A DNA stretch of 64,000 nt, from contig NZ_CP063196.1 in NCBI RefSeq assembly GCF_003574835.2, positions 5,022,001 through 5,086,000 on the forward strand, written 5' to 3'. Source of the stretch: Thermobifida halotolerans (GTDB taxonomy: Bacteria; Actinomycetota; Actinomycetes; Streptosporangiales; Streptosporangiaceae). Positions 1 through 64,000 of the stretch are shown one piece after another. Numbering within the stretch: the first letter of the stretch is position 1; each line of letters starts with the position of its first letter. The position numbers and the translations under genes are program-made. The notes under the pieces were generated by a model, which saw only the letters and a list, made by a program, of their open reading frames with translations, was not told the DNA's origin and made no database searches.

Positions 1-1002
1 CTGGATCACCGCCAGGTCGGACACCGGGTCGGTGCCGACGGTCGTGGCCTCGGCCTGGGAGCCGTCGTTGAACGCCACGGTCACTTCCCCGGTGCCGGAC
101 ACGACGTGGTTGTTGGTGACGATCAGGCCGTCGGAGCTGATGATGAATCCGCTGCCGCCGCCCTCCGCGGTGGAGATGGACACCACGCTCGGCAGGGCCT
201 TGTCCGCGACCCTGCTGACGTCGCCCGTCGCCGCCGATGTCGAGGAGGTGCTGTTCGTCGTCTCGCCGTCGACGAGGTAGGCGGTCGCCACGGAAGCCGC
301 CGGGCCGACCACCAGGCTGGTGAGCAGCGCGGTCGCGGCGGCGACCAGGACGACCCGGCCGCGGCGCCGCTGACCCGTCTCCGGCGGAGCGGCGCCGGGC
401 ATCGCGGGGGCGTCGTGCGGCGGGGGCGGGAAGCCCCCACCGTGGGAGGAGAACGCTCCCCGCGGGGACGGAGTGGCCCAGCCTCCGGTGTGCTGCTGGT
501 GCCCCTGGACCTGGTGGGCGGTGGCCCGCTCGAACCACTCGGGTTGGCGGGCCCACTCGGAGGACGGGGCGGGCGCGTGCGGTCCGGAGGAGTGGGGACC
601 GGAGGCGTGCTGGCCGGAGCCGAACGGCCCGGACGGGTGCTGTCCCGAAGGGGGCGGGCCGGAAGCGGACTGGTCGGGGCCGGGCTGTCCGGGAGCGTGC
701 TGTCCCGGGCCGGGCTGGTGGGCGGTGTGGCCCGGCGCGAAGGGTCCCTGGTGGCGTGCGGGACGCAGCGGCACCTCGGACCTTCTGACCTCGGGCGTCT
801 CCCGCTGCTGTCCCGGGTGCGGATCGGCCGCGGGGGCGGCGTCCGAGGAGGAGGGCGGGACCTCGCTCCGGGCGGTGGAGCCGCTCGCCTCACCAGCCCC
901 GGTGTCCGTGACGTTCTCCCGGCCGTCGGCGTCGGCCTGCGGGCCCACGGGGCGTTCTGGTTCTTCCATGGAAGAACCGCTACCGCGGTCGATCGCGCTC
1001 AT
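1..1002 (-). CDS. HtrA/DegP-like membrane serine protease, 3' part outside window
   Basis: This is the first 334 codons of a trypsin-like S1C protease that runs off the left edge. Residues 1-210 are a disordered, Pro/Gly/Gln/His-rich cytoplasmic tail. Residues about 215-243 are one membrane span after an RRR stop-transfer cluster. The protease fold starts near residue 261. The GSGFIIS strand, the catalytic His299 in TNNHV and the catalytic Asp329 in SDLAVI are visible; the catalytic Ser and any PDZ domain lie outside the window. The ATG at 1002 follows a purine-rich GGAAGGAAA. The architecture matches actinobacterial HtrA/PepD-type proteins, which act in envelope quality control with the catalytic domain outside the membrane. 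The family call is firm, the exact paralogue is not. Confidence 0.93.
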   Translation of the reverse strand, partial: MSAIDRGSGSSMEEPERPVGPQADADGRENVTDTGAGEASGSTARSEVPPSSSDAAPAADPHPGQQRETPEVRRSEVPLRPARHQGPFAPGHTAHQPGPGQHAPGQPGPDQSASGPPPSGQHPSGPFGSGQHASGPHSSGPHAPAPSSEWARQPEWFERATAHQVQGHQQHTGGWATPSPRGAFSSHGGGFPPPPHDAPAMPGAAPPETGQRRRGRVVLVAAATALLTSLVVGPAASVATAYLVDGETTNSTSSTSAATGDVSRVADKALPSVVSISTAEGGGSGFIISSDGLIVTNNHVVSGTGEVTVAFNDGSQAEATTVGTDPVSDLAVIQ

Positions 1003-1315
1003 TCGAGTTTCCTTCCGGACATCTGTTGCTGTGTCTTCAGAATCGGCACCCAGGGTTAGAACACGGTGAGACAGTGGAAAGGCCCGGTTTCGAACGGTTC
1101 GCCGAGGTCGGACACGGACCGTCCGCCCGCTCTCGGCGCGCTCCGGCAGGGGAGGTCCTTCCAGGAGGAGCCCTCGCCCCGGCGGGTCTTCCGTGGGGCC
1201 GTCCACCGATCCGCGCCTCCGGCCACGAGAGCCGGAGCCACCCCCGTGGCCGTTCCCCGGATCAGCGAACGGCCGCCTGACGGACGCGTGCCCGAAATGG
1301 CGTGAAAAACACCTG
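1003..1315. other. Intergenic region upstream of the HtrA-like gene
   Basis: These 313 bases lie between the start of the HtrA-like gene and the end of the sulfurtransferase gene, both on the minus strand. The promoter of the protease gene must lie here, but I see no convincing -35/-10 pair. I see no gene, tRNA or strong hairpin in it. Confidence 0.5.
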
Positions 1316-2170
1316 TCAGTCCCCGGTCTCCGCAGGTAGGGAGTCGTCGGCCCCCCACGCGCTCCACGATCCCGGGTAGAGTCGGGCCCCGCCGAAACCG
1401 GCGTGCTCCAGCGCCAGCAGGTCGTGGCAGGCGGTCACCCCGGAGCCGCAGTAGACGGTGACGCTCTCGGCGGTGTCCGCGCCGAGGGCGCGGAACCGCG
1501 CCCGTAGCGCCTCGGGCGCGGCGAAGCGGCCCTCGGAGTCGAGGTTGCCCTGCCATGCGGCGCTGCGCGCGCCGGGGATGTGCCCGGGGCGCGGGTCGAC
1601 CGGGGCGGGCGACGCGCCGCTGAACCGGCCGTGGATCCGGGCGTCCAGCAGCAGGTGCCGGGGGTCGCCGAGTTGCGCCCGGACCGCCGCGGTGTCGGCG
1701 ACGCGGTCCGCGGGCCACGGGACGGGGGTGCGGGTGCGGGGGGTCGGCGCCACCTCTCCCGGTTCGAGCGGCCCCCGCCACGCCTGGATGCCGCCGTCCA
1801 GCAGCGCGGCCCGCGAGCCCAGCACGCGCAGCGCCCAGACCAGGCGCGCCGCCGTGGAGCCGCCCGCGTCGTCGTAGGCCACGACCGTGGTGTCGTCGCC
1901 GATGCCCAACCGGGACAGCGCCGCGGCGAAGTCGACGGGGTCGGGCAGCGGGTGCCGTCCGCCCGTGGGACTCGCGGGAGCGGCCAGGTCGGCGTCGACG
2001 TCCACGAACACCGCTCCGGGCAGGTGCCCCTCGGCGTGGGCCCGCCGTCCGGAACGTCCGTCGAGGTACCAGCGCACGTCGGCGAGCACGACCTCGTCCC
2101 GGTGCGCGCGCAGCCAGTCGGCGGTGACGACCACCGGGAAGGGCGAGGGGGCGGGCTCGGAGCGTTCCAT
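1316..2170 (-). CDS. Sulfurtransferase, 3-mercaptopyruvate/thiosulfate type (two rhodanese domains)
   Basis: The 284-aa product has two rhodanese domains in tandem. The N-terminal, non-catalytic one covers about residues 10-125 (LADVRWYLD, GHLPGAVFVD). The C-terminal catalytic one covers about 150-284 and carries Cys241 in CGSGVTAC. A CG[SN]GVT loop is typical of 3-mercaptopyruvate sulfurtransferases, whereas thiosulfate rhodaneses usually have CRKGVT, so mercaptopyruvate is the likelier sulfur donor. The enzyme is soluble and cytoplasmic. The ATG at 2170 is preceded by GGGAGC. The stop of the membrane-protein gene upstream is only 9 bases away, so the two are probably cotranscribed. Confidence 0.93.
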   Translation of the reverse strand: MERSEPAPSPFPVVVTADWLRAHRDEVVLADVRWYLDGRSGRRAHAEGHLPGAVFVDVDADLAAPASPTGGRHPLPDPVDFAAALSRLGIGDDTTVVAYDDAGGSTAARLVWALRVLGSRAALLDGGIQAWRGPLEPGEVAPTPRTRTPVPWPADRVADTAAVRAQLGDPRHLLLDARIHGRFSGASPAPVDPRPGHIPGARSAAWQGNLDSEGRFAAPEALRARFRALGADTAESVTVYCGSGVTACHDLLALEHAGFGGARLYPGSWSAWGADDSLPAETGD

Positions 2171-2179
2171 GCTCCCAGG

Positions 2180-2632
2180 CTATCCGGGATTGGCCGGGTT
2201 TCCGGCGGGTTCGCCCGCCCGCGGACGGGAGCGGCGCAGCCACAGCAGGCCGAGGACCGGCAGGACGAGCGGCACGAACCCGTAGCCCATGCCGAACAGC
2301 GACCAGACCGTGTCGTCGGGGAACGCCTCGGGCACCAGCAGGGTGAACAGGCCGACCGAGACCACGCCGACGAACTCGGTGGTGCAGCAGGCGAGCGCCA
2401 CCCGGTAGGAGGCGCGTCCGGTGCCGGCGATCCCGACGGTCGCCACGATGTAGACGGCGGCGGCCAGCGCCGACAGCGAGTAGGCCAGCGGGGCCTCCTC
2501 GAAACGGGTGAGGATCTGCACCGTGGAGCGGCCCGTCGCGGCCACCGCGAACAGGGCGTAGACGGCGACCAGCAGCCGGCCGGGGCCGCTGGTCCGCGTG
2601 GTGCGGGGGGCGTCGCGCAGGGTCTCAGACAA
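2180..2632 (-). CDS. Small integral membrane protein (four predicted spans), pair member 2
   Basis: The 150-aa protein has four hydrophobic stretches, near residues 20-35, 48-71, 78-101 and 108-132, and ends in an Arg-rich cytoplasmic-type tail. I recognise no catalytic motif. Its start overlaps the end of the upstream 121-aa membrane-protein gene by 8 bases, which suggests translational coupling and perhaps a heteromeric complex. Similar pairs of small four-span proteins are common and uncharacterised in actinomycetes. It is followed closely by the sulfurtransferase gene. Function unknown. Confidence 0.8.
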   Translation of the reverse strand: MSETLRDAPRTTRTSGPGRLLVAVYALFAVAATGRSTVQILTRFEEAPLAYSLSALAAAVYIVATVGIAGTGRASYRVALACCTTEFVGVVSVGLFTLLVPEAFPDDTVWSLFGMGYGFVPLVLPVLGLLWLRRSRPRAGEPAGNPANPG

Positions 2633-2990
2633 CGGGCGGGTTCCAGATCTGTTCGAGCCGGACCATCATGACCGGCAGAATGAGGCAGGCGAACGCGATG
2701 ACCGCGGTACCCCACCTGCTGCGCTCCATGAGTCCCCACATCGCGCAGGCAGGGGGGATCAGCACCAGGGCGGCGAGGTAGCTGACGAAGGTGACGGTGT
2801 CGTTCGGCCGCGGCCCCTCCACCAGGAGCACGATCGACAGCACGAGCTGCACCAGCAGCAGCACCTCCAGCACCGCGATGCCGATGAGGTGCGGCACCAG
2901 CATCGGCTGCGCCCGGAAGGCCGAGATCCCACACCAGGCGGCCAACGCCAGCGACGCCGTCTGGACGACCGTGGTCCACGCGTCAACCAC
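2625..2990 (-). CDS. Small integral membrane protein (four predicted spans), pair member 1
   Basis: The 121-aa protein starts with GTG at 2990 and consists almost entirely of four hydrophobic segments, roughly residues 6-27, 31-58, 64-88 and 92-110. It has no recognisable enzymatic motif. Its 3' end overlaps the next gene by 8 bases. The two products have the same topology but no obvious sequence identity, so they may form a two-subunit membrane protein. It appears to be the first gene of a three-gene unit ending with the sulfurtransferase. Confidence 0.78.
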   Translation of the reverse strand: MVDAWTTVVQTASLALAAWCGISAFRAQPMLVPHLIGIAVLEVLLLVQLVLSIVLLVEGPRPNDTVTFVSYLAALVLIPPACAMWGLMERSRWGTAVIAFACLILPVMMVRLEQIWNPPVV

Positions 2991-3042
2991 GACCGGCTCC
3001 GCGCATTGTCCCGTCCACCTTCCCGCAGGTACGCCCTACTGC

Positions 3043-3059
3043 TGCTACGCAATGTAGTA
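3043..3059. promoter_or_regulatory. Possible operator upstream of the membrane-protein pair
   Basis: The stretch contains CTAC-GCAAT-GTAG, a short dyad that read on the minus strand gives TACTACATTGCGTAG. It resembles the TACTACA...TGTAGTA sites of BlaI/CopY-type repressors, though the right half is imperfect. It lies about 55 bases upstream of the GTG at 2990. Resemblance only. Confidence 0.3.
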
Positions 3060-3158
3060 CACGGTGCGGGCGGGTCCTCCCCGGCCCTCCCGGACAACGG
3101 CGGTCCCGGCGCGGGAGGGACCGGGACCGTCCGCGGGAACAGGCCGTTCCCGTCGCGC

Positions 3159-3884
3159 TCACCGGTGCTCCGAACGCGCGACGCGGAACCCGACGTCGTC
3201 GGTCCGGAAGGTCGGGTGGCTGCGGCGGCGCACCGAGGCCCGGCAGCTCCAGTGCTCGTCGAACCATCCGCCGCCGCGCAGTACGCGGTAGGTGCCGTAG
3301 ACCTCGGCGTCGTAGCGGTCCCAGCACCACTCCCAGACGTTGCCCAGCATGTCGTACAGGCCCCACGCGTTGGGCCGCCTGCCGCCCACCGGGCGGATCC
3401 GCTCGTCGGAGTTGCGGCGGTACCAGGCGATCTCGTCGAGCGGCCCGTACCGGGGGCCGGTCGTGCCGGCGCGGCAGGCGTACTCCCATTCGGCCTCGGT
3501 CGGCAGCCGGTACCCGTCGGCCGACGCGTCCCACTCGACCTCCTCGACGTCGGCGCGCGGGCGGTACGCGGGCGTCAGCCCCTCGTGCCGGGACAGGGCG
3601 TTGCAGAACCGGACCGCGTCCCACCAGGAGACCTCTTCGACGGGCAGCCGGTCGCCCCGCGCGGTGCTCGGACACTCGCCGGTGACCCGCGCGTACCGCT
3701 CCTGGGTGACCGGGAACGCGGCGATCCGGTACGGCGCGAGTTCGACCGACCACCTGCGCCGCGTCCGGCGGTCCGACAGCGTCACCCGCCCCGCCGGGAG
3801 GTCGACCATCTCGTCGCTCGTGTCCGTGTCCACGGGCGACGACCCTACCGCGCGCCGATGCGGCGCCGCGGTCACCTCCGGCAC
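3159..3884 (-). CDS. SUMF1/FGE-sulfatase domain protein
   Basis: The 241-aa product has the formylglycine-generating-enzyme fold signatures in order: FPVTQERYA near residue 56, PVEEVSWWDAVRFCN near 78, RLPTEAEWEYACRAG near 126, NVWEWCWDRYD near 180 and VLRGGGW near 200, ending with DDVGFRVAR. True formylglycine-generating enzymes have two active-site cysteines after the RGGS motif. Here only one cysteine (WSCRAS) follows RGGGW, so it is more likely one of the many stand-alone SUMF1-domain proteins of unknown activity than a sulfatase-activating enzyme. The GTG at 3884 lacks a good Shine-Dalgarno sequence, and a start at the internal Met codon at 3809 is possible. Confidence 0.85.
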   Translation of the reverse strand: MPEVTAAPHRRAVGSSPVDTDTSDEMVDLPAGRVTLSDRRTRRRWSVELAPYRIAAFPVTQERYARVTGECPSTARGDRLPVEEVSWWDAVRFCNALSRHEGLTPAYRPRADVEEVEWDASADGYRLPTEAEWEYACRAGTTGPRYGPLDEIAWYRRNSDERIRPVGGRRPNAWGLYDMLGNVWEWCWDRYDAEVYGTYRVLRGGGWFDEHWSCRASVRRRSHPTFRTDDVGFRVARSEHR

Positions 3885-3932
3885 CGGAGGACGACCGTGC
3901 CGCGCTCCGTGGCGGAGCAGCGTGCCCGGCGG

Positions 3933-4835
3933 CTAGCGGACCACCGCGACCGGGCCGTGGGCGCCGTGGAGGACCGACTGGCTCACCGAACCCAGCAGCA
4001 GGCCCGTGAAGCCTCCTCTGCCCCGGGAGCCGACGACGATCAGGTCTGTGGGGGTGGCGGTCTCCAGCAGGGCGGCGGCCGGGTGGGAGCGGACCGTGCG
4101 GACGTTGACCAGCACGCCGGGGTAGCGCTCCCGCGGGGCGGCGATGGCCTCCTCCAGGGTCTGCCGGGCGGACTCGGCGACGGGGTCCTCGTCGAAGACC
4201 TCGGCGGGCAGCGGTCCCATCGTCAGGGCGAAGGCCGTGATGGGCTGCCAGGCGCACACCGCCACCAGTTCGGTGCCGCGCCGGGCGGCCTCGGCGAAGG
4301 CGAACTCGACGGCGTTCTCGCTGGCGGACGAGCCGTCGATGCCGACCACGACACGCTCCCGCGTTCCCGCCGCGACCTCGTGCCGCTTGGGCAGCACCAC
4401 CACCGGCACCGGCGAGTGCGCGGCCAGTTCCACCCCCACCGATCCGGCGAAGGCCGACGCGAGGGTGCCGCGTCCCCGCGAGCCGACGACGACCACCGCC
4501 GCCCCCGGCTCCTCGGCGGCCTCCAGCAGGGCCTCGGCCGGACTGCGCAGCACCAGCCGGGACCGCACCTCCAACTCCGGGTAGAGCCGCCCGACCCACC
4601 GCTCGGCGTAGTCCAGCAGTGCCTGGCCCTCCCTGAACTGCGGCGACTCCTCGACGTCCGCGGGGGCGACCGGACCGGCGAACGGATCCTGCGGATCGGC
4701 GATCTCCAGGGCCGTGACGATCCACAGCCCCGCACCGCGTGAGCGCGCCTCCCGAGCCGACCATTCGAGCGCGTGCCTACTGGAGTCGGAACCGTCGACC
4801 CCGACGACGACCCAGCCCGGCCCACTGTGTTCCAT
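3933..4835 (-). CDS. Universal stress protein with two UspA domains
   Basis: The 300-aa protein is two UspA domains in tandem, residues about 8-147 and 161-300. Each begins with the VVVGVDGS / VVVGIDGSS strand and ends with the ATP-binding signature G-2x-G-9x-G-S: GSRGRGTLASAFAGS in the first and GSRGRGGFTGLLLGS in the second. This predicts nucleotide binding in both halves. Tandem Usp proteins are typical of actinobacteria, where they respond to hypoxia and other stresses. It is monocistronic by position, with the SUMF1 gene 48 bases downstream. Confidence 0.94.
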   Translation of the reverse strand: MEHSGPGWVVVGVDGSDSSRHALEWSAREARSRGAGLWIVTALEIADPQDPFAGPVAPADVEESPQFREGQALLDYAERWVGRLYPELEVRSRLVLRSPAEALLEAAEEPGAAVVVVGSRGRGTLASAFAGSVGVELAAHSPVPVVVLPKRHEVAAGTRERVVVGIDGSSASENAVEFAFAEAARRGTELVAVCAWQPITAFALTMGPLPAEVFDEDPVAESARQTLEEAIAAPRERYPGVLVNVRTVRSHPAAALLETATPTDLIVVGSRGRGGFTGLLLGSVSQSVLHGAHGPVAVVR

Positions 4836-4946
4836 GTGCTTTTACCTCACTTTCGCCGTGCCACGTCAGTGCTGTTACCCGAGGGGCGGCGTTTCAGAGG
4901 CGGCCCCGCGGCCCGGGAACGGAGCGGTCGCGCACCAGCCGACCGA

Positions 4947-5013
4947 AGCCCCCACCGGGGCTGAGGCCGCAGGACCCCCTGGGGTGGAGATCACCTGAAG
5001 CCCCCGCCGGGGC
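4947..5013 (-). terminator. Two GC hairpins downstream of the HelD-type gene
   Basis: Two short dyads follow the helicase stop codon: AGCCCC-cacc-GGGGCT at 4947-4962 and GCCCC-cgcc-GGGGC at 5000-5013. Both have tetraloops and share almost the same sequence. There is no U-tract, as is common for actinomycete terminators. Confidence 0.4.
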
Positions 5014-5018
5014 GCGGT

Positions 5019-7130
5019 TCAGCCGGTCAGCGGCTCCGGCAGCGGTTCGGCGTGGACCACGGTCATGCGGGAGACCGCGCGGGTGAGCACCACGTAGAGG
5101 CGGTGCAGGCCGCGCGGTTCGGCCGCGACGACGGCGGCCGGCTCGACCACGACCACCGCGTCGAACTCCAGTCCCTTGGCCAGGCTCGCGGGCACGCACA
5201 CCAGGCGGGCGGCCGCCATCGCCTCCTCGGTCTCGCCCAGGAGCGCGGCGGGCAGTCCGTCCCCGACCGCGGCCCGGTGCAGGTCGGCGACCGCGGCGTC
5301 GGCCGCGATCAGCCCGACCGATCCCTCCCGCGCCAGTTCGGTGCGGCACGCCCGCAGCACCGTGCCGGTGAGGTCGGCCCTCTCGGTCGGGAGCAGGGTG
5401 AGCGATCCGGGAGCCTGCCGGAAGGCGACCGGTCTGGCCAGGCCGGGGGCGGTCCGCGGCAGCAGCCGGGCCGCGAAGTCGATGATCTGCGCCGGGACCC
5501 GGTACCCCCGGACCAGTTCGCTGAGCCGGGCGTCGGGTGTGCCGAGGTGGGTCAGGAGCGTCTCCCAGTCCTCGACCGCCCCCGGGACGGTCCCCTGGGC
5601 GAGGTCGCCCAGCACCGTCACCGAGCCGCCCGCCACGCGCCGCCCGATCGCGCGGCACTGCATGGGCGTGAGGTCCTGGGCCTCGTCGACGACAACGTGG
5701 CCCAGCGAGGCGGGGCGCTCCACCAGTCCGGCGGTCTCGTCGATCAGGGCCAGGTCGGACAGCGACCACCGGGCCGAGCCCGGACCGCGCGGCCGTCCGG
5801 GCAGCATGACGGCGGCCTGCTCGTCGGGGGTCAGCAACCCGTCCGCGGCCTCGGCCATCCGGTCGGGGTCGGTGAGCAGTTCCAGCACCTGGCGGACCGG
5901 TTCCACCCGGGGCCACATCTGCTGGACGGCGGCGCGCACCGCGCGGTCGCGGCGCACCCGGTCGTGGGTGCGGTCGTCGCACACCTGCCCGGCCCCCTCC
6001 ATGAGGACGAGCACGGCGTGCGCGAGCCGGTGCGCCAGCAGCTCCCGGCCCGCCCCGTAGGAGACGCCGCGACCACGCAGTTCGGCGACGATCTCCGCCA
6101 TCTCGTCGGGGTACAGCCGCCAGCGGCGCGATCCCTGCCGCACCAGCAGCGGTTCGACCGGTTCGCGCAGTCGCGACCACAGGTCCCGGCGGATCACCTC
6201 GGCCATCCGGGCGTCGCCCTTGACCAGGGCGGCCTCCGAGGGCTCCGCGCGCCGCACCGGCACCGCGCCGAGCAGGTCGGCCACGGTCGTCTGGCGTACG
6301 TCGACCTCACCGAGCGCGGGAAGCACGTTGCGGATGTAGGAGAGGAACGAGCGGTTCGGTCCCACGATGGCGACTCCGCCGCGGCGCTCCAGTCGCTCGC
6401 GTTCGGCGTACAGCAGGTAGGCGACGCGGTGCAGGCCCACCGCGGTCTTGCCGGTGCCGGGCGCCCCCTGCACGCACAGCGACCGCTCCAGCGGTGCGCG
6501 CACGAGGTCGTCCTGTTCGGGCTGGATGGTGGCGACGATGTCGCGCATGGGGCCGGAGCGGGGGCGTTCGATCTCCTCGGCGAGGAGGCTGCCGCCGCCG
6601 GCGCCGGACGCCTCCCGGGTGAGGGGTTCGTCCTCGAAGGCGGTGAGTTCGGCGGTGGGGGAGAAGCCGTAGCGGCGGCGCAGCCGCGCCCCCATGGGGG
6701 TGTCGGGGGTGGCCCGGTAGAAGGCGGTGGAGACGGGGGCGCGCCAGTCCAGGACCATCGGGTCGCCATCGCGGTCGTGGACGTGGCGGCGGCCGACGTA
6801 GACCCGGTCGGCGTCGGGGGTGCGGGTGGCGGTGGGCGCCTCTCCCGGGACCGCCTCGTAGACCGCTCCGGGCGGGTAGTCCATGCGGCCGAAGAAGAGC
6901 GGCACGTCCGGCAGGTCGACGAGCGCTTCGGCGCGTGCGGCGCGGGCTTGGCGCAGCACCTCGTTGGTGACCTTGTCGGCGACGGCGTCGCCCAGAGAGG
7001 TCTCGGTGGACAGGACGTCCTCGCGCATGCGGCGCAGTGCGTCGCGGGAGGCGGCGAGGTGGGCGCGCTCGGCGCGGAGTTCGGCGTCGGGAGACGCGTC
7101 GCGGGCACGGCCGGGGTCGGCAACGGGCAT
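5019..7130 (-). CDS. HelD/HelR-type superfamily 1 helicase-like ATPase
   Basis: The 703-aa protein has an Arg/Ala-rich helical N-terminus (residues 1-75), a HelD-type insert with YVGRRHVHD and DWRAPVSTAFYRA (110-140), Walker A GAPGTGKT at 222-229 preceded by IQPEQDDLVRAPLERSL, a DEAQD Walker B box at 482-486, and C-terminal UvrD-type motifs including LVRGYRVPAQI. HelD proteins bind RNA polymerase and release it from stalled or rifamycin-blocked complexes; in actinomycetes the HelR branch contributes to rifampicin tolerance. HelR genes are often preceded by a rifamycin-associated element, and I find none here. The gene stands alone and diverges from the dioxygenase gene. Confidence 0.9.
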   Translation of the reverse strand: MPVADPGRARDASPDAELRAERAHLAASRDALRRMREDVLSTETSLGDAVADKVTNEVLRQARAARAEALVDLPDVPLFFGRMDYPPGAVYEAVPGEAPTATRTPDADRVYVGRRHVHDRDGDPMVLDWRAPVSTAFYRATPDTPMGARLRRRYGFSPTAELTAFEDEPLTREASGAGGGSLLAEEIERPRSGPMRDIVATIQPEQDDLVRAPLERSLCVQGAPGTGKTAVGLHRVAYLLYAERERLERRGGVAIVGPNRSFLSYIRNVLPALGEVDVRQTTVADLLGAVPVRRAEPSEAALVKGDARMAEVIRRDLWSRLREPVEPLLVRQGSRRWRLYPDEMAEIVAELRGRGVSYGAGRELLAHRLAHAVLVLMEGAGQVCDDRTHDRVRRDRAVRAAVQQMWPRVEPVRQVLELLTDPDRMAEAADGLLTPDEQAAVMLPGRPRGPGSARWSLSDLALIDETAGLVERPASLGHVVVDEAQDLTPMQCRAIGRRVAGGSVTVLGDLAQGTVPGAVEDWETLLTHLGTPDARLSELVRGYRVPAQIIDFAARLLPRTAPGLARPVAFRQAPGSLTLLPTERADLTGTVLRACRTELAREGSVGLIAADAAVADLHRAAVGDGLPAALLGETEEAMAAARLVCVPASLAKGLEFDAVVVVEPAAVVAAEPRGLHRLYVVLTRAVSRMTVVHAEPLPEPLTG

Positions 7131-7313
7131 GGCGGCACCTTGGTTCGGCGGGACGGTGGAAGGCGGCGGTGCGCGGGTCCCGCCCCGGGGTGCCGGTTCG
7201 TGCCGATCCTCAACGCGGACGTGTGCCGCCCGAACGAGCCAAGAAATCTATCCCAGGTCCCGGGAGGAAACAAGGGAGTTCTCGGGATGGTCGGAGGAGC
7301 GCCCTTCACATAC

Positions 7314-7331
7314 AATCTTCCTAGGAAGATT
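7314..7331. promoter_or_regulatory. Perfect 18-bp palindrome between divergent genes
   Basis: AATCTTCCTAGGAAGATT is its own reverse complement, followed by a run of T. It lies 50 bases upstream of the dioxygenase ATG and 184 bases from the divergent HelD-type gene. A perfect palindrome in a rare AT-rich pocket is most simply the operator of a dimeric repressor such as a MarR- or TetR-type protein. The regulator is not in this window. Confidence 0.65.
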
Positions 7332-7380
7332 TTTTCAGGATAGATTTCGGGTGTTGTGCGCATCCGCCGAAGGAGGGTTC

Positions 7381-8178
7381 ATGGCAACCGAGGAAGTCCA
7401 GGAGCGGCTGCCCGTGCTCTACTTCGGCCACGGGGCGCCTCCGCTGGCCGACGACGCGCTGTGGACCGGCCAGTTCGCCTCCTGGGCCGCGGAGCTGCCG
7501 CGCCCCCGGGCGGTCCTCATCGTCTCCGCGCACTGGGAGTCCGCCCCGGTCACCATCGGCGCGACCACCACGGTCCCCCTGGTCCACGACTTCTGGGGCT
7601 TCCCCGAGCGGTACTACCGGGTCACCTACCCCGCCCCCGGAGCGCCCCGGCTCGCCGAGTCGGTGCGTGGACTGCTCGGAGGTTCCGGCGTTCCGGTCGC
7701 CGACGAGCCCGCCCGCGGCCTCGACCACGGCGCCTACGTGCCGCTCAAGGAGATGTACCCCGACGCCGACGTGCCGGTGCTGCAGATCTCCATGCCCACC
7801 CTCGACCCCCGGCGGTTGTTCGACCTGGGTCGCCGCCTGGCCCCGCTGCGCGACGAGGGTGTGCTCGTCATGGGCAGCGGCTTCCTCACCCACAACCTGT
7901 CCTGCGTCGACATGAGCCTCGGCGCCGACCGCGAGCCGCCGTCCTGGTCGGCCGAGTTCGACGACTGGGCCAACCGCGCCGCCCAGGCCGGGGACATCGA
8001 CGCCCTGCTGGACTGGCGGGCCAAGGCGCCGGCCGCCGCCGTCGCGCACCCGCGCAGCGAGCACCTGGCCCCGCTGTTCGTCGCCCTGGGCGCGGGCGGC
8101 GAGACCACCGAGACCGCCCGCAGCGTCATCGACGGCTTCTGGTACGGCCTGGCCAAGCGCGCCTTCCAGTTCGACTGA
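7381..8178 (+). CDS. LigB-type extradiol ring-cleavage dioxygenase (4,5-DOPA dioxygenase/YgiD family)
   Basis: The 265-aa protein fits the class III extradiol dioxygenase family, whose members open catecholic rings with a non-haem metal. Conserved histidines are present in YFGHGAPPL near residue 16, SAHWES near 56, GLDHGAYVPLKEMYP near 118 and SGFLTHNL near 163, and HPRSEHLAPLF follows near 225. LDHGAYVPL and the C-terminal EHLAPLFVALGA are typical of the YgiD/DODA branch. The start at 7381 follows AAGGAGG at an ideal distance. It is probably controlled by the palindrome 50 bases upstream. It converges on the release-factor gene. Confidence 0.93.
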   Translation: MATEEVQERLPVLYFGHGAPPLADDALWTGQFASWAAELPRPRAVLIVSAHWESAPVTIGATTTVPLVHDFWGFPERYYRVTYPAPGAPRLAESVRGLLGGSGVPVADEPARGLDHGAYVPLKEMYPDADVPVLQISMPTLDPRRLFDLGRRLAPLRDEGVLVMGSGFLTHNLSCVDMSLGADREPPSWSAEFDDWANRAAQAGDIDALLDWRAKAPAAAVAHPRSEHLAPLFVALGAGGETTETARSVIDGFWYGLAKRAFQFD

Positions 8179-8254
8179 CGCCGACGGGCCGACCGCGCCG
8201 CCACGGGCCGCGAGACGCACCCGGGCGGTCTTCGGCGTCAGGACCGGCGCGAGG

Positions 8255-9880
8255 TCAGTTCTGTTCTTCGATGCCTCCGGCGAGGAGGGGTTCCATGAGC
8301 AGGGTGGGGTGGTCGCGTTGGATGACCTTGAGGCGCCACTTGTTGTGGACCAGGACCAGCAGCGCGTTGTCGGAGCGGCGGGTCAGGACCTCCGCGCCCG
8401 ACAGGCCGTGCAGGACGGGGGCGGAGTCGGGGTCGGTGCGTCGGGCCACGCCGTAGTCCAGGTGCGCCAGTTCCACCGGGGCGCGGAACTCGTGTTCCAT
8501 GCGGTGGCGTACCACGTCGAACTGCAGTGGGCCGACCGCGGCCAGTACCGGGGCCTGTTCGCCGCGCACGTCGGAGACCAGCACCTGGACCACGCCTTCG
8601 GAGTCGAGTTGGGCGATGCCGCGGCGGAACTGCTTGTAGCGGCCCGAGTCCAGGGCGCGGGCCACCGCGAAGTGCTCGGGCGCGAAGCTGGGAATGGGGG
8701 GAAACTCCACCTTCGGCCCGTCGTAGAGGGTGTCGCCCACCCGCAGGGCTTGGGCGTTGACCAGCGCGATCACGTCTCCGGGATAGGCGGTGTCCACCGT
8801 GTGGCGCTCGCTGCCGAACACCGCCTGGGTGTACTTGGTGGCGAACGGGCGGCCCGTGGCGGCGTGGGTGAGGACCATGCCCCGGTCGAAGCGGCCGGAG
8901 CAGACGCGTACGAACGCCATCCGGTCGCGGTGCTGCTTGTCCATGTTGGCCTGCATCTTGAACACGAATCCGGCGAACGGCGCCTCCACCGGGCGGGGCG
9001 CGCCGGTGGTGTCGGTGCGCGCCGAGGGCGCGGGGGCCAGGTCGATGAGGGTGCGCAGCAGGTGGGACACCCCGAAGTTGGGCAGGGCGGCGCCGAACAG
9101 CACGGGCGAGGACCTGCCCGCCAGGAACGACGCCTCGTCGAAGTCGGCGCCGATCTCGTCCAGCAGGTCGAGTTCCTCGGTGGCCTGGTGCCAGGCGGGG
9201 CCTTCCAGTTCGGCGGCCGCGGCGTGGTCGAGGGTCTGCTCCAGGGCGCGGGTGGCGCCGCCGGGGGTGCGGTGCAGTCGGGTGTAGGTGTTGTCGCGGG
9301 TGCGGTCGATCAGGCCGCGGAAGTCTCCGGCGATGCCCACCGGCCAGTTCAGGGGGGTGGGGCGCAGTCCGATGCGCTGCTCGATCTCGTCGAGCAGTTC
9401 CAGGGGTTCGCGGCCGGGCCGGTCCCATTTGTTGACGAACGTGATGACCGGGATGTTGCGGTTGCGGGCCACGTCGAACAGTTTCAGGGTCTGGGGTTCC
9501 AGGCCCTTGGCCGAGTCCAGCAGCATCACCGCGCAGTCCACCGCGGCCAGTACCCGGTAGGTGTCCTCGGAGAAGTCGGCGTGGCCGGGGGTGTCCAGCA
9601 GGTTGAGTACCCGGTCGTCGTAGTCGATGCGCAGTGCGGCGGAGGTGATGGAGATGCCGCGGGCCTGTTCCATGTCCATCCAGTCCGAGGTCACGCCCCG
9701 CCGGTCGCCCTTGCCGTGCACGGCTCCGGCCGAGGTGATCGCCGCCGCGTGCAGGGCCAGGGCCTCGGTCAACGTCGACTTGCCCGCGTCCGGATGCGAG
9801 ATCACCGCGAACGTACGCCGCCGCCCCGCCTCGCCCGTGACATCGTTCCTGCTGGCCGAGGTATGCGCTGCGACAGACAC
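8255..9880 (-). CDS. prfC: Peptide chain release factor 3
   Basis: The 541-aa translational GTPase recycles class I release factors from the ribosome. The G1 motif SHPDAGKST is at residues 28-36, the switch-II DTPGH at 96-100 and NKWD at 150-153. The RF3-specific GKGDRRGVTSDWM and EQARGISITSA segments lie between G1 and G3, and the C-terminal domain has VGPLQFDVVRHRMEHEF. The length matches RF3 (about 530 residues). It is transcribed divergently from the quinone oxidoreductase gene. Confidence 0.97.
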   Translation of the reverse strand: MSVAAHTSASRNDVTGEAGRRRTFAVISHPDAGKSTLTEALALHAAAITSAGAVHGKGDRRGVTSDWMDMEQARGISITSAALRIDYDDRVLNLLDTPGHADFSEDTYRVLAAVDCAVMLLDSAKGLEPQTLKLFDVARNRNIPVITFVNKWDRPGREPLELLDEIEQRIGLRPTPLNWPVGIAGDFRGLIDRTRDNTYTRLHRTPGGATRALEQTLDHAAAAELEGPAWHQATEELDLLDEIGADFDEASFLAGRSSPVLFGAALPNFGVSHLLRTLIDLAPAPSARTDTTGAPRPVEAPFAGFVFKMQANMDKQHRDRMAFVRVCSGRFDRGMVLTHAATGRPFATKYTQAVFGSERHTVDTAYPGDVIALVNAQALRVGDTLYDGPKVEFPPIPSFAPEHFAVARALDSGRYKQFRRGIAQLDSEGVVQVLVSDVRGEQAPVLAAVGPLQFDVVRHRMEHEFRAPVELAHLDYGVARRTDPDSAPVLHGLSGAEVLTRRSDNALLVLVHNKWRLKVIQRDHPTLLMEPLLAGGIEEQN

Positions 9881-9976
9881 CAGATCCTTCTCCCCGTCGG
9901 TTCCCCGAGCGAGGCTACCTCACCCGCCCTGAGCAGCACGCCTTGACGAAACAGCCCGGCAGACGGTTCACTCACA

Positions 9977-9990
9977 ACCGACTAGTCGGT
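9977..9990. promoter_or_regulatory. Perfect 14-bp palindrome, TetR-type operator
   Basis: ACCGACTAGTCGGT is a perfect palindrome 28 bases upstream of the quinone oxidoreductase GTG and 96 bases from prfC. ACCGAC/GTCGGT arms are typical of TetR-family operators. It probably controls the oxidoreductase gene. Confidence 0.6.
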
Positions 9991-10018
9991 ATCCGGGTGT
10001 GTTGGAGGCGAGTGAGCG

Positions 10019-11014
10019 GTGAGAGCGCTGCGGGTGCATGAACTGGGCGAACCCAAGGACGTGCTGCGCCTTGAGGAGGTGCCCGTCCCCGAGCCCGGCC
10101 CCGGACAGGTCGTGGTCCGGGTGCGGGCGACAGCGGTCAACTTCCCCGACGCGCTCCTGTGCCGCGGCCTCTACCAGGAGAAGCCGCCGCTGCCCTTCAG
10201 CCCCGGTGTGGAACTGTGCGGCGAGGTCGCCGCGCTGGGCGAGGGCGTCACCACGGTGGCCGAGGGCGACCGCGTGATCGGAGCCCCGGTGCTGCCCCTG
10301 GGGTCCTTCGCCGAGTACGCGCCCATGGACATCGGCCGCGTGTTCCCGGCGCCGCCCGCGCTCACCGACGAGGAGGCCGCGGCGCTGTTCATCGGCTACC
10401 AGACCGGCTGGTTCGCGCTGCACCGCAGGGCCGCGCTGCGCGAGGGCGAGACCGTCCTGGTGCACGCCGCCGCGGGCGGGGTCGGCAGCGCCGCGATCCA
10501 GTTGGCCAAGGCCGCCGGCGCGCGGGTGATCGGAGTCGTCGGCGGGCGGGCCAAGGCCGAGTACGCCCGGAGACTCGGCGCCGACATCGTCGTCGACCGG
10601 CACACCGAGGACTTCGTGACCGTGGTCAAGGAGGCCACCGACGGGCGGGGCGCCGACGTCATCTACGACCCCGTGGGCGGCGACTCCTACACCCGCTCCA
10701 CCAAGTGCGTGGCCTTCGAGGGACGCATCCTGATCATCGGCTTCGCCAGCGGCACCATTCCCACGCCCGGCCTCAACCACGCGCTGATCAAGAACTACTC
10801 GCTGCTCGGGCTGCACTGGGGCCTCTACAACAAGCGCGACCCCGCGCTGGTGGCCGAGTGCCACGAGGAACTCACCGCCCTGGCCGACCGGGGACTGATC
10901 AAGCCCGCGGTCAGCGAGACCCTCAGCCTGGAGGAGCTGCCCGACGGGGTGCAGCGCCTCGCGGACGGAAGCACCGTGGGACGCCTGGTGGCCACGCCTC
11001 TCGCGGGCCACTGA
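10019..11014 (+). CDS. Zinc-independent NADPH:quinone oxidoreductase (MDR family)
   Basis: The 331-aa protein is a medium-chain reductase of the quinone oxidoreductase branch. The GroES-like domain (residues 1-120) has SPGVELCGEV but lacks the catalytic zinc ligands of alcohol dehydrogenases. The Rossmann domain carries AAAGGVG at about 150-156, the usual NADPH-binding loop. The C-terminus (LSLEELPDGVQRLADGSTVGRLV) is standard for the family. The GTG start is preceded by GGAGG. An adjacent TetR-type palindrome suggests induction by a small molecule. The SDR gene downstream may be cotranscribed, but a strong hairpin lies between them. Confidence 0.94.
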   Translation: MRALRVHELGEPKDVLRLEEVPVPEPGPGQVVVRVRATAVNFPDALLCRGLYQEKPPLPFSPGVELCGEVAALGEGVTTVAEGDRVIGAPVLPLGSFAEYAPMDIGRVFPAPPALTDEEAAALFIGYQTGWFALHRRAALREGETVLVHAAAGGVGSAAIQLAKAAGARVIGVVGGRAKAEYARRLGADIVVDRHTEDFVTVVKEATDGRGADVIYDPVGGDSYTRSTKCVAFEGRILIIGFASGTIPTPGLNHALIKNYSLLGLHWGLYNKRDPALVAECHEELTALADRGLIKPAVSETLSLEELPDGVQRLADGSTVGRLVATPLAGH

Positions 11015-11079
11015 CCGGCAGCCGCTCCTCCCCACCCTCCCCCAACCGCGGCGGCCCGCTTCCGGCCGCCACTTCCCCA

Positions 11080-11101
11080 GCGGCCCCGGTTCCGGGGCCG
11101 C
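11080..11101 (+). terminator. Hairpin downstream of the quinone oxidoreductase gene
   Basis: A perfect 22-base inverted repeat of the form GCGGCCCCGG followed directly by its complement lies 65 bases after the stop codon. No T-run follows, so it may terminate only partly. Confidence 0.5.
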
Positions 11102-11111
11102 GAAGCACTGA

Positions 11112-11130
11112 CCTGTGGGCGGACCACAGG
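11112..11130. promoter_or_regulatory. 7-bp dyad just upstream of the SDR gene
   Basis: CCTGTGG-GCGGA-CCACAGG is a perfect 7-bp inverted repeat with a 5-base spacer that ends 21 bases before the SDR start codon. It could be an operator or a leader hairpin. Confidence 0.4.
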
Positions 11131-11151
11131 GGTCACAAGAGAGGACAACCC

Positions 11152-11940
11152 ATGGGGAGACCGTTCACCTTCCCCGATCGGACGATCGTCGTCACAGGGG
11201 GCGCGAACGGCATCGGCTACGCGCTCGCGGAACGCTTCCTCGCAGAGGGGGCGGCGCGTGTGGTGATCGCCGATCTGGACGGGGAGCGCGCCGAGGCCGC
11301 AGCGGCCGAGCTGGGCGAGCGGGCCCGGGGACACGCGCTGGACGTCACCGACGCCGAGGCCGTGGCCACCCTGATCAAGGAAGTCGAACAGGACAGCCCC
11401 ATCGACCTGTGGTGCTCCAACGCGGGCGTCGGCACCGGCGGCGGGCTCGGCACGGACGCCGAGTGGGACACCACCTGGCGGGTCCACGTCCAGGCGCACG
11501 TCCACGTCGCCCGCCTGCTGCTGCCCCGCATGATCGAGCGCGGCGGCGGCCACCTGCTCATCACCGCCTCGGCGGCCGGCCTGCTCACCAACATCGACTC
11601 GGCCCCCTACTCGGTGACCAAGCACGGCGCGGTCGCCCTCGCCGAATGGCTCGCGATCCGGCACGGGGAGGAGGGAATCGACGTCTCCTGCCTGTGCCCC
11701 CTCGGCGTCAACACCGACATGACCGCCGGAGACGGACCCGACGCCGCCACCCGCCTGGGCGGCGACTACATCGAACCCTCCGACGTGGCCGACTCCGTGG
11801 TCGAGGCGCTGACCGAGGGCCGCTTCCTCATCCTGCCGCACCCCCAGGCCGCGGTCATGGAGCAGCGCCGCGCCTCCGACCGCGACCGCTGGCTCTCGGG
11901 CATGCGCCGGGCCAGGGCCCGCCTGAAGAGTGGAAACTGA
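11152..11940 (+). CDS. Short-chain dehydrogenase/reductase
   Basis: The 262-aa protein is a classical SDR. The cofactor loop TGGANGIG is at residues 15-22, NAG at 90-92, and the catalytic Ser140, Tyr153 and Lys157 (YSVTK) are all present. An acidic VIADLDGERA follows the second strand, which favours NAD over NADP. The substrate cannot be read from sequence. The ATG at 11152 follows GAGAGGA. It lies in the same direction 137 bases after the quinone oxidoreductase. Confidence 0.94.
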   Translation: MGRPFTFPDRTIVVTGGANGIGYALAERFLAEGAARVVIADLDGERAEAAAAELGERARGHALDVTDAEAVATLIKEVEQDSPIDLWCSNAGVGTGGGLGTDAEWDTTWRVHVQAHVHVARLLLPRMIERGGGHLLITASAAGLLTNIDSAPYSVTKHGAVALAEWLAIRHGEEGIDVSCLCPLGVNTDMTAGDGPDAATRLGGDYIEPSDVADSVVEALTEGRFLILPHPQAAVMEQRRASDRDRWLSGMRRARARLKSGN

Positions 11941-12027
11941 GACCACAACCCCCGATCACGGGAGGAACCTCCACGGGGGAGGCCGCGTCGAAACCGGCAC
12001 AGACCAAGCCCCCGTGTGAGGAACCCC

Positions 12028-12507
12028 ATGAAGTTCTCCTTCCGTACCGGCACCCGCCACAGCGGCGAACACACCGGCCCCGCCGTCATGGGCGGGTTCG
12101 GTGCGGTCCTGCTCCTCCTCGGCGTGATCTTCGTGCTCATCGGCAATGCGGACTACACCGACCACACCGGCCGCGCCGAGGCGGTCGTCGTCGAACGTGA
12201 CGTCGACCACAGAAAGACGTCGACCGGGAGCAGCAGTAGCGACGTCGACGTCTACGTCAGCTATCGGACAGAGGACGGCACGCAGATCGAGCACGCGCCC
12301 CTGAGCGGGCTCAACCCGTCCGACTACGACGAGGGCGAACGGCTCCAGGTCGCCTACCACCCCGACCGGCCGGGCGCCCCCGTCACCGCGCAGAGCACCG
12401 AACCCGGCGCGTTCCTCATCTTCCGCTACCTGGGAATCGCGGCGGCGGTGGTCGGGGCCGCCCTCGCCGCGGGCGCCGGAATTCTGCTGTGGCGGCGCCG
12501 GTCCTGA
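12028..12507 (+). CDS. DUF3592-type membrane protein
   Basis: The 159-aa protein has two membrane spans, residues about 19-40 and 130-155, flanking an extracytoplasmic beta domain with YVSYRTEDGTQIEHAPL and the typical GERLQVAYHPDRP segment. This arrangement is that of DUF3592 proteins, whose role is unknown. I chose the ATG at 12028, which has GAGGA seven bases before it, over an in-frame GTG at 12016 that would add four residues. Confidence 0.85.
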   Translation: MKFSFRTGTRHSGEHTGPAVMGGFGAVLLLLGVIFVLIGNADYTDHTGRAEAVVVERDVDHRKTSTGSSSSDVDVYVSYRTEDGTQIEHAPLSGLNPSDYDEGERLQVAYHPDRPGAPVTAQSTEPGAFLIFRYLGIAAAVVGAALAAGAGILLWRRRS

Positions 12508-12547
12508 CTGGGGTGTGGGGTATTCCACCCCGGCCGTCCGGGGGGCG

Positions 12548-12624
12548 GTGGAATGCCTCGGCCTCGCCGGGAGTGGCGGCGGAACCGCATCCGCTGCGGA
12601 ATCCGACCAGCAAACCTCGATGAG
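12548..12624 (+). repeat. Intergenic repeat, copy A (inverted partner at 20245-20321)
   Basis: The 77 bases match the reverse complement of 20245-20321 at 70 positions by eye. They start GTGGAATGC, contain GAGTGGCGGCGGAACCG, and end CAAACCTCGATGAG. The middle alternates GCGGA and TCCGC, so it can fold into competing short hairpins. No gene covers either copy. It could be a MITE-like or REP-like element. Confidence 0.8.
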
Positions 12625-13064
12625 GTGAACCTTTTGGCGGGGGCGGGCGTCTCACAGGGTGTCGCCCCCGCCCATCTGCCGCGGTCACCGGATTCCTTCG
12701 TTGGTGTAACGGGTCCCAGACCGGCACGTTCGATATGTTCCTGTACCGGGGCACGACGATGGAGACCGAGGCGGCGCGCACCGGTGCGCCGCCCTCCCGT
12801 TTTCCATGCGGTGGCCCTGAACGCCTTCTCGGGTTCCGGACAGGTTTACAACAGATCGCAAAAGGCCGATTGTGGCCAGTCGTGCCGAACAGACAGGCTG
12901 CACAGCGCCGGAAAAGGTGGGATCGGTTTGTTGACAGCGTGCTCGCCCGATGGCTGCGCGCCCTTTGTCTGCGCAGTTCAACAAGGGTTTACTGGATGTT
13001 GGGAGAGAGGGGACGGTGGTCTTTCCCCGTGGCCCGCAACGGCGATCCCGACTTCTGCAAATCA

Positions 13065-13094
13065 CCGGAATCCGCAATTCCGGACAGGTATGAT
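13065..13094 (+). promoter_or_regulatory. Candidate promoter with overlapping dyad
   Basis: CCGGAAT-CCGCA-ATTCCGG, a perfect 7-bp dyad at 13065-13083, is followed six bases later by TATGAT at 13089-13094, a good -10 box. The -35 position would fall inside the dyad, as expected for a repressor-controlled promoter. The next gene starts about 220 bases downstream at 13313. Confidence 0.4.
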
Positions 13095-13312
13095 TTCAAC
13101 CGTCGGTGAGCACGTCCTCCCATCGTCCAGTGCCCCTCTCAACGAAGTGTCGACCCAGGTCGGCCATGCTCCGCCTGCCCGAGATCCGGGGAGGCGCGTG
13201 TACCGTACGCGGACAGGTTCGCAGCAGTGACGGCCACAGCGTTTCGGTCCCCCGACAGCGGTGTGTTCCCGCGCGTGCCGTTCCTGGCCGCCCGATCCGG
13301 ACCGGAGGTGTC

Positions 13313-14734
13313 ATGAGCGGCAGTGACATCCCGCGGTCCGGAGCGGAACTCGTGACCATCGTCATCGCTCCCGACGACATGAGCGCCGAGGTCCTCATCC
13401 AGGGCGGACGACAGGTGGTCCACGGCGCCGACGCCAAGGCCACCCGCCGTGCCGCGCTCGACTACGTCGCGGGATACGCCACCCACGTCGGCCGTCCCGT
13501 GCTCGTCGAGGCACGCGACGCGTTCGGTACCCACCGACTGGAGGCGCTGCCGGGCGGCGTCATCCGGGGAGTCACCGAGACCTCGCCCCCGGCCTCCGCC
13601 GGCAGGACACAGCGGTGGAAGAGGGGGCGCGGGGTGTTCGTCCTCGCCGCCGCGGTCCTGCTCGTGGTCGTCCTGGTCTCGGTCGCCGGGGTCGTCGTCT
13701 TCCGGCTCGGGGCCGACTCCCCGATGGTCGGGGGCGAGGTGGCCGAGACGGTCGAGACCGTTCCCTTCGAGGCCAGGCCCGCCCCTCCCGGGTTCTCCGC
13801 CGAGGCGGTCTGGCGGATTCCGGTCACCGACGGCACCCGCCCGGCCGTCGCCGACGACGGCACCCGGGTCGCGTTCATCGGCGCCGACGGGAAACTCGCG
13901 GTGGCCGGTCCCGAGGGCGGGCGGCTGTGGGAGGCCGAACTCCCGCTGGACCCCACCGAGATCCAGGGACCGGTGCGTTTCGTCGCGGAGAACGAGGAAC
14001 TCCGGGTGGCGGTCGCGGGACCCTCCACGCTGTGGATCTGGCCCGCCGACGGCGGCGAACCCGAGGAGTACCCGCTGCCCGGGAACGGCCTGGTCACCTT
14101 CGCCGGTACGGCCCCGCTGGTCACCACCGACGACGGGGAGGCCATGGTGCCCCGGGACGGGGAACTGGCCGAGGTCGAGGTGCCCGACGGTTCCGGAGGG
14201 ATGCTCGTCCACGAGTCCGAGGTGCTCCTGGCCGCGGCCGACGGCCCCTGGTACTGGACCGCTCCCGGAGCGGAGCCCGAGGAGGTCCCCATCGAGGAGC
14301 CGGAGGGCTCCGACGGGTTGGACCGGGTGATCACCGCCTCCGAGAGGTACGTCATCGTGCGGTGGCAGAGCGGTGCGGACGACCTGGTCGTCCTGGCCGT
14401 CCACGACTCCCGCGACGGTTCGGTCTTCGCGGCGACGGAGATCACGGCGGGAGAGCTCGCCGACGCCACCTGGATCGAAGGAGAGACGGTGGCCGCCTAC
14501 GGGCCGATCCTGGTCGACCTGGAGTCGGGGCAGACCCGGGTGCTGTCCGGGTTCGCTCCGCTCAGCGCCACCGGCGACGTGGTCTACGGGGAACTGGACG
14601 ACCGCCAGGTCGCCGTGGACGCCACGGGAGAGACCACCAACATGGAGCCGGACACCGCCCGTCCGTGGGGCCTGCTCGACGGCAACGCGGTGGTTCTGGC
14701 AGACGCCAACCTCTACGCCCTTCTACCGGGCTAA
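13313..14734 (+). CDS. Single-span membrane protein with extracytoplasmic beta-propeller-like domain
   Basis: The 473-aa protein has a cytoplasmic domain of about 105 residues (starting ELVTIVIAPDDMSAEVLIQG), one span at 107-131 after a KRGRG cluster, and about 340 extracytoplasmic residues. The outer part repeats short strands such as RVAFIGADGKLAVAGPEGG and YLPLPGNG-like turns that suggest a PQQ/WD-type beta-propeller. I see no enzyme motif. The ATG at 13313 follows GGAGGTGTC. It lies 24 bases before the LPVTG surface-protein gene and is very likely cotranscribed with it. Function unknown; similar N-domain/TM/propeller proteins occur near secretion genes in actinomycetes. Confidence 0.8.
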   Translation: MSGSDIPRSGAELVTIVIAPDDMSAEVLIQGGRQVVHGADAKATRRAALDYVAGYATHVGRPVLVEARDAFGTHRLEALPGGVIRGVTETSPPASAGRTQRWKRGRGVFVLAAAVLLVVVLVSVAGVVVFRLGADSPMVGGEVAETVETVPFEARPAPPGFSAEAVWRIPVTDGTRPAVADDGTRVAFIGADGKLAVAGPEGGRLWEAELPLDPTEIQGPVRFVAENEELRVAVAGPSTLWIWPADGGEPEEYPLPGNGLVTFAGTAPLVTTDDGEAMVPRDGELAEVEVPDGSGGMLVHESEVLLAAADGPWYWTAPGAEPEEVPIEEPEGSDGLDRVITASERYVIVRWQSGADDLVVLAVHDSRDGSVFAATEITAGELADATWIEGETVAAYGPILVDLESGQTRVLSGFAPLSATGDVVYGELDDRQVAVDATGETTNMEPDTARPWGLLDGNAVVLADANLYALLPG

Positions 14735-14758
14735 CCCCCCAAATCAGTGAGGAGACGC

Positions 14759-15466
14759 ATGTCCTACACAGCACGCGCCATCGGCGTGACGGCCGCGGGT
14801 CTGCTGGCCTTCGGCTTCACCTCGGCCCCGGCCGCGGCCGAGGAGGTGACGGCCGACCTCTCCGCGGAGGCCCTCGGGATCGAGTTCCAGGCCAGCATCG
14901 CCGCCGCCTCCAACGACGAGAACCCGGAGCCGGAGCCGAACCCCGAGCCGGAGCCCGAGCCGGAGCCGGAGCCGAACCCCGAGCCGGAGCCCGAACCGGA
15001 GCCGGAGCCCGAGCCCGAACCGAACCCCGAGCCGGAGCCGGAGCCCGAACCGGAGCCGGAGCCCGAGCCCGAACCGGAGCCGGAGCCCGAACCGGAGCCG
15101 GAGCCCGAGCCGGAGCCCGAACCGGAGCCCGAGCCCGAGCCCGAGCCCGGTGAGAACCCGGGCAACAGCCCCACCCCGGAGCCGGGAAACGGTGAAGACC
15201 CGGACGACAAGAACCCGGGCAACAGTGGCGACAACGGCGGTGGCAACAACGGGGGCGGCGACAACGGCGGCGATGACACCGACGGTGACACCGACGGCGG
15301 CAGTGGCGGCAGCGGTGACGACGACGGCGAGAACGACGAGGCCGACGAGGAGCTGCCGGTGACCGGTATCGACCTCAGCGGCTTCGTGCTGGGCGCCTCG
15401 GTCATCACCGGGATCGGCGCGATCACGGTCTTCGCGACCCGCCGCCCGGTCCAGGCGCGCAACTGA
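14759..15466 (+). CDS. LPVTG cell-wall surface protein with Pro-Glu repeat stalk
   Basis: The 235-aa precursor has a signal peptide (residues 1-27, cleavage after APAAA), a short N-domain, an extended Pro-Glu stalk (EPEP/NPEP, about residues 57-130), a Gly/Asp/Asn-rich segment, and a sorting signal with LPVTG at 199-203 followed by a hydrophobic span and [10 protein letters not shown]. It should be linked to the cell wall by a sortase, which is not in this window. The stalk is long enough to span peptidoglycan. The start at 14759 has GAGGAG before it; an upstream in-frame start four codons earlier lacks that spacing. Confidence 0.92.
14927..15147 (+). repeat. Pro-Glu hexamer/12-mer repeat array in the surface-protein gene
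   Basis: GAGCCG, GAGCCC and GAACCG hexamers run in tandem with occasional AACCCC (Asn-Pro) units every few repeats. It encodes (EP)n with scattered NP. Synonymous third bases vary, which shows selection for the Pro-Glu peptide rather than a single recent slippage expansion. Confidence 0.85.
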
Positions 15467-15510
15467 CCGTTGACCGCCTCCGGTCAGCGATAACCGGAAG
15501 GTGACCCGGG

Positions 15511-15551
15511 AGCCCCCGCGTGGCAGCGACCACGCGGGGGCTTCGTCTTTT
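15511..15551 (+). terminator. Strong intrinsic terminator after the LPVTG gene
   Basis: A 13-bp perfect stem (AGCCCCCGCGTGG and its complement) with a 6-base loop is followed by TCGTCTTTT. It lies 44 bases after the stop codon and probably also serves the converging XRE gene. Confidence 0.9.
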
Positions 15552-15577
15552 CCGCACCAGGCCGGCGGTGATCCCCG

Positions 15578-16081
15578 CTATCGGGGTGGGGGCCATTCGG
15601 GGTGGGTGGGGGGTGGGGGCAGTGGTGTGGCTACGGGTTTGGGGGTGTGGGTGAGGGCTTCGGTGATCGATTGGGTGGGGGCGTGGAGGACCACGGTGTG
15701 GCCGTCGGGGTTGTCGGCGATGACGGCGCGGACGGTGTAGCCGTCCAGCGGATCGGTTCTTCTCAGAGCTGGAGGTTGAGGGGCGCCGAGGCCGGTGAGG
15801 AGGGTGTGGATCCGGTCGAGGTCGCGGAGTTGGGTGCGGCCGTGTTCGATGCGCGAGACGGTGGCCTGGGTGAGTCCGGTGAGGTGGGCGAGTTGTTCCT
15901 GGGTGATGGGGGTCAGCGTGCGGGCCTGGCGGATGAGGGTGGTGGTGTCGAGGCGGGCCACGGCCCGGACCACGACCGGATGCGTCCAGAACTCGGTGGG
16001 GAAGACCGGGTGGTGCGGGTTGAGTTCGCGGGCGGTGATGGCGGCCTTGAGGGCGGCGCGGGTGATCAGCGGTGCGGGCAC
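15578..16081 (-). CDS. XRE-family helix-turn-helix regulator
   Basis: With the GTG at 16081 the product is 167 aa. An N-terminal helix (RAALKAAITAREL) precedes the FWTHPVVVRAVARLD segment, a Cro/C1-type HTH (ITQEQLAHLTGLTQATVSRIEHG, about residues 58-80) and a Pro/His-rich C-terminal tail with VRAVIADNPDGHTVVLHAP. The frame stays open to an ATG at 16336, but the extra 85 residues are low-complexity and sit in a GC-rich untranslated-looking stretch, so I prefer the shorter form. It resembles truncated versions of the large XRE-TPR regulators of actinomycetes. Target unknown. Confidence 0.7.
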   Translation of the reverse strand: MPAPLITRAALKAAITARELNPHHPVFPTEFWTHPVVVRAVARLDTTTLIRQARTLTPITQEQLAHLTGLTQATVSRIEHGRTQLRDLDRIHTLLTGLGAPQPPALRRTDPLDGYTVRAVIADNPDGHTVVLHAPTQSITEALTHTPKPVATPLPPPPTHPEWPPPR

Positions 16082-16423
16082 GGGCGGCTTTCCGAGGGTT
16101 GGTGCGGGCGGACGGTCGCGGTCGGGTGGCGGGTGGCGGGTGGCGCTTCGGCCGCGAGGCGCGGCAGCCTGCCTCCTCCCCAGGGGGTGGGGGAGGGATG
16201 GGGACGTGCCCGTGGCCGGGGGGCAGAGCCCCGAGCGCACATGGCCTTTTCCGTCCCTCCGAAACCCGGGTCCTGGGTGGGGGTTGCCGGGTCTCCCGGC
16301 CGAAGCACGTCCCGCCGGGTGATCGCAGGCCCTCACCCCCGACCGGGGGTGCGGACAACGGGTGTTGAGATCGACGCCGGGGGCCGAGGATCGCGGAGAA
16401 CCGGCCCCCGGCGTCAGGAAGCG
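16082..16423. other. GC-rich gap between the ATPase and XRE genes
   Basis: About 340 bases without a supported gene. It has runs of C on the minus strand and a small GGGG-GCAGA-GCCCC hairpin near 16217-16236. It may be the 5' leader of the XRE gene. Confidence 0.45.
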
Positions 16424-16840
16424 TCACCGGGGTTGGGGCCAGGCGAGCAGGAAGTACACGCCGTTCTCCCACGGGGAGAGGGTTCCCCACTTGGTGGCGA
16501 GCTGGTCGACGAGGAACAGGCCCCGGCCGGACTCGCAGAACGGGTGGGCGTCCACGAGGTGCGGCACCGCGTGGGGCAGCCGGACGGGCTCGGTGTGGAC
16601 CTCGCCGCGCACGCCGTGTTCGTCCACCCGTATCCACACGGTGAAGGTCTGCCCGGGGTCGCCGGAGCGGGTGTGCCGCAGGGCGTTCGTGCAGAGTTCT
16701 GAGGTGATCAGCTCGGCCCGGTCCACCACCTCGGCCGGGGCGGTGGAGTGCGGGCACAACCGGATCGCACCGGTGACGAACCGGCGGGCGGCGGCCACAC
16801 TGTGAGGCAGGCCGGGAAAGGCCGCGAAGCTCACGCTCAT
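16424..16840 (-). CDS. Anti-sigma-factor-type GHKL ATPase (RsbW-like)
   Basis: The 138-aa protein is a stand-alone HATPase_c domain. The N box is LITSELCTNALRH (Asn in the Mg-ATP site), and the G2 loop is GRGLFLVDQLATKWG. Stand-alone domains of this type in actinomycetes act as anti-sigma kinases or simply as ATP-binding partners of regulators. The ATG at 16840 overlaps the stop of the upstream gene (ATGA), so it is translationally coupled third in a three-gene unit. Confidence 0.88.
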   Translation of the reverse strand: MSVSFAAFPGLPHSVAAARRFVTGAIRLCPHSTAPAEVVDRAELITSELCTNALRHTRSGDPGQTFTVWIRVDEHGVRGEVHTEPVRLPHAVPHLVDAHPFCESGRGLFLVDQLATKWGTLSPWENGVYFLLAWPQPR

Positions 16841-17307
16841 CGCGCCGCTCCCGCCGCGTGGGCGCGGACCGGTCCCCGGAGTTGGCCGTAGTAGCCGCGC
16901 ACGGGGTGCGGGGGTTCGTAGGTGGTCAGGATGTGGTCGAGCAGGTCGAGGTCGCTGACGGCCACCACGTGCCCGGTGACCCGGTTGCGCGCCCGATAGG
17001 GAGAGGCCGAACCGTACTCGTAGGTGGTCTCCCACCGGGCCGAGTGCGCCTCGGCGCACGCCGCGAACGCCGCATAGTCCGGGATACGGGGCGGGATAGC
17101 CCGCGCCTGGCGGGGAGGCGGCGCGGCGTGCCGGGGCCGGTGGACCACCGGCCGCCGCCGAGGCGAGGGGGAGGCGGGAACGGGGCGGAAGGCTGCCAGC
17201 AGCAGCACGGCGATTCCGAGAAGGAGGCCCGTCACCCCGAAGGGGGAGCGTCGCGTGGCGGGCGCGCGCTTGATCGCCGTGGGGAGGGTCGCGGAGGGCG
17301 CGTTCAC
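16837..17307 (-). CDS. Membrane-anchored small protein of unknown function
   Basis: The 156-aa protein has a short basic N-tail, one span (about residues 24-42, VTGLLLGIAVLLLAAF), an Arg/Pro-rich linker and an outer domain with DYAAFAACAEAHSARWETTYEYG and VAVSDLDLLDHILTTYEPP. No family recognised. It starts with GTG in a GTGA overlap with the 39-aa gene upstream and ends in an ATGA overlap with the ATPase gene, so all three are probably made from one transcript. Confidence 0.75.
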   Translation of the reverse strand: MNAPSATLPTAIKRAPATRRSPFGVTGLLLGIAVLLLAAFRPVPASPSPRRRPVVHRPRHAAPPPRQARAIPPRIPDYAAFAACAEAHSARWETTYEYGSASPYRARNRVTGHVVAVSDLDLLDHILTTYEPPHPVRGYYGQLRGPVRAHAAGAAR

Positions 17308-17423
17308 CGGGACACCGCCTTTCCGGCCGGAGCGGACTGCGCGGCCTGGGCAGAGAGGACGTAGGGGCGGACGCGGGCGCTTCGCCGCAATCCGGGCACG
17401 GGCGGGGCAGTAGCCTTACTCAT
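17304..17423 (-). CDS. 39-aa basic peptide, first gene of the ATPase operon
   Basis: ATG at 17423 is preceded by GGTGGTGA and encodes 39 residues starting MSKATAPPVPGLRRSAR and ending APAGKAVSR. Its TGA overlaps the GTG of the next gene as GTGA, a classic coupling arrangement, which is the main reason to believe it is translated. It has seven Arg/Lys and no acidic residue. It could be a small functional protein or a leader peptide. Confidence 0.6.
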   Translation of the reverse strand: MSKATAPPVPGLRRSARVRPYVLSAQAAQSAPAGKAVSR

Positions 17424-17458
17424 GAGTCACCACCTGGTTTCGGCAGGTTGGGGGCTAA

Positions 17459-17494
17459 GGCCCTGATCCGGTGTTGGCGCACCGGGTCAGGGCC
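17459..17494. promoter_or_regulatory. Strong hairpin in the leader of the 39-aa gene operon
   Basis: GGCCCTGA-t-CCGGTG and CACCGG-g-TCAGGGCC pair with one mismatch around a 6-base loop, 36 bases upstream of the ATG at 17423. No T-run follows on either strand. It may be an attenuator or RNA-stability element. Confidence 0.45.
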
Positions 17495-17582
17495 GCTTCT
17501 GTGTACTGAACAGCGCTACATGCAGCCTTGGGGCTGGCACTATCAATGCGGTGAGCGGGGTTCGCTCTCCGGATTCACTATA

Positions 17583-17651
17583 GGCTAGGTTGCCTAGCCA
17601 TGCTAGGCATCCTGATGGAATCCGGCGTGCTTTTTCTAGCCTGGCTAGGCA
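17583..17651. promoter_or_regulatory. Clustered GntR-type operators
   Basis: Three related dyads precede the GntR start: GGCTAGG-ttg-CCTAGCC at 17583-17599, TGCCTAGC-cat-GCTAGGCA at 17591-17609 (overlapping the first), and TAGCC-t-GGCTA at 17637-17647 leading into GCTAGGCA. The shared half-site is GCTAGG/CCTAGC. Autoregulation of the GntR-HAD unit is the simplest reading. Confidence 0.65.
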
Positions 17652-17670
17652 AGCTCTCTAAGCTGGCTTC

Positions 17671-18513
17671 ATGGCCATCGACCCCGAAGACCCCCGCCCG
17701 CCGTTCCAACAGGTCGCCGGCGCACTGCGTGCTGCCATCCTCACCCGCAAACTCCACCCCGGAGACAAACTCCCCTCCGGAGCCGAACTGGCGAAGACCT
17801 ACGGAGTGGCGCGGATGACCGTGCAACAGGCCATCCGCATCCTCCGTGACGAGGGTCTGGTCATCTCCCAGCAGGGACGCGGAGTATATGTACGCGAGCG
17901 CGTTTCCCGCCCAGTCGGTCTGCGTCCCCACATCGAACGCGCCTTCGCCAGCGAGACCGTCACCATCGACTTCGCCGGTCTGTCCGCCGAAACGCTCCAC
18001 GGCGCGTTACAGGAACCGCTGGACAAGGTCCGCCACGGACGGCTAACCCCCAAGAGCATCCGAATCCGCATCCTCGTTCCCGACACCTCGGTGCCGATGG
18101 CTGTCCCCACACGGGGTGACACCAGCGCAGACGATCCCGAGATTCGTAAGCGAATGCACCGGATCATCCTGCGCTACACCCAGGCCATCGAGGATGTCGT
18201 CGGTGAGCTGGAGACACTGGGACTGGTGGAGAGCGCCACTGTGGAGACCCGCGTCTATCCAACTTCGCCGGGTTTCAAGCTCTACGTCATCAACCAGAAG
18301 GAAGTGTTCTTCGGTTTCTATCCGATCACCCAGAACACCGTCACCATCAACCAGGAGAAGATCGACATTTACGACCTCATGGGCCGCGACGCTGTCCTCT
18401 TCCATCACAGCCACGACGAAGATCCCGAGTCTGTTGCTTCGCAGTACGTGGCGCAGGCACGGCTGTGGTTCGACAGCGTCTGGGGCACGATCGCCAGAGG
18501 ACGCCCGGAATGA
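17671..18513 (+). CDS. GntR-family transcriptional regulator
   Basis: The 280-aa protein has an N-terminal winged HTH (residues about 10-77) with PPFQQVAGALRAAI, GDKLPSGAELAKTYGVARMTVQQA and the GRGVYV wing. The C-terminal 190 residues are not a UTRA or FCD domain I recognise; they are a mixed alpha/beta domain with IRIRILVPD and FFGFYPITQ strands, probably a ligand sensor. It overlaps the HAD gene by ATGA, so the HAD substrate or product may be the effector. Clustered CCTAGC operators stand just upstream. Confidence 0.88.
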   Translation: MAIDPEDPRPPFQQVAGALRAAILTRKLHPGDKLPSGAELAKTYGVARMTVQQAIRILRDEGLVISQQGRGVYVRERVSRPVGLRPHIERAFASETVTIDFAGLSAETLHGALQEPLDKVRHGRLTPKSIRIRILVPDTSVPMAVPTRGDTSADDPEIRKRMHRIILRYTQAIEDVVGELETLGLVESATVETRVYPTSPGFKLYVINQKEVFFGFYPITQNTVTINQEKIDIYDLMGRDAVLFHHSHDEDPESVASQYVAQARLWFDSVWGTIARGRPE

Positions 18514-19193
18514 CCCGTATCGACCTGTGTGCTCTGCTCCGCCGGACCCGCGTGGTGCTGCTCGACTTCGACGGTCCGGTCTGCGACGTCTTCTCCGCCT
18601 ACCCCGCACCCCGGGTCGCCGCGGACCTGTGCGACCACCTCGACACCCACGCGATCCCCGTGCCGTCGGAGCTGCGAAACCTGGACGATCCGCTGGCGCT
18701 GCTGCGCCGACTCCACCGCCGCGCTCCCGAGCACCACCCCACGGCCGAGGCGTTCCTCGCCGGGGCCGAGATCCGCGCCGCCTCCTGCGCCACTCCCACA
18801 CCCGGAGCGGTGGAGGTCCTGACCGCCTGCGCCCGCCAGGCGCGCCCGGTCGCCGTCGTCAGCAACAACTCCCCTGAAGCCATCCGCGCCTTCCTCACCA
18901 AGCACGGCCTGGAGAAGCTGGTCACCGGGGTCTTCGGACGCGACAAGACCACCCCGGACCGGTTGAAGCCCGACCCGCACCTGCTGGTCCTGGCGGCCAC
19001 GGCACTGGACACACCTCATCGGGAGTGCCTGATGGTCGGCGACTCCACCACCGACATCCAGGCCGCCCACGCCCTGGACATGAGCGCGCTCGGCTACGCC
19101 AACCAACCAGGCAAACAGGCCGCGTTCGAGGAACTGGGCTGCCAGGCCGTCATCACCCACATGACCGACCTCGCCCACGCCCTACAGAACTGA
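18510..19193 (+). CDS. HAD-superfamily phosphatase
   Basis: The 227-aa protein has all four HAD motifs: DFDGPV with nucleophile Asp19 and Asp21, SNNS near residue 116, a Lys in RLKPDP near 149, and GDSTTD near 176. A helical cap lies between motifs I and II, so it is a C1-type phosphoglycolate-phosphatase-like enzyme. In motif I a Pro replaces the usual Thr. It is translationally coupled to the GntR regulator. Substrate unknown, likely a small phosphorylated metabolite. Confidence 0.9.
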   Translation: MTRIDLCALLRRTRVVLLDFDGPVCDVFSAYPAPRVAADLCDHLDTHAIPVPSELRNLDDPLALLRRLHRRAPEHHPTAEAFLAGAEIRAASCATPTPGAVEVLTACARQARPVAVVSNNSPEAIRAFLTKHGLEKLVTGVFGRDKTTPDRLKPDPHLLVLAATALDTPHRECLMVGDSTTDIQAAHALDMSALGYANQPGKQAAFEELGCQAVITHMTDLAHALQN

Positions 19194-19227
19194 CCATGAC
19201 GCTTCTTGACACCAGCGGAGACCTGAC

Positions 19228-19478
19228 TGGACGAGATCAACCGACGAGTGCAGGCACGCATGCTCCGCAAGCAGATCCTCGGCAGCGAGGACGCTCCGCT
19301 GTACTGGGCGACCATCGGACAACATGCGCTGGAACTGCTGATCGCGCACGATCGGGAGCTGGCACACAACCAGATCGAGCACCTACTGAACATGGCCGCC
19401 CGGCCGACCATCACAATCCAGGTCCTTCCGACCTCAGCGGGTTTCCACCCCGGCATGGGCGGTGCCTTCACGATTCTC
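19228..19478 (+). pseudogene. DUF5753 (Scr1-type regulator) remnant
   Basis: The frame encodes the central part of a DUF5753 domain: QARMLRKQIL, LYWATIGQHALE, HNQIEHLLNMAARPTITIQVLP and GFHPGMGGAFTIL. Full-length relatives have an N-terminal XRE HTH and about 280 residues. Here the HTH half is missing on the left, and the right end is cut where IS30-derived sequence begins. It is a fragment of an XRE-DUF5753 regulator, usually paired with a DUF397 protein that is also absent. Confidence 0.8.
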
Positions 19479-19968
19479 GGCTCGGGCCTGGGCGGCGTAG
19501 GGCCGGTAGGCGTGGACCCTGGAAGCGGCGTAGTAGGAGCGGTTGCGGCGGATCTCCCTGCTGATGGTGGAGGGGGACCGTCCCGGCTCGGCGGCGATCG
19601 CCCGCACGGGTCTTGCCCTCGCGGTGCAGGTCGGCGATGTGGAGTCGCTCGTCCTGGGACAGGTAGCGGCCTCGTTCGGACGCGGAGGGGAGGGGACCAG
19701 GCCGGGCGGGAGGCTGGTTGGCCTTGCGCCCGGTCCTGGTCTTCTCAACGCCGAACTGCCACCGGTAACCGGTCTTGCGGTTGATCCCGACGATCCGACA
19801 CGCCTCGCTGGTGCTGTATCCCTTGGCCACCAGGGCAAGATACGCCGCTCGCTCCTTCTGGAGCTTCTTGCGTCCCTGTGGTGATCGGATCTTGCGGACC
19901 TCGAACTCGAAGTCGTCCATCGCACTCCTTCAGAGATGGGGTGTTGCAACGACCACTAGAACTCAAGG
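19474..19968 (-). mobile_element. IS30-family remnant with frameshifted transposase
   Basis: From an ATG at 19920 the minus strand encodes the N-terminal part of an IS30-type transposase: a first HTH (YLALVAKGYSTSEACRIVGINRKTGYRW), then RYLSQDERLHIADLHREGKTRA. At about 19604-19612 the frame shifts by one and continues as AIAAEPGRSPSTISREIRRN and AYRPYAAQARAENR in the neighbouring frame. It then stops at the DUF5753 fragment, so the DDE catalytic domain is gone. A GGTGTTGCAACGACC-like end near 19942 may be the terminal repeat. The element is dead. Confidence 0.82.
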
Positions 19969-20244
19969 AACGTGGTTGCCGGGGGCTTCTTGTGGTCCTG
20001 ATCGAGACCAACCACCAGGCTGCCAGACCTGGGGCACGCGCTCATGCCAACCCGCCCCGGACACAGCGACCGGACAGCTACCGAAAGCGCACCGACAAGG
20101 CCTTGTGAAACGGCCGTGATCTTGACACGAGTGGGCCTGAAACCGCAGATCATGAGCCGCTTCTGTCAAGATCTATTGGTTCATGCTGGAGATGTGCCGG
20201 AAGCTGTTTCGACGGGAGCGGCTTTCGGCGGAGGGCCGGGGTGA

Positions 20245-20321
20245 CTCATCGAGGTTTGATGGTCGGATTCCGCGGCGGATACGGTTCCGCCGCCACTCCT
20301 GGCGAGGTTGAAGCATTCCAC
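20245..20321 (-). repeat. Intergenic repeat, copy B (inverted partner at 12548-12624)
   Basis: This is the reverse-complement copy of the repeat at 12548-12624, differing at seven of 77 positions by eye, mostly transitions. The element is intact at both ends to the same base, which argues for a discrete unit rather than random similarity. Confidence 0.8.
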
Positions 20322-20361
20322 AGGGACCCTCCGGAAGCGGGACACCACCGGCTGCCGGTGG

Positions 20362-20528
20362 CCGGTCGAGGCGCCCCGGGCGCCGAGTCCGGACACGGCC
20401 CCACCCACCCGCATCCTCGACGGCGGTCCCGTGCCACAGGGCGCTGCCCCCTGGGGTGGCCGGTGTTCTTTCGGCTGATCCGCCCGCAGGGCGCGCCTGG
20501 ACTCGGCGCCGGGGGGCGCCTCGACCAG
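20362..20528. repeat. Inverted repeat, arms of about 29 bases
   Basis: The arm at 20362-20390 (CCGGTCGAGGCGCCCC...) is nearly the reverse complement of 20499-20528, with 108 bases between them. Weaker complementarity continues outward. The structure could be a large RNA hairpin or the ends of a small inserted element. Confidence 0.5.
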
Positions 20529-20848
20529 TCGCCGCCAACCCGTGGTGGCCCGCCCCGAACGGTCGAGGTGGGATGCCTCGCCTTCCCCGGTGTCTCCGCG
20601 AGGACCCCCGCGCCCACCGCAGAAGCGAACACCCACACCTCAGTCAGTCAAGCCCTGTCGCCACCGGTGACCTCGCGGCGACCTGTTCACCGGCCCTCCC
20701 CGGGGCCCGCCCGCCACACCACCCGCCACCCCGACGCCTGACACAGCAGCGTCATCGGTGGTTGGGGGCGTTGCGGTGTCGTCCCGGGCCAGTTTGCCTA
20801 CTCTGCGTTACTCTCGTGCTGTCTGGCCGGACACGTCGGGGGGTGCGC

Positions 20849-21454
20849 ATGATCGTGCGGAACAGCGCCACCGCCGCGCTCCTCGGTGCGCTCGGCGCGG
20901 TCGTCCTGCTGCCGACCGAGGCCACGCCCTCGCCCTCCCCGCAGGACACCGCCCGAAACGGCGGGATCGCCGTGTCCGTCACCGACTCCCGCGACCGGTT
21001 GACCGTCGGCGAGGAAACCTCCTACACCGCCACCCTGAGCAACGAGGGTGACGAGGCCGTCACCGGCCTTCTCGTGGCCCAGACCGCGCCCGCCCAACTG
21101 AACTTCCACGAGGCCGACGGCGGGGGCGTGGTCGAGGGCGACACGGTGGTCTGGCGGATCTCCCTCGACCCGGGGCAGGAGGCCACGCGCACGGTCACCG
21201 CCACCCTGGAGGAGCCCGTTCCCGACCAGGACAGCGTGACCACCACCGTCTGCGCGGGATTCGAGGACGACCCCCAACCCCTCGTCTGCCAGGACGACGA
21301 GACCCGGGTGGTCGCCCAGGACGGCGCCGGGTTCCCGGTTCGGGCGTTCCTCACCGGGGTCGCCATCGCGGTCGGCATCGCCCTGCTGGCCGGGACCGTC
21401 GCCCTCGCCCTGCTCCGGTCGCGCAGGCCCCGCGGAAAGCACGCCGTGAGATGA
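20849..21454 (+). CDS. Secreted DUF11-like protein with C-terminal membrane anchor
   Basis: The 201-aa product has a short signal sequence (SATAALLGALGAVVLLP), a Ser/Pro linker, one DUF11-type beta domain (about residues 35-150; DRLTVGEETSYTATLSNEGDEAVTG is diagnostic) and a C-terminal span (about 168-192) followed by RSRRPRGKHAVR. The topology is that of an outer-surface protein held by a C-terminal anchor without an LPxTG motif. The ATG at 20849 follows a G-rich stretch; an in-frame GTG at 20843 is an alternative. It converges on the AAA+ gene, with 31 bases between the stops. Confidence 0.82.
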   Translation: MIVRNSATAALLGALGAVVLLPTEATPSPSPQDTARNGGIAVSVTDSRDRLTVGEETSYTATLSNEGDEAVTGLLVAQTAPAQLNFHEADGGGVVEGDTVVWRISLDPGQEATRTVTATLEEPVPDQDSVTTTVCAGFEDDPQPLVCQDDETRVVAQDGAGFPVRAFLTGVAIAVGIALLAGTVALALLRSRRPRGKHAVR

Positions 21455-21485
21455 CCCCGCCCCGCAGGGCCGCGCCGGGCCGGGA

Positions 21486-24400
21486 CTACGGGGCCGGGAC
21501 GTCCTCGGGAAGCAGCGTGGTGAACGCCTCCCGGTCCGCCGCTCCGGCCATGCCCACCAGCCGCCCCGCCTGGCGGGTGATCATCCGCTCCATGACCTGC
21601 CGGGCGTAGCGGGCGTTGCCGAAGGACGCGTCGCGCGGCACGGCCGCGAAGTGCGTGGCCAGCGCGGCCAGGGTCGCCTCCCCGCACTCGTAGCCCGACT
21701 TGCGCGCCATCTGGTCGACGATGGTGACCAACTCCTCGTCGCTGTAGTCGGCGAACTCCACCCGGTGGCTGAACCGGGAGGCCAGACCGGGGTTGGAGTC
21801 CAGGAAGCGCTGCATGTCGGCGGTGTATCCGGCGACGATCACCACCACCTCGTCGCGGTGGTCCTCCATCAGCTTGACGAGGGTGTCGACGGCCTCCTGC
21901 CCGAAGTCGTTGCCGCCGCCCCTGGGCGTCAGCGTGTACGCCTCGTCGATGAACAGCACGCCGCCCCTGGCACGCTCGAACACCTCGGTGGTCAACTGCG
22001 CGGTGTGTCCCACGTAGCGGCCCACCAGGTCGGCTCGCGCGGCCTCGACGACCTGCCCCGACGTGAGCACCCCCAGGGTCTTCAGCAGCCGCCCGTACAG
22101 CCGGGCCACCGTGGTCTTACCGGTACCGGGGGCCCCCGTGAACACCAGGTGGTGGCTCATCGAGGGCACCGGCAGCCCCAGCGCCTTGCGCTGGGTGGAC
22201 ATGACCAGCAGGTTCGCCAGGTCGTTGACGGTGTCCTTGACCTGCCGCAGACCGATCATGGCGTCGAGTTCGGCGCGCAGCTCGGTCAGCTCGTCCTTCG
22301 GCTCCCCGCCGTCGGCGCCGGGTTCGGGGACCTTCACCCCCAGGTCCGCGGGCAGCAGCCGGGTCAGGTCCGCCGGGCTGTCCGGCGGCGCGTCCCCCAG
22401 GCGGAACGCCTGCCGGTCCACCATCTCCTCGAAGATCTTGCGCGCGGTGCGGCCGTTGCCGAACGTCGCGTCCCGGGGCATCTCCTCGAACAGCGTCCTG
22501 AGCGCCTCCCTGGTCTCCTCGGCCAGTTCGTAGTGGTGGGCGACGCACATCCCCTCCACGATCCGCACCAGTTCGTCCGTCTCGTAGTTGGGGAACTCGA
22601 TGGTGCGGTTGAAGCGCGAGGCCATGCCCGGGTTCGCGGCGAGGAAGCCCTCCATCTCCTCGGTGTACCCGGCGGCGATCACCACGACGTCGTCGCGGTG
22701 GTCCTCCATGAGCTTCACCAGGGTGTCGATGGCCTCGCGGCCGAAGTCGGGGCCGCTGCCGCCGGTCTTGCCCGAGAGCGTGTAGGCCTCGTCGATGAAC
22801 AGCACCCCGCCCTTGGCGCGCTCGAACACCTCGGTCGTCTTGATGGCGGTCCCGCCCACGTACTGCGACACCAGGTCGGCCCGCGACACCTCGACCACGT
22901 GCCCGTAGCGCAGCACGTCGAGTTCGGCGAGGATGCGGCCGTAGAGCCGGGCCACGGTGGTCTTGCCGGTGCCGGGCGGGCCGCCGAACACCAGGTGCCG
23001 GTTCATCGGCGGGGCGGGCAGTCCCATCTCGGCGCGCCGCCGGGCCATCTGGGTGCGGTTGATGAGGGTCCGGACCTCGCGCTTGACGTTCTCCAACCCG
23101 ATGAGGGAGTCCAGTTCCGCCAGCGGGCCGTCCGGCTCGTCGGCCTCCTGCCCGCCGTCGGGGACGGGCGCCGCCGGGAGCGGCGCGACGGAGTCGTCCC
23201 CGGTCCCGGCGTCTTCCCCGTAGGCGTCGGGGGCGCCGTTTCCGCTGCTCAGCAGTTCCTGCGTGCGAACCCGCTCGCTGTGTACGGTCTGGCGCAGTCC
23301 GGCGCGGCTGTTGTCGCGCACCGTGCAGTCCTCCAGCAGCACGTCCTCGGTGCTGTGGACGAGCACGCCGTCCCCGGCGTTGCCGAAGAGCTCGCACCTG
23401 CGCAGTGTGGCCTCGGCGCCCGCGGCGACGAGCACGCCGTTGCGGCGGCCGTTGTAGACCCTGGAGCGCAGCACCGACGCCTTTCCTCTGTTCTGGACCG
23501 CGATCCCGTCGCCCGCGCAGTCGGCGATGTCGCAGTCGCGCAGGTCCGCCTCGGTCTCGGCGCCGACGGTGACGCCGTTGTCGCGGCTCTCGCGGATGCT
23601 CACCCCGGTCAGCAGCGGCCGGGAGCGCTCGTCGGCGTGCACCGCGCTCTTGCCGCTCCGCTCGATCGTGACGTTCTCCAGCCGCCCCTGGCCGCCCTTG
23701 CGGAACCGCACTCCCTGGCCGCGGGTGTCGGCCACGGCCACCCCCCGCAGGAACGGGCTGCTGGCCTCGACGACGAAGCCGGGCCCCTCGCTGCCGGTGA
23801 CCAGTCCCCGGTCGAACTCCACCGTGCTGTTGCCGCCGATGCTGATCCCGGTGCCGCCGCGCACCGTCAGGTTGATGAAGGAGGTGGTGGCGCGCTCATC
23901 GGCGCGCACGCCGTCTCTTTCGGACGCGTCCACCTCGCAGTCGGTGAACAGGCCGCGCGCCTTGCCCCACACGTGGATGCCCACGCCCTTGGAGCGGGCC
24001 ACCGTCACCCGGCTCACCTGGGGGTCGGAGCCGTTGTACACGACGATGCCGCGACCACCGACGTCCTCGAACCGGCAGTCCTCGACCACGGCCCTGGCGC
24101 GGCTGGAGAGGGCCAGTCCGTCCTCGGAGGTGTCGTGCACGCGCAGGCCGCGCAGGCTCGTGCTGGCGTCGTCCTCCAACGCGACCGCGGGCTTGGCGCA
24201 GCCGGAGATGTCGCAGTCCTCGATGGTCCCGGCGGCCCGTCCGCTGGCGAACACCCCGTTGCCGCGCATGTCGCGGAACACGCAGGAGCGGACGACGGGA
24301 CGGCCGCGGTCGCTGATGACCAGGGCGCTGGTCTCGACGTCCTCGATGACGCAGTCCTCCAGAACGCTGGGCTCGGCCGTCGTGATCACCACCCCGGCCC

Positions 24401-24806
24401 CGGCCGAGCAGGTGACGCGGCTCTCGCGCATCGCCAGAGCACCGGAGTCGCGGACCACGACGGCGGTCCACGCCGCGCCGTCCACCTCGCAGTCGGCCAT
24501 CTCCGCCTGTCCGGCGGCGATGTCGACCACGGGCCGCTCCCCGTCGTGGCCGCGCAGGACCAGTCCGGAGAGCTTGACGGCCTCCGCCCCCGAGACGACC
24601 GCGCTGCCCGACTCGGCGATGATCTCCACACTGCCGCGGCCGTCCCGCGCCACCAGGGTGACGACCTTGAGCAGCATCAGGCTCTCCTCGTAGCGCCCCG
24701 GGGCGATGGTGATGAGCGCACCGCTCTCGGCGGCCCGCACCGCGGACTCGATCGTCGGGTGTCCGGTCGACCCGTCCGGAGCGACCGTGAGGAGTTGCCT
24801 GGCCAT
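21486..24806 (-). CDS. Parallel beta-helix protein with two EccA/CbbX-type AAA+ domains
   Basis: The 1,106-aa protein has two halves. Residues 1-510 are a right-handed parallel beta-helix with about 20 coils of the pattern 'vedCxfedvggrGIvV' and 'lrdCdIadCagDGIav'. Residues about 560-840 and 850-1106 are two AAA+ modules of the CbxX/CfqX/SpoVK type: Walker A GPPGTGKT near 608 and GAPGTGKT near 890, Walker B LFIDEAYTL near 669 and 950, and sensor regions with ASRFNRTIEFPNY and ASRFSHRVEFADY. The AAA modules are the class found in EccA of type VII secretion. The beta-helix could bind substrate or the cell surface. It lies downstream of the giant gene on the same strand and may unfold or load the giant protein; that role is inferred from context. 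Confidence 0.9.
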   Translation of the reverse strand: MARQLLTVAPDGSTGHPTIESAVRAAESGALITIAPGRYEESLMLLKVVTLVARDGRGSVEIIAESGSAVVSGAEAVKLSGLVLRGHDGERPVVDIAAGQAEMADCEVDGAAWTAVVVRDSGALAMRESRVTCSAGAGVVITTAEPSVLEDCVIEDVETSALVISDRGRPVVRSCVFRDMRGNGVFASGRAAGTIEDCDISGCAKPAVALEDDASTSLRGLRVHDTSEDGLALSSRARAVVEDCRFEDVGGRGIVVYNGSDPQVSRVTVARSKGVGIHVWGKARGLFTDCEVDASERDGVRADERATTSFINLTVRGGTGISIGGNSTVEFDRGLVTGSEGPGFVVEASSPFLRGVAVADTRGQGVRFRKGGQGRLENVTIERSGKSAVHADERSRPLLTGVSIRESRDNGVTVGAETEADLRDCDIADCAGDGIAVQNRGKASVLRSRVYNGRRNGVLVAAGAEATLRRCELFGNAGDGVLVHSTEDVLLEDCTVRDNSRAGLRQTVHSERVRTQELLSSGNGAPDAYGEDAGTGDDSVAPLPAAPVPDGGQEADEPDGPLAELDSLIGLENVKREVRTLINRTQMARRRAEMGLPAPPMNRHLVFGGPPGTGKTTVARLYGRILAELDVLRYGHVVEVSRADLVSQYVGGTAIKTTEVFERAKGGVLFIDEAYTLSGKTGGSGPDFGREAIDTLVKLMEDHRDDVVVIAAGYTEEMEGFLAANPGMASRFNRTIEFPNYETDELVRIVEGMCVAHHYELAEETREALRTLFEEMPRDATFGNGRTARKIFEEMVDRQAFRLGDAPPDSPADLTRLLPADLGVKVPEPGADGGEPKDELTELRAELDAMIGLRQVKDTVNDLANLLVMSTQRKALGLPVPSMSHHLVFTGAPGTGKTTVARLYGRLLKTLGVLTSGQVVEAARADLVGRYVGHTAQLTTEVFERARGGVLFIDEAYTLTPRGGGNDFGQEAVDTLVKLMEDHRDEVVVIVAGYTADMQRFLDSNPGLASRFSHRVEFADYSDEELVTIVDQMARKSGYECGEATLAALATHFAAVPRDASFGNARYARQVMERMITRQAGRLVGMAGAADREAFTTLLPEDVPAP

Positions 24807-24867
24807 CTGCGGTTGCCTCTCTTGTTTCCGGGCTCGGGACGGCCCTGTGCGGATGCGGTCAGGGGGC

Positions 24868-24895
24868 GGGCGGGGCCGTCTTCGCGACCCCGCCC
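24868..24895 (-). terminator. Hairpin between the membrane-protein and AAA+ genes
   Basis: GGGCGGGG and CCCCGCCC pair around a 12-base loop in the 102-base gap. There is no T-run. It could reduce read-through into the AAA+ gene or simply mark a processing point. Confidence 0.4.
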
Positions 24896-24908
24896 GCGGA
24901 GTGGGATG

Positions 24909-26696
24909 TCAGGAGCACTCGGTGCGGATCACCGAGGCGGCGACGTGCGTGCTCGTGTCGCCCTGACCCGCCAGGGTGTTCTCCCCGACGTTGGTGAGTT
25001 GGATGGTGAACTGCTCGGTCGGCGAGACGAAGCCGGTCGCCTGCACCCAGCCGCCCCTGATCTGGGACTGGTGGATGCCGAAGCCCGCGACCGGGGCGCC
25101 CTCGGCCGTGGGACCGGCGAAGATCTGGTACCTGGCCTCCTGCTCACCGATCCACAGCGGCGACTCGTCGTTGGGGATGTGGACGTACAGTTCGCACGTC
25201 GCCCCCGCGACGCCGGGCGAGAAGGACCAGTAGGCGTACTCGCCGCTGCCGTGGTCGGCGCTGCCCGACACCGGGATCGCGTCGTAGGTTCCGTCGCACC
25301 CGGACTCGGTGTACCCGCTCGGGCGGTTGGCCCAGCCGGACGTGCCGCCCTCGCTGTGCCACACGCCCACCCGGCCGTAGGAGGCGTCGGACGCGCATCC
25401 GGGACCGGCGGTCACCGTGTACGACCAGGGTGCTTCCTCCGCCGGAGCCTCTTCGGCCGGAGTCTCCTCTGCCGGAGCCTCTTCGGCCGGAGCCTCTTCG
25501 GCCGGAGCCTCTTCGGCCGGAGCCTCTTCGGCCGGAGCCTCTTCCGCCGGGTTCTCCTCCCGCTCGGCCTCGCGTTCGGTCTCCTGCCCGGCCGTGGGTT
25601 CCGTCGGCTTCTGGTCGTCGGAGGCCGTGGTGCGGTTCCCCTCGGTCGGGGACTCGGTGTCCGCCCCGTCCTCGTTGCCGTCCGCGTCCGCGTCCGCGGG
25701 CTTGTCCTCGTCCTTGCCGGCGTCCTCCTCCTTGTCCGCGGGCTTGTCACCGCCGCTGCCGAGGGGGAGGGGAAGGTCGAGACCGCCCTCGGGGTCCTCC
25801 GGGGTCTCCGGTTTGTCGGAGGAGCCCGCCTTGTCGTCACGGTCGCGTTCACCGCGGTTGCCGTCGGCGGACGGCGTCTCCTCGCTCTTCGGAGACGAGG
25901 GCTTGGGGCCGGAGGCGATGTTCGTGCCGTCCCCGTACTCCACCCGGTGCTGCGGGTTGTTCCTCGTGACCTGGCCCCCGGTGCCGCCTCCGCTCCCGGT
26001 CCCGCCTTCGGCGTCGGTGCCGTCGGTCTCCGCCGGGAAACCTTCGGGCTCCTCGTCGAGTGCCTCGGGAACGTAACCGGTGTTGGGGTCGGAGGCGGCG
26101 GACGTGTTGCCGCCGCCTCCGCCGCCCGACCCCCCGTCGCCGCCGGAGTCGGGCACCGTGCCCCCGACGGGCGGCGCGGTGGGGGAGGAACCGAGCGGCG
26201 TGGTCTCCAGTTCCGTCAGGTCCTGGGAGCCGTTGAGCGGGTCGTCGCCGAGCAGGCCGCCGCCGGAGAGCGGAACGATGTCGAGGGAGACGCCCTGGGC
26301 TCCGGCCGAGACCGTGAAGGGCGTCGCGATGAGCAGCAGGCCGGCGATCGCCGCACCGGCCAGCACGGGAGCGGTGGGCCGTCCCGGGCGGGGGGTGGGG
26401 GCGACCGGGTCGAGCGGTTTCGCCTTGAGCGCCCCCACGGCGTCGATGTCGGGGCGCCCTTCCTCGGCGGTCTCCTCGGCCACCGCCGTGTCCGTGGTCG
26501 ACTCGGCCGCGACGTCGGAGTCCACGGTCGGCGGGGGAACGGCTTCCTCAGCCGAGGGCTGGGGCCGCAACGTCCTCGGCGAGGCGGGCCGCCCGGTGCT
26601 CGGCGGCGCCGTCGGGGGTGAGGCCGACGCCCCCTCGCCCGGAGGCGTCGTGGGAGAGTGCGCCTCCTCGCGCACTTCCCGGGAATTGTCCGTCAT
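24909..26696 (-). CDS. Single-span membrane protein with long acidic spacer and outer Cys-containing domain
   Basis: The 595-aa protein has a disordered, acidic cytoplasmic part (1-109), one span at about 110-128, an outer spacer of nearly 300 residues rich in Gly, Pro, Glu, Asp and Thr with an EEAPA repeat block, and a folded C-terminal domain (about 423-595). That domain has four cysteines (GPGCASD, ESGCDGT, GATCELYV, RTECS), which may form two disulphides, and aromatic beta-strands such as GEYAYWSFSPG. Its look is that of golvesin-like adhesive beta domains, but I cannot confirm this. Being between the giant gene and the AAA+ gene on the same strand, it may help anchor, receive or display the exported giant. 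Confidence 0.8.
   Translation of the reverse strand: MTDNSREVREEAHSPTTPPGEGASASPPTAPPSTGRPASPRTLRPQPSAEEAVPPPTVDSDVAAESTTDTAVAEETAEEGRPDIDAVGALKAKPLDPVAPTPRPGRPTAPVLAGAAIAGLLLIATPFTVSAGAQGVSLDIVPLSGGGLLGDDPLNGSQDLTELETTPLGSSPTAPPVGGTVPDSGGDGGSGGGGGGNTSAASDPNTGYVPEALDEEPEGFPAETDGTDAEGGTGSGGGTGGQVTRNNPQHRVEYGDGTNIASGPKPSSPKSEETPSADGNRGERDRDDKAGSSDKPETPEDPEGGLDLPLPLGSGGDKPADKEEDAGKDEDKPADADADGNEDGADTESPTEGNRTTASDDQKPTEPTAGQETEREAEREENPAEEAPAEEAPAEEAPAEEAPAEEAPAEETPAEEAPAEEAPWSYTVTAGPGCASDASYGRVGVWHSEGGTSGWANRPSGYTESGCDGTYDAIPVSGSADHGSGEYAYWSFSPGVAGATCELYVHIPNDESPLWIGEQEARYQIFAGPTAEGAPVAGFGIHQSQIRGGWVQATGFVSPTEQFTIQLTNVGENTLAGQGDTSTHVAASVIRTECS
25430..25550 (-). repeat. 15-bp tandem repeats encoding EEAPA
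   Basis: About eight copies of a 15-base unit (minus strand GAAGAGGCTCCGGCC) encode (EEAPA)n in the spacer of the membrane protein, with one EETPA variant. Adjacent units are nearly identical, so copy number may vary between strains. Confidence 0.85.
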
Positions 26697-26961
26697 CGGC
26701 GAGTATCCTTTCGAAACTCGTCAGCCATTTGCGCGGCCGATTTTGGGCCGCGTCCTGGAAAACGCCCTGATCGGAACGGAATTCACAGCCTGTGGGAGGA
26801 ATCGGGGTCCGGATCGGCGGTGCCTGAGATGATTCGGCGTTCTTGCGCTGATCGACTCCGGCGTGTCCTCGGATCGCGAGCGGTCAAGAATTCTGGGGAA
26901 GCCAGCAGCCAATCCTGATTCTGACGCCCCTTTTTTACCATCTTTTGCCCTGTGGGGAAGC

Positions 26962-27453
26962 TCATAGGTCCTGAGTTGTTCGCCTCACTTCCTCCACCCC
27001 TGGTCCGATTTGCCCCGGTTTGTCCGCCTCCTTGGGGGCGCCCAGCAGGTAGGGGGCGTAGAGTTCGGGCCGCAGCAGGGACGAGGCGGGCTCCCCCCGC
27101 GCGCGGGCGTCCCGCAGCACCGTCCACACGTGCGCGCCCGCCCGAACCCGGGCCGCCCCCTCGCCCGGACCGGACAGGGGACCGGGGTCCTCGGCCCAGC
27201 CCGCGGCGTCCTCGTCGTCGGTCCACACCCAGCCCAGGCGGGTGCCGTCCCCGTCGGCCAGGGCAGCCCGCCGGACGGGCGGCCGGTACCGTCGGCCGTA
27301 CTGCTCGGGCACGCTCGTGACCGTCACGGCGGCCCCGTCCGCGTTCCACCTCTCGGAGTGTCCCGGTGGACCTGCGTCCCTCGGCGGCCCGCGGCGGGAG
27401 GGCCGGGGTGGACCGCCGGTCGCGCGGGGGGAAGAAGCGGCGTCACTCGGCAC
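26962..27453 (-). CDS. 163-aa protein overlapping the giant gene's stop; candidate immunity protein or chaperone
   Basis: I chose the GTG at 27453, which begins eight bases before the end of the giant gene's TGA and has GGAGG six bases upstream; the frame is open further but without such a site. The product has a Pro/Arg-rich tail (1-40), then a compact domain with AVTVTSVPEQYGRRY, GTRLGWVWTDDEDAAGW, GAHVWTVLRDARARGE and LRPELYAPYLLG. I recognise no family. It has no signal peptide or membrane span. Tight translational coupling behind a toxin-like gene is the usual position of an immunity protein, but a type VII chaperone or accessory role fits too. Confidence 0.72.
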   Translation of the reverse strand: MPSDAASSPRATGGPPRPSRRGPPRDAGPPGHSERWNADGAAVTVTSVPEQYGRRYRPPVRRAALADGDGTRLGWVWTDDEDAAGWAEDPGPLSGPGEGAARVRAGAHVWTVLRDARARGEPASSLLRPELYAPYLLGAPKEADKPGQIGPGVEEVRRTTQDL

Positions 27454-30400
27454 GGTGTCCCTCCTCGTTCGGCGCGGGGGCGGACGTGGACCCGGAACCA
27501 CCGAGCAGCACGTCCCGGAACAGGTCCGTCAGGCTCTGGGGGCCGGTGTCGGCCGGGGACGCGTCGGTGGAGCCGACGGTTTCGGGCGGGGAGGGCGCCG
27601 CGTCGGGCGCGGGCTCCTCACCGGTCCCCTCCTCGGCGAAGCGCCGACTGTCCGGGACGAACTCGATGTCGATGAGCCACTGGTACTCCTCGTCGCCCAT
27701 CCAGCTCTCCAGCGGCACCCGCCGGACGGAGTGGATGACAAACGTGCGGTCCCGCTTGAGCAGCAGTTGGTTCTCCCCGGTCAGCGGGGTGACGTTGAGA
27801 GCCGGATAGCCCTGGGGCACGCGGACGGTGAAGTAGACGGAGTGGTAACCGGGCGTGTCGGGGCCGACGTCGACCAGGAGGTAGCCCGCGTCGGAGCGGA
27901 CGGTGCCCGCAAGTGCCTCGACCGACGCGGGATCGTCGGGGTCGGCGCCCAGCCAGTACAGGATGTCCGTCTCCGTGCCGTGGTGGACGACGAGGGGTTG
28001 GGGAGTCCGGCGGGAGCCGATGGCGCCGTCCAACCGCTCCACGGACGCCGGGAAACGGGAATCCCTGGAGTTGGTCATTCCTCGGCGCAGGTCCTCGTCG
28101 ACGCTGCTCAGGTTCTCGGAGAGGTAGTCCCTGATCGCGACTTCCTGGAGGGAGGACAGGTCCGGGGTCCTCCCGGCGGAGTCGTCGAGCAGGAGGTTCC
28201 TCAGATCCCAGGAACCGCTCCCCGCTCCCACCGAGGTGATCGGCATGTTCTCCGACAGCCACCGGAAGGCGTCCTCCGGGTCGGTGAACCGCAGGGACTC
28301 GGCGGTGTCCGCGCCGTCGGACTCGTCCCGGTCGCCCTCCCAGGCCTGTGCCGGGGCGATCCGCTCCTCGGTGTTGACGTAGGTGGTGCCGGGCGCGACG
28401 TCCCCCGGGTCGGAACGGTAACCGGCGTCGACGTCCCCGAGGGGGGAGGGGGTCCAGGTACCGTCGGGCTCCCAGTCGGCCGGGACGATCTCGGCCTCGA
28501 TGAACCAGCTCCTCGCCGCCGGGTCCCCCCAGAGCGCGACATCGCGTTCGTAGGCGGCGTGGATGACGAACCTGGTGCCGCGCGGCAGGAGGACCTCGCG
28601 TTCCTCGTCGCCGAAGCTGGAGAACGGCATGACGTTCAGCGCGGGATGGCCCTTGGGAACGCGCAGCGCCATGAAGACCTCGCGCTCCACGGCGGCCGTG
28701 GAGCCGATCGAGGTCGACAGGTAGTTGCCGTCGCTGAAGGTGCGGCCGACGAGCCCCTGCACGGACTGGGGGTCGTCCGGGTCCGACACGCCGAGACGGG
28801 CGAGGTAGTCCCTGTTCACGCCGCGGTGCAGGACCACCGGTTCCGGCGCGGGCGAGGCGGCGATCGCCCCGTCCAGTCCGTCCAGGAGCGCGCGGAAGTG
28901 GGCCGGGTCGGAGACGGAACCGCCGCGCAGACCCTGGTTCACCAGAGCGTCGCCCCCGTAGGTGTAGTTCCGGACGGCCAGTTCCTGCCGCACCGTCAGT
29001 TGACGGTTGCTCCCCGCAGTCCCGGCCCCCCGGTCGGAGGCGGGCAGCGGCGTCAGGTGCTGGTAGGCCCATTCGACACCCTCGTGGTCGCTGGCGAAGC
29101 GGACCGCGCCGTGGTCCATGCCCACACCGCCGGGCTCGTCGGGGGCGCCCTGCCACGGCTGGGGCGGGGGGATCTGGAGGTCGAACGAGACCACGTCCGA
29201 GGCCGCGCCTTCGTTGTCCAGGTGGATGTCGAAGACGGGGAAGGCGAAGAGGTCGTGGCCGGTGGTGGGTGGGGTGGTGTTGGTGGTGCGGGCCTGGAGG
29301 GTGTCGAGGTCGTGGTCGGCGCGGGCGGCTTCCTGGCGGAGTTGGGCGGCGCGGTGGAGGCCGTTCTGGTAGTCGGGGTGGGTTTCGTTCCAGTTGTTGC
29401 GGGTGCGTTGGGTTTCGAGTTCGGTTTCGAAGCGGACGAGGTCGGCGTGGGCCTGGGCGGCGCGTTGGCGGGCCTGTTCGAGGGTCTGGTCGGTGGTGTC
29501 GGGGGCGGGTGCGGTGTCGCTGAGGGTGGCGGGAGGAACGAACGCGGTGAAGATCTGGGGCCCGTCGTTGCCGCTCCGCTGTTGCGCGGGATTCTCTCCG
29601 GCGAGGTCCAGGTATTCCTGGGTGCGCTCGTCCGCGTGATCGCGGGCCTGGGCGGCGAGGTCCTCCAGAGCCGGGGCCTCGCGGGAGTAGGCGGAGGTGG
29701 TGGTGTCCGCGTTGACGGCGAGCATGTGGAGAAGAGCTGCCTCCCGCTCGGCCGAGACCGCCCGCCGGTAGGAGTTGACAAGATGCGGGGACGCCCCCGG
29801 GGCCGGGGAAGGGCCGATGCGGACTGCGGGATCGCCGGTGGGAACCAGACCGAGACTGTGGGCCAGGGCCACCGCGTAGCGGCGGTAGGCGGCCCTGTGC
29901 CGATCGGCCTGGCGCGGGTTGTTTTGGGAGTACAGGGCGTCGGCGAGTGCGCGGGTTTCGGCCAGTGCCGCGGCCAGGTAGTCGCGGACCCTTCCGTTGG
30001 TCTGGCTACGGGAGCGGGCGGCGAGGTCGTTGAGCGCGGCGGCTTCGTCGGGCGGGAGGGAGAGGGCGCCGGTGCGCGCGTTGTCGACGAGGGCTTCGAG
30101 GAGAGTCGCCTCCCACTCGGCTCTCCTGATCTCCCGGTGGCTGCGGGAGAGAAGCTGAAGCGCGGGGTCCGGGGCGGGGCCGAGGCGGTTGGCGGGGTCG
30201 ACGTCAAAGGTCAGGTCGAGGGTGTGGGCCAAGGCCAGGGCCAGGCTGCGGTAGTCGGCCTGGGCTTGGCGGGACGCTTCCCGGTGCCGGTGGACCGTCT
30301 CCTGGTGCTGGTTGAGTACGCTCCGGTCGCTTCGGGAGGCAAGAGCGGTCTGGTAGGCGGCATCGGCTTCCCGCCAGGCCGCGTTTTCGGTGTCGAGGTG

Positions 30401-33400
30401 TTGGCGGGTTTCGGTCAGTGCCTGGGTGAGGTGGGTTCGGAGGGTTTGGGTGCCTTCGGTGTGGAGGGTGTCGGCTTGGGCGCGGAGTTGTTCGGCTTCG
30501 GCGCGCAGCCATGCGGCTTCGTGGGGGAAGCCGGTGGTGTCGGCGTTGTCGGCCCACAGGTCGTGTTCGGCGGCGCTGTCGCGGAGTCGGGCGGCGTCGG
30601 TGAGTGTTCCGACTGCTTGGAGGCGCTGTTTGGTGGGCAGAGCGCGCAGGTCGGGCAGGTTGGGGTGGATGCGGGGGGTGTGGGGGGTGCCGAGGGCTTC
30701 GGCCTGGATGCGGGCGTGGTGGTGGTGGCTGCGGATGTAGTGGTCGAGTCGGGTGGTCAGTTCGGTGTGCTGGGGGGTGTCGGGGGTGAGGGCGGCGATC
30801 CGCTGGCGCAGGTCGTCGATGGTGTGGCGGTAGCGGGCGAGGAGTTGTCCGCGCTGTTCCGCGGTGGTCGGTTCGGGGGTTGGGGCGGTCTCGTCGGGGG
30901 TGTAGGCGGGGGGTGTGTCCTCCGGTGCGGGGATGTCGTCGTCGGCGGCGAGGAACGCGGTGACGGCGTCGGGGGTGGTCAGAGGGGCGAGGATGTGGGT
31001 CGCCAACTCGGTGTAGGTATTGAGGAGTTGGTCGCTCAGGCCGAGTCGCCCTTGCAGGAACACGATGTTGGCGCGTGCGAGGTTGACGTTCCAGGCGTGG
31101 AGCGCGTCGTCCTGGGAGGGGATGGCGTTCAGGAGGAACACCCGTTCCGTCCAGAATCTGAGTCCGTCGGTCAGGTTCTGGTTCAGGGTGGTCTCGGCGG
31201 TGTGGAGGTCGCGCACTTCGGCGGCGGCGTCGGTGCTGGACAGGTCGGTGGTGGTGACGCCCAGGGCCTTGGCCAGCGCGGCGGCGGTTTCCCCGTTTTG
31301 GCTTCTGATCTGCTGGGCCTGGGCGGTCAGGGTCTCGTGTTGGCCGCGGAGTTCCTCGGCGCGGGCGAAGTACTCCTGGGCTTGGGTGGTGGCGGTGCGG
31401 ATGCGGTCGCGTAGTTCGGTGGTCTGCTGGTCGCGGTCGGGGCCGGTGTCGGTGGGTTCGGTGTCGCGTTGGCGGGTGAGGGCCTGTTCGCGGGTCTGGT
31501 GGTAGTCGGCGCGGGCGTGGTGGGCGCGGGCCTGGTCGCGCAGGCGGGTGTAGGTGTTCTCCAGGTCCTGGGCTTGCTGGAGCAGGGGGGTGCGGGCGGC
31601 GGTGTCGGTTTCGGGAATCCGGGCGAGTTCGGCGTGGACGCGGGCGAGCGAGGCGAGTGTGTGGTCGGCTTCGGTCGCGTGGTTTCGGGCTTGGTCGCGC
31701 AGTTCGGTGGCCTGGGCGCGGGCCTCGTCGATGAGGGTGTCGTAGTCGGGGGTGGCGGCGGTGCGGCCGGGGTAGGCGGGCGGGGCGTCGTCGGTGGTGT
31801 CGTTTTCGAGGTCGGCGAGTTCTTCTTCCAGGGCCTCGCGCAGCCGCAACTGCTCGTCGGCGCGGGTGAGGAAGTCCTGGGAGTCCCGCAGCGCCGCATC
31901 GGCTCGCCGCTGCAGGTCGATGACCCCGTCGTTGCTGGTGGCCAGGGTGCGGGTACGCCTGCCGATGTTCCGGACGAGGCCGCTGATCTCCGCGCGTACC
32001 CGCTCCAGGTCCTGGTAGGCGGGACCGCGGCCCGCTTCGAGGGGGGCCGTGTCGGTGTGGACGGACTGGGCGGCGTGGAGTTGGGCGTTCAGCGCGTGCC
32101 AGGCGCGGGCACGTTCGGCGACGGTCAGGTAGGCGTCGCGCAGTGAGATCCGGTCGTTGCCGGGGGAGGCGGACTCCGGGGCTCTCGTGGTCTCACGCGG
32201 TGCCGGGGGTGCCAGGTCGACGCTGCCTTCGAGCAGTTCCCGTTCGGCGCGTTGCGGTGTGTCGGCGTCTCCTCCGGCCGGTTCCGGGTTGGTGTAGCCC
32301 AGGAGCTCGGCGAGCTGCCGGGCGTGGTCGAGGTAGTCGCGCAGTGGGGCGTGGCCGCTGTCGGCGGAGGCCTGGTCGGTCAGCACCTCGCGCACCGCGT
32401 TTTCGAGGTGGCTGCGGTGGGTGGCGGGGTCGGGCGCGGCGGGCAGGTGGCCCAGCGCGAAGCGGCTGTAGTCGCGGACCATGGCCGCGGCCGGTTCCCA
32501 GCCTGGGGGGAGGTCTTGGGAGGAGGAACGTGCCTGTTCGATGAGGGTGTCGATGTCGGACAGGACCTGATCGGCGTTCCGCTCGGGAGCGGCGAGGGCC
32601 ACGCGGACCAGACTGGCCGCGTCCCGCAGGGCCTGGAGGGCCGGAGGCAGCGGGCTTTCCATCTCCTCGGGGCTGGCCACGATCACCTGGATGTCGGGGA
32701 TGTCGAAGACGGGGAAGGCGGAGAGGTCGTGGCCGGTGGTGGTGGGTGGGGTGGTGTTGGTGGTGCGGGCCTGGAGGGTGTTGAGGTCGTGGTCGGCGCG
32801 GGCGGCTTCCTGGCGGAGTTGGGCGGCGCGGTGGAGGCCGTTCTGGTAGTCGGGGTGGGTTTCGTTCCAGTTGTTGCGGGTGCGTTGGGTTTCGAGTTCG
32901 GTTTCGAAGCGGACGAGGTCGGCGTGGGCCTGGGCGGCGCGTTGGCGGGCCTGTTCGAGGGTCTGGTCGGTGGTGCCGGGGGCGGGTGCGGTGCCGCCGA
33001 GGGTGGCGGGAGGCACGAACGCGGTGAAGATCTGGGGCCCGTCGTTGCCGCTCCGCTGTTGCGCGGGATTCTCTCCGGCGAGGTCCAGGTATTCCTGGGT
33101 GCGCTCGTCCGCGTGATCGCGGGCCTGGGCGGCGAGGTCGTTGAGCGCGGCGGCTTCGTCGGGCGGGAGGGGGAAGCGGCCGGTACGTACGGTGTCGGCG
33201 AGGACTTCGAGGAGGGCGGCCTCCGCGTTGGCGCCGACCGCCTGCTGGTGGATGACGCGGACGTCGACAGGTGCGTTCTCGGTGTCTCTCCCCGCGTCCG
33301 GGATCCGGGTGAGGAGCGGACTCTGAGGGTCGGGAGTCAGGTAGAGGGCGTGGGCGAGAGCCACCGCGTGGCGACGGTAGTCGCTCCAGGCTCTGCGGCT

Positions 33401-36400
33401 CGCGACGTGGTCGCCCCGGGAGACAGCGGCGTCGACGCGGGCGCGGGCGTCGCCCATCGCCGCGACCAGGTAGTCGCGGACCGCGGTGTCCGCGTGATGG
33501 CGGAGGTGGTGGGCGGTACCGTCCAGCGAGGCGGCCAGGTCGGGGTAGGGGAAGGTGTCGGTGTTCGCCATGTCGGCGAGGGCGTGGAGAAGGGATCCCT
33601 CCCAATCCGCCTGGAGCGCCCGGTAATGGGCGGCGTGGAGGTCGGAGGGCGCGCTCGGAGGCGGGGGCGGGCCGATGCGGAAGGTGAGGTCGGGGACGGG
33701 GCGCAGCCCGAAGGCATGGGCGAGGGCCAGAGCGTGGTGCCGGTAGTCGGTCCAGGCTTCGTGGATCACGTCCTGGTCGCCTCGGGAGGTCGCGACGCTG
33801 AGCACGGTGTGGGTTTCGACCAGTGCCGCGGCCAGGTAGTCGCGGACCCTTCTGTCGGCGTGGGCGCGGGCTTGGACGGCGAGATCGTTCAGCCTCGGGG
33901 CCTCGCGGGAGTAGGCGGCGGTGGTGGTGTCCGCGCTGGCGGCGAGCATGTGGAGGAGAGCGGCTTCTTGCTCGGCCGCGACAGCCCGCTGGTGGAGGGA
34001 GACAAGAGACGGGAGCGTCTCCGGGGACGGGGGCGGGCCGACGCGGGTCGCGGGATCGCCGACGGGGGCCAGTCCGAGGGCGTGGGCCAGAGCCACCGCG
34101 TAGTGGCGGTAGTCGACCATGTGCCGATGCGCTTGGCCCTCGTTGTTCTGGGAGCGCAGGTTCTCGAAGCGCTCGCGGGTCTCGGCCAGTGCCACGGTGA
34201 GGTAGTCGCGGACCCTTCCGTCGGTCCAGGTACGGGCACGGGCGGCGAGGTCGTCGAGTGCGGCGGTCTCCTCGGGGAGGGAAAGGTCGCCGGTGCGTAC
34301 GGCGTCGGCGAGGGCCTCGAGGAGAGCGGCCTCCCGTTCGGACCTTGTGACCTGCCGATAGGCCCGGAAGAGGGACCGGAGTGTGCGGTCCGGGACGGGA
34401 CCGAGGCGGGCTGCGGGATTGCTGGCGGGGGTTAGGTCGAGGGTTTCGGCCAGGGCGAGGGCCAGGGCGCGGTGGTCGGCCCCGGCTTGGCGGATCGCGT
34501 CCCGGTGCCGGATGACCGTTTGCTGGTGTCCGTCGAGTACGGCCTGGTCGCTTCCGGAACGCTGGGCGTCTTCGTAGGCGGTGTTGGCTTCCCGAAGAGC
34601 CGCGTGTTCGGCGTCGACGCGTTGGCGGATTCGGGTCAGGGCTTGGGTGAGGTGGGTTCGGAGGGTTTGGGTGCCTTCGGTGTGGAGTGTGTCGGCTTGG
34701 GCGCGGAGTTGTTCGGCTTCGGTGCGCAGCCATGCGGCTTCGTGGGGGAAGCCGGTGGTGTCGGCGTTGTGGGCCCAGGTGTCGTGTTCGGCGGCGCTGT
34801 CGCGGAGTCGGGCGGCGTCGGTGAGTGTTCCGACTGCTTGGAGGCGCTGTTTGGTGGGCAGAGCGCGCAGATCGGGGAGGGAGGGACGGATGTGGGGGGT
34901 GTGGGGGGTGCCCAGGGCTTCGGCCTGGGTGCGGGCGAGGTGGTGGTGGGTGCGGGTGTGGTAGTCGAGTTGGGCGTTCAGTTCGGTGCGTTGGCGGTGG
35001 GGGGTGTCGGGGTCGAGGGCGGCGATCTGGTGGCGCAGGTGGTCGATGGTGTGGCGGGTGCGGGCCAGGTCGCGGCCGCGCTGCTCCACGGTCATCGACT
35101 CGCGGGGCGGGACTGCCCCGCCGGGGGTGTACGCGGGTGGGGGGGTGTACGCGGGGGGTGCGTTCACCGGTGCGGTGCTGTCGGGATCGGGTGCGTTGAG
35201 GAACGCGTCGGTGGCGTCGGGGGTGGTGAGCGGGGCGAGGATGTGGGTCGCCAACTGGGTGTAGGCGCTGGTGAGGAGGGCGCTCAGGTTGAGCCGTCTC
35301 TCCAGGAACTGGAGATTGGCCTGCGCGAGGTTGACGTCCCAGGTGTGGAGGTCGTCCCTGGAGGGGGCGCTGTACAGCTCGAACAGTTGGCCCTGCCAGT
35401 ATTCGAGCTGCTGGTCCAGGTGCTGGCGCAGTTCGGCTTCGGCGGTGTGCAGGTCGCGCACCTGGAAGGCGGCGTCGGTGCTGGACAGGTCGGTGGTGGT
35501 GACGCCGAGGTCTTGGGCCAGCGCGGCGGCGGTTTCCCCGTTTTGGTCCCTGGCTGTCTGGATCTGGGCGGTCAGGGTCTCGTACTCGTCGCGGAGTTCC
35601 TCGGCGCGGGTGAAGTACCGTCCAGCTCTTTCGGTGGCGGTCCGGATGTGGTCGCGCAGGATGGTGGTCTGCTGGTCGCGGTCGGGTCCGGTGTCGGTGG
35701 GTTCGGTGTCGCGTTGGCGGGTGAGGGCCTGTTCGCGGGTCTGGTGGTAGTCGGCGCGGGCGTGGTGGGCGCGGGCCTGGTCGCGCAGGCGGGTGTAGGT
35801 GTTCTCCAGGTCCTGGGCTTGCTGGAGCAGGGGGGTGCGGGCGGCGGTGTCGGTTTCGGGAATCCGGGCGAGTTCGGCGTGGACGCGGGCGAGCGAGGCG
35901 AGCGCGGTGTCGGCCTGGTCCTGGTGGTCGCGGGCCTGGTCGCGGAGTGCGGTGGCCTGTTCGCGGGCCTCGTCGATGAGGGTGGTGTAGTCGGGGGTGG
36001 GAGCGGTGCGGTCGTCGTCGGTGGTGTCGTTTTCGACGTCGGCGAGTTCCTCCTGGTAGGCCTCTGCCAGGCGCCGCTGCTCCTCGGCGCGGGCCAGGAA
36101 GCCCTGGGAGTCCCGCAACGCCGCGTCGGCCTCCCGCTGGAGGTTGGCGATCTCGTTGTTGCTGGTGATGAGGGAGCGGGCGCGGTCCTCGACTCTCAGA
36201 GTGAGGGTCCTGGCCTCGGTTCTCGCCTGGTCGAGGCTCTCCTCGCGGCGGCTGTGGAACACCTCGAGGCCGGCCGTTTCGGTGTGGGCGGACTGGGCGG
36301 CGTGGAGTTGGGCGTCCAGCGTGTGCCAGGCACGGGCGTGTTCGGCGGCGGTCAGGTAGGCGTCGCGCAGCGGGGACGCCGGAGGTGCCAGGTTCCGGTC

Positions 36401-39400
36401 GCCCTCGGCCAGGTCCCGGTCGGTGTGTCGCGGTCGGTCGGGTTCGCCTTCGGCCGGTTCCCGGTTGGTGTAGCCCAGCAGTTCGGCGAGTTGTCGGGCG
36501 TGGTCCAGGTAGTTGTCCAGCAGGGCCCGGCCGTTGTCGGGGGAGGCCGACTCCGGTGCGGCCATGGCCCCGAGCGTCGACTCCGCGAAGAGATCCCCCT
36601 GAACATCGGGATCGGTCGAGGTCGGCACGTGGTGCAGGACGAAGCGGCTGTGGTCGCGCAGCATCTGCGCGCCCAGTTCCCAGGCGCGGGCCTGGTCGGC
36701 GGGAAGGTCCCGCGAGGCGGGGCGTGCCTGTTCGATGCGGGCGTCGACCTCTGACAGGACCTGGTCGACGTCCCGTTCGGGGGAGAAGAAGGCCGTGTGA
36801 ACCAGGTCGGTGGCGTCCCGGAGAGCCTGGAAGGCCGGGGGCAGCGGGCTCCCCGTCCCCGCGGAGGTGCCCGCCTCCTCACGGGTGCCCGCGACCGTCT
36901 GGGCGTCGCCGGCATCGGTGTGGATGTCGAAGACGGGGAAGGCGGTGAGGTCGTGGCCGGTGGTGGGCGGGGCGGTGTCGGTGTGGCGGGCCTGGGTGGT
37001 GGTGAGGTCGTCGTCGGCGCGGGCGGCCTCCCGGCGGAGGCGGGCGGCCTGCCAGAGGTCTTCCTGGTGGGTGAGGGGGGATTCGTTCCAGTCGTTGCGG
37101 GCGTATCGCTCCCGGAGTTCGGTTTCGAAGCGGACGAGGTCGGCGTGGGCCTGGGCGGCGCGTTGACGGGCCTGTTCGAGGACCGGGTCGGCGGTGGTGC
37201 CGGGTGCGGGGGCGGTGCCACCGAGGGTGACGGGAGGCACGAACGCGGTGAAGATCTGCGGGTTGTTCCACCCGGCGGGCGAGCCCTGACCGTCCTCGGT
37301 GTCGGAGGCGTCGGTCATCTCGACGTCGTCCTGGTCATCCTCCGTGTCGGAGGCGTCGGTCATCTCGACGTCGTCCCGGTCATCCCCCGTGTCGGAGACG
37401 TCGGTCATCTCGACGTCGTCCCGGTCATCCCCCGTGTCGGAGACGTCGGTCATCTCGACGTCCCGGCCGTCTCCGGTGGAGTCGTCGACCATGGCCGAGG
37501 TGGCACCGGCCATGTAGCGCTGGACCGCTTCGTCGGCCTGGCCGCGGGCGGTTCGGGCCAGGTCGCGCAGGGTGGACGCTTCGTCGGGCAGGGGGACGGT
37601 CCCGGCGGCCACGGCGTTGGCGAGGGCCTGGAGGAGGGCGGCCTCCTGTTCGGCGCGGACCGCCTCCTGGTGGGCGGCGTGGAGGTCGGGTGCCTCGGCC
37701 GGGTCGGGAACCCGTGCCAGCACCGGGTTGCCGACGGCCGGCCGCAGGCCGAGGGCGTCGGCGAGAGCCAGTGCGTGGCCGCGGTAGAGAGTCAGGTGCT
37801 GGTCGGCCGCGGCCCTGAGACGCGGCTCGGTGGTTGTGTGCTGCTCGCGTCTGCGCAGCAGGGACCCGGCGTGTTCGCGTGCCTCGGCCATCGCCGCCAC
37901 GAGGCGGTCCCGGGTTGTGCGGGAACCCGGGTCGGGAAGCGGCTGTTCCTGGAGTGTCCGGGCGGTGGTGCGGAGCCGTTCGGCTTCGGCGCGCAGCCAT
38001 TCGGCGTCGCGGGGGAAGCCGGTGCTGTCCGCGTTGTGGGCCCACAGGTCGTGTTCGGCGGCCTCCTCGCGGAGCCGGGTGACGGTGTGCAGGGTGTGGA
38101 TGGCATGGAGATGCTGTTCCGGGGGCAGGCTCTCCAGGTCGAAGGGCGGGGTCTGCGGTTCGGGGCGGGTGGGGGCGGTTCCCAGGGCCTGGGCCTGGAT
38201 GCGGGCGTGGTGGTGGTAGTTGCGGGTGTAGTAGTCGAGTCGGGCGTCCAGTTCGACGCGTTGGCGGCGGGTGGCCTCGGGGCCGAGGGCGGCGATCCGC
38301 TGACGCAGGAGGTCGATGGTGTGGCGGGTACGGGCGAGGAACCGGCCGCGCTGCTCCACGGCCGTCGACTCGCGGGTCGGGACGGACTCACCGGTGGGGT
38401 ACGCGGGCGGGGGGGAGTACGCGGGAGGTGCGTCCACCCGTCTGCGGGGTTCGGCGGTGGGCGGGTTGAGGAACATACTGATCGCGTCGTGGCCGGTCAT
38501 CGGGCTGAGGATGTGGGCCACCAACTGGGTGTAGGCGTTGGTGATGTGGCGGCTCTGTTCGAGCCGCCTCTCCAGGAACTCGACGTTGGCCCGTGCGACC
38601 GACAGGCTCCAGGAGCGGTGGCGGTCCCCGACAGGGCCGTCGCTGAGTTCGAACACGCGGGACTGCCAGTATTCGAGGAGATCCCGCACGGTCTGGCGCC
38701 GGGAGAGTTCGACGTTGCGCAGGTCGCGCAGTTCGGTGGCGGCGTCGAGGCTGAGGGGGTCGGCGGCGGTGACGTCGAGGGCCCGGGCCAGGTGGGCCGC
38801 GGCCTGCTCGCTCCGGTCCCTGGCTGTCTGGATCTGGGCGGTCAGGGTGTCGTACTCGTCGCGCAGTTGCTCGGCGCGGGTGAAGTACCGCCCAGCTCTT
38901 TCGGTGGCGGCCTGGAGGCGGTCGCGCAGGATGGTGGTCTGCTGGTCGCGGTCGGGGACGGTGTCGGCGGGTGCGGTGTCGCGTTGGCGGGTGAGGGCCT
39001 GTTCGCGGGCCTGGTGGTAGTCGGCGCGGGCGTGCAGGGCGCGCGCCTGGCCGCGCAGATGGGCGTGGTGGCTCTCCAACCGTTGGACCACCCAGAGCAG
39101 GCCGTTGCGGGTGGCGGTGTCGGTTTCGGGGGTGTCCGTGAGCTGGGCCTGGGCGCGGGCGAGTGAGGCGAGTGTGTGGTCGGCTTCGGTCGCGTGGTTT
39201 CGGGCTTGGTCGCGGAGTTCGGTGGCCTGTTCGCGGGCCTCGTCGATGAGGGTGTCGTAGTCGGGGGTGGCGGTGGTGCGGTCGTCGTCGGTGTCGGTGG
39301 TGTTTTCGAGGTCGGCGAGTTCCTCCTGGTAGGCCTCTGCCAGGCGCCGCTGCTCCTCGGCGAGGGCCAGGAAGTCCTGCGACTCCCGCCACGCCGCGTC

Positions 39401-42400
39401 GGCCCGCTCCTGGACCTCGGCGATCTGGTCGTTGTTCTGTTTGAAGCGGTCGCCGCTTCTCCTGATCACGGTGAAGCGCTCGTTGAGAGTGCGGCGCCTC
39501 CTCTCCAGCCTCTGGTGTTCGAGGTCGCGGCCCGAGTGGAGACCGGTCGTCTCGGTGCGGACGGCCCCGGCGGCCCGGAGTCGGGCGTCCAGCGTGTGCC
39601 AGGTGCGGGCGCTTTCGGCCACGCGGGTGTAGGCATGCCGTATCCGAGAGATCGGCGGCGCCAGATCGGCGTTGCCCTCGACCAGCTCCAGGCTGGTGTA
39701 GCCCAGCAGTTCGGCGAGCTGTCGGGCGTGGTCGAGGTAGTCGCGCAGCAGGGCCCGGCCGTTGTCGGGGGAGGCCGACTCCGGTGCGGCCAGGACCTCG
39801 CGTATCGCGTTTCCGAGACGGTTCCGGTGGTCGGCGGAATCGGTCGCGGCGGACAGGTGCTGTAGGGCGAAGCGGCTGTAGTCGCGGACCATGGCCGCGC
39901 CCAGCTCCCAGGCGCGGGCCTGGTCAGGAGGAAGATCCTGGGAGGCGGGGCGTGCCCGCTCGATGAGGGCGTCGATCTCGGCGAGCGCGTCGCGGATCCG
40001 GTCCGGATCGTTCTGGGCCGGGGGGAGGTTCGCGCGGATGATGTCGGCCGTCTCCTGGAGAGTCGTGAGAGCCGGGGGGGCGCTCGGCCGCTCCAGGATG
40101 ACCGTGGGCACTGTCGACACGTCGGAGGTGTCGGACATGGCGTCGTCGTCCATGCCGAAGTTCTGGTAGACGGAGGACCAGTGGGCCTCGTTCCGCTCCT
40201 CGCGGTCGATCCGCGCGCGCAGGAGCGCGATCTCGGTGTCCGTGCCGTGCCCGCCCAGGTCCGGGTGCGCGTTCGCGGAGGCGGTGGCGTCCTGCCCGTC
40301 CGGTCGCAGGAGCGTGAGCAGCGTCCGCAGGCGTGCCAGGGACTGCCGGGAGTTGGACAGGTTCTCGAAGGCCGCGCGTTCCCCGTCCTCAGCGTCGTCG
40401 CCGGGAGGGGAGAAGCCGGGGTCGGCGTCGGGCGGGGTGACGTTCAGCTCGGACAGTAGGTCGCTGATCTGGCTGTCGCCCATCCCGACCGCTACCTCGG
40501 CGGCGAGCCAGCTCTCGCCGGCTTCCTCGAACGCGGCGACCATCTCGTTGAGGTGCTGTTCCATCCGGCCTATGGCGTCGGGAGACTCCGGCCACGCGGA
40601 GTCGGACTGCTCGTCCTGCCGTGAGAACGGCTGGTCGGCGGCGAACCTGCCGGATACGGAGCGGTAGTGGGCCAGCAGTTCCCGGATCCGCTGGCGCTCC
40701 TCCCCGATCTCCCTCTCGAGGGTCGCCTCCGCGGTGTCGTATCCGTTGTCGCGGACCAGCCCGTGCAGTGTCTCCAACAGGGCCAGGGACTCGTGGGCGC
40801 CGGTGAGTTCGTCGAAGACCCGGCGTGTGTTCGGCGGGTCGTCGGGGTGGGGGACCTGGTGGTTCGCAGGTGCGTAGCGGTGCGGGACGGCCCCCAGGGC
40901 CTCCAGGGCGCCGCGCGCGTGGCCGCGGGCGGTCGCGTACCGCTCCTCGGCCTCCCGCGCGTGGTCGCGGTACTCCTCGAACATCGCGAAGACCTGTTCG
41001 CGGTTCTCCTGGGCCACGGTGCGGATCTGGATGTCGAAGACGGGGAAGGCGAAGAGGTCGTGGCCGGTGGTGGTGGGTGGGGTGGTGTTGGTGGTGCGGG
41101 CCTGGAGGGTGTTGAGGTCGTGGTCGGCGCGGGCGGCTTCCTGGCGGAGTTGGGCGGCGCGGTGGAGGCCGTTCTGGTAGTCGGGGTGGGTTTCGTTCCA
41201 GTTGTTGCGGGTGCGTTGGGTTTCGAGTTCGGTTTCGAAGCGGACGAGGTCGGCGTGGGCCTGGGCGGCGCGTTGGCGGGCCTGTTCGAGGGTCTGGTCG
41301 GTGGTGCCGGGGGCGGGTGCGGTGTCGCTGAGGGTGGCGGGAGGCACGAACGCGGTGAAGATCTGCGGGTTGTTCCACCCGGCGGAACCCTGGCCGTCCT
41401 CGGTGTTGGAGACGTCGGTCATCTCGACGTCCTGGTCGTCCCCGGTGGCGGTGTTGGAGACGTCGGTCATCTCGACGTCCTGGTCACCCCCGGTGTTGGG
41501 GGCGGGGAGGCCGCCGGTCAGGTAGTGCTGAGTTGCTTCGTCGGCTTGGCGGCGGGCGATTTGGGCCAGGTCGCGCAGGGTGGATGCCTCGTTGGCCAGG
41601 GGGACGGTCCCGGCGGCCACGGCGTCGGCGAGGGCCTGGAGGAGGGCGGCTTCCTGTTCGGCGCGGACCGCCTGCTGGTGGGCGGCGTGGGCCGCGGGGT
41701 TGTTGTCCGGGGCGGGGCCGAGGCGGTCGGTGGGATCGCCGACGGGGGGCAGGTCGAGGGCTTGGGCCAGATCCAGGGCCAGGGCGCGGTAGTCGGCCTC
41801 GGCTTGGTGGACCTCGGCGGTGTTGTTCTGGGCGAGCAGTGCGGTGGCGCGTTCGCGGGTCTCGGTCAGTGCCTGGGTGAGGTGGGTTCGGAGGGCCTGG
41901 GTGACTTCGGTGTGGAGTGTGTGGGCGTGGGTGTCTCCGGTGTTGGGGGCGGGGGTGTTGGGGGCGGGGAGGCCGCCGGTCAGGTAGTGCTGAGTTGCTT
42001 CGTCGGCTTGGCGGCGGGCGATTTGGGCCAGGTCGCGCAGGGTGGATGCCTCGTTGGCCAGGGGGACGGTCCCGGCGGCCACGGCGTCGGCGAGGGCCTG
42101 GAGGAGGGCGGCTTCCTGTTCGGCGCGGACCGCCTGCTGGTGGGCGGCGTGGGCCGCGGGGTTGTTGTCCGGGGCGGGGCCGAGGCGGTCGGTGGGATCG
42201 CCGACGGGGGGCAGGTCGAGGGTTTCGGCCAGATCCAGGGCCAGGGTGCGGTAGTCGGCCTCGGCTTGGTGGACCTCGGCGGTGTTGTTCTGGGCGAGCA
42301 GTGCGGTGGCGCGTTCGCGGGTCTCGGTCAGGGCTTGGGTGAGGTGGGTTCGGAGGGTTTGGGTGCCTTCGGTGTGGAGTGTGTCGGCTTGGGCGCGGAG

Positions 42401-45400
42401 TTGTTCGGCTTCGGTGCGCAGCCATGCGGCTTCGTGGGGGAAGCCGGTGGTGTCGGCGTTGTCGGCCCACAGGTCGTGTTCGGCGGCGCTGTCGCGGAGT
42501 CGGGCGGCGTCGGTGAGTGTGTCGATTGCTTGGAGGCGCTGTTTGGGGAGGAGGGCGCGCAGGTCGGGGAGGGCGGGACGGATGTGGGGGGTGTGGGTGG
42601 TGCCCAGGGCTTCGGCCTGGGCGCGGGCGTAGTAGTGGTGGTTGCGGATGTGGTACTCGAGTTGGGAGGTCAGTTCGGTGCGTTGGCGGTGGGGGGTGTC
42701 GGGGTCGAGGGCGGCGATCTGGTGGCGCAGGTGGTCGATGGTGTGGCGGGTGCGGGCCAGGTCGCGGCCGCGCTGCTCCACGGTCATCGACTCGCGGGGC
42801 GGGACGGACTCCTCGGGGGTGTAGGCGGGTGGGGGAGTGTCCACCGGTGCGGTGCTGTCGGGGGAGGGGTCGGTGAGGAACGCGGTGATCGCGTCGGGGG
42901 TGGTGAGCGGGGCGAGGATGTGGGTCGCCAACTGGGTGTAGGCGTCGGTGATGTTGCCGCTCAGGTTGAGCCGTCCTTCCAGGAACTGGAGATTGGCCTG
43001 AGCGAGGTTGACGTCCCAGGTGTGGAGACTGTCCTGGGAGGGGGCGCTATACAGTTCGAACAGTCGTTCTGTCCAGAACCTGAGTTGGTCGGTCAGGCTC
43101 TGGCGCAGTTCGATTTCGCTGGCGTGGAGGTCGCGCACCTGGAAGGCGGCGTCGGTGCTGGACAGGTCGGCGGTGGTGACGCCGAGGTCCCGGGCCAGGT
43201 TGATCGCGATCTGCCTGCTTGCGTCCCTGGCCGTCTGGATCCGGGCGGTCAGGGTCTCGTACTGGCTTCGGAGTTCCTCGGCGCGGGCGAGGTGCTGCTC
43301 GGCCTCGGCGGTGGCGGTCCGGATGTGGTCGCGCAGGATGGTGATCTGCTGGTCGCGGTCGGGTCCGGTGTCGGTGGGAGTGGTGTCGCGTTGGCGGGTG
43401 AGGGCCTGTTCGCGGGTCTGGTGGTAGTCGGCGCGGGCGTGGTGGGCGCGGGCCTGGTCGCGCAGGCGGGTGTAGGTGTTCTCCAGGTCCTGGGCTTGCT
43501 GGAGCAGGGGGGTGCGGGCGGCGGTGTCGGTTTCGGGAATCCGGGCGAGTTCGGCCTGGACGCGGGCGAGCGAGGCGAGTGTGTGGTCGGCTTCGGTCGC
43601 GTGGTTTCGGGCTTGGTCGCGGAGTTCGGTGGCCTGTTCGCGGGCCTGGTCGATGAGGGTGTCGTAGTCGGGGGTGGCGGTGGTGCGGTCGTCGTCGGTG
43701 TCGGTGGTGTTTTCGAGGTCGGCGAGTTCCTCCTGGTAGGCCTCTGCCAGGCGCCGCTGCTCCTCGGCGCGGGTCAGGAAGTCCTGGGAGTCCCGCAGCG
43801 CCGCGTCGGCCTCCCGCTGGACCTCGGCGATCTCGTTGTTGCTGGTGGTGAGGGTGTGGGCGCGGCTGTTGACTCCCTGGATGAGGGCGTCGATCTCGGC
43901 GCCGGCCTGGCGCAGGTCCTGGTGGGCGAGGTCGCGGCCTGACCGGAGACCGGTCGTGTCGGTGTGGGTGGACTGGGCGGCGTGGAGTTGGGCGTCCAGC
44001 GTGTGCCAGGCACGGGCGTGTTCGGCGGCGGTCAGGTAGGCGTCGCGCAGCGGGGACGCCGGAGGTGCCAGGTTCCGGTCGCCCTCGGCCAGGTCCCGGT
44101 CGGTGTGTCGCGGTCGGTCGGGTTCGCCTTCGGCCGGTTCCCGGTTGGTGTAGCCCAGCAGTTCGGCGAGTTGTCGGGCGTGGTCCAGGTAGTTGCGCAG
44201 CAGGGCCCGGCCGTTGTCGGGGGAGGCCGACTCCGGTGCGGCCAGGACCTCGCGTACCGCGTTTCCGAGGCGGTTCCGGTGGTCGGCGGGATCGGTCGCG
44301 GCGGGCAGGTGGTGCAGGACGAAGCGGCTGTGGTCGCGCAGCATCTGCGCGCCCAGTTCCCAGGCGCGGGCCTGGTCGGCGGGAAGGTCCCGCGAGGCGG
44401 GGCGTGCCTGTTCGATGCGGGCGTCGACCTCTGACAGGACCTGGTCGGCGTCCCGTTCGGGGGCGGCGAGGGCCATATGGATGAGACCGGCCGCGTCCCG
44501 GAGGGCCTGGAAGGCCGGGGACAGCGGGTTCTCCATCTCCTCGGGACTGGCCACGACCGCCTGGGCGTCGCCGGCATCGGTGTGGATGTCGAAGACGGGG
44601 AAGGCGAAGAGGTCGTGGCCGGTGGTGGGTGGGGTGGTGTTGGTGGTGCGGGCCTGGAGGGTGTCGAGGTCGTGGTCGGCGCGGGCGGCTTCCTGGCGGA
44701 GTTGGGCGGCGCGGTGGAGGCCGTTCTGGTAGTCGGGGTGGGTTTCGTTCCAGTTGTTGCGGGTGCGTTGGGTTTCGAGTTCGGTTTCGAAGCGGACGAG
44801 GTCGGCGTGGGCCTGGGCGGCGCGTTGGCGGGCCTGTTCGAGGGTCTGGTCGGTGGTGCCGGGGGCGGGTGCGGTGCCGCCGAGGGTGACGGGAGGCACG
44901 AACGCGGTGAACACCCACGGCCCGCTGCTCTGCGGAGAGAACGCGTTTCCGGTGAGGATCAGGTATCCCCGGATGGCCCGGTCCGCTTCGTTGCGGGCCT
45001 GCTCGGCGACGCCGTCGAGGAGGAAGACCTCGTTGGGAAGGGGGAGGTCGGCGCTGCGCGCGGTGGCGGCGAGCGCTTCGAGGAGGGCGGCCTCCCGGTC
45101 GGCGTCGACCGCTTCCTGGTGGGCGGTGCGGACGTCGGAGGGCGTGCTCGGGGGCGGGGGCGGGCTGAGGCGGGAGACGGAGTCGCCGGTGGGGTTCAGG
45201 CCGAGGGTGTGGGCGAGGGCCAGTGCGGTGCGGCGGTAGTCGGCCAGTCGCTCGCGGGCCGCGTTCGGGTTGTTGTTGGCCAGGGTGGCGGCGTGCTCGC
45301 GGATTCCGGCCAGCGCCGAGGCCAGGTGGGCGCGGACTCCTCGGGTGGCCTGGTCCGCTTCGTTGCGGGCCTGCTCGGCGACGCCGTCGAGGAGGAAGAC

Positions 45401-48400
45401 CTCGTTGGGAAGGGGGAGGTCGGCGCTGCGCGCGGTGGCGGCGAGCGCTTCGAGGAGGGCGGCCTCCCGGTCGGCGTCGACCGCTTCCTGGTGGGCGGTG
45501 CGGACGCCGGAGGTCTCGTGCGGTCCGGGGGTCCAACCGAGGAGCGGGTTGTCGCTGGCGGGGTTCAGGCCGAGGGTGTGGGCGAGGGCCAGTGCGGTGC
45601 GGCGGTAGTCGGCCAGTCGCTCGCGGGCCGCGTTCGGGTTGTTGTTGGCCAGGGTGGCGGCGTGCTCGCGGATTCCGGCCAGCGCCGAGGCCAGGTGGGC
45701 CCGTGCCCTGTTGATGTTCTGGTCGTGGAGGGACTGGGCGGTGGTGCGGAGCCGTTCGGCTTCGGCGCGCAGCCATTCGGCGTCGCGGGGGAAGCCGGTG
45801 GTGTCCGCGTTGTGGGCCCACAGGTCGTGTTCGGCGGCCTCCTCGCGGAGCCGGGTGACGGTGTGCAGGGTGTGGATGGCCTGGAGGCGCTGTTCCGGGG
45901 GCAGGCTCTCCAGGTCGAAGGGCGGGGTCTGCGGTTCGGGGCGGACCGGGGTGGTGCCCAGGGCCTGGGCCTGGGCGCGGGCGTGGTGGCGGTAGTTGCG
46001 GGTGTAGTAGTCGAGTTGGGCGTCCAGTGCGGTCCGCTGGGAGCGGATGCTCTGGCGGGCGGCGGAGTCGTCCGGGGCGACCGCGAGCAGTCCGAGAAGA
46101 ACCTGGGTGCTCTGGGAACGCAGGTGATCGATCTCGTGGCGGATGCGGGCCATGCGACGTCCGTGCTGCTCCACGGTCATCGGCTCGGGAGTCGGGGTGG
46201 ACTCGTCGGAGGTGTACGCGGGGGGTGCGTCCACCGGTGCGGTGCTGTCGGGATCGGGTGTGTCGAGGAACGCGGTGATCGCGTCGGGGGTGGTGAGCGG
46301 GCTGAGGATGTAGGTCGCCAACTGGGTGTAGGCGTCGGTGATGTTACTGCTCTGGTCGAGTCTTTCCTCCAGGAACTGGACATTGGCCTGTGCGACGTCG
46401 GCTTGCCAGTTCTGGAGGTCGTCCCGGGCTTCGCTGGGCGGGAGTTCGAACAGTCGTTCTGTCCAGAACCTGAGCTGGTCGGTCAGGCTCTGGCGCAGTT
46501 CGATTTCGCTGGCGTGGAGGTCGCGCACCTGGAAGGCGGCGTCGGTGCTGGACAGGTCGGCGGTGGTGACGCCGAGGTCCCGGGCCAGGTTGATCGCGAT
46601 CTGCCTGCTTGCGTCCCTGGCCGTCTGGATCCGGGCGGTCAGGGTCTCGTACTGGCTTCGGAGTTCCTCGGCGCGGGCGAGGTGCTGCTCGGCCTCGGCG
46701 GTGGCGGTCCGGATGTGGTCGCGCAGGATGGTGATCTGCTGGTCGCGGTCGGGTCCGGTGTCGGTGGGAGTGGTGTCGCGTTGGCGGGTGAGGGCCTGTT
46801 CGCGGGTCTGGTGGTAGTCGGCGCGGGCGTGGTGGGCGCGGGCCTGGTCGCGCAGGCGGGTGTAGGTGTTCTCCAGGTCCTGGGCTTGCTGGAGCAGGGG
46901 GGTGCGGGCGGCGGTGTCGGTTTCGGGAATCCGGGCGAGTTCGGCCTGGACGCGGGCGAGCGAGGCGAGTGTGTGGTCGGCTTCGGTCGCGTGGTTTCGG
47001 GCTTGGTCGCGCAGTTCGGTGGCCTGTTCGCGGGCCTGGTCGATGAGGGTGTCGTAGTCGGGGGTGGCGGTGGTGCGGTCGTCGTCGGTGTCGGTGGTGT
47101 TTTCGAGGTCGGCGAGTTCCTCCTGGTAGGCCTCTGCCAGGCGCCGCTGCTCCTCGGCGCGGGCCAGGAAGCCCTGGGAGTCCCGCAACGCCGCGTCGGC
47201 CCGCTGACGCAGGCGGGCGGTCTCGGTGTTGTGGGTACCGAGGCGCTCTCCGCGTCTGTTGACACTCCGAGCAAGAGCGTTGACATCACCGCGGGCCACC
47301 GCGAGCTGCCGGTCCGAGAGTGTGGCGCCGATCTCCCTGGCGATCGTGTCGAGGCCGAGGTCCGTGAGGGCTCTGAGGCCGGTGTCCACCGCGTGCCGGG
47401 ACCGGGCGTGCTCGGCGGCGGTCAGATAGGCGTCGCGCAGTGAGTCCTGGCCGCTGTCGGGGGAGGCGGACTCCTGAGGGCCCGGGGCCCTGTGTGAGGT
47501 CGGGGGTGCCAGATCGGAGTCGCCCTCGGCCGACCCAAGTCTGGTGTAGCCCAGCGCTTCGGCCAGAAGCAGGGCCTGGTCCAGGTAACCACGCAGCACG
47601 GAGTGTCTGTCGGTGCCGGACCGCGTGGCGTCGCTCCCGCGGTCCACGGCCTCGCGTGCCGACTCCACCAGGTGGCGGCCGTAGTGGCCGGCCAGGTCCG
47701 CACCCAGTGTCCAGATCCGCCTCTGCGGCTCGGTGACCCCGTCCAGCGGGCGTGTTCGGACGAACTCCTCCAGTTCGCCGAGCGCCTCTTCGGCGTGTTC
47801 GACACCGCCCTGTCCTCTGGCGACCGCCCGGCCCCGCGAGGTGAGTTCCTGAAGTCTCTCCCCCAAGTCCGTGAAAAGCTCGCGGATCTGGGGAGAGGGA
47901 GCCTCGGGCCGGCCGCTCTCCACCGAGGGTTCTGCCGCGGCCTGATCGGGGGCCGGTTGCCGCCCGTCCTGGTTTCCGTCCGCCTCCACGGAGAACACGG
48001 GGAAGGCGGCGACGGTCCGGGCGCCGGAGGGCCCGCCCAGGGCGGTGACCTGGGCCTGGAAGTAGCGGTTGGCGGTCTCGTTGTGCTGCCGGGCGAGGTC
48101 GCGCGCGGCCTGGGCTTCGGCCGTGAGCCGGGCGGCGGTGTCGGGGTCGCTGGTGCGTGCCTCCTCGGCTCGGGTGGTGAGACGGTCGGCCTCACGCAAG
48201 TGGTGGAGGGCGCGTTCGGCCTCGCTCTGGGCGAGGTCGCCGAGCCACCGTGCCGCGGCCCGAGGCGCGTGTGCCCGGTCGGGGCTGTCCGTGCGGGGGC
48301 GGTCTCCCCGGTCAGCCGAGGGGGGAGGACTGCTGACCGGGGTCGGGGGTGCGGTGTCGGTGGGAGGTTGCGGGAGGGGCAGGACGGGGGTGCCGTCGGG

Positions 48401-51400
48401 GTTCCAGGTTCCTCCGTTGTCGGTGAAGCGCTGGCGGGCCTGGTCCAGGTCGGTGAAGGCGCGGTCGAGTTCGCGGGTGGCGTGGGTGAAATCGTGGCGT
48501 GCGCCGAGTACGGCCCGCTGGTCACCGCGTGCGGCCTCCAGGAGGGCGGCGGCGAGTTCGAGTTCGGCGTTGGCGGCGTCGACGCGCAGTTGGGCGGCTT
48601 TGACTCTTCCGCCGAGGTGGTACAGGTCAGTATCGGACAGGGCGAAGTTGGTGCGGACGTCTTCGAGGTCGGTCTCGAAGCGGACCACGTCGGTCTGGGC
48701 GCGGGCCACCCGCGTCCGAGCCTGCTCCACCGGGCCGGTCGGCTCGGGGCGGGAGGGGCCGGCCGGAGCCGTCGGTTCGGCCAGCACCGTCATGACCTGG
48801 ACGTCTGGCCCCTGTTGGGTGTTCGGGGAGCCGTTCGCCGCGGTCAGGTCGTCGAAGGGCAGTCCGTACGGCGAAGGCGTCCAGTCGTCCGGTTTCACCC
48901 AGTTGTCGGGGACGAACTCGGCCTCCAGGAACCAGGACAGTCCCCCGTAGGGGTCGGGGCGCTCGCTGACCGCGTGGATGACGAACGTCGCGCCGCGCTT
49001 GACCAGGATCTCGTGCTCGTTGCCCAGTCCGTTGCTGACGGCGTTCTCGGCGTTGAACGCCGGATAGCCCTCCGGAATCCGGAACATGGTGTAGATCCTG
49101 CGGGCGGTGTACGCCGGATCGATGTTGACGGACGTCGACAGGTAGCCCGGTTCGGTGTGCACCCTGCCGACCAGGCTCCGCATGCCGTCCGGGTCGTTCA
49201 CCGACACTCCGAGACGTTGGGCGAGGTCGCTGTTGGCGCCCCGGTAGACAACGATCGGCTCGGGGGTGCGGACGGTCCGGAAGACCGAGTCGAGGACTTC
49301 GACGGCCTTTCGCACGGTCGGGTGCGCCGCGGCCGGAGGCTGTCCGCTCTGCAGCGCCGTGTTGATGGGGTCACTGCCCTCGGCGCGGTAGAAGGCGATG
49401 TGACCCCGCTGCTCCGGGGTCAGCGGAGGAACGGGGAAGTCGCTGTTGAGCCAGGTGACGCCTTCCCGCTCGCTCGTGAACCACGGCCGCCCGCTGCGCA
49501 TGCCGGGGGCGCCGCGTCCGGCTCCCCACTCCGGCAGCGGCGCCCAGCCTCCGGTGTTCCCCGGAGCGTCGGCTATGGGGAAGGCGATGGGGCTGGTGTC
49601 GCCGGTGACGCCGAGGGCGTGGCCCTGGAGGCGGGCGATGGTCTCGTAGCGGTCCAGGTCCTGGACGGCTCGAGTGTGCGCGTCGGCGAGTTCGGCTTCC
49701 AGGTGGGCGGTGTCGGACGGGCTGTTCGCCCTGGCGAGTTCGGTCTCCAGGCGGGCGACGTGTTCCCAACTGTCGCGGGTGGCGCGGAGCTGGGTGAGGG
49801 CGAGGTCGGTGAGGACGCGGGCCGAGGTCAGGGAGGGACGTCCCGTGGTCGGGGAATCGGTGCGCGTGGACTGCCCGGTCGGCGGCTGGACCGGAGCGGT
49901 GTCGGTCAGGACCGTGTAGACCTGGAGATCGGTGTCACTGTCGCTGTCGGAGTCGTCGCTGTTGTTGGTCTCCGTCGGATAGTGGGCGTCGGCGTCTCCG
50001 AGGGGGCGGGGCGTCCAGCCGTCCGGTCTCACCCAGTTGTCGGGGACGACCTCCGCCTCGACGAACCACAGGTCCCTCAGGTCGCCGCTCTCGGGCTGCA
50101 CGGCCTGGCGCTCGTAGGCGGCGTGGATGACGAACGTGGTGTTGCGGCGGAGCAGGATCTCCATCTCCCCGGCGCCCTGTCGGGCGTACGGCAGCGCGCT
50201 GAGCGCGGGATAGCCCTTGGGGACCCGCAACATGAGGTAGACGTCGCGTTCGACGGGGGCGTGGGTGCCGAGCGCGGTGGACATGTAGGCGGGATCGGTG
50301 TGGACGGTGCCCACGAGTGCCTGCATGGCGGCGGGGTCGTCGACATCGCCACCGAGCTGGTTGACGAAGTCGGTGTTGACTCCGCGGTGGACGATGATGG
50401 CCTCGGGGAGCGGAAGGTGGTGAACCGCGCCTTCGAGACCCTCGACGATCGAGAAGAACTTCGCGGCCTCGTCGCTGGGGACACGGCCGTCGGAGCGCAG
50501 TGCGCTGTTGACCATGTCGAAGTCGTCCCCGGTGTACTGCTCGACCGCGTCCTTCTGCCCGGGGGTCAGGGACGGGGCGTCGGGACCGGTTTCGAGGTTG
50601 CTGACCGCCCAGGAGATGGCCGAGTAGTTGTTGTCGAAGCGGACAGCCGGGTGGTCCATGCCGACGCCGCCCGGCTCCTCCGGGGTGCCGTTCCAGGGAT
50701 GGCGCGGAAGGTACTGGCGTACGTCGTTCTCGTAGTAGTAGGTGTCCCGTTCCTCGTTGACGTCGGCGGGAACGGTGACCCACCTGTGGGAGTGGGAGGC
50801 ATCCGCTGCGGGGGGCGGAGAGCTGAGGTGGGTGAGGGCGGTGTGGAGTGCGCCCGAGTCGTGCCAGGTGGCCCATTGGGTCTGTGTGATCTGGGCCATC
50901 TGGTCGGGGGTGAGGGTGGTGCTGGTGTAGGGGGCGACGACCTCGGGCAGCGGCAGGCCGGTGATGTGGTGGTTGTGGTAGGCGGTGAACAGGGGCAGGA
51001 TCGAGCGTTCGTTGAGGGACGGTAGCCGGTGGGGGGAGAGAGTCTGGACGATGGCGTGGCGGATGTGCTCGGGCAGGTCGGAGGGGAGCAGGGGACGGCT
51101 GCCGTTGTCGGGGGTGTCCGTGTCCGGGCGCGGGGACTCGGTCGCGTCCCAGTCGATCTCGGAGGCGCGGTCCTCCCACCCGTCCGGACCGGTCTCGGGT
51201 CGGTCGGCGGAGGCCGTGGGCTGCGGTGCGGTGACGGACTGCTCGTCCTCGGGGAGGTAGCCGGTGTGGGCGTCGCCGAGGGGGGAGGGTTCCCAGTCCT
51301 CGGAGGGTTCCCAGCCGTGGGGGACGATCTCGGCTTCGACGAACCAGATGTCCTGCGGTTCGGTGTTGCCGCTGCCGGGGCGGATGGCTTCGCGCTGGTA

Positions 51401-54400
51401 GGCGGCGTGGATGACAAAGCGGGTGTTGCGGGGGAGCAGGATCTCGCGTTCCTCGTCCTGGTACTCCGCGCCGTCCCTGACTGCCATGACATTGAACGCC
51501 GGGTGCCCCTGGGGGATGCGGAGCATGAGGTAGGCGTCGTAGTTGAGGGGGGAGTGGGTGCCCAGGGAGGTGGAGGAGTAGCTGGGTTCGTTGTGGACGG
51601 TGCCGACCAGGTTGTACATGGAGGCGGGGCTGTTGACGTCGCCTCCCAGTCCGGCGATGTAGTCGTTGCTCACTCCGCGGTGGACGATGAGGGGGACGGG
51701 CAGGGCCGAGCCTGGGAAGAGGCTGTCGAGGTCGGTGACGAGTTGGAGGAAGGTTTCGGTCTCGTCGGGGGCGACCTGTCCGTGGCGTAGGCCGGTTTTG
51801 ACCAGGTCGTAGCCCTCGTCGGTGTATTCCTGGACTGCGGCTTCCTGGTCGCCGGTCAGGGGTGCGGGTGGGGTCAGGGTTTGGTTGGCCCAGGTGATGG
51901 CTGGGTCGTCGTCGGTGAAGCGCAGGGCGCGGGCCATGCCGGTGCCGCCGGGTTCCTGCGGGGTGCCGGTCCAGCGGGGAGCGGGGGCGAGCTGGTCGCG
52001 GATGTCATCCTCGCCCTGCAGTACCTCGCCGTCGGCCTCCGAGTCGGTCTCTGAACCGGTTTCGGAGTTGTCCATGGGGTCGGGGCTGTCGAGATTGCTG
52101 GCGCCCGTGTTCCAGTCGACGTGGAGCATGTTGACCTGGACGGTGGGGTTCTGCTGCCACTGGGCGAGGGCGGCGTCGGCGGCTGCCTGGACCTCCGGGG
52201 CGGGAGCGGTGTGGGTGGGGGCCGGTGTCGGGGTCTGCTGGCTGGTGTGGGTCTCGCCGGGGGCGGGTGGTGTGGTGTCGGTGGGGGGTTGGGGGAGGGG
52301 GCGGTGGGGGGTGCCGTCGGGGTTCCAGGTTCCTCCGTGGTCGGTGAAGGTTTGGCGGGCCTGGGCCAGGTCGGTGAGGGCGCGGTCGAGTTCGCGGGTG
52401 GCGCGGGTGAACTCTTCCTGGGCGGTGAGGGTGGCGGTGCGGTTGCCGCGTGCGGCGTCCAGGTGGGCGGCGGCGCGGTCGAGTTCGGCGTTGGCGGCGT
52501 CGACCCTGAGTTGGGCGGCCTCCACCTTTCCGCCGAGGTGGTACGGGTCGGTGTCCGCGAGCGCGAAGTTGGTGCGGGCGTCTTCGAGGTCGGTCTCGAA
52601 GCGGACCACGTCGGTCTGGGCGCGGGCCACCCGCACCCGCGCCTCGTCGGCCGCCGGGCCGCTCGGCTCGGAGCGGGAAGCGCCGACCGGAGTCGCGGGT
52701 TCGGTCAGCGCCATCATCACGATGAGGTTCGGGTTGTTCTGCCACCGCTCGAGGGCTTCGTCGACCGCCGAGGGGCTGGAGGAATCCTCGGGCGCTCCGG
52801 GGCCGGAGGCGTCGGCGGCCGGTCGCGAACCCTGCGCGGCGGACGCGGTGTGGTTGCCGAGTTCGGTCAGGGCGAACTCGAGCGCCCCGGACTCGCCCCA
52901 GTGGTACCAGACCGTCCTGAGGAAGACCCCGGGGTGGTATCCCTCCCCGACCATGTCGGCGGGGAAGGAGGAGACCACCTGATCCAGTGAATCGCGCAGG
53001 ATCTTGTGGTCGTAGTAGGCCTCGAAAGCGTGTCGCGCCGCCTCGGAGGTGAGGGAGAGGGGGAGGGCGCCCGCGCTGAGTTCCCGCGTGATGGCGCCGC
53101 GCACCTCGGGAGGGACGTCGGACAGGCGGGGCAGGCGCGCGGGGGCGGCGCTCTGCGGAGCGGGGGTGTTCTTCGGTACGGGCACGTCGTCCAGTGCGGC
53201 CGGGGTCCAGCCCGCGGGGCGCTGCCAGCCGTCGGGCACGATCTCGGCCTGCACCAGCCAGCGGCCGTGCTGCCTGCGCACGTCGTGGATGACGTAGGTC
53301 GCCTCGCGCGGCAGCAGGATCTCCTGCTGCTCGGGGAACGGGGTGTCGCGCACGTCCATCACGTTCAGCGCGGGATATCCCCGGGGCACCGCGAGCATGA
53401 CGGTGATCGGCCGGTTGGGGAAGAACAGGCTGTCCGCCGAGATCGACGCCGACTGGTAGGCGGAGTCGGTGACGGTCCGGCCGACCAGGGCGTTCATGCT
53501 GGCCTCGTCGTTGGGGTCGCCGCCCAGTTCGGGCAGTCCCTTGAGAGTGCGGTAGACGACGAGCGACTCGGGAGCCGAGGACCTGTGCAGCACCCGGTCC
53601 ACGCCCTCGACCGTCCTCTGCGTGTCGGTGAGGCGCTCCGGGGGCAGGTCGGTGAGTTCGCCGCGCATCATCGCGTTGATGTAGCCGCCGTGCAGCGCGT
53701 ACTCGATGACGGCGTGGTGTTCGTCATCGGCCAGGTCGGGGACGGCGAAATGCTGCCGCGCCCATTCCCGCGCCTCGGCGTCGGTGGTGAACCTCCGGCC
53801 CGCTCCCATACCCGGTGTCGGGGCCGCGGCGTCGCCCCATCCCCGGGCTGCGGACAGAGGGGCGGACCACACGGGAGGAGCGTCGGTCTCGGGACCGCTC
53901 GGTGGAACCGGTACGGCGGTGGGCTCGGTCCGGTCCGGGAGGACCCGCTCCCTGAACCTGCGCCCGAAGCTCCTCAGGGACTCGCGGACGGGGAAGGCGA
54001 CGTAATCGGTGGGAGTGAAGTTCCTGAGGGCGCTGGTCGCCAGGGCGTCGGCGAGGTCGCTCACGAATTCGGCTCTGAGCGCCTCGCCCCGGGCCTCGGC
54101 GAGTTCCTGTTCCAGGCGGCCGCGGTCGGGGTCGGTGGCGGTGCTGAGTTCGCTCTCCAGCCGGGAGACCTCCTGCCAGGCGCCGCGGGTGTCACGGAGG
54201 CGGGCGAGGGAGATCTCGTTGAGTCGGCGGACCGTGTCCAGGGACGGGCGCGGGCGGCCGTCCCGGTCGGAGTCCGGAGCCGCCGGTTCGGTCCGCGCCA
54301 TCATGACCTGGGCGGAGGAGTTCTGCTGCCGGTCCTCCAGCGCGGTCTCGGCCGCGGTCTCGGCCTGCGGGGAAGCGGTGTCTTCCTCGGGGAGGCGTGA

Positions 54401-57400
54401 GGGAACGGCGGACTCGGTGGACAGCGCCGTGGTCGGCTGGGAGGGGTTCAGAATCCGGCCGAACAGGGACGGCATCGCGGTGGGCCGGTTCTGGGTGGTG
54501 CGTGTTCCGGAGTTGGTGGGCTGCGGTGTGGTGGGTTGGTTCTGGGGCGGGGTGTCCGGGGTGTCGCTGGTCCCGGTGGTGGCGGGCTGGTCCTGGGTCG
54601 GGGTGTCCGGGGTGGTGGCGCGTGTTCCGGGGCTGGCGGGCCGAGGCGTCAGTGTGCCCTCGGATGCGGGCGGCGTCTGGTCGTCGTGGCCGTCGTGGTC
54701 GCCGCGGGTGGCCGCGCCGGGTTCGCCGGTGCGCTGACGGGCCTTCTGCCAGGCGTCCCGCCAGGCGGTGAACTTCTCCTCGAACGCGGCCTTGGCCCTG
54801 TCGTACTCCTGCTGCTGCCGCTCGTACGCGACGCGGACGTCCTGGTCGTCGGGGTCGCGGGCGAGGCTGTCGACGAGGGGGAGGAGCGCGGCGCGCTTGC
54901 TGTAGTAGTCCTTCTCGGCGTCGGCGAGTTCCTGCTGCGCCTTGGCGACGCCGTCCCAGGCCCCGCTGTCGACGCGGTCGCCGTCGAGCAGGCCGAGAGT
55001 GCGGGCCTGGTTCTCGCTGATCCAGGCGGTGATGGCGCTGTCGGTCTCGGCGAACCCGCGGGTGGGGGTGCGGCCGATGCCGGGGATGTGGGTGTGCGGG
55101 TTCTCGGCGGCGACGATCCAGCTCGTGGGGACCCGGACGAGGTAGCTGCGCTTACCGGTGGGATCGGGGCCGGGACGGCCGGGGTCGCTGTCGACGTGGC
55201 CGTCGGTGCGGGCGGTGCTGTCGCCACCGGCGGTGGCGACAGCGGGCACGCCGACGAAGACGGCACCGGGAGAGGTGCTGGTGGCGGAGTCGGCGGCGGT
55301 GCCTTCGGGGGGGCTCTCGGCGAGCCAGGCGGCGGGACGGACGCTGATGTTGGCGTTGGTGCCGGAGGAGTCGGCGACGGTGGTCAGGTGGAGGCTGCCG
55401 CTGCCGCGGGAACTGGTGTTGGTGGCGTCGACGGCGACGTCGACGATGGCGGCCCGGTCGAAGTGGGGGATGGCGCCGAGGCGCCACCGGGTGCGGCCGA
55501 TGTCGAGGAGAGCGGCGCCGTCGGGGACGGAGGGGTCGGCGGCGTCGTGGAACAGGACCTTCAGGGACGCATCGTTGAGGTTGACGGTGACGGGGTCGTT
55601 GTTGGGATCGATCCCGGTCTTCCTGACGGCGTAGGACTTGGCGTTCCGCACGTCGTCGGCGGTGAGGTCGCCGGTGTGCCGCCAGCCGTGGGCCCTGGCG
55701 AGGGCCACGTACGCGGCGTCCTGGACGGAGTGCCCCTTGTCCTGGACGGTCAGCGGCGCGACGTCCACGTGCGGGCGGGCGGTGGCGCCGTCGCGCCGCG
55801 CTCCTCCCTCTGCGTCGCCGCGCTGAGCCGCGTCCTGCTGGTCCGCGCCGCGCTGGTCCCGGTCCTGGGGCCGGGGACGGCCACGCCAGTCGCGGACCGC
55901 GCCGTCCAACTGCCCGGGGTCGGCCGCCAGCCGCGGCATGGGGGCCTGCTCGGCGCTGTCCGGAGCCTGTTCGGCTTCGGCGTTCCGCTCTGCGTCGGCC
56001 GTCTCCGCGTCGACCTGGTCGACGAGGTCGAGGTAGGCGGCGGGGAAGGCTTCCTTGACGGTGGAGTGATCGCCTTCGACGGTGAAGGTGCGCGAACCGT
56101 AGGTGATGGTGAGACGGATGTGGGCGGGAGTCTCGGTGACGGCGTAGGGACCGTTGATCGCGGTGGTCCAGGAGGCGTCACCGGTGGTTGCGGTAATGCT
56201 CTTGTGGGCGGTGCCGGTGGTCATGCCCGCGGTGAGAGCGGGGGAGACGTTGACAAGACGCGGGCGGGGAAGCTCGGAGGGAAGGTCGCGGGGCTCGTCT
56301 CCTCGGGGCAGCGGGGTGGGCATATGCGAGAGGAACTCGGCGCGGGTGCCCAGGGTGGTGCCGGTGCTGCTGATGGCGTCGTGCTCGGTGGACACGGAGT
56401 GGTCGTGTTCGAAGGTCCCGCTGCCGCCGAGCTGGACGACTCTGGGAGGCTGGCGTACGGCCTCGATGGTGACGGTGCCGTGGCGGATCTGCCCCTTCAG
56501 CTCACCGCGGAAGGACCCGGAGGCCCGCTCCCCGTTCGGTCCGGTCTGCTCGGGGTGGCGGGAGAAGCGGTTGTGCCGGGCCCGCAGCTTGACGGAGACG
56601 GTACTGGGATCGTCGGTGCTGCGGGCGAGCTGGGCGGTGATCTGGTTGAGAACCGACTCGCGGCTGTGGCCGGTGAGTTCGTAGTTGTCCTCGCGCAGCC
56701 GCTCGGCCAGCCGCACGCCGGTCGAGTCCTGGGACTGCGCCTGCCGGGCGGTGCGCGCGTCGGCGTCCTGCCCCGGGGCGGGCGTGCGCGGAACGGTGGC
56801 GAGGTGGTGGCCCTGGTCCTCGAAACCGGGGCGGATCCGGAACCGGTCGGGGCCGAGCTCTGGGTTGGCCTGGGGGACGGGGTGGCCGGTGTCGGGATCG
56901 ATGCGGTCGTTGACCAGGCCCGCGTCGTAGAGGGCGTGGAGGGGCGCGAATCCGAACTCGGCGCGGGGAACGGTGGTCTGGGTGCCGCTGTAGTGCTCGT
57001 CCCGGGGGGAGCGCGGCACGTTGACCATGAAGTCGTACTCGTCGCGGACCTCGGCGGTCTCGGTCAGGCGAAGGTCAGCGGTGTAGGGGCGGACCCCGCC
57101 CTGGGGTTTGAAGCTGGTCTTCTGACTGAAGGCGGCGGTGTCGGCGATGCCGGAGATCCAGCGCTTCGCGGCGGTCAGCGGGTTCCAGCCGAACCAGAAG
57201 GAGGGGGCGTTGGCGGTGTTGCTGGTGGTGCGGCCCGGGGTGGGGTTGTCGGGGTCCTCCTTGAGGCCGCGTGCGGAGGGATTGGGGTTGCCGACGACGC
57301 GGGCCTCGACGTCACCGGAGAGGAAGTGTCCTCTGACAGTGCTGCGGGTGATGCCGGTGCTGCGCGTGTGACTGGTCTTGAAGTCGCTGTCCGGCAGGAT

Positions 57401-60400
57401 GTCGTGGAAGGTGACGTCGGTGCGGTCGGCGTGCAGGACGGTGGTGTGGCGGCCGCTGAAGAAGAAGTCGCGCATCCAGTTGCGGGTGCGGTAGCCGGGG
57501 TTGGAATCCAGGGCGTGGGTGTGCCCGGCGAGTGTCTCGCGGCCGAACAGAGTGGTGAAGAAGTCGTGCCCGGCGGGACGCTTGAGGAAGTTCTGCAGGC
57601 CGGGGGCGTTCCGCAGCAGTCCGTAGAGGCGCTGGCGCAGCGTGGAGTCACCCGCGCGGGCGCTGATGCCCTCGGTCGCCGTCGGCAGCGTGTCCAGGAC
57701 GGCGGCCTCGTGTGACTGGTCGTTCCCTCCACGCGGGGCGCCGGGCTGCCGTGCCGCGATCGGTGGTCGGGCGCCGTTCACGATGCCTCGGGCCTGCTCG
57801 GCGGACAGCAGGGTGGAGGTCCGCTCGGCGGCGCCCCGGTCGCCGGAGCCCTCGTCGGCGAGGTCGGGCCCGGTGCGGCCGGGATCGGCCGGGGCGGGGG
57901 TCTCCAGTTCGATGCGGCCGGTGAGTTGGATGGGGTTGCCGTCGGCGTCGGTGAGCAGGTTGACGCGGTAGCCGTCGTAGTCGGGACGGTCCTGGGTGAC
58001 GGTGGTCCTGACGTCCGCGGGCAGGTCGTCGGTCTTGCGGAACTTGCCCATCTCGGCGTGGAACCGGAGCTTGTAGCGCCAGATGTCGGTGTCGCCCTTG
58101 TGGGTGAAGGAACCCGAGGTCTTGACGGTGGCGTCGGTCTCCAGACCACGCGAGGTCATGCGCTGGTACTGGCCGCGGAAGCCGCCCCCCGCCTGGAAGC
58201 GAGCCATCCAACGGGCGTCCACGTTGGGCATGTCGCGGAACATGGTGCGCACGCGGAGACCGATGCGGTTGAGGCGCTCGTGCTCCTCGGCCCTGCGGTG
58301 GCTCGCGCTGCCGTCGGTGCTGGTGGCGGTGTGGTTCTTGGTGACGGTTCCGCCGAACTCGCGTCCGCTGGGGGTGGCGCGCAGGCGGACGGTGATGTAG
58401 TCGGGACGGAACCAGCCCTCCCTGTTCTCCGGGTCGACGAGGGCGGTCTCGATGAGGTGCACGTCGATGCCGTCGCTGGTCCACTCGTCGACGAGGCCGG
58501 TGAGGTTGGTCTCGGAGATCTGCTCCAGGATCCGGGCGGTGTTGTAGAGGGCGATCTCGTGGTCGCGGCGGAAGTGGTTCTCGCGGGAGAAGAACCGGCC
58601 GCTGTGGTCGACCTGGCCGGGAGGCCGCCTCGCGTACTCGGAGCGGGCGCGGGCGATGTCGGGGATGACCAGACCGGGGTACTGGCGGGCGATCCCGGTG
58701 AGCACCTGCTGGGCGTAGGCGTCGATGACCGTCCGCGGCGGGCTGTCGGCCCGGGGAGCGGTGTCGGGGGCCGCGGCGGAGTCCCGTGCGGTCGGGGCGG
58801 CGGGGCTCCAGGTGGTGTACTGGCTGCCGTCCTCCCAGGTGACTCCGCGGACCGTGGTGCCGCCGAAGTGGTCGGGGCGGTCCTCGCCGAGATGGCTGTA
58901 GACCGGGGCGTGGTCGCCCCGGGACCGGGCGTCGGGAGTGGCAAGGTCGGGGTCCCGCAGCAGGCGGGCGTCGTCGACGCCGAGGATCTCGATGCTCTGG
59001 CCGGTGAACCTGTGGGGCGTGTCCTCGCCGTCGAACTGCAGGTAGAAGTTGCGGTTGACGGCGTACATGGCGGCGTCTTCGGTGTGCGTGACACGTCCGA
59101 CACCGCCCTTGTCGACCCGCACGGTCCCGATGGCGCGTTCGCGGTCGTGCCGGTAGTCGGCCAGGGGCAGTTCCGTGCGCATCTGGCTGTTGAACGCCTG
59201 GAGGACGAATCCGCCGCCGAATCCCCCGGCGACGGAGTCGGAACGCAGGAAGGTGTTCTCCACCTCCTTGCTGGAGCTGACGGTGTGCTCCAGGCCCAGA
59301 CCGGCGGGCACGTCGGGGATGCGGGTGAGTTCGGTGGGCACCGACCACATCTTGACCAGGCGCTCGTGCCCGGCGTTGTCCCTGACCTCAAGGTAGATGG
59401 GGCCCTTGGTCATGGCCTTGAGGTTGTCGCGCACCGAGTCGTCCGACAGCATGTGGCGGATCTCGGCCGCTTCGTGCCCGTGGGGCCAGGCGGTCTTCCT
59501 GCGGCGCAGGAAGTTCGGCAGCACCGTGTCCTTGGCGCGTTGGAACCAGTTCCGGGGGCGCGGATCGCTCAGGTGGTCCACCACCCACTCCGCCATCGTC
59601 CGTCGGCCGCCGCGCCGACCCCCCGTGCCCTGTCCGTCCTCCTGAGCCTGACCGGTGTCTTCGGCGGCGTAGACGCCGTTGACGGCTGCCGGGTGACCGT
59701 TGCCCACGCGGATGCCCGCGTTGCCGCCCGCGACCGCGTCCGGCGCGGGCTCGGTGGTGTCGAAGGGGTCGCGCAGCCGGATGTGGTCGGGGGCCTCGGA
59801 GGAGCGCTCTCCCAACTCCACCGTCAGACTCAGGCCCCTGGGCACCTCGAACACCGCGGGGCCGGTCAGCTCCACGTCCTGCGCCTCGGCGCCCGCCTGC
59901 TCCGAAGCCCGGTCGCGCGGCTGGGAGTCGGGACCGAGAGTGAGTTCGGCGCGCAGGTCGGTGAAGTACTCCACGGCCCTGCCGCTGACACTGGCGCTGC
60001 TCGCCATGGCCGCGTCGCGGCCGATGACCTCGCTGGCGCTGGGCTGGTTGACCGAGCCCAGCGCGGTGAAGGTGATGGCCGGGCCCAAGCTCGCGGGCAG
60101 CGGGATGGGGAACAGCGGGTTGACGTAGACGGTGCCGCCGAAGCCCCGGTGCGCGTTCTCACCGCGGGTGTCCTGGTGGATCAGGGGCCTGCCCGCGGAG
60201 TCGGAGTTGGACAGGCCCGGAGTCGAGTCGTCGTCCTTGGGGAGGTCTCCCGTGCGCCGCCAGTCGTTGCTCCGCGAGCCGAGACGCAGGGTCGCGGTCC
60301 GGTCTCCCACCGTCACGGAGTGGCCGCCGTGGCTGAAGAAGGGGTACGGGTTCCTGGCGAACTCGGCGGCGAACGCGTCGCGGAACCCCTCGGGCAGGTG

Positions 60401-63400
60401 CTGGGCCAGTCCCTCCAGTACGCCGTCGAACCCTCGTCCGCCCTCGGAGCCGGGCACGGTCAACCCGATCCGCTGGGTCTCCAGGAGTTCGCTGCCGAGC
60501 AGGTGGTCCAGTTGCCGCGAGTAGGTGTCGAGGTCGTCCTCGCGACTCCTGCCGGACTCCCGCTCCATCCTCGCGACGTCCGCTTCCAACCGCGGAACGT
60601 CGCTGTCGCTGGTCTCCTTGAATACGCCGGCCCTCTGCTCGTCACCGACGAAGACGTTGGCCCGTTCGGCGTCCGCGATGAGTTCCGCCCGGGCCTCCTT
60701 CTGGGCGTGCTCCAGGTTCCGCTCCGCCTCCTCGACGGCGCGGAGGCGGTCGGCGTACGCGGTCTCGGCCGCCGTGGCGGCCTCCTCCAGAGCGCGGACC
60801 TGCTCGTCGGGGACGCGGGTGGTCTCCCCCTCCGGTTCGACCGTGGTCTCGGTCCGGACGGTGTCCCCGGGAGGCGTTCGGAGTTCCTGCTCCAGGAGTT
60901 GCAGCCGCTTCCGCTGCTCGTCGGCCTCCTGCTTCTTCTCCCGCGCCTTCTCGGCGGCTTCGTCGCGGGCGTCGCGTGCCTGGCGGGCGGCCTGCTCGGC
61001 CGCGTCCCTGACCGACTCCAGGTGCGCCAGCCGCGCCGTCCGCAGGTTTCCTCGGGCGTCCAGCAGGTCGTGACCGACGGTCGCGGTGTTCTGGAGGGCC
61101 GCACCGTAGTCCCGCTCGATCCGGGCCCGGTCGAGTTGGTCCCGCGTCCAGTTGCGCAGGTCCCGCTCCATCGTCTGCTGCGCGGTCCGCGCCTCCTGCT
61201 CAGCTCTGGCCACGGCGCGCTCCCGCGCGGAGGCGGTCTCCGTGGCGGCTGCCCGGTCGCGGCGGGCCGCCGCGGAGTCCCGGTCCGCTGCGGCCAGGTC
61301 GGCCTGGTGGGTCCGCAGGTCCTCGTCGCGGGTCCTAACGGCCTGGTCCAGGGCCTGCGTGTGCCGCTCGACCAGGGCCTGCGCCTCCTGTTCGAGCCGG
61401 GCGGCGCGCTCGCTGTCCGTTTCGGTCGGGGGAGCGGGCTGTTCTCCCGTTTCGGTCGGGGGAGCGGGCTGTTCTCCCGTTTCGGTCGGGGGAGCGGGCT
61501 GTTCTCCCGTTTCGGTCGGGGGAGCGGGCTGTTCTCCCGTTTCGGTCGGGGGAGCGGGCTGTTCTCCCGTTTCGGTCGGGGGAGCGGGCTGGCCTTCCGT
61601 TTCGGTCGGGGGAGCGGGCTGTTCTCCCGTTTCGATCGGGGGAGCGGGCTGGCCTTCCGTCTCGGGGGCGCCGGTCCGGTCAGCGTTCGCGCGGATCTCG
61701 GCGGCCTGGTCCCGTAGGGTCTGGGCGTCCTGCCGCGCCTGGTCCAACGCGGCCTGGGCCTCCTGGACGGCCCGCTCGGAGGCTTCCGCGCGGTTCCTGG
61801 ACGCCTCGGCCTGCTGGCGGGACTGGGCGGCCCGATGGTCGGAGTTCTGCGCTCGCTGCTCGGCCTGCTCGACCCTGTTCTGCCACTCCGACCGTGTCGT
61901 GGCAGCACTGGCCGCAGCCTTGTCGTAGGCGGCCCTGGACTTGTCGTAGGCCGTCTTGGAGTCGTTCTCCCGGGTCTGCGCGGCCTCCCACCGGGCCTGC
62001 TCGGCCTGGCTCCGTCGCTGCGCCTCGTCGAACCTGCCCTGCTGCTCCGCGACTGCCCGCTCGTGGCTTCGGAGGGCCTCCGACGTCGGATCGGTGGTCA
62101 CGGGGGTGGGCTCCGGCGGCGTGTTCGTCTCCGAGACGGGGGCCGAGGCGTCGTGCCCGGTCTCGGGCGTCTGTTCGGCGGCTCCCCCCAGCTCCGGAGT
62201 ATCGGAGGCCGCGGCGACCGTTTCGTTGGCCGGAGAGAGATCGGAGGTACCGGAGGAGGTCCGGTCCACGACGGGCTCCGTTGCCGTGGGACTCTCCTGG
62301 GAGACCGCTGCGGAGGGCTGCGAAGCCTGGGAGGAGACCGTCCGTCCGGCCTCCGTCCCGGTGGGGGCCGGGGTTTCGGTGGAGGAGGGCGGCCGGTCGG
62401 CTTGAGAGGAGACCGTCTGCGGAGCCTGCTGCGAGGACCGGTTGGCCGGAGCGGCCGTCCGGTTGGGTGTGCTGTCGTTGGCGGACGGAGCGGTGCCGGC
62501 GGACCGGTTCTGCTGCTGTGTGCCTTCGGTGGTTCGGGAGTCGACTGTGGTGGTGGTTGGTGTGGGTGCGCTGGTGATCGGGGAGGAGGCGCCGGGGATC
62601 AGGGTGGTGTCGGATGTCGGGGTGGTGGTGCTCTGTTCGGAGTCAAGGGTGATGTCGTAGACGGCGAAGGCGGTGAGGGGTGGGGGGGTGGGGATGGTCA
62701 GGTTGCCGAAGGAGTCGATGCCGTTGAAGTGGGCGGTGCGCAGGGAGTTGATGAACTCTTCGGCGGCTGCTCTGTTGCGGGCCGCGTTGTCGGTGTTGTT
62801 GGTCCTGGTCCCGGTGTCTTCGGTGGTGTCGGGGGTGGTGGTCCGGATGTCGGGGGTGGTGATGGTGAGGTCGGGTGCGGTGACGGTGGGGTCGGCGGTG
62901 CTGCCGGTGTCGGTGAGGTCGGCGGTGTTCGGCCCCGTGGCGGTTTTCTGGGTGGGGGAGGTGGCCGGGGGTGTGGCGGTGCCCGGCTTGTCGGTGGGGT
63001 CGCTTTTTTCGGTGGGGGTGTTGGGTGGGGGTGGGAGGGTGATGTCTCCCATGTTTTTGAGGGTGTCGATGGTTGTGAGGCCGCCGAGGGTGGCGAGGTT
63101 TTGCAGGGCTGCGGTGGAGGCTCCGGCGACGGCGGACATGCCGGAGGCTTCCCAGCCTTTGTCGGTGAAGAGGAGGTTGGTGAGTCCTTCGCCGACGTAG
63201 CCCTCGATGGCGCCGGTGCCGGCGGCGAGTCCGGCGTCGCGGAAGCGGTGGGCCCAGGTGGTGCCGTAGGTGTCGAGGGTGGTGGTGAGGGCGTCGGGGA
63301 TGTTGTGGGAGAGGTGGTTGCGGAGGCCGGGGGGCAGGTTGGTGGTGGTGAGGGCGTCGTCGAGGCTGGTGCGGAGGTGGGGGGTGCCCCAGTTCTTGGT

Positions 63401-64000: not shown

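Follow-up and report, generated by a model that had tools for sequence, protein, structure and literature searches.

A 12,348-residue protein with several ADP-ribosyltransferase domains beside a type VII locus, a probable exported toxin

What is made from a reading frame that stays open for more than 37 kb, and what might such a product do? The question is raised by the DNA stretch analysed here (the window; 64,000 bp, C1:5022001-5086000 of a 5.5-Mb genome in two contigs), in which positions 27443-64000 of the minus strand are filled by a single unbroken frame of 12,185 codons. The preliminary description of the window had proposed a secreted protein of more than 12,185 residues with six ADP-ribosyltransferase (ART) domains on a helical stalk, either delivered as a contact-dependent or phage-like toxin or displayed as a surface fibre with enzyme heads.

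The frame was found to extend 489 bases beyond the edge of the window to an ATG at C1:5086489. Counted from this methionine, as is done throughout, the product has 12,348 residues and a mass of about 1.35 MDa (1,350 kDa); its net charge is -675. The uninterrupted frame, the stalk, which comprises five modules, and the six ARTs of the preliminary description were confirmed, with two amendments: the full length is 12,348 residues, and the last ART is degenerate.

The giant gene and the parts of its product

The protein consists of a WXG100-like export domain, a beta-rich region of 2,213 residues, four ARTs, five helical modules and a terminal ART pair. Its features are as follows (window positions, minus strand throughout).

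27443..64000, minus, ATG outside the window at window-equivalent 64489 (C1:5049443-5086489): giant gene, 12,348 aa
62996..64000, on to 64489, minus: N-terminal export domain, residues 1-498, with WXG100_2 at residues 14-137
54245..60883, minus: beta-rich region, residues 1203-3415, with a homologous region in the paralogue and in relatives
53279..53728, minus: ART1, residues 3588-3737 (R, SAS, QxE)
52811..53131, minus: small 'AYYDHH' domain, residues 3787-3893; in relatives it likewise accompanies ARTs and HExxH domains
51398..51859, minus: ART2, residues 4211-4364 (R, STS, ExE)
50819..51124, minus: second 'AYYDHH' domain, residues 4456-4557
50114..50569, minus: ART3, residues 4641-4792 (R, STA, ExE)
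48968..49423, minus: ART4, residues 5023-5174 (R, STS, ExE)
44579..47680, minus: helical module 1, residues 5604-6637
41024..44530, minus: helical module 2, residues 6654-7822, strand-free in an AlphaFold model
36917..40078, minus: helical module 3, residues 8138-9191
32699..36850, minus: helical module 4, residues 9214-10597
29219..32656, minus: helical module 5, residues 10612-11757
28550..28999, minus: ART5, residues 11831-11980 (R, STS, ExE)
27725..28153, minus: ART6, residues 12113-12255, degenerate, with H in place of R, LVD in place of STS and ExQ in place of ExE

The frame is not an artefact and its size is no local sequencing accident, since codon use is coding-like throughout, cysteine is completely lacking and comparably long frames are present in other genera (see below). 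When the gene is divided into 21 blocks of at most 600 codons, each block has a third-position GC content of 0.85-0.93, and the more than 37 kb of the gene contain neither a stop nor a cysteine codon in this frame. Read in the other five frames, this DNA gives 19-340 stops and 4.4-60.4 cysteines per 1000. Long plus-strand frames opposite the giant were rejected as genes, their codon-position GC being without the third-position peak of the giant. Likewise, three overlapping tRNA-Arg calls within the giant (61446-61649, plus strand, spaced by 60 bases) are very likely a short-repeat artefact.

At the N-terminus, the family WXG100_2 (PF25547) matched residues 14-137 with 49.5 bits against a cut-off of 27. 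The type VII-like start expected in the preliminary description was thereby found once the upstream DNA, where a type VII locus adjoins the gene, had been checked.

The ARTs were located with a profile built from the giant's own copies, which gave the six domains listed above. Arginine, the first serine and the last glutamate of the signature are kept in five of them, and all three are gone in ART6. The strictest form of the motif (serine at both ends of the serine motif, together with ExE) is present in three of the six and, over all frames, in 17 of 32 aligned copies, so the ARTs of the relatives are not all intact either. A Pfam scan of the giant in slices returned ADPrib_exo_Tox stretches, two of them at the C-terminus. 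The genome-wide Pfam scan yielded seven ART exoenzyme matches, five in the giant and two in its paralogue; it lists the other five ARTs of the giant and lacks the degenerate ART6.

Compared with solved structures, the ART profile found 38 sequences at E <= 0.001, with Vip2 as the best match (4.4e-17), C3larvin at 2.1e-14 and the iota component Ia at 1.7e-11, which agrees with the ART fold proposed earlier. The domains thus resemble the Vip2, C3 and iota-type ADP-ribosyltransferases (PF03496) in profile, and the R/S/ExE signature is shared by most copies of the giant. ExE marks the arginine-type ART enzymes and QxE others. Four or five of the giant's ARTs are probably active, mostly in the ExE class. 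Whereas Vip2, C3 and iota-type ARTs occur as single enzymes or as parts of binary toxins, the ART domains of the giant are strung along a single chain.

For the beta-rich region, of which one relative has up to three copies, the sequence showed a periodicity of strand type, and a model of low confidence contained long strands. A search of solved structures with this region gave no match, and none of 544 Foldseek matches of its model reached E <= 0.001. Internal repeats were considered and rejected: hhalign assigned a probability of 38 to one of six unit pairs and 0.2-2.7 to the others. An in-out alternation was found in 1 of 15 predicted strands at p<0.05.

The giant was also compared with itself as 400-residue slices. 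Its stalk is made up of the five helical modules over residues 5604-11757 (6,154 residues). The AlphaFold model of module 2 has zero strands and supports the helical reading; the periodicity of the stalk is not purely helical, with the top single peak at 155 degrees and a strand-type power of 1.15 versus 1.06 +/- 0.05. The solved-structure search with the stalk gave no match. Foldseek, run with the stalk model, returned 0 of 181 matches at E <= 0.001, the weak ones being assorted long-helix proteins including Tc toxin subunits.

Between stalk modules dN is about equal to dS (0.19 and 0.18 for modules 2 versus 4), and hence individual residues of the stalk appear to be under little constraint. 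For the N-terminus, compared with that of Marinactinospora thermotolerans, dN is 0.30 and dS 0.75. This pattern would fit a loosely constrained spacer and a conserved N-terminus, although gene conversion may distort such ratios. The number of modules is that of the assembly rather than of sequencing reads, since the gene contains exact internal repeats of up to 536 bases and shares 1,494 identical bases with its paralogue.

The type VII locus, the second giant and relatives

The genes around the giant were inspected on both sides. Directly downstream of the giant and beyond the upstream locus the following features are found.

26962..27327, minus: 121-aa gene directly downstream of the giant, without Pfam family
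24909..26525, minus: 538-aa proline-rich gene of the giant's locus, matched in three relatives' stretches
21486..24806, minus: 1,106-aa protein with right-handed beta-helix and AAA ATPase ('EccA-like', our own label), matched in three relatives' stretches
C1:5103445-5122020: paralogue of the giant, 6,191 aa, beyond the type VII locus

Upstream of the giant lie, in this order, genes for proteins of 126, 1,120 and 1,091 aa, two WXG100-type genes, EccB, EccD, EccC (on the opposite strand), a mycosin-like protease and the paralogue, so that EccB, EccC, EccD, the protease and both WXG100-type genes are situated between the two giants. EccB, EccC and EccD exceed the NCBIfam cut-offs. The protease scores below its cut-off (178.9 versus 278.75), as do both WXG100-type genes (44.3 and 19.0 versus 44.85), one of which passes the Pfam cut-off. 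Among the 13 neighbouring genes scanned with Pfam, several were type VII components and none belonged to a phage structural family, which lends no support to the phage-like delivery suggested earlier. A contact-dependent (two-partner/CDI) route was not indicated either, as WXG100_2 and ART families were all that Pfam matched when the giant was scanned in slices.

The 126-aa gene ends 11 bases before the ATG of the giant and contains a W-G pair. Its size, this pair and its position hint weakly at a kinship to WXG100; by profile the match is weak as well (hhalign probability 8.5). A solved-structure search gave just two matches (E 0.57 and 0.6), and neither for this gene nor for the 121-aa gene was any Pfam family obtained even at E 5. 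In M. thermotolerans a small gene likewise ends 11 bases before the giant; it is 31% identical to the 126-aa gene when aligned, and tblastn at E 1e-5 finds no link between the two. Nocardiopsis sp. N85 and one contig of N. flavescens have clearer matches to the 126-aa gene, located 132-135 bases after a giant.

The neighbouring gene for the 1,120-aa protein (C1:5087013-5090375) encodes no cysteine, and its product contains acidic repeats of short length ('DPETG...') and looks helical at the C-terminus. It is perhaps a further exported protein of the locus.

The first 1,494 bases (498 residues) of the paralogue are identical to those of the giant, after which both sequences diverge abruptly. 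The remainder is arranged differently: in the paralogue one helical module is followed by two ARTs and then by the beta-rich region. Recent gene conversion would be the simplest reading of the identical export ends, with misassembly as the alternative. A conserved export end with exchangeable payloads, which is characteristic of polymorphic toxins, was thus found in two paralogues that share 498 identical residues and differ in the rest. With the identical export end and the reordered remainders, the pair has the look of polymorphic-toxin evolution in progress.

Homologues, which the preliminary description had asked for, were found in other genera. With a 240-residue N-terminal query, matches were obtained in 27 of 120 sampled genomes of the family, the present one included. 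A 498-residue query was run against three other genomes of the genus; two gave no match and the third a match of 69 residues (E 3.6e-4). The stalk is absent from all three. The frame of Actinorugispora endophytica has 16,885 codons and reaches base 103,550 of a contig of 103,551 bases. In M. thermotolerans the frame has 12,978 codons, about 12,680 of them in register up to a scaffold gap of 10 N (C16:146962-146971), and it is flanked by the identical gene order, type VII locus included. The frame of Nocardiopsis ansamitocini (11,506 codons) takes up its whole contig with both ends open. These three genomes are taken to belong to the species named, since named records match at identical coordinates. 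Draft assemblies break at such genes, as this one-frame contig and the 10-N gap illustrate, and giants of this kind are therefore probably under-counted in databases.

The neighbourhoods of the relatives were compared in the DNA fetched (16 sequences from 12 distinct stretches). Ecc or mycosin genes are present in four stretches (M. thermotolerans, Nocardiopsis sp. N85, Kitasatospora xanthocidica and Kitasatospora sp. DSM 101779), and none were found within the DNA fetched for the other eight. Among these eight, the A. endophytica stretch contains just the beta-helix/AAA and proline-rich genes of the locus, and two N. flavescens stretches contain the small gene alone (in one case on the opposite strand, with E 6.6e-7); the remaining five showed no locus genes in the DNA fetched.

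Cysteine is nearly absent across the Nocardiopsis group. At the rate of 73 other genes of the region (6.38 per 1000), about 79 cysteines would be expected in the giant, and its 12,348 residues contain 0. In 12 frames of the Nocardiopsis group we counted a single cysteine in 94,607 residues. These frames represent 11 giants (that of M. thermotolerans was taken as two pieces; for A. endophytica the 15,701 fetched codons were used) and were trimmed where the N-terminal match begins or where the gap lies; the Kitasatospora giant was left out. In the raw frame of M. thermotolerans all 12 cysteines are situated past the gap, out of frame, and in three other frames every cysteine precedes the N-terminal match. 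For the Kitasatospora giant the count is 8 in 7,694 residues, and the cysteine purge is thus most pronounced in the Nocardiopsis group. The single cysteine per 94,607 residues is a clean signature, which can be tested as a translocation constraint.

Probable export, possible targets and alternative explanations

Taken together, the giant is probably a type VII (ESX-like) exported polymorphic toxin of about 1.35 MDa with several ART warheads along its chain. From the observed anatomy, motifs, gene order, absence of cysteine and relatives we infer the following course of events. The neighbouring EccC machinery would recognise the WXG100-like N-terminus, perhaps with the product of the small gene 11 bases upstream as its partner, and export of the chain would follow. 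Outside the cell the helical modules could serve as a spacer keeping the ART warheads apart. The ARTs might then be freed by cleavage or partly delivered into a target cell, where they would ADP-ribosylate proteins. A purge of cysteine would suit a chain that is kept free of disulfides during threading.

Several points count against the type VII toxin reading: the heavy demand that the export of 12,348 residues would make, the eight stretches without ecc or mycosin genes in the DNA fetched, the cysteines of the Kitasatospora giant, the missing stalk in the three other genomes of the genus, the loose constraint on the stalk, the weak profile match of the 126-aa gene to WXG100 and the ARTs that fall short of the strictest motif. 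If the protein is exported whole, the question arises how an ESX-type channel copes with a chain of 1.35 MDa.

As to the target of such a toxin, we lean slightly towards a eukaryotic cell, e.g. a grazing protist, rather than a bacterium, because the solved relatives of the ARTs are Vip2, C3 and iota-type enzymes and because no recognised immunity family was found among the 13 Pfam-scanned neighbours. The converse, an antibacterial toxin exported by the type VII system against a competing bacterium, with the producer protected by an immunity gene that escaped recognition (for instance the 121-aa one downstream), is unlikely in our estimate, though it has a precedent in the type VII LXG toxins of Firmicutes, which act between bacteria (PMC5555719). 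The small gene does lie directly downstream and is conserved in one relative. However, its match in M. thermotolerans is 64% identical over 104 residues despite the differing payloads of the two giants, unlike what would be expected of a toxin-specific immunity gene, and the two ADP-ribosylglycohydrolase genes of the genome are located elsewhere.

The preliminary description had also considered a surface fibre, which sequence alone cannot separate from a released toxin. In that case the chain would be anchored on the producer and the stalk would lift the ART heads off the wall, with an adhesive or protective role instead of delivery. The very long helical stalk and the large beta-rich region would agree with a fibre, and giant surface proteins are known from other bacteria (PMC12863079, PMC10619420). 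On the other hand, Pfam shows no wall anchor in the slices of the giant scanned, and the ARTs are placed at both ends of the stalk and not at one tip. NAD, which ARTs need, is scarce outside cells, and this too argues against enzyme heads on a fibre. We rate a fibre as a poor candidate.

That the gene is decaying or not expressed, or that the assembly has inflated the number of modules through repeats, is highly improbable: the 536-base internal exact repeats, the 1,494-base perfect repeat with the paralogue and the degenerate last ART would allow it, but 37 kb of open frame contain no stop and no cysteine, other genomes have frames of 11,506, 12,978 and 16,885 codons, and the N-terminal dN of 0.30 against a dS of 0.75 relative to M. 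thermotolerans speaks for conservation.

Known systems and further payloads in relatives

How does a probable exported toxin of this layout compare with known proteins? Its size and layout had been called unusual, which holds; unprecedented they are not. Giant actinobacterial multi-toxin proteins of up to 13,652 residues were reported in 2012, and longer, stalked toxins were noted as a set in type VII systems (PMC3482391). The largest, SACTE_5178 of Streptomyces sp. SirexAA-E (13,652 aa), is likewise actinobacterial, exceeds 10,000 residues and carries several toxin domains per chain, three ARTs among them (PMC3482391). In addition it has caspase, lethal-factor-like and MCF1-SHE domains, none of which Pfam finds in the present giant, and in the available part of that report, on whose description alone the comparison is based, no WXG100-like start or type VII locus is tied to it (PMC3482391).

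An N-terminal export region joined to a toxin is shared with CpnT (PMC8092274) and with the mycobacterial CpnT-like protein MAV_4644 (PMC6560410), in both of which the toxin is C-terminal. MAV_4644 has a WXG100 match and a VIP2-type ART and is encoded in an operon with two WXG100 genes (PMC6560410). CpnT, the most thoroughly studied toxin of this type and compared by description only, has one toxin domain, located C-terminally and ending at residue 846 (PMC8092274, PMC6560410). The present giant differs from both proteins in its 12,348 residues, its six ARTs, its internal payloads, the beta-rich region and the stalk.

The type VII LXG/WXG toxins also have an N-terminal helical export domain, small helical partners and a variable payload; they usually combine a conserved N-terminus with one variable C-terminal toxin, in contrast to the many payloads of the giant (PMC5555719, PMC11217815). 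Also unlike these toxins, the order of the parts differs again in the paralogue of the giant. The literature searched, as far as its text was available, yielded no type VII substrate of comparable size. The giant joins the known multi-toxin giants and the CpnT-like ART proteins at a new scale and stands out as a test case for its size, its export locus and its lack of cysteine. If the whole chain is exported, it would to our knowledge exceed every other type VII substrate in length by a wide margin.

The payloads of the relatives vary as well. Eight Pfam ART stretches occur in one frame of N. flavescens (8,073 codons), and the K. xanthocidica frame has Scabin-like and ART matches. An additional HExxH domain of about 320 residues, accompanied by the small 'AYYDHH' piece, was found in five copies in A. 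endophytica, in three in M. thermotolerans (one of them past the scaffold gap) and in one in N. ansamitocini. Neither the giant nor the paralogue contains the HExxH domain, both having the small piece only. The domain is putatively zincin-like (our own label); one copy was searched and gave no Pfam family even at E 5 and no solved-structure match. On the Streptomyces clavuligerus plasmid pSCL4 a WXG100-like frame of 2,360 codons adjoins a type VII locus. This stretch of the megaplasmid, for which the collection used has no gene annotation, also shows a partial match to the HExxH domain.
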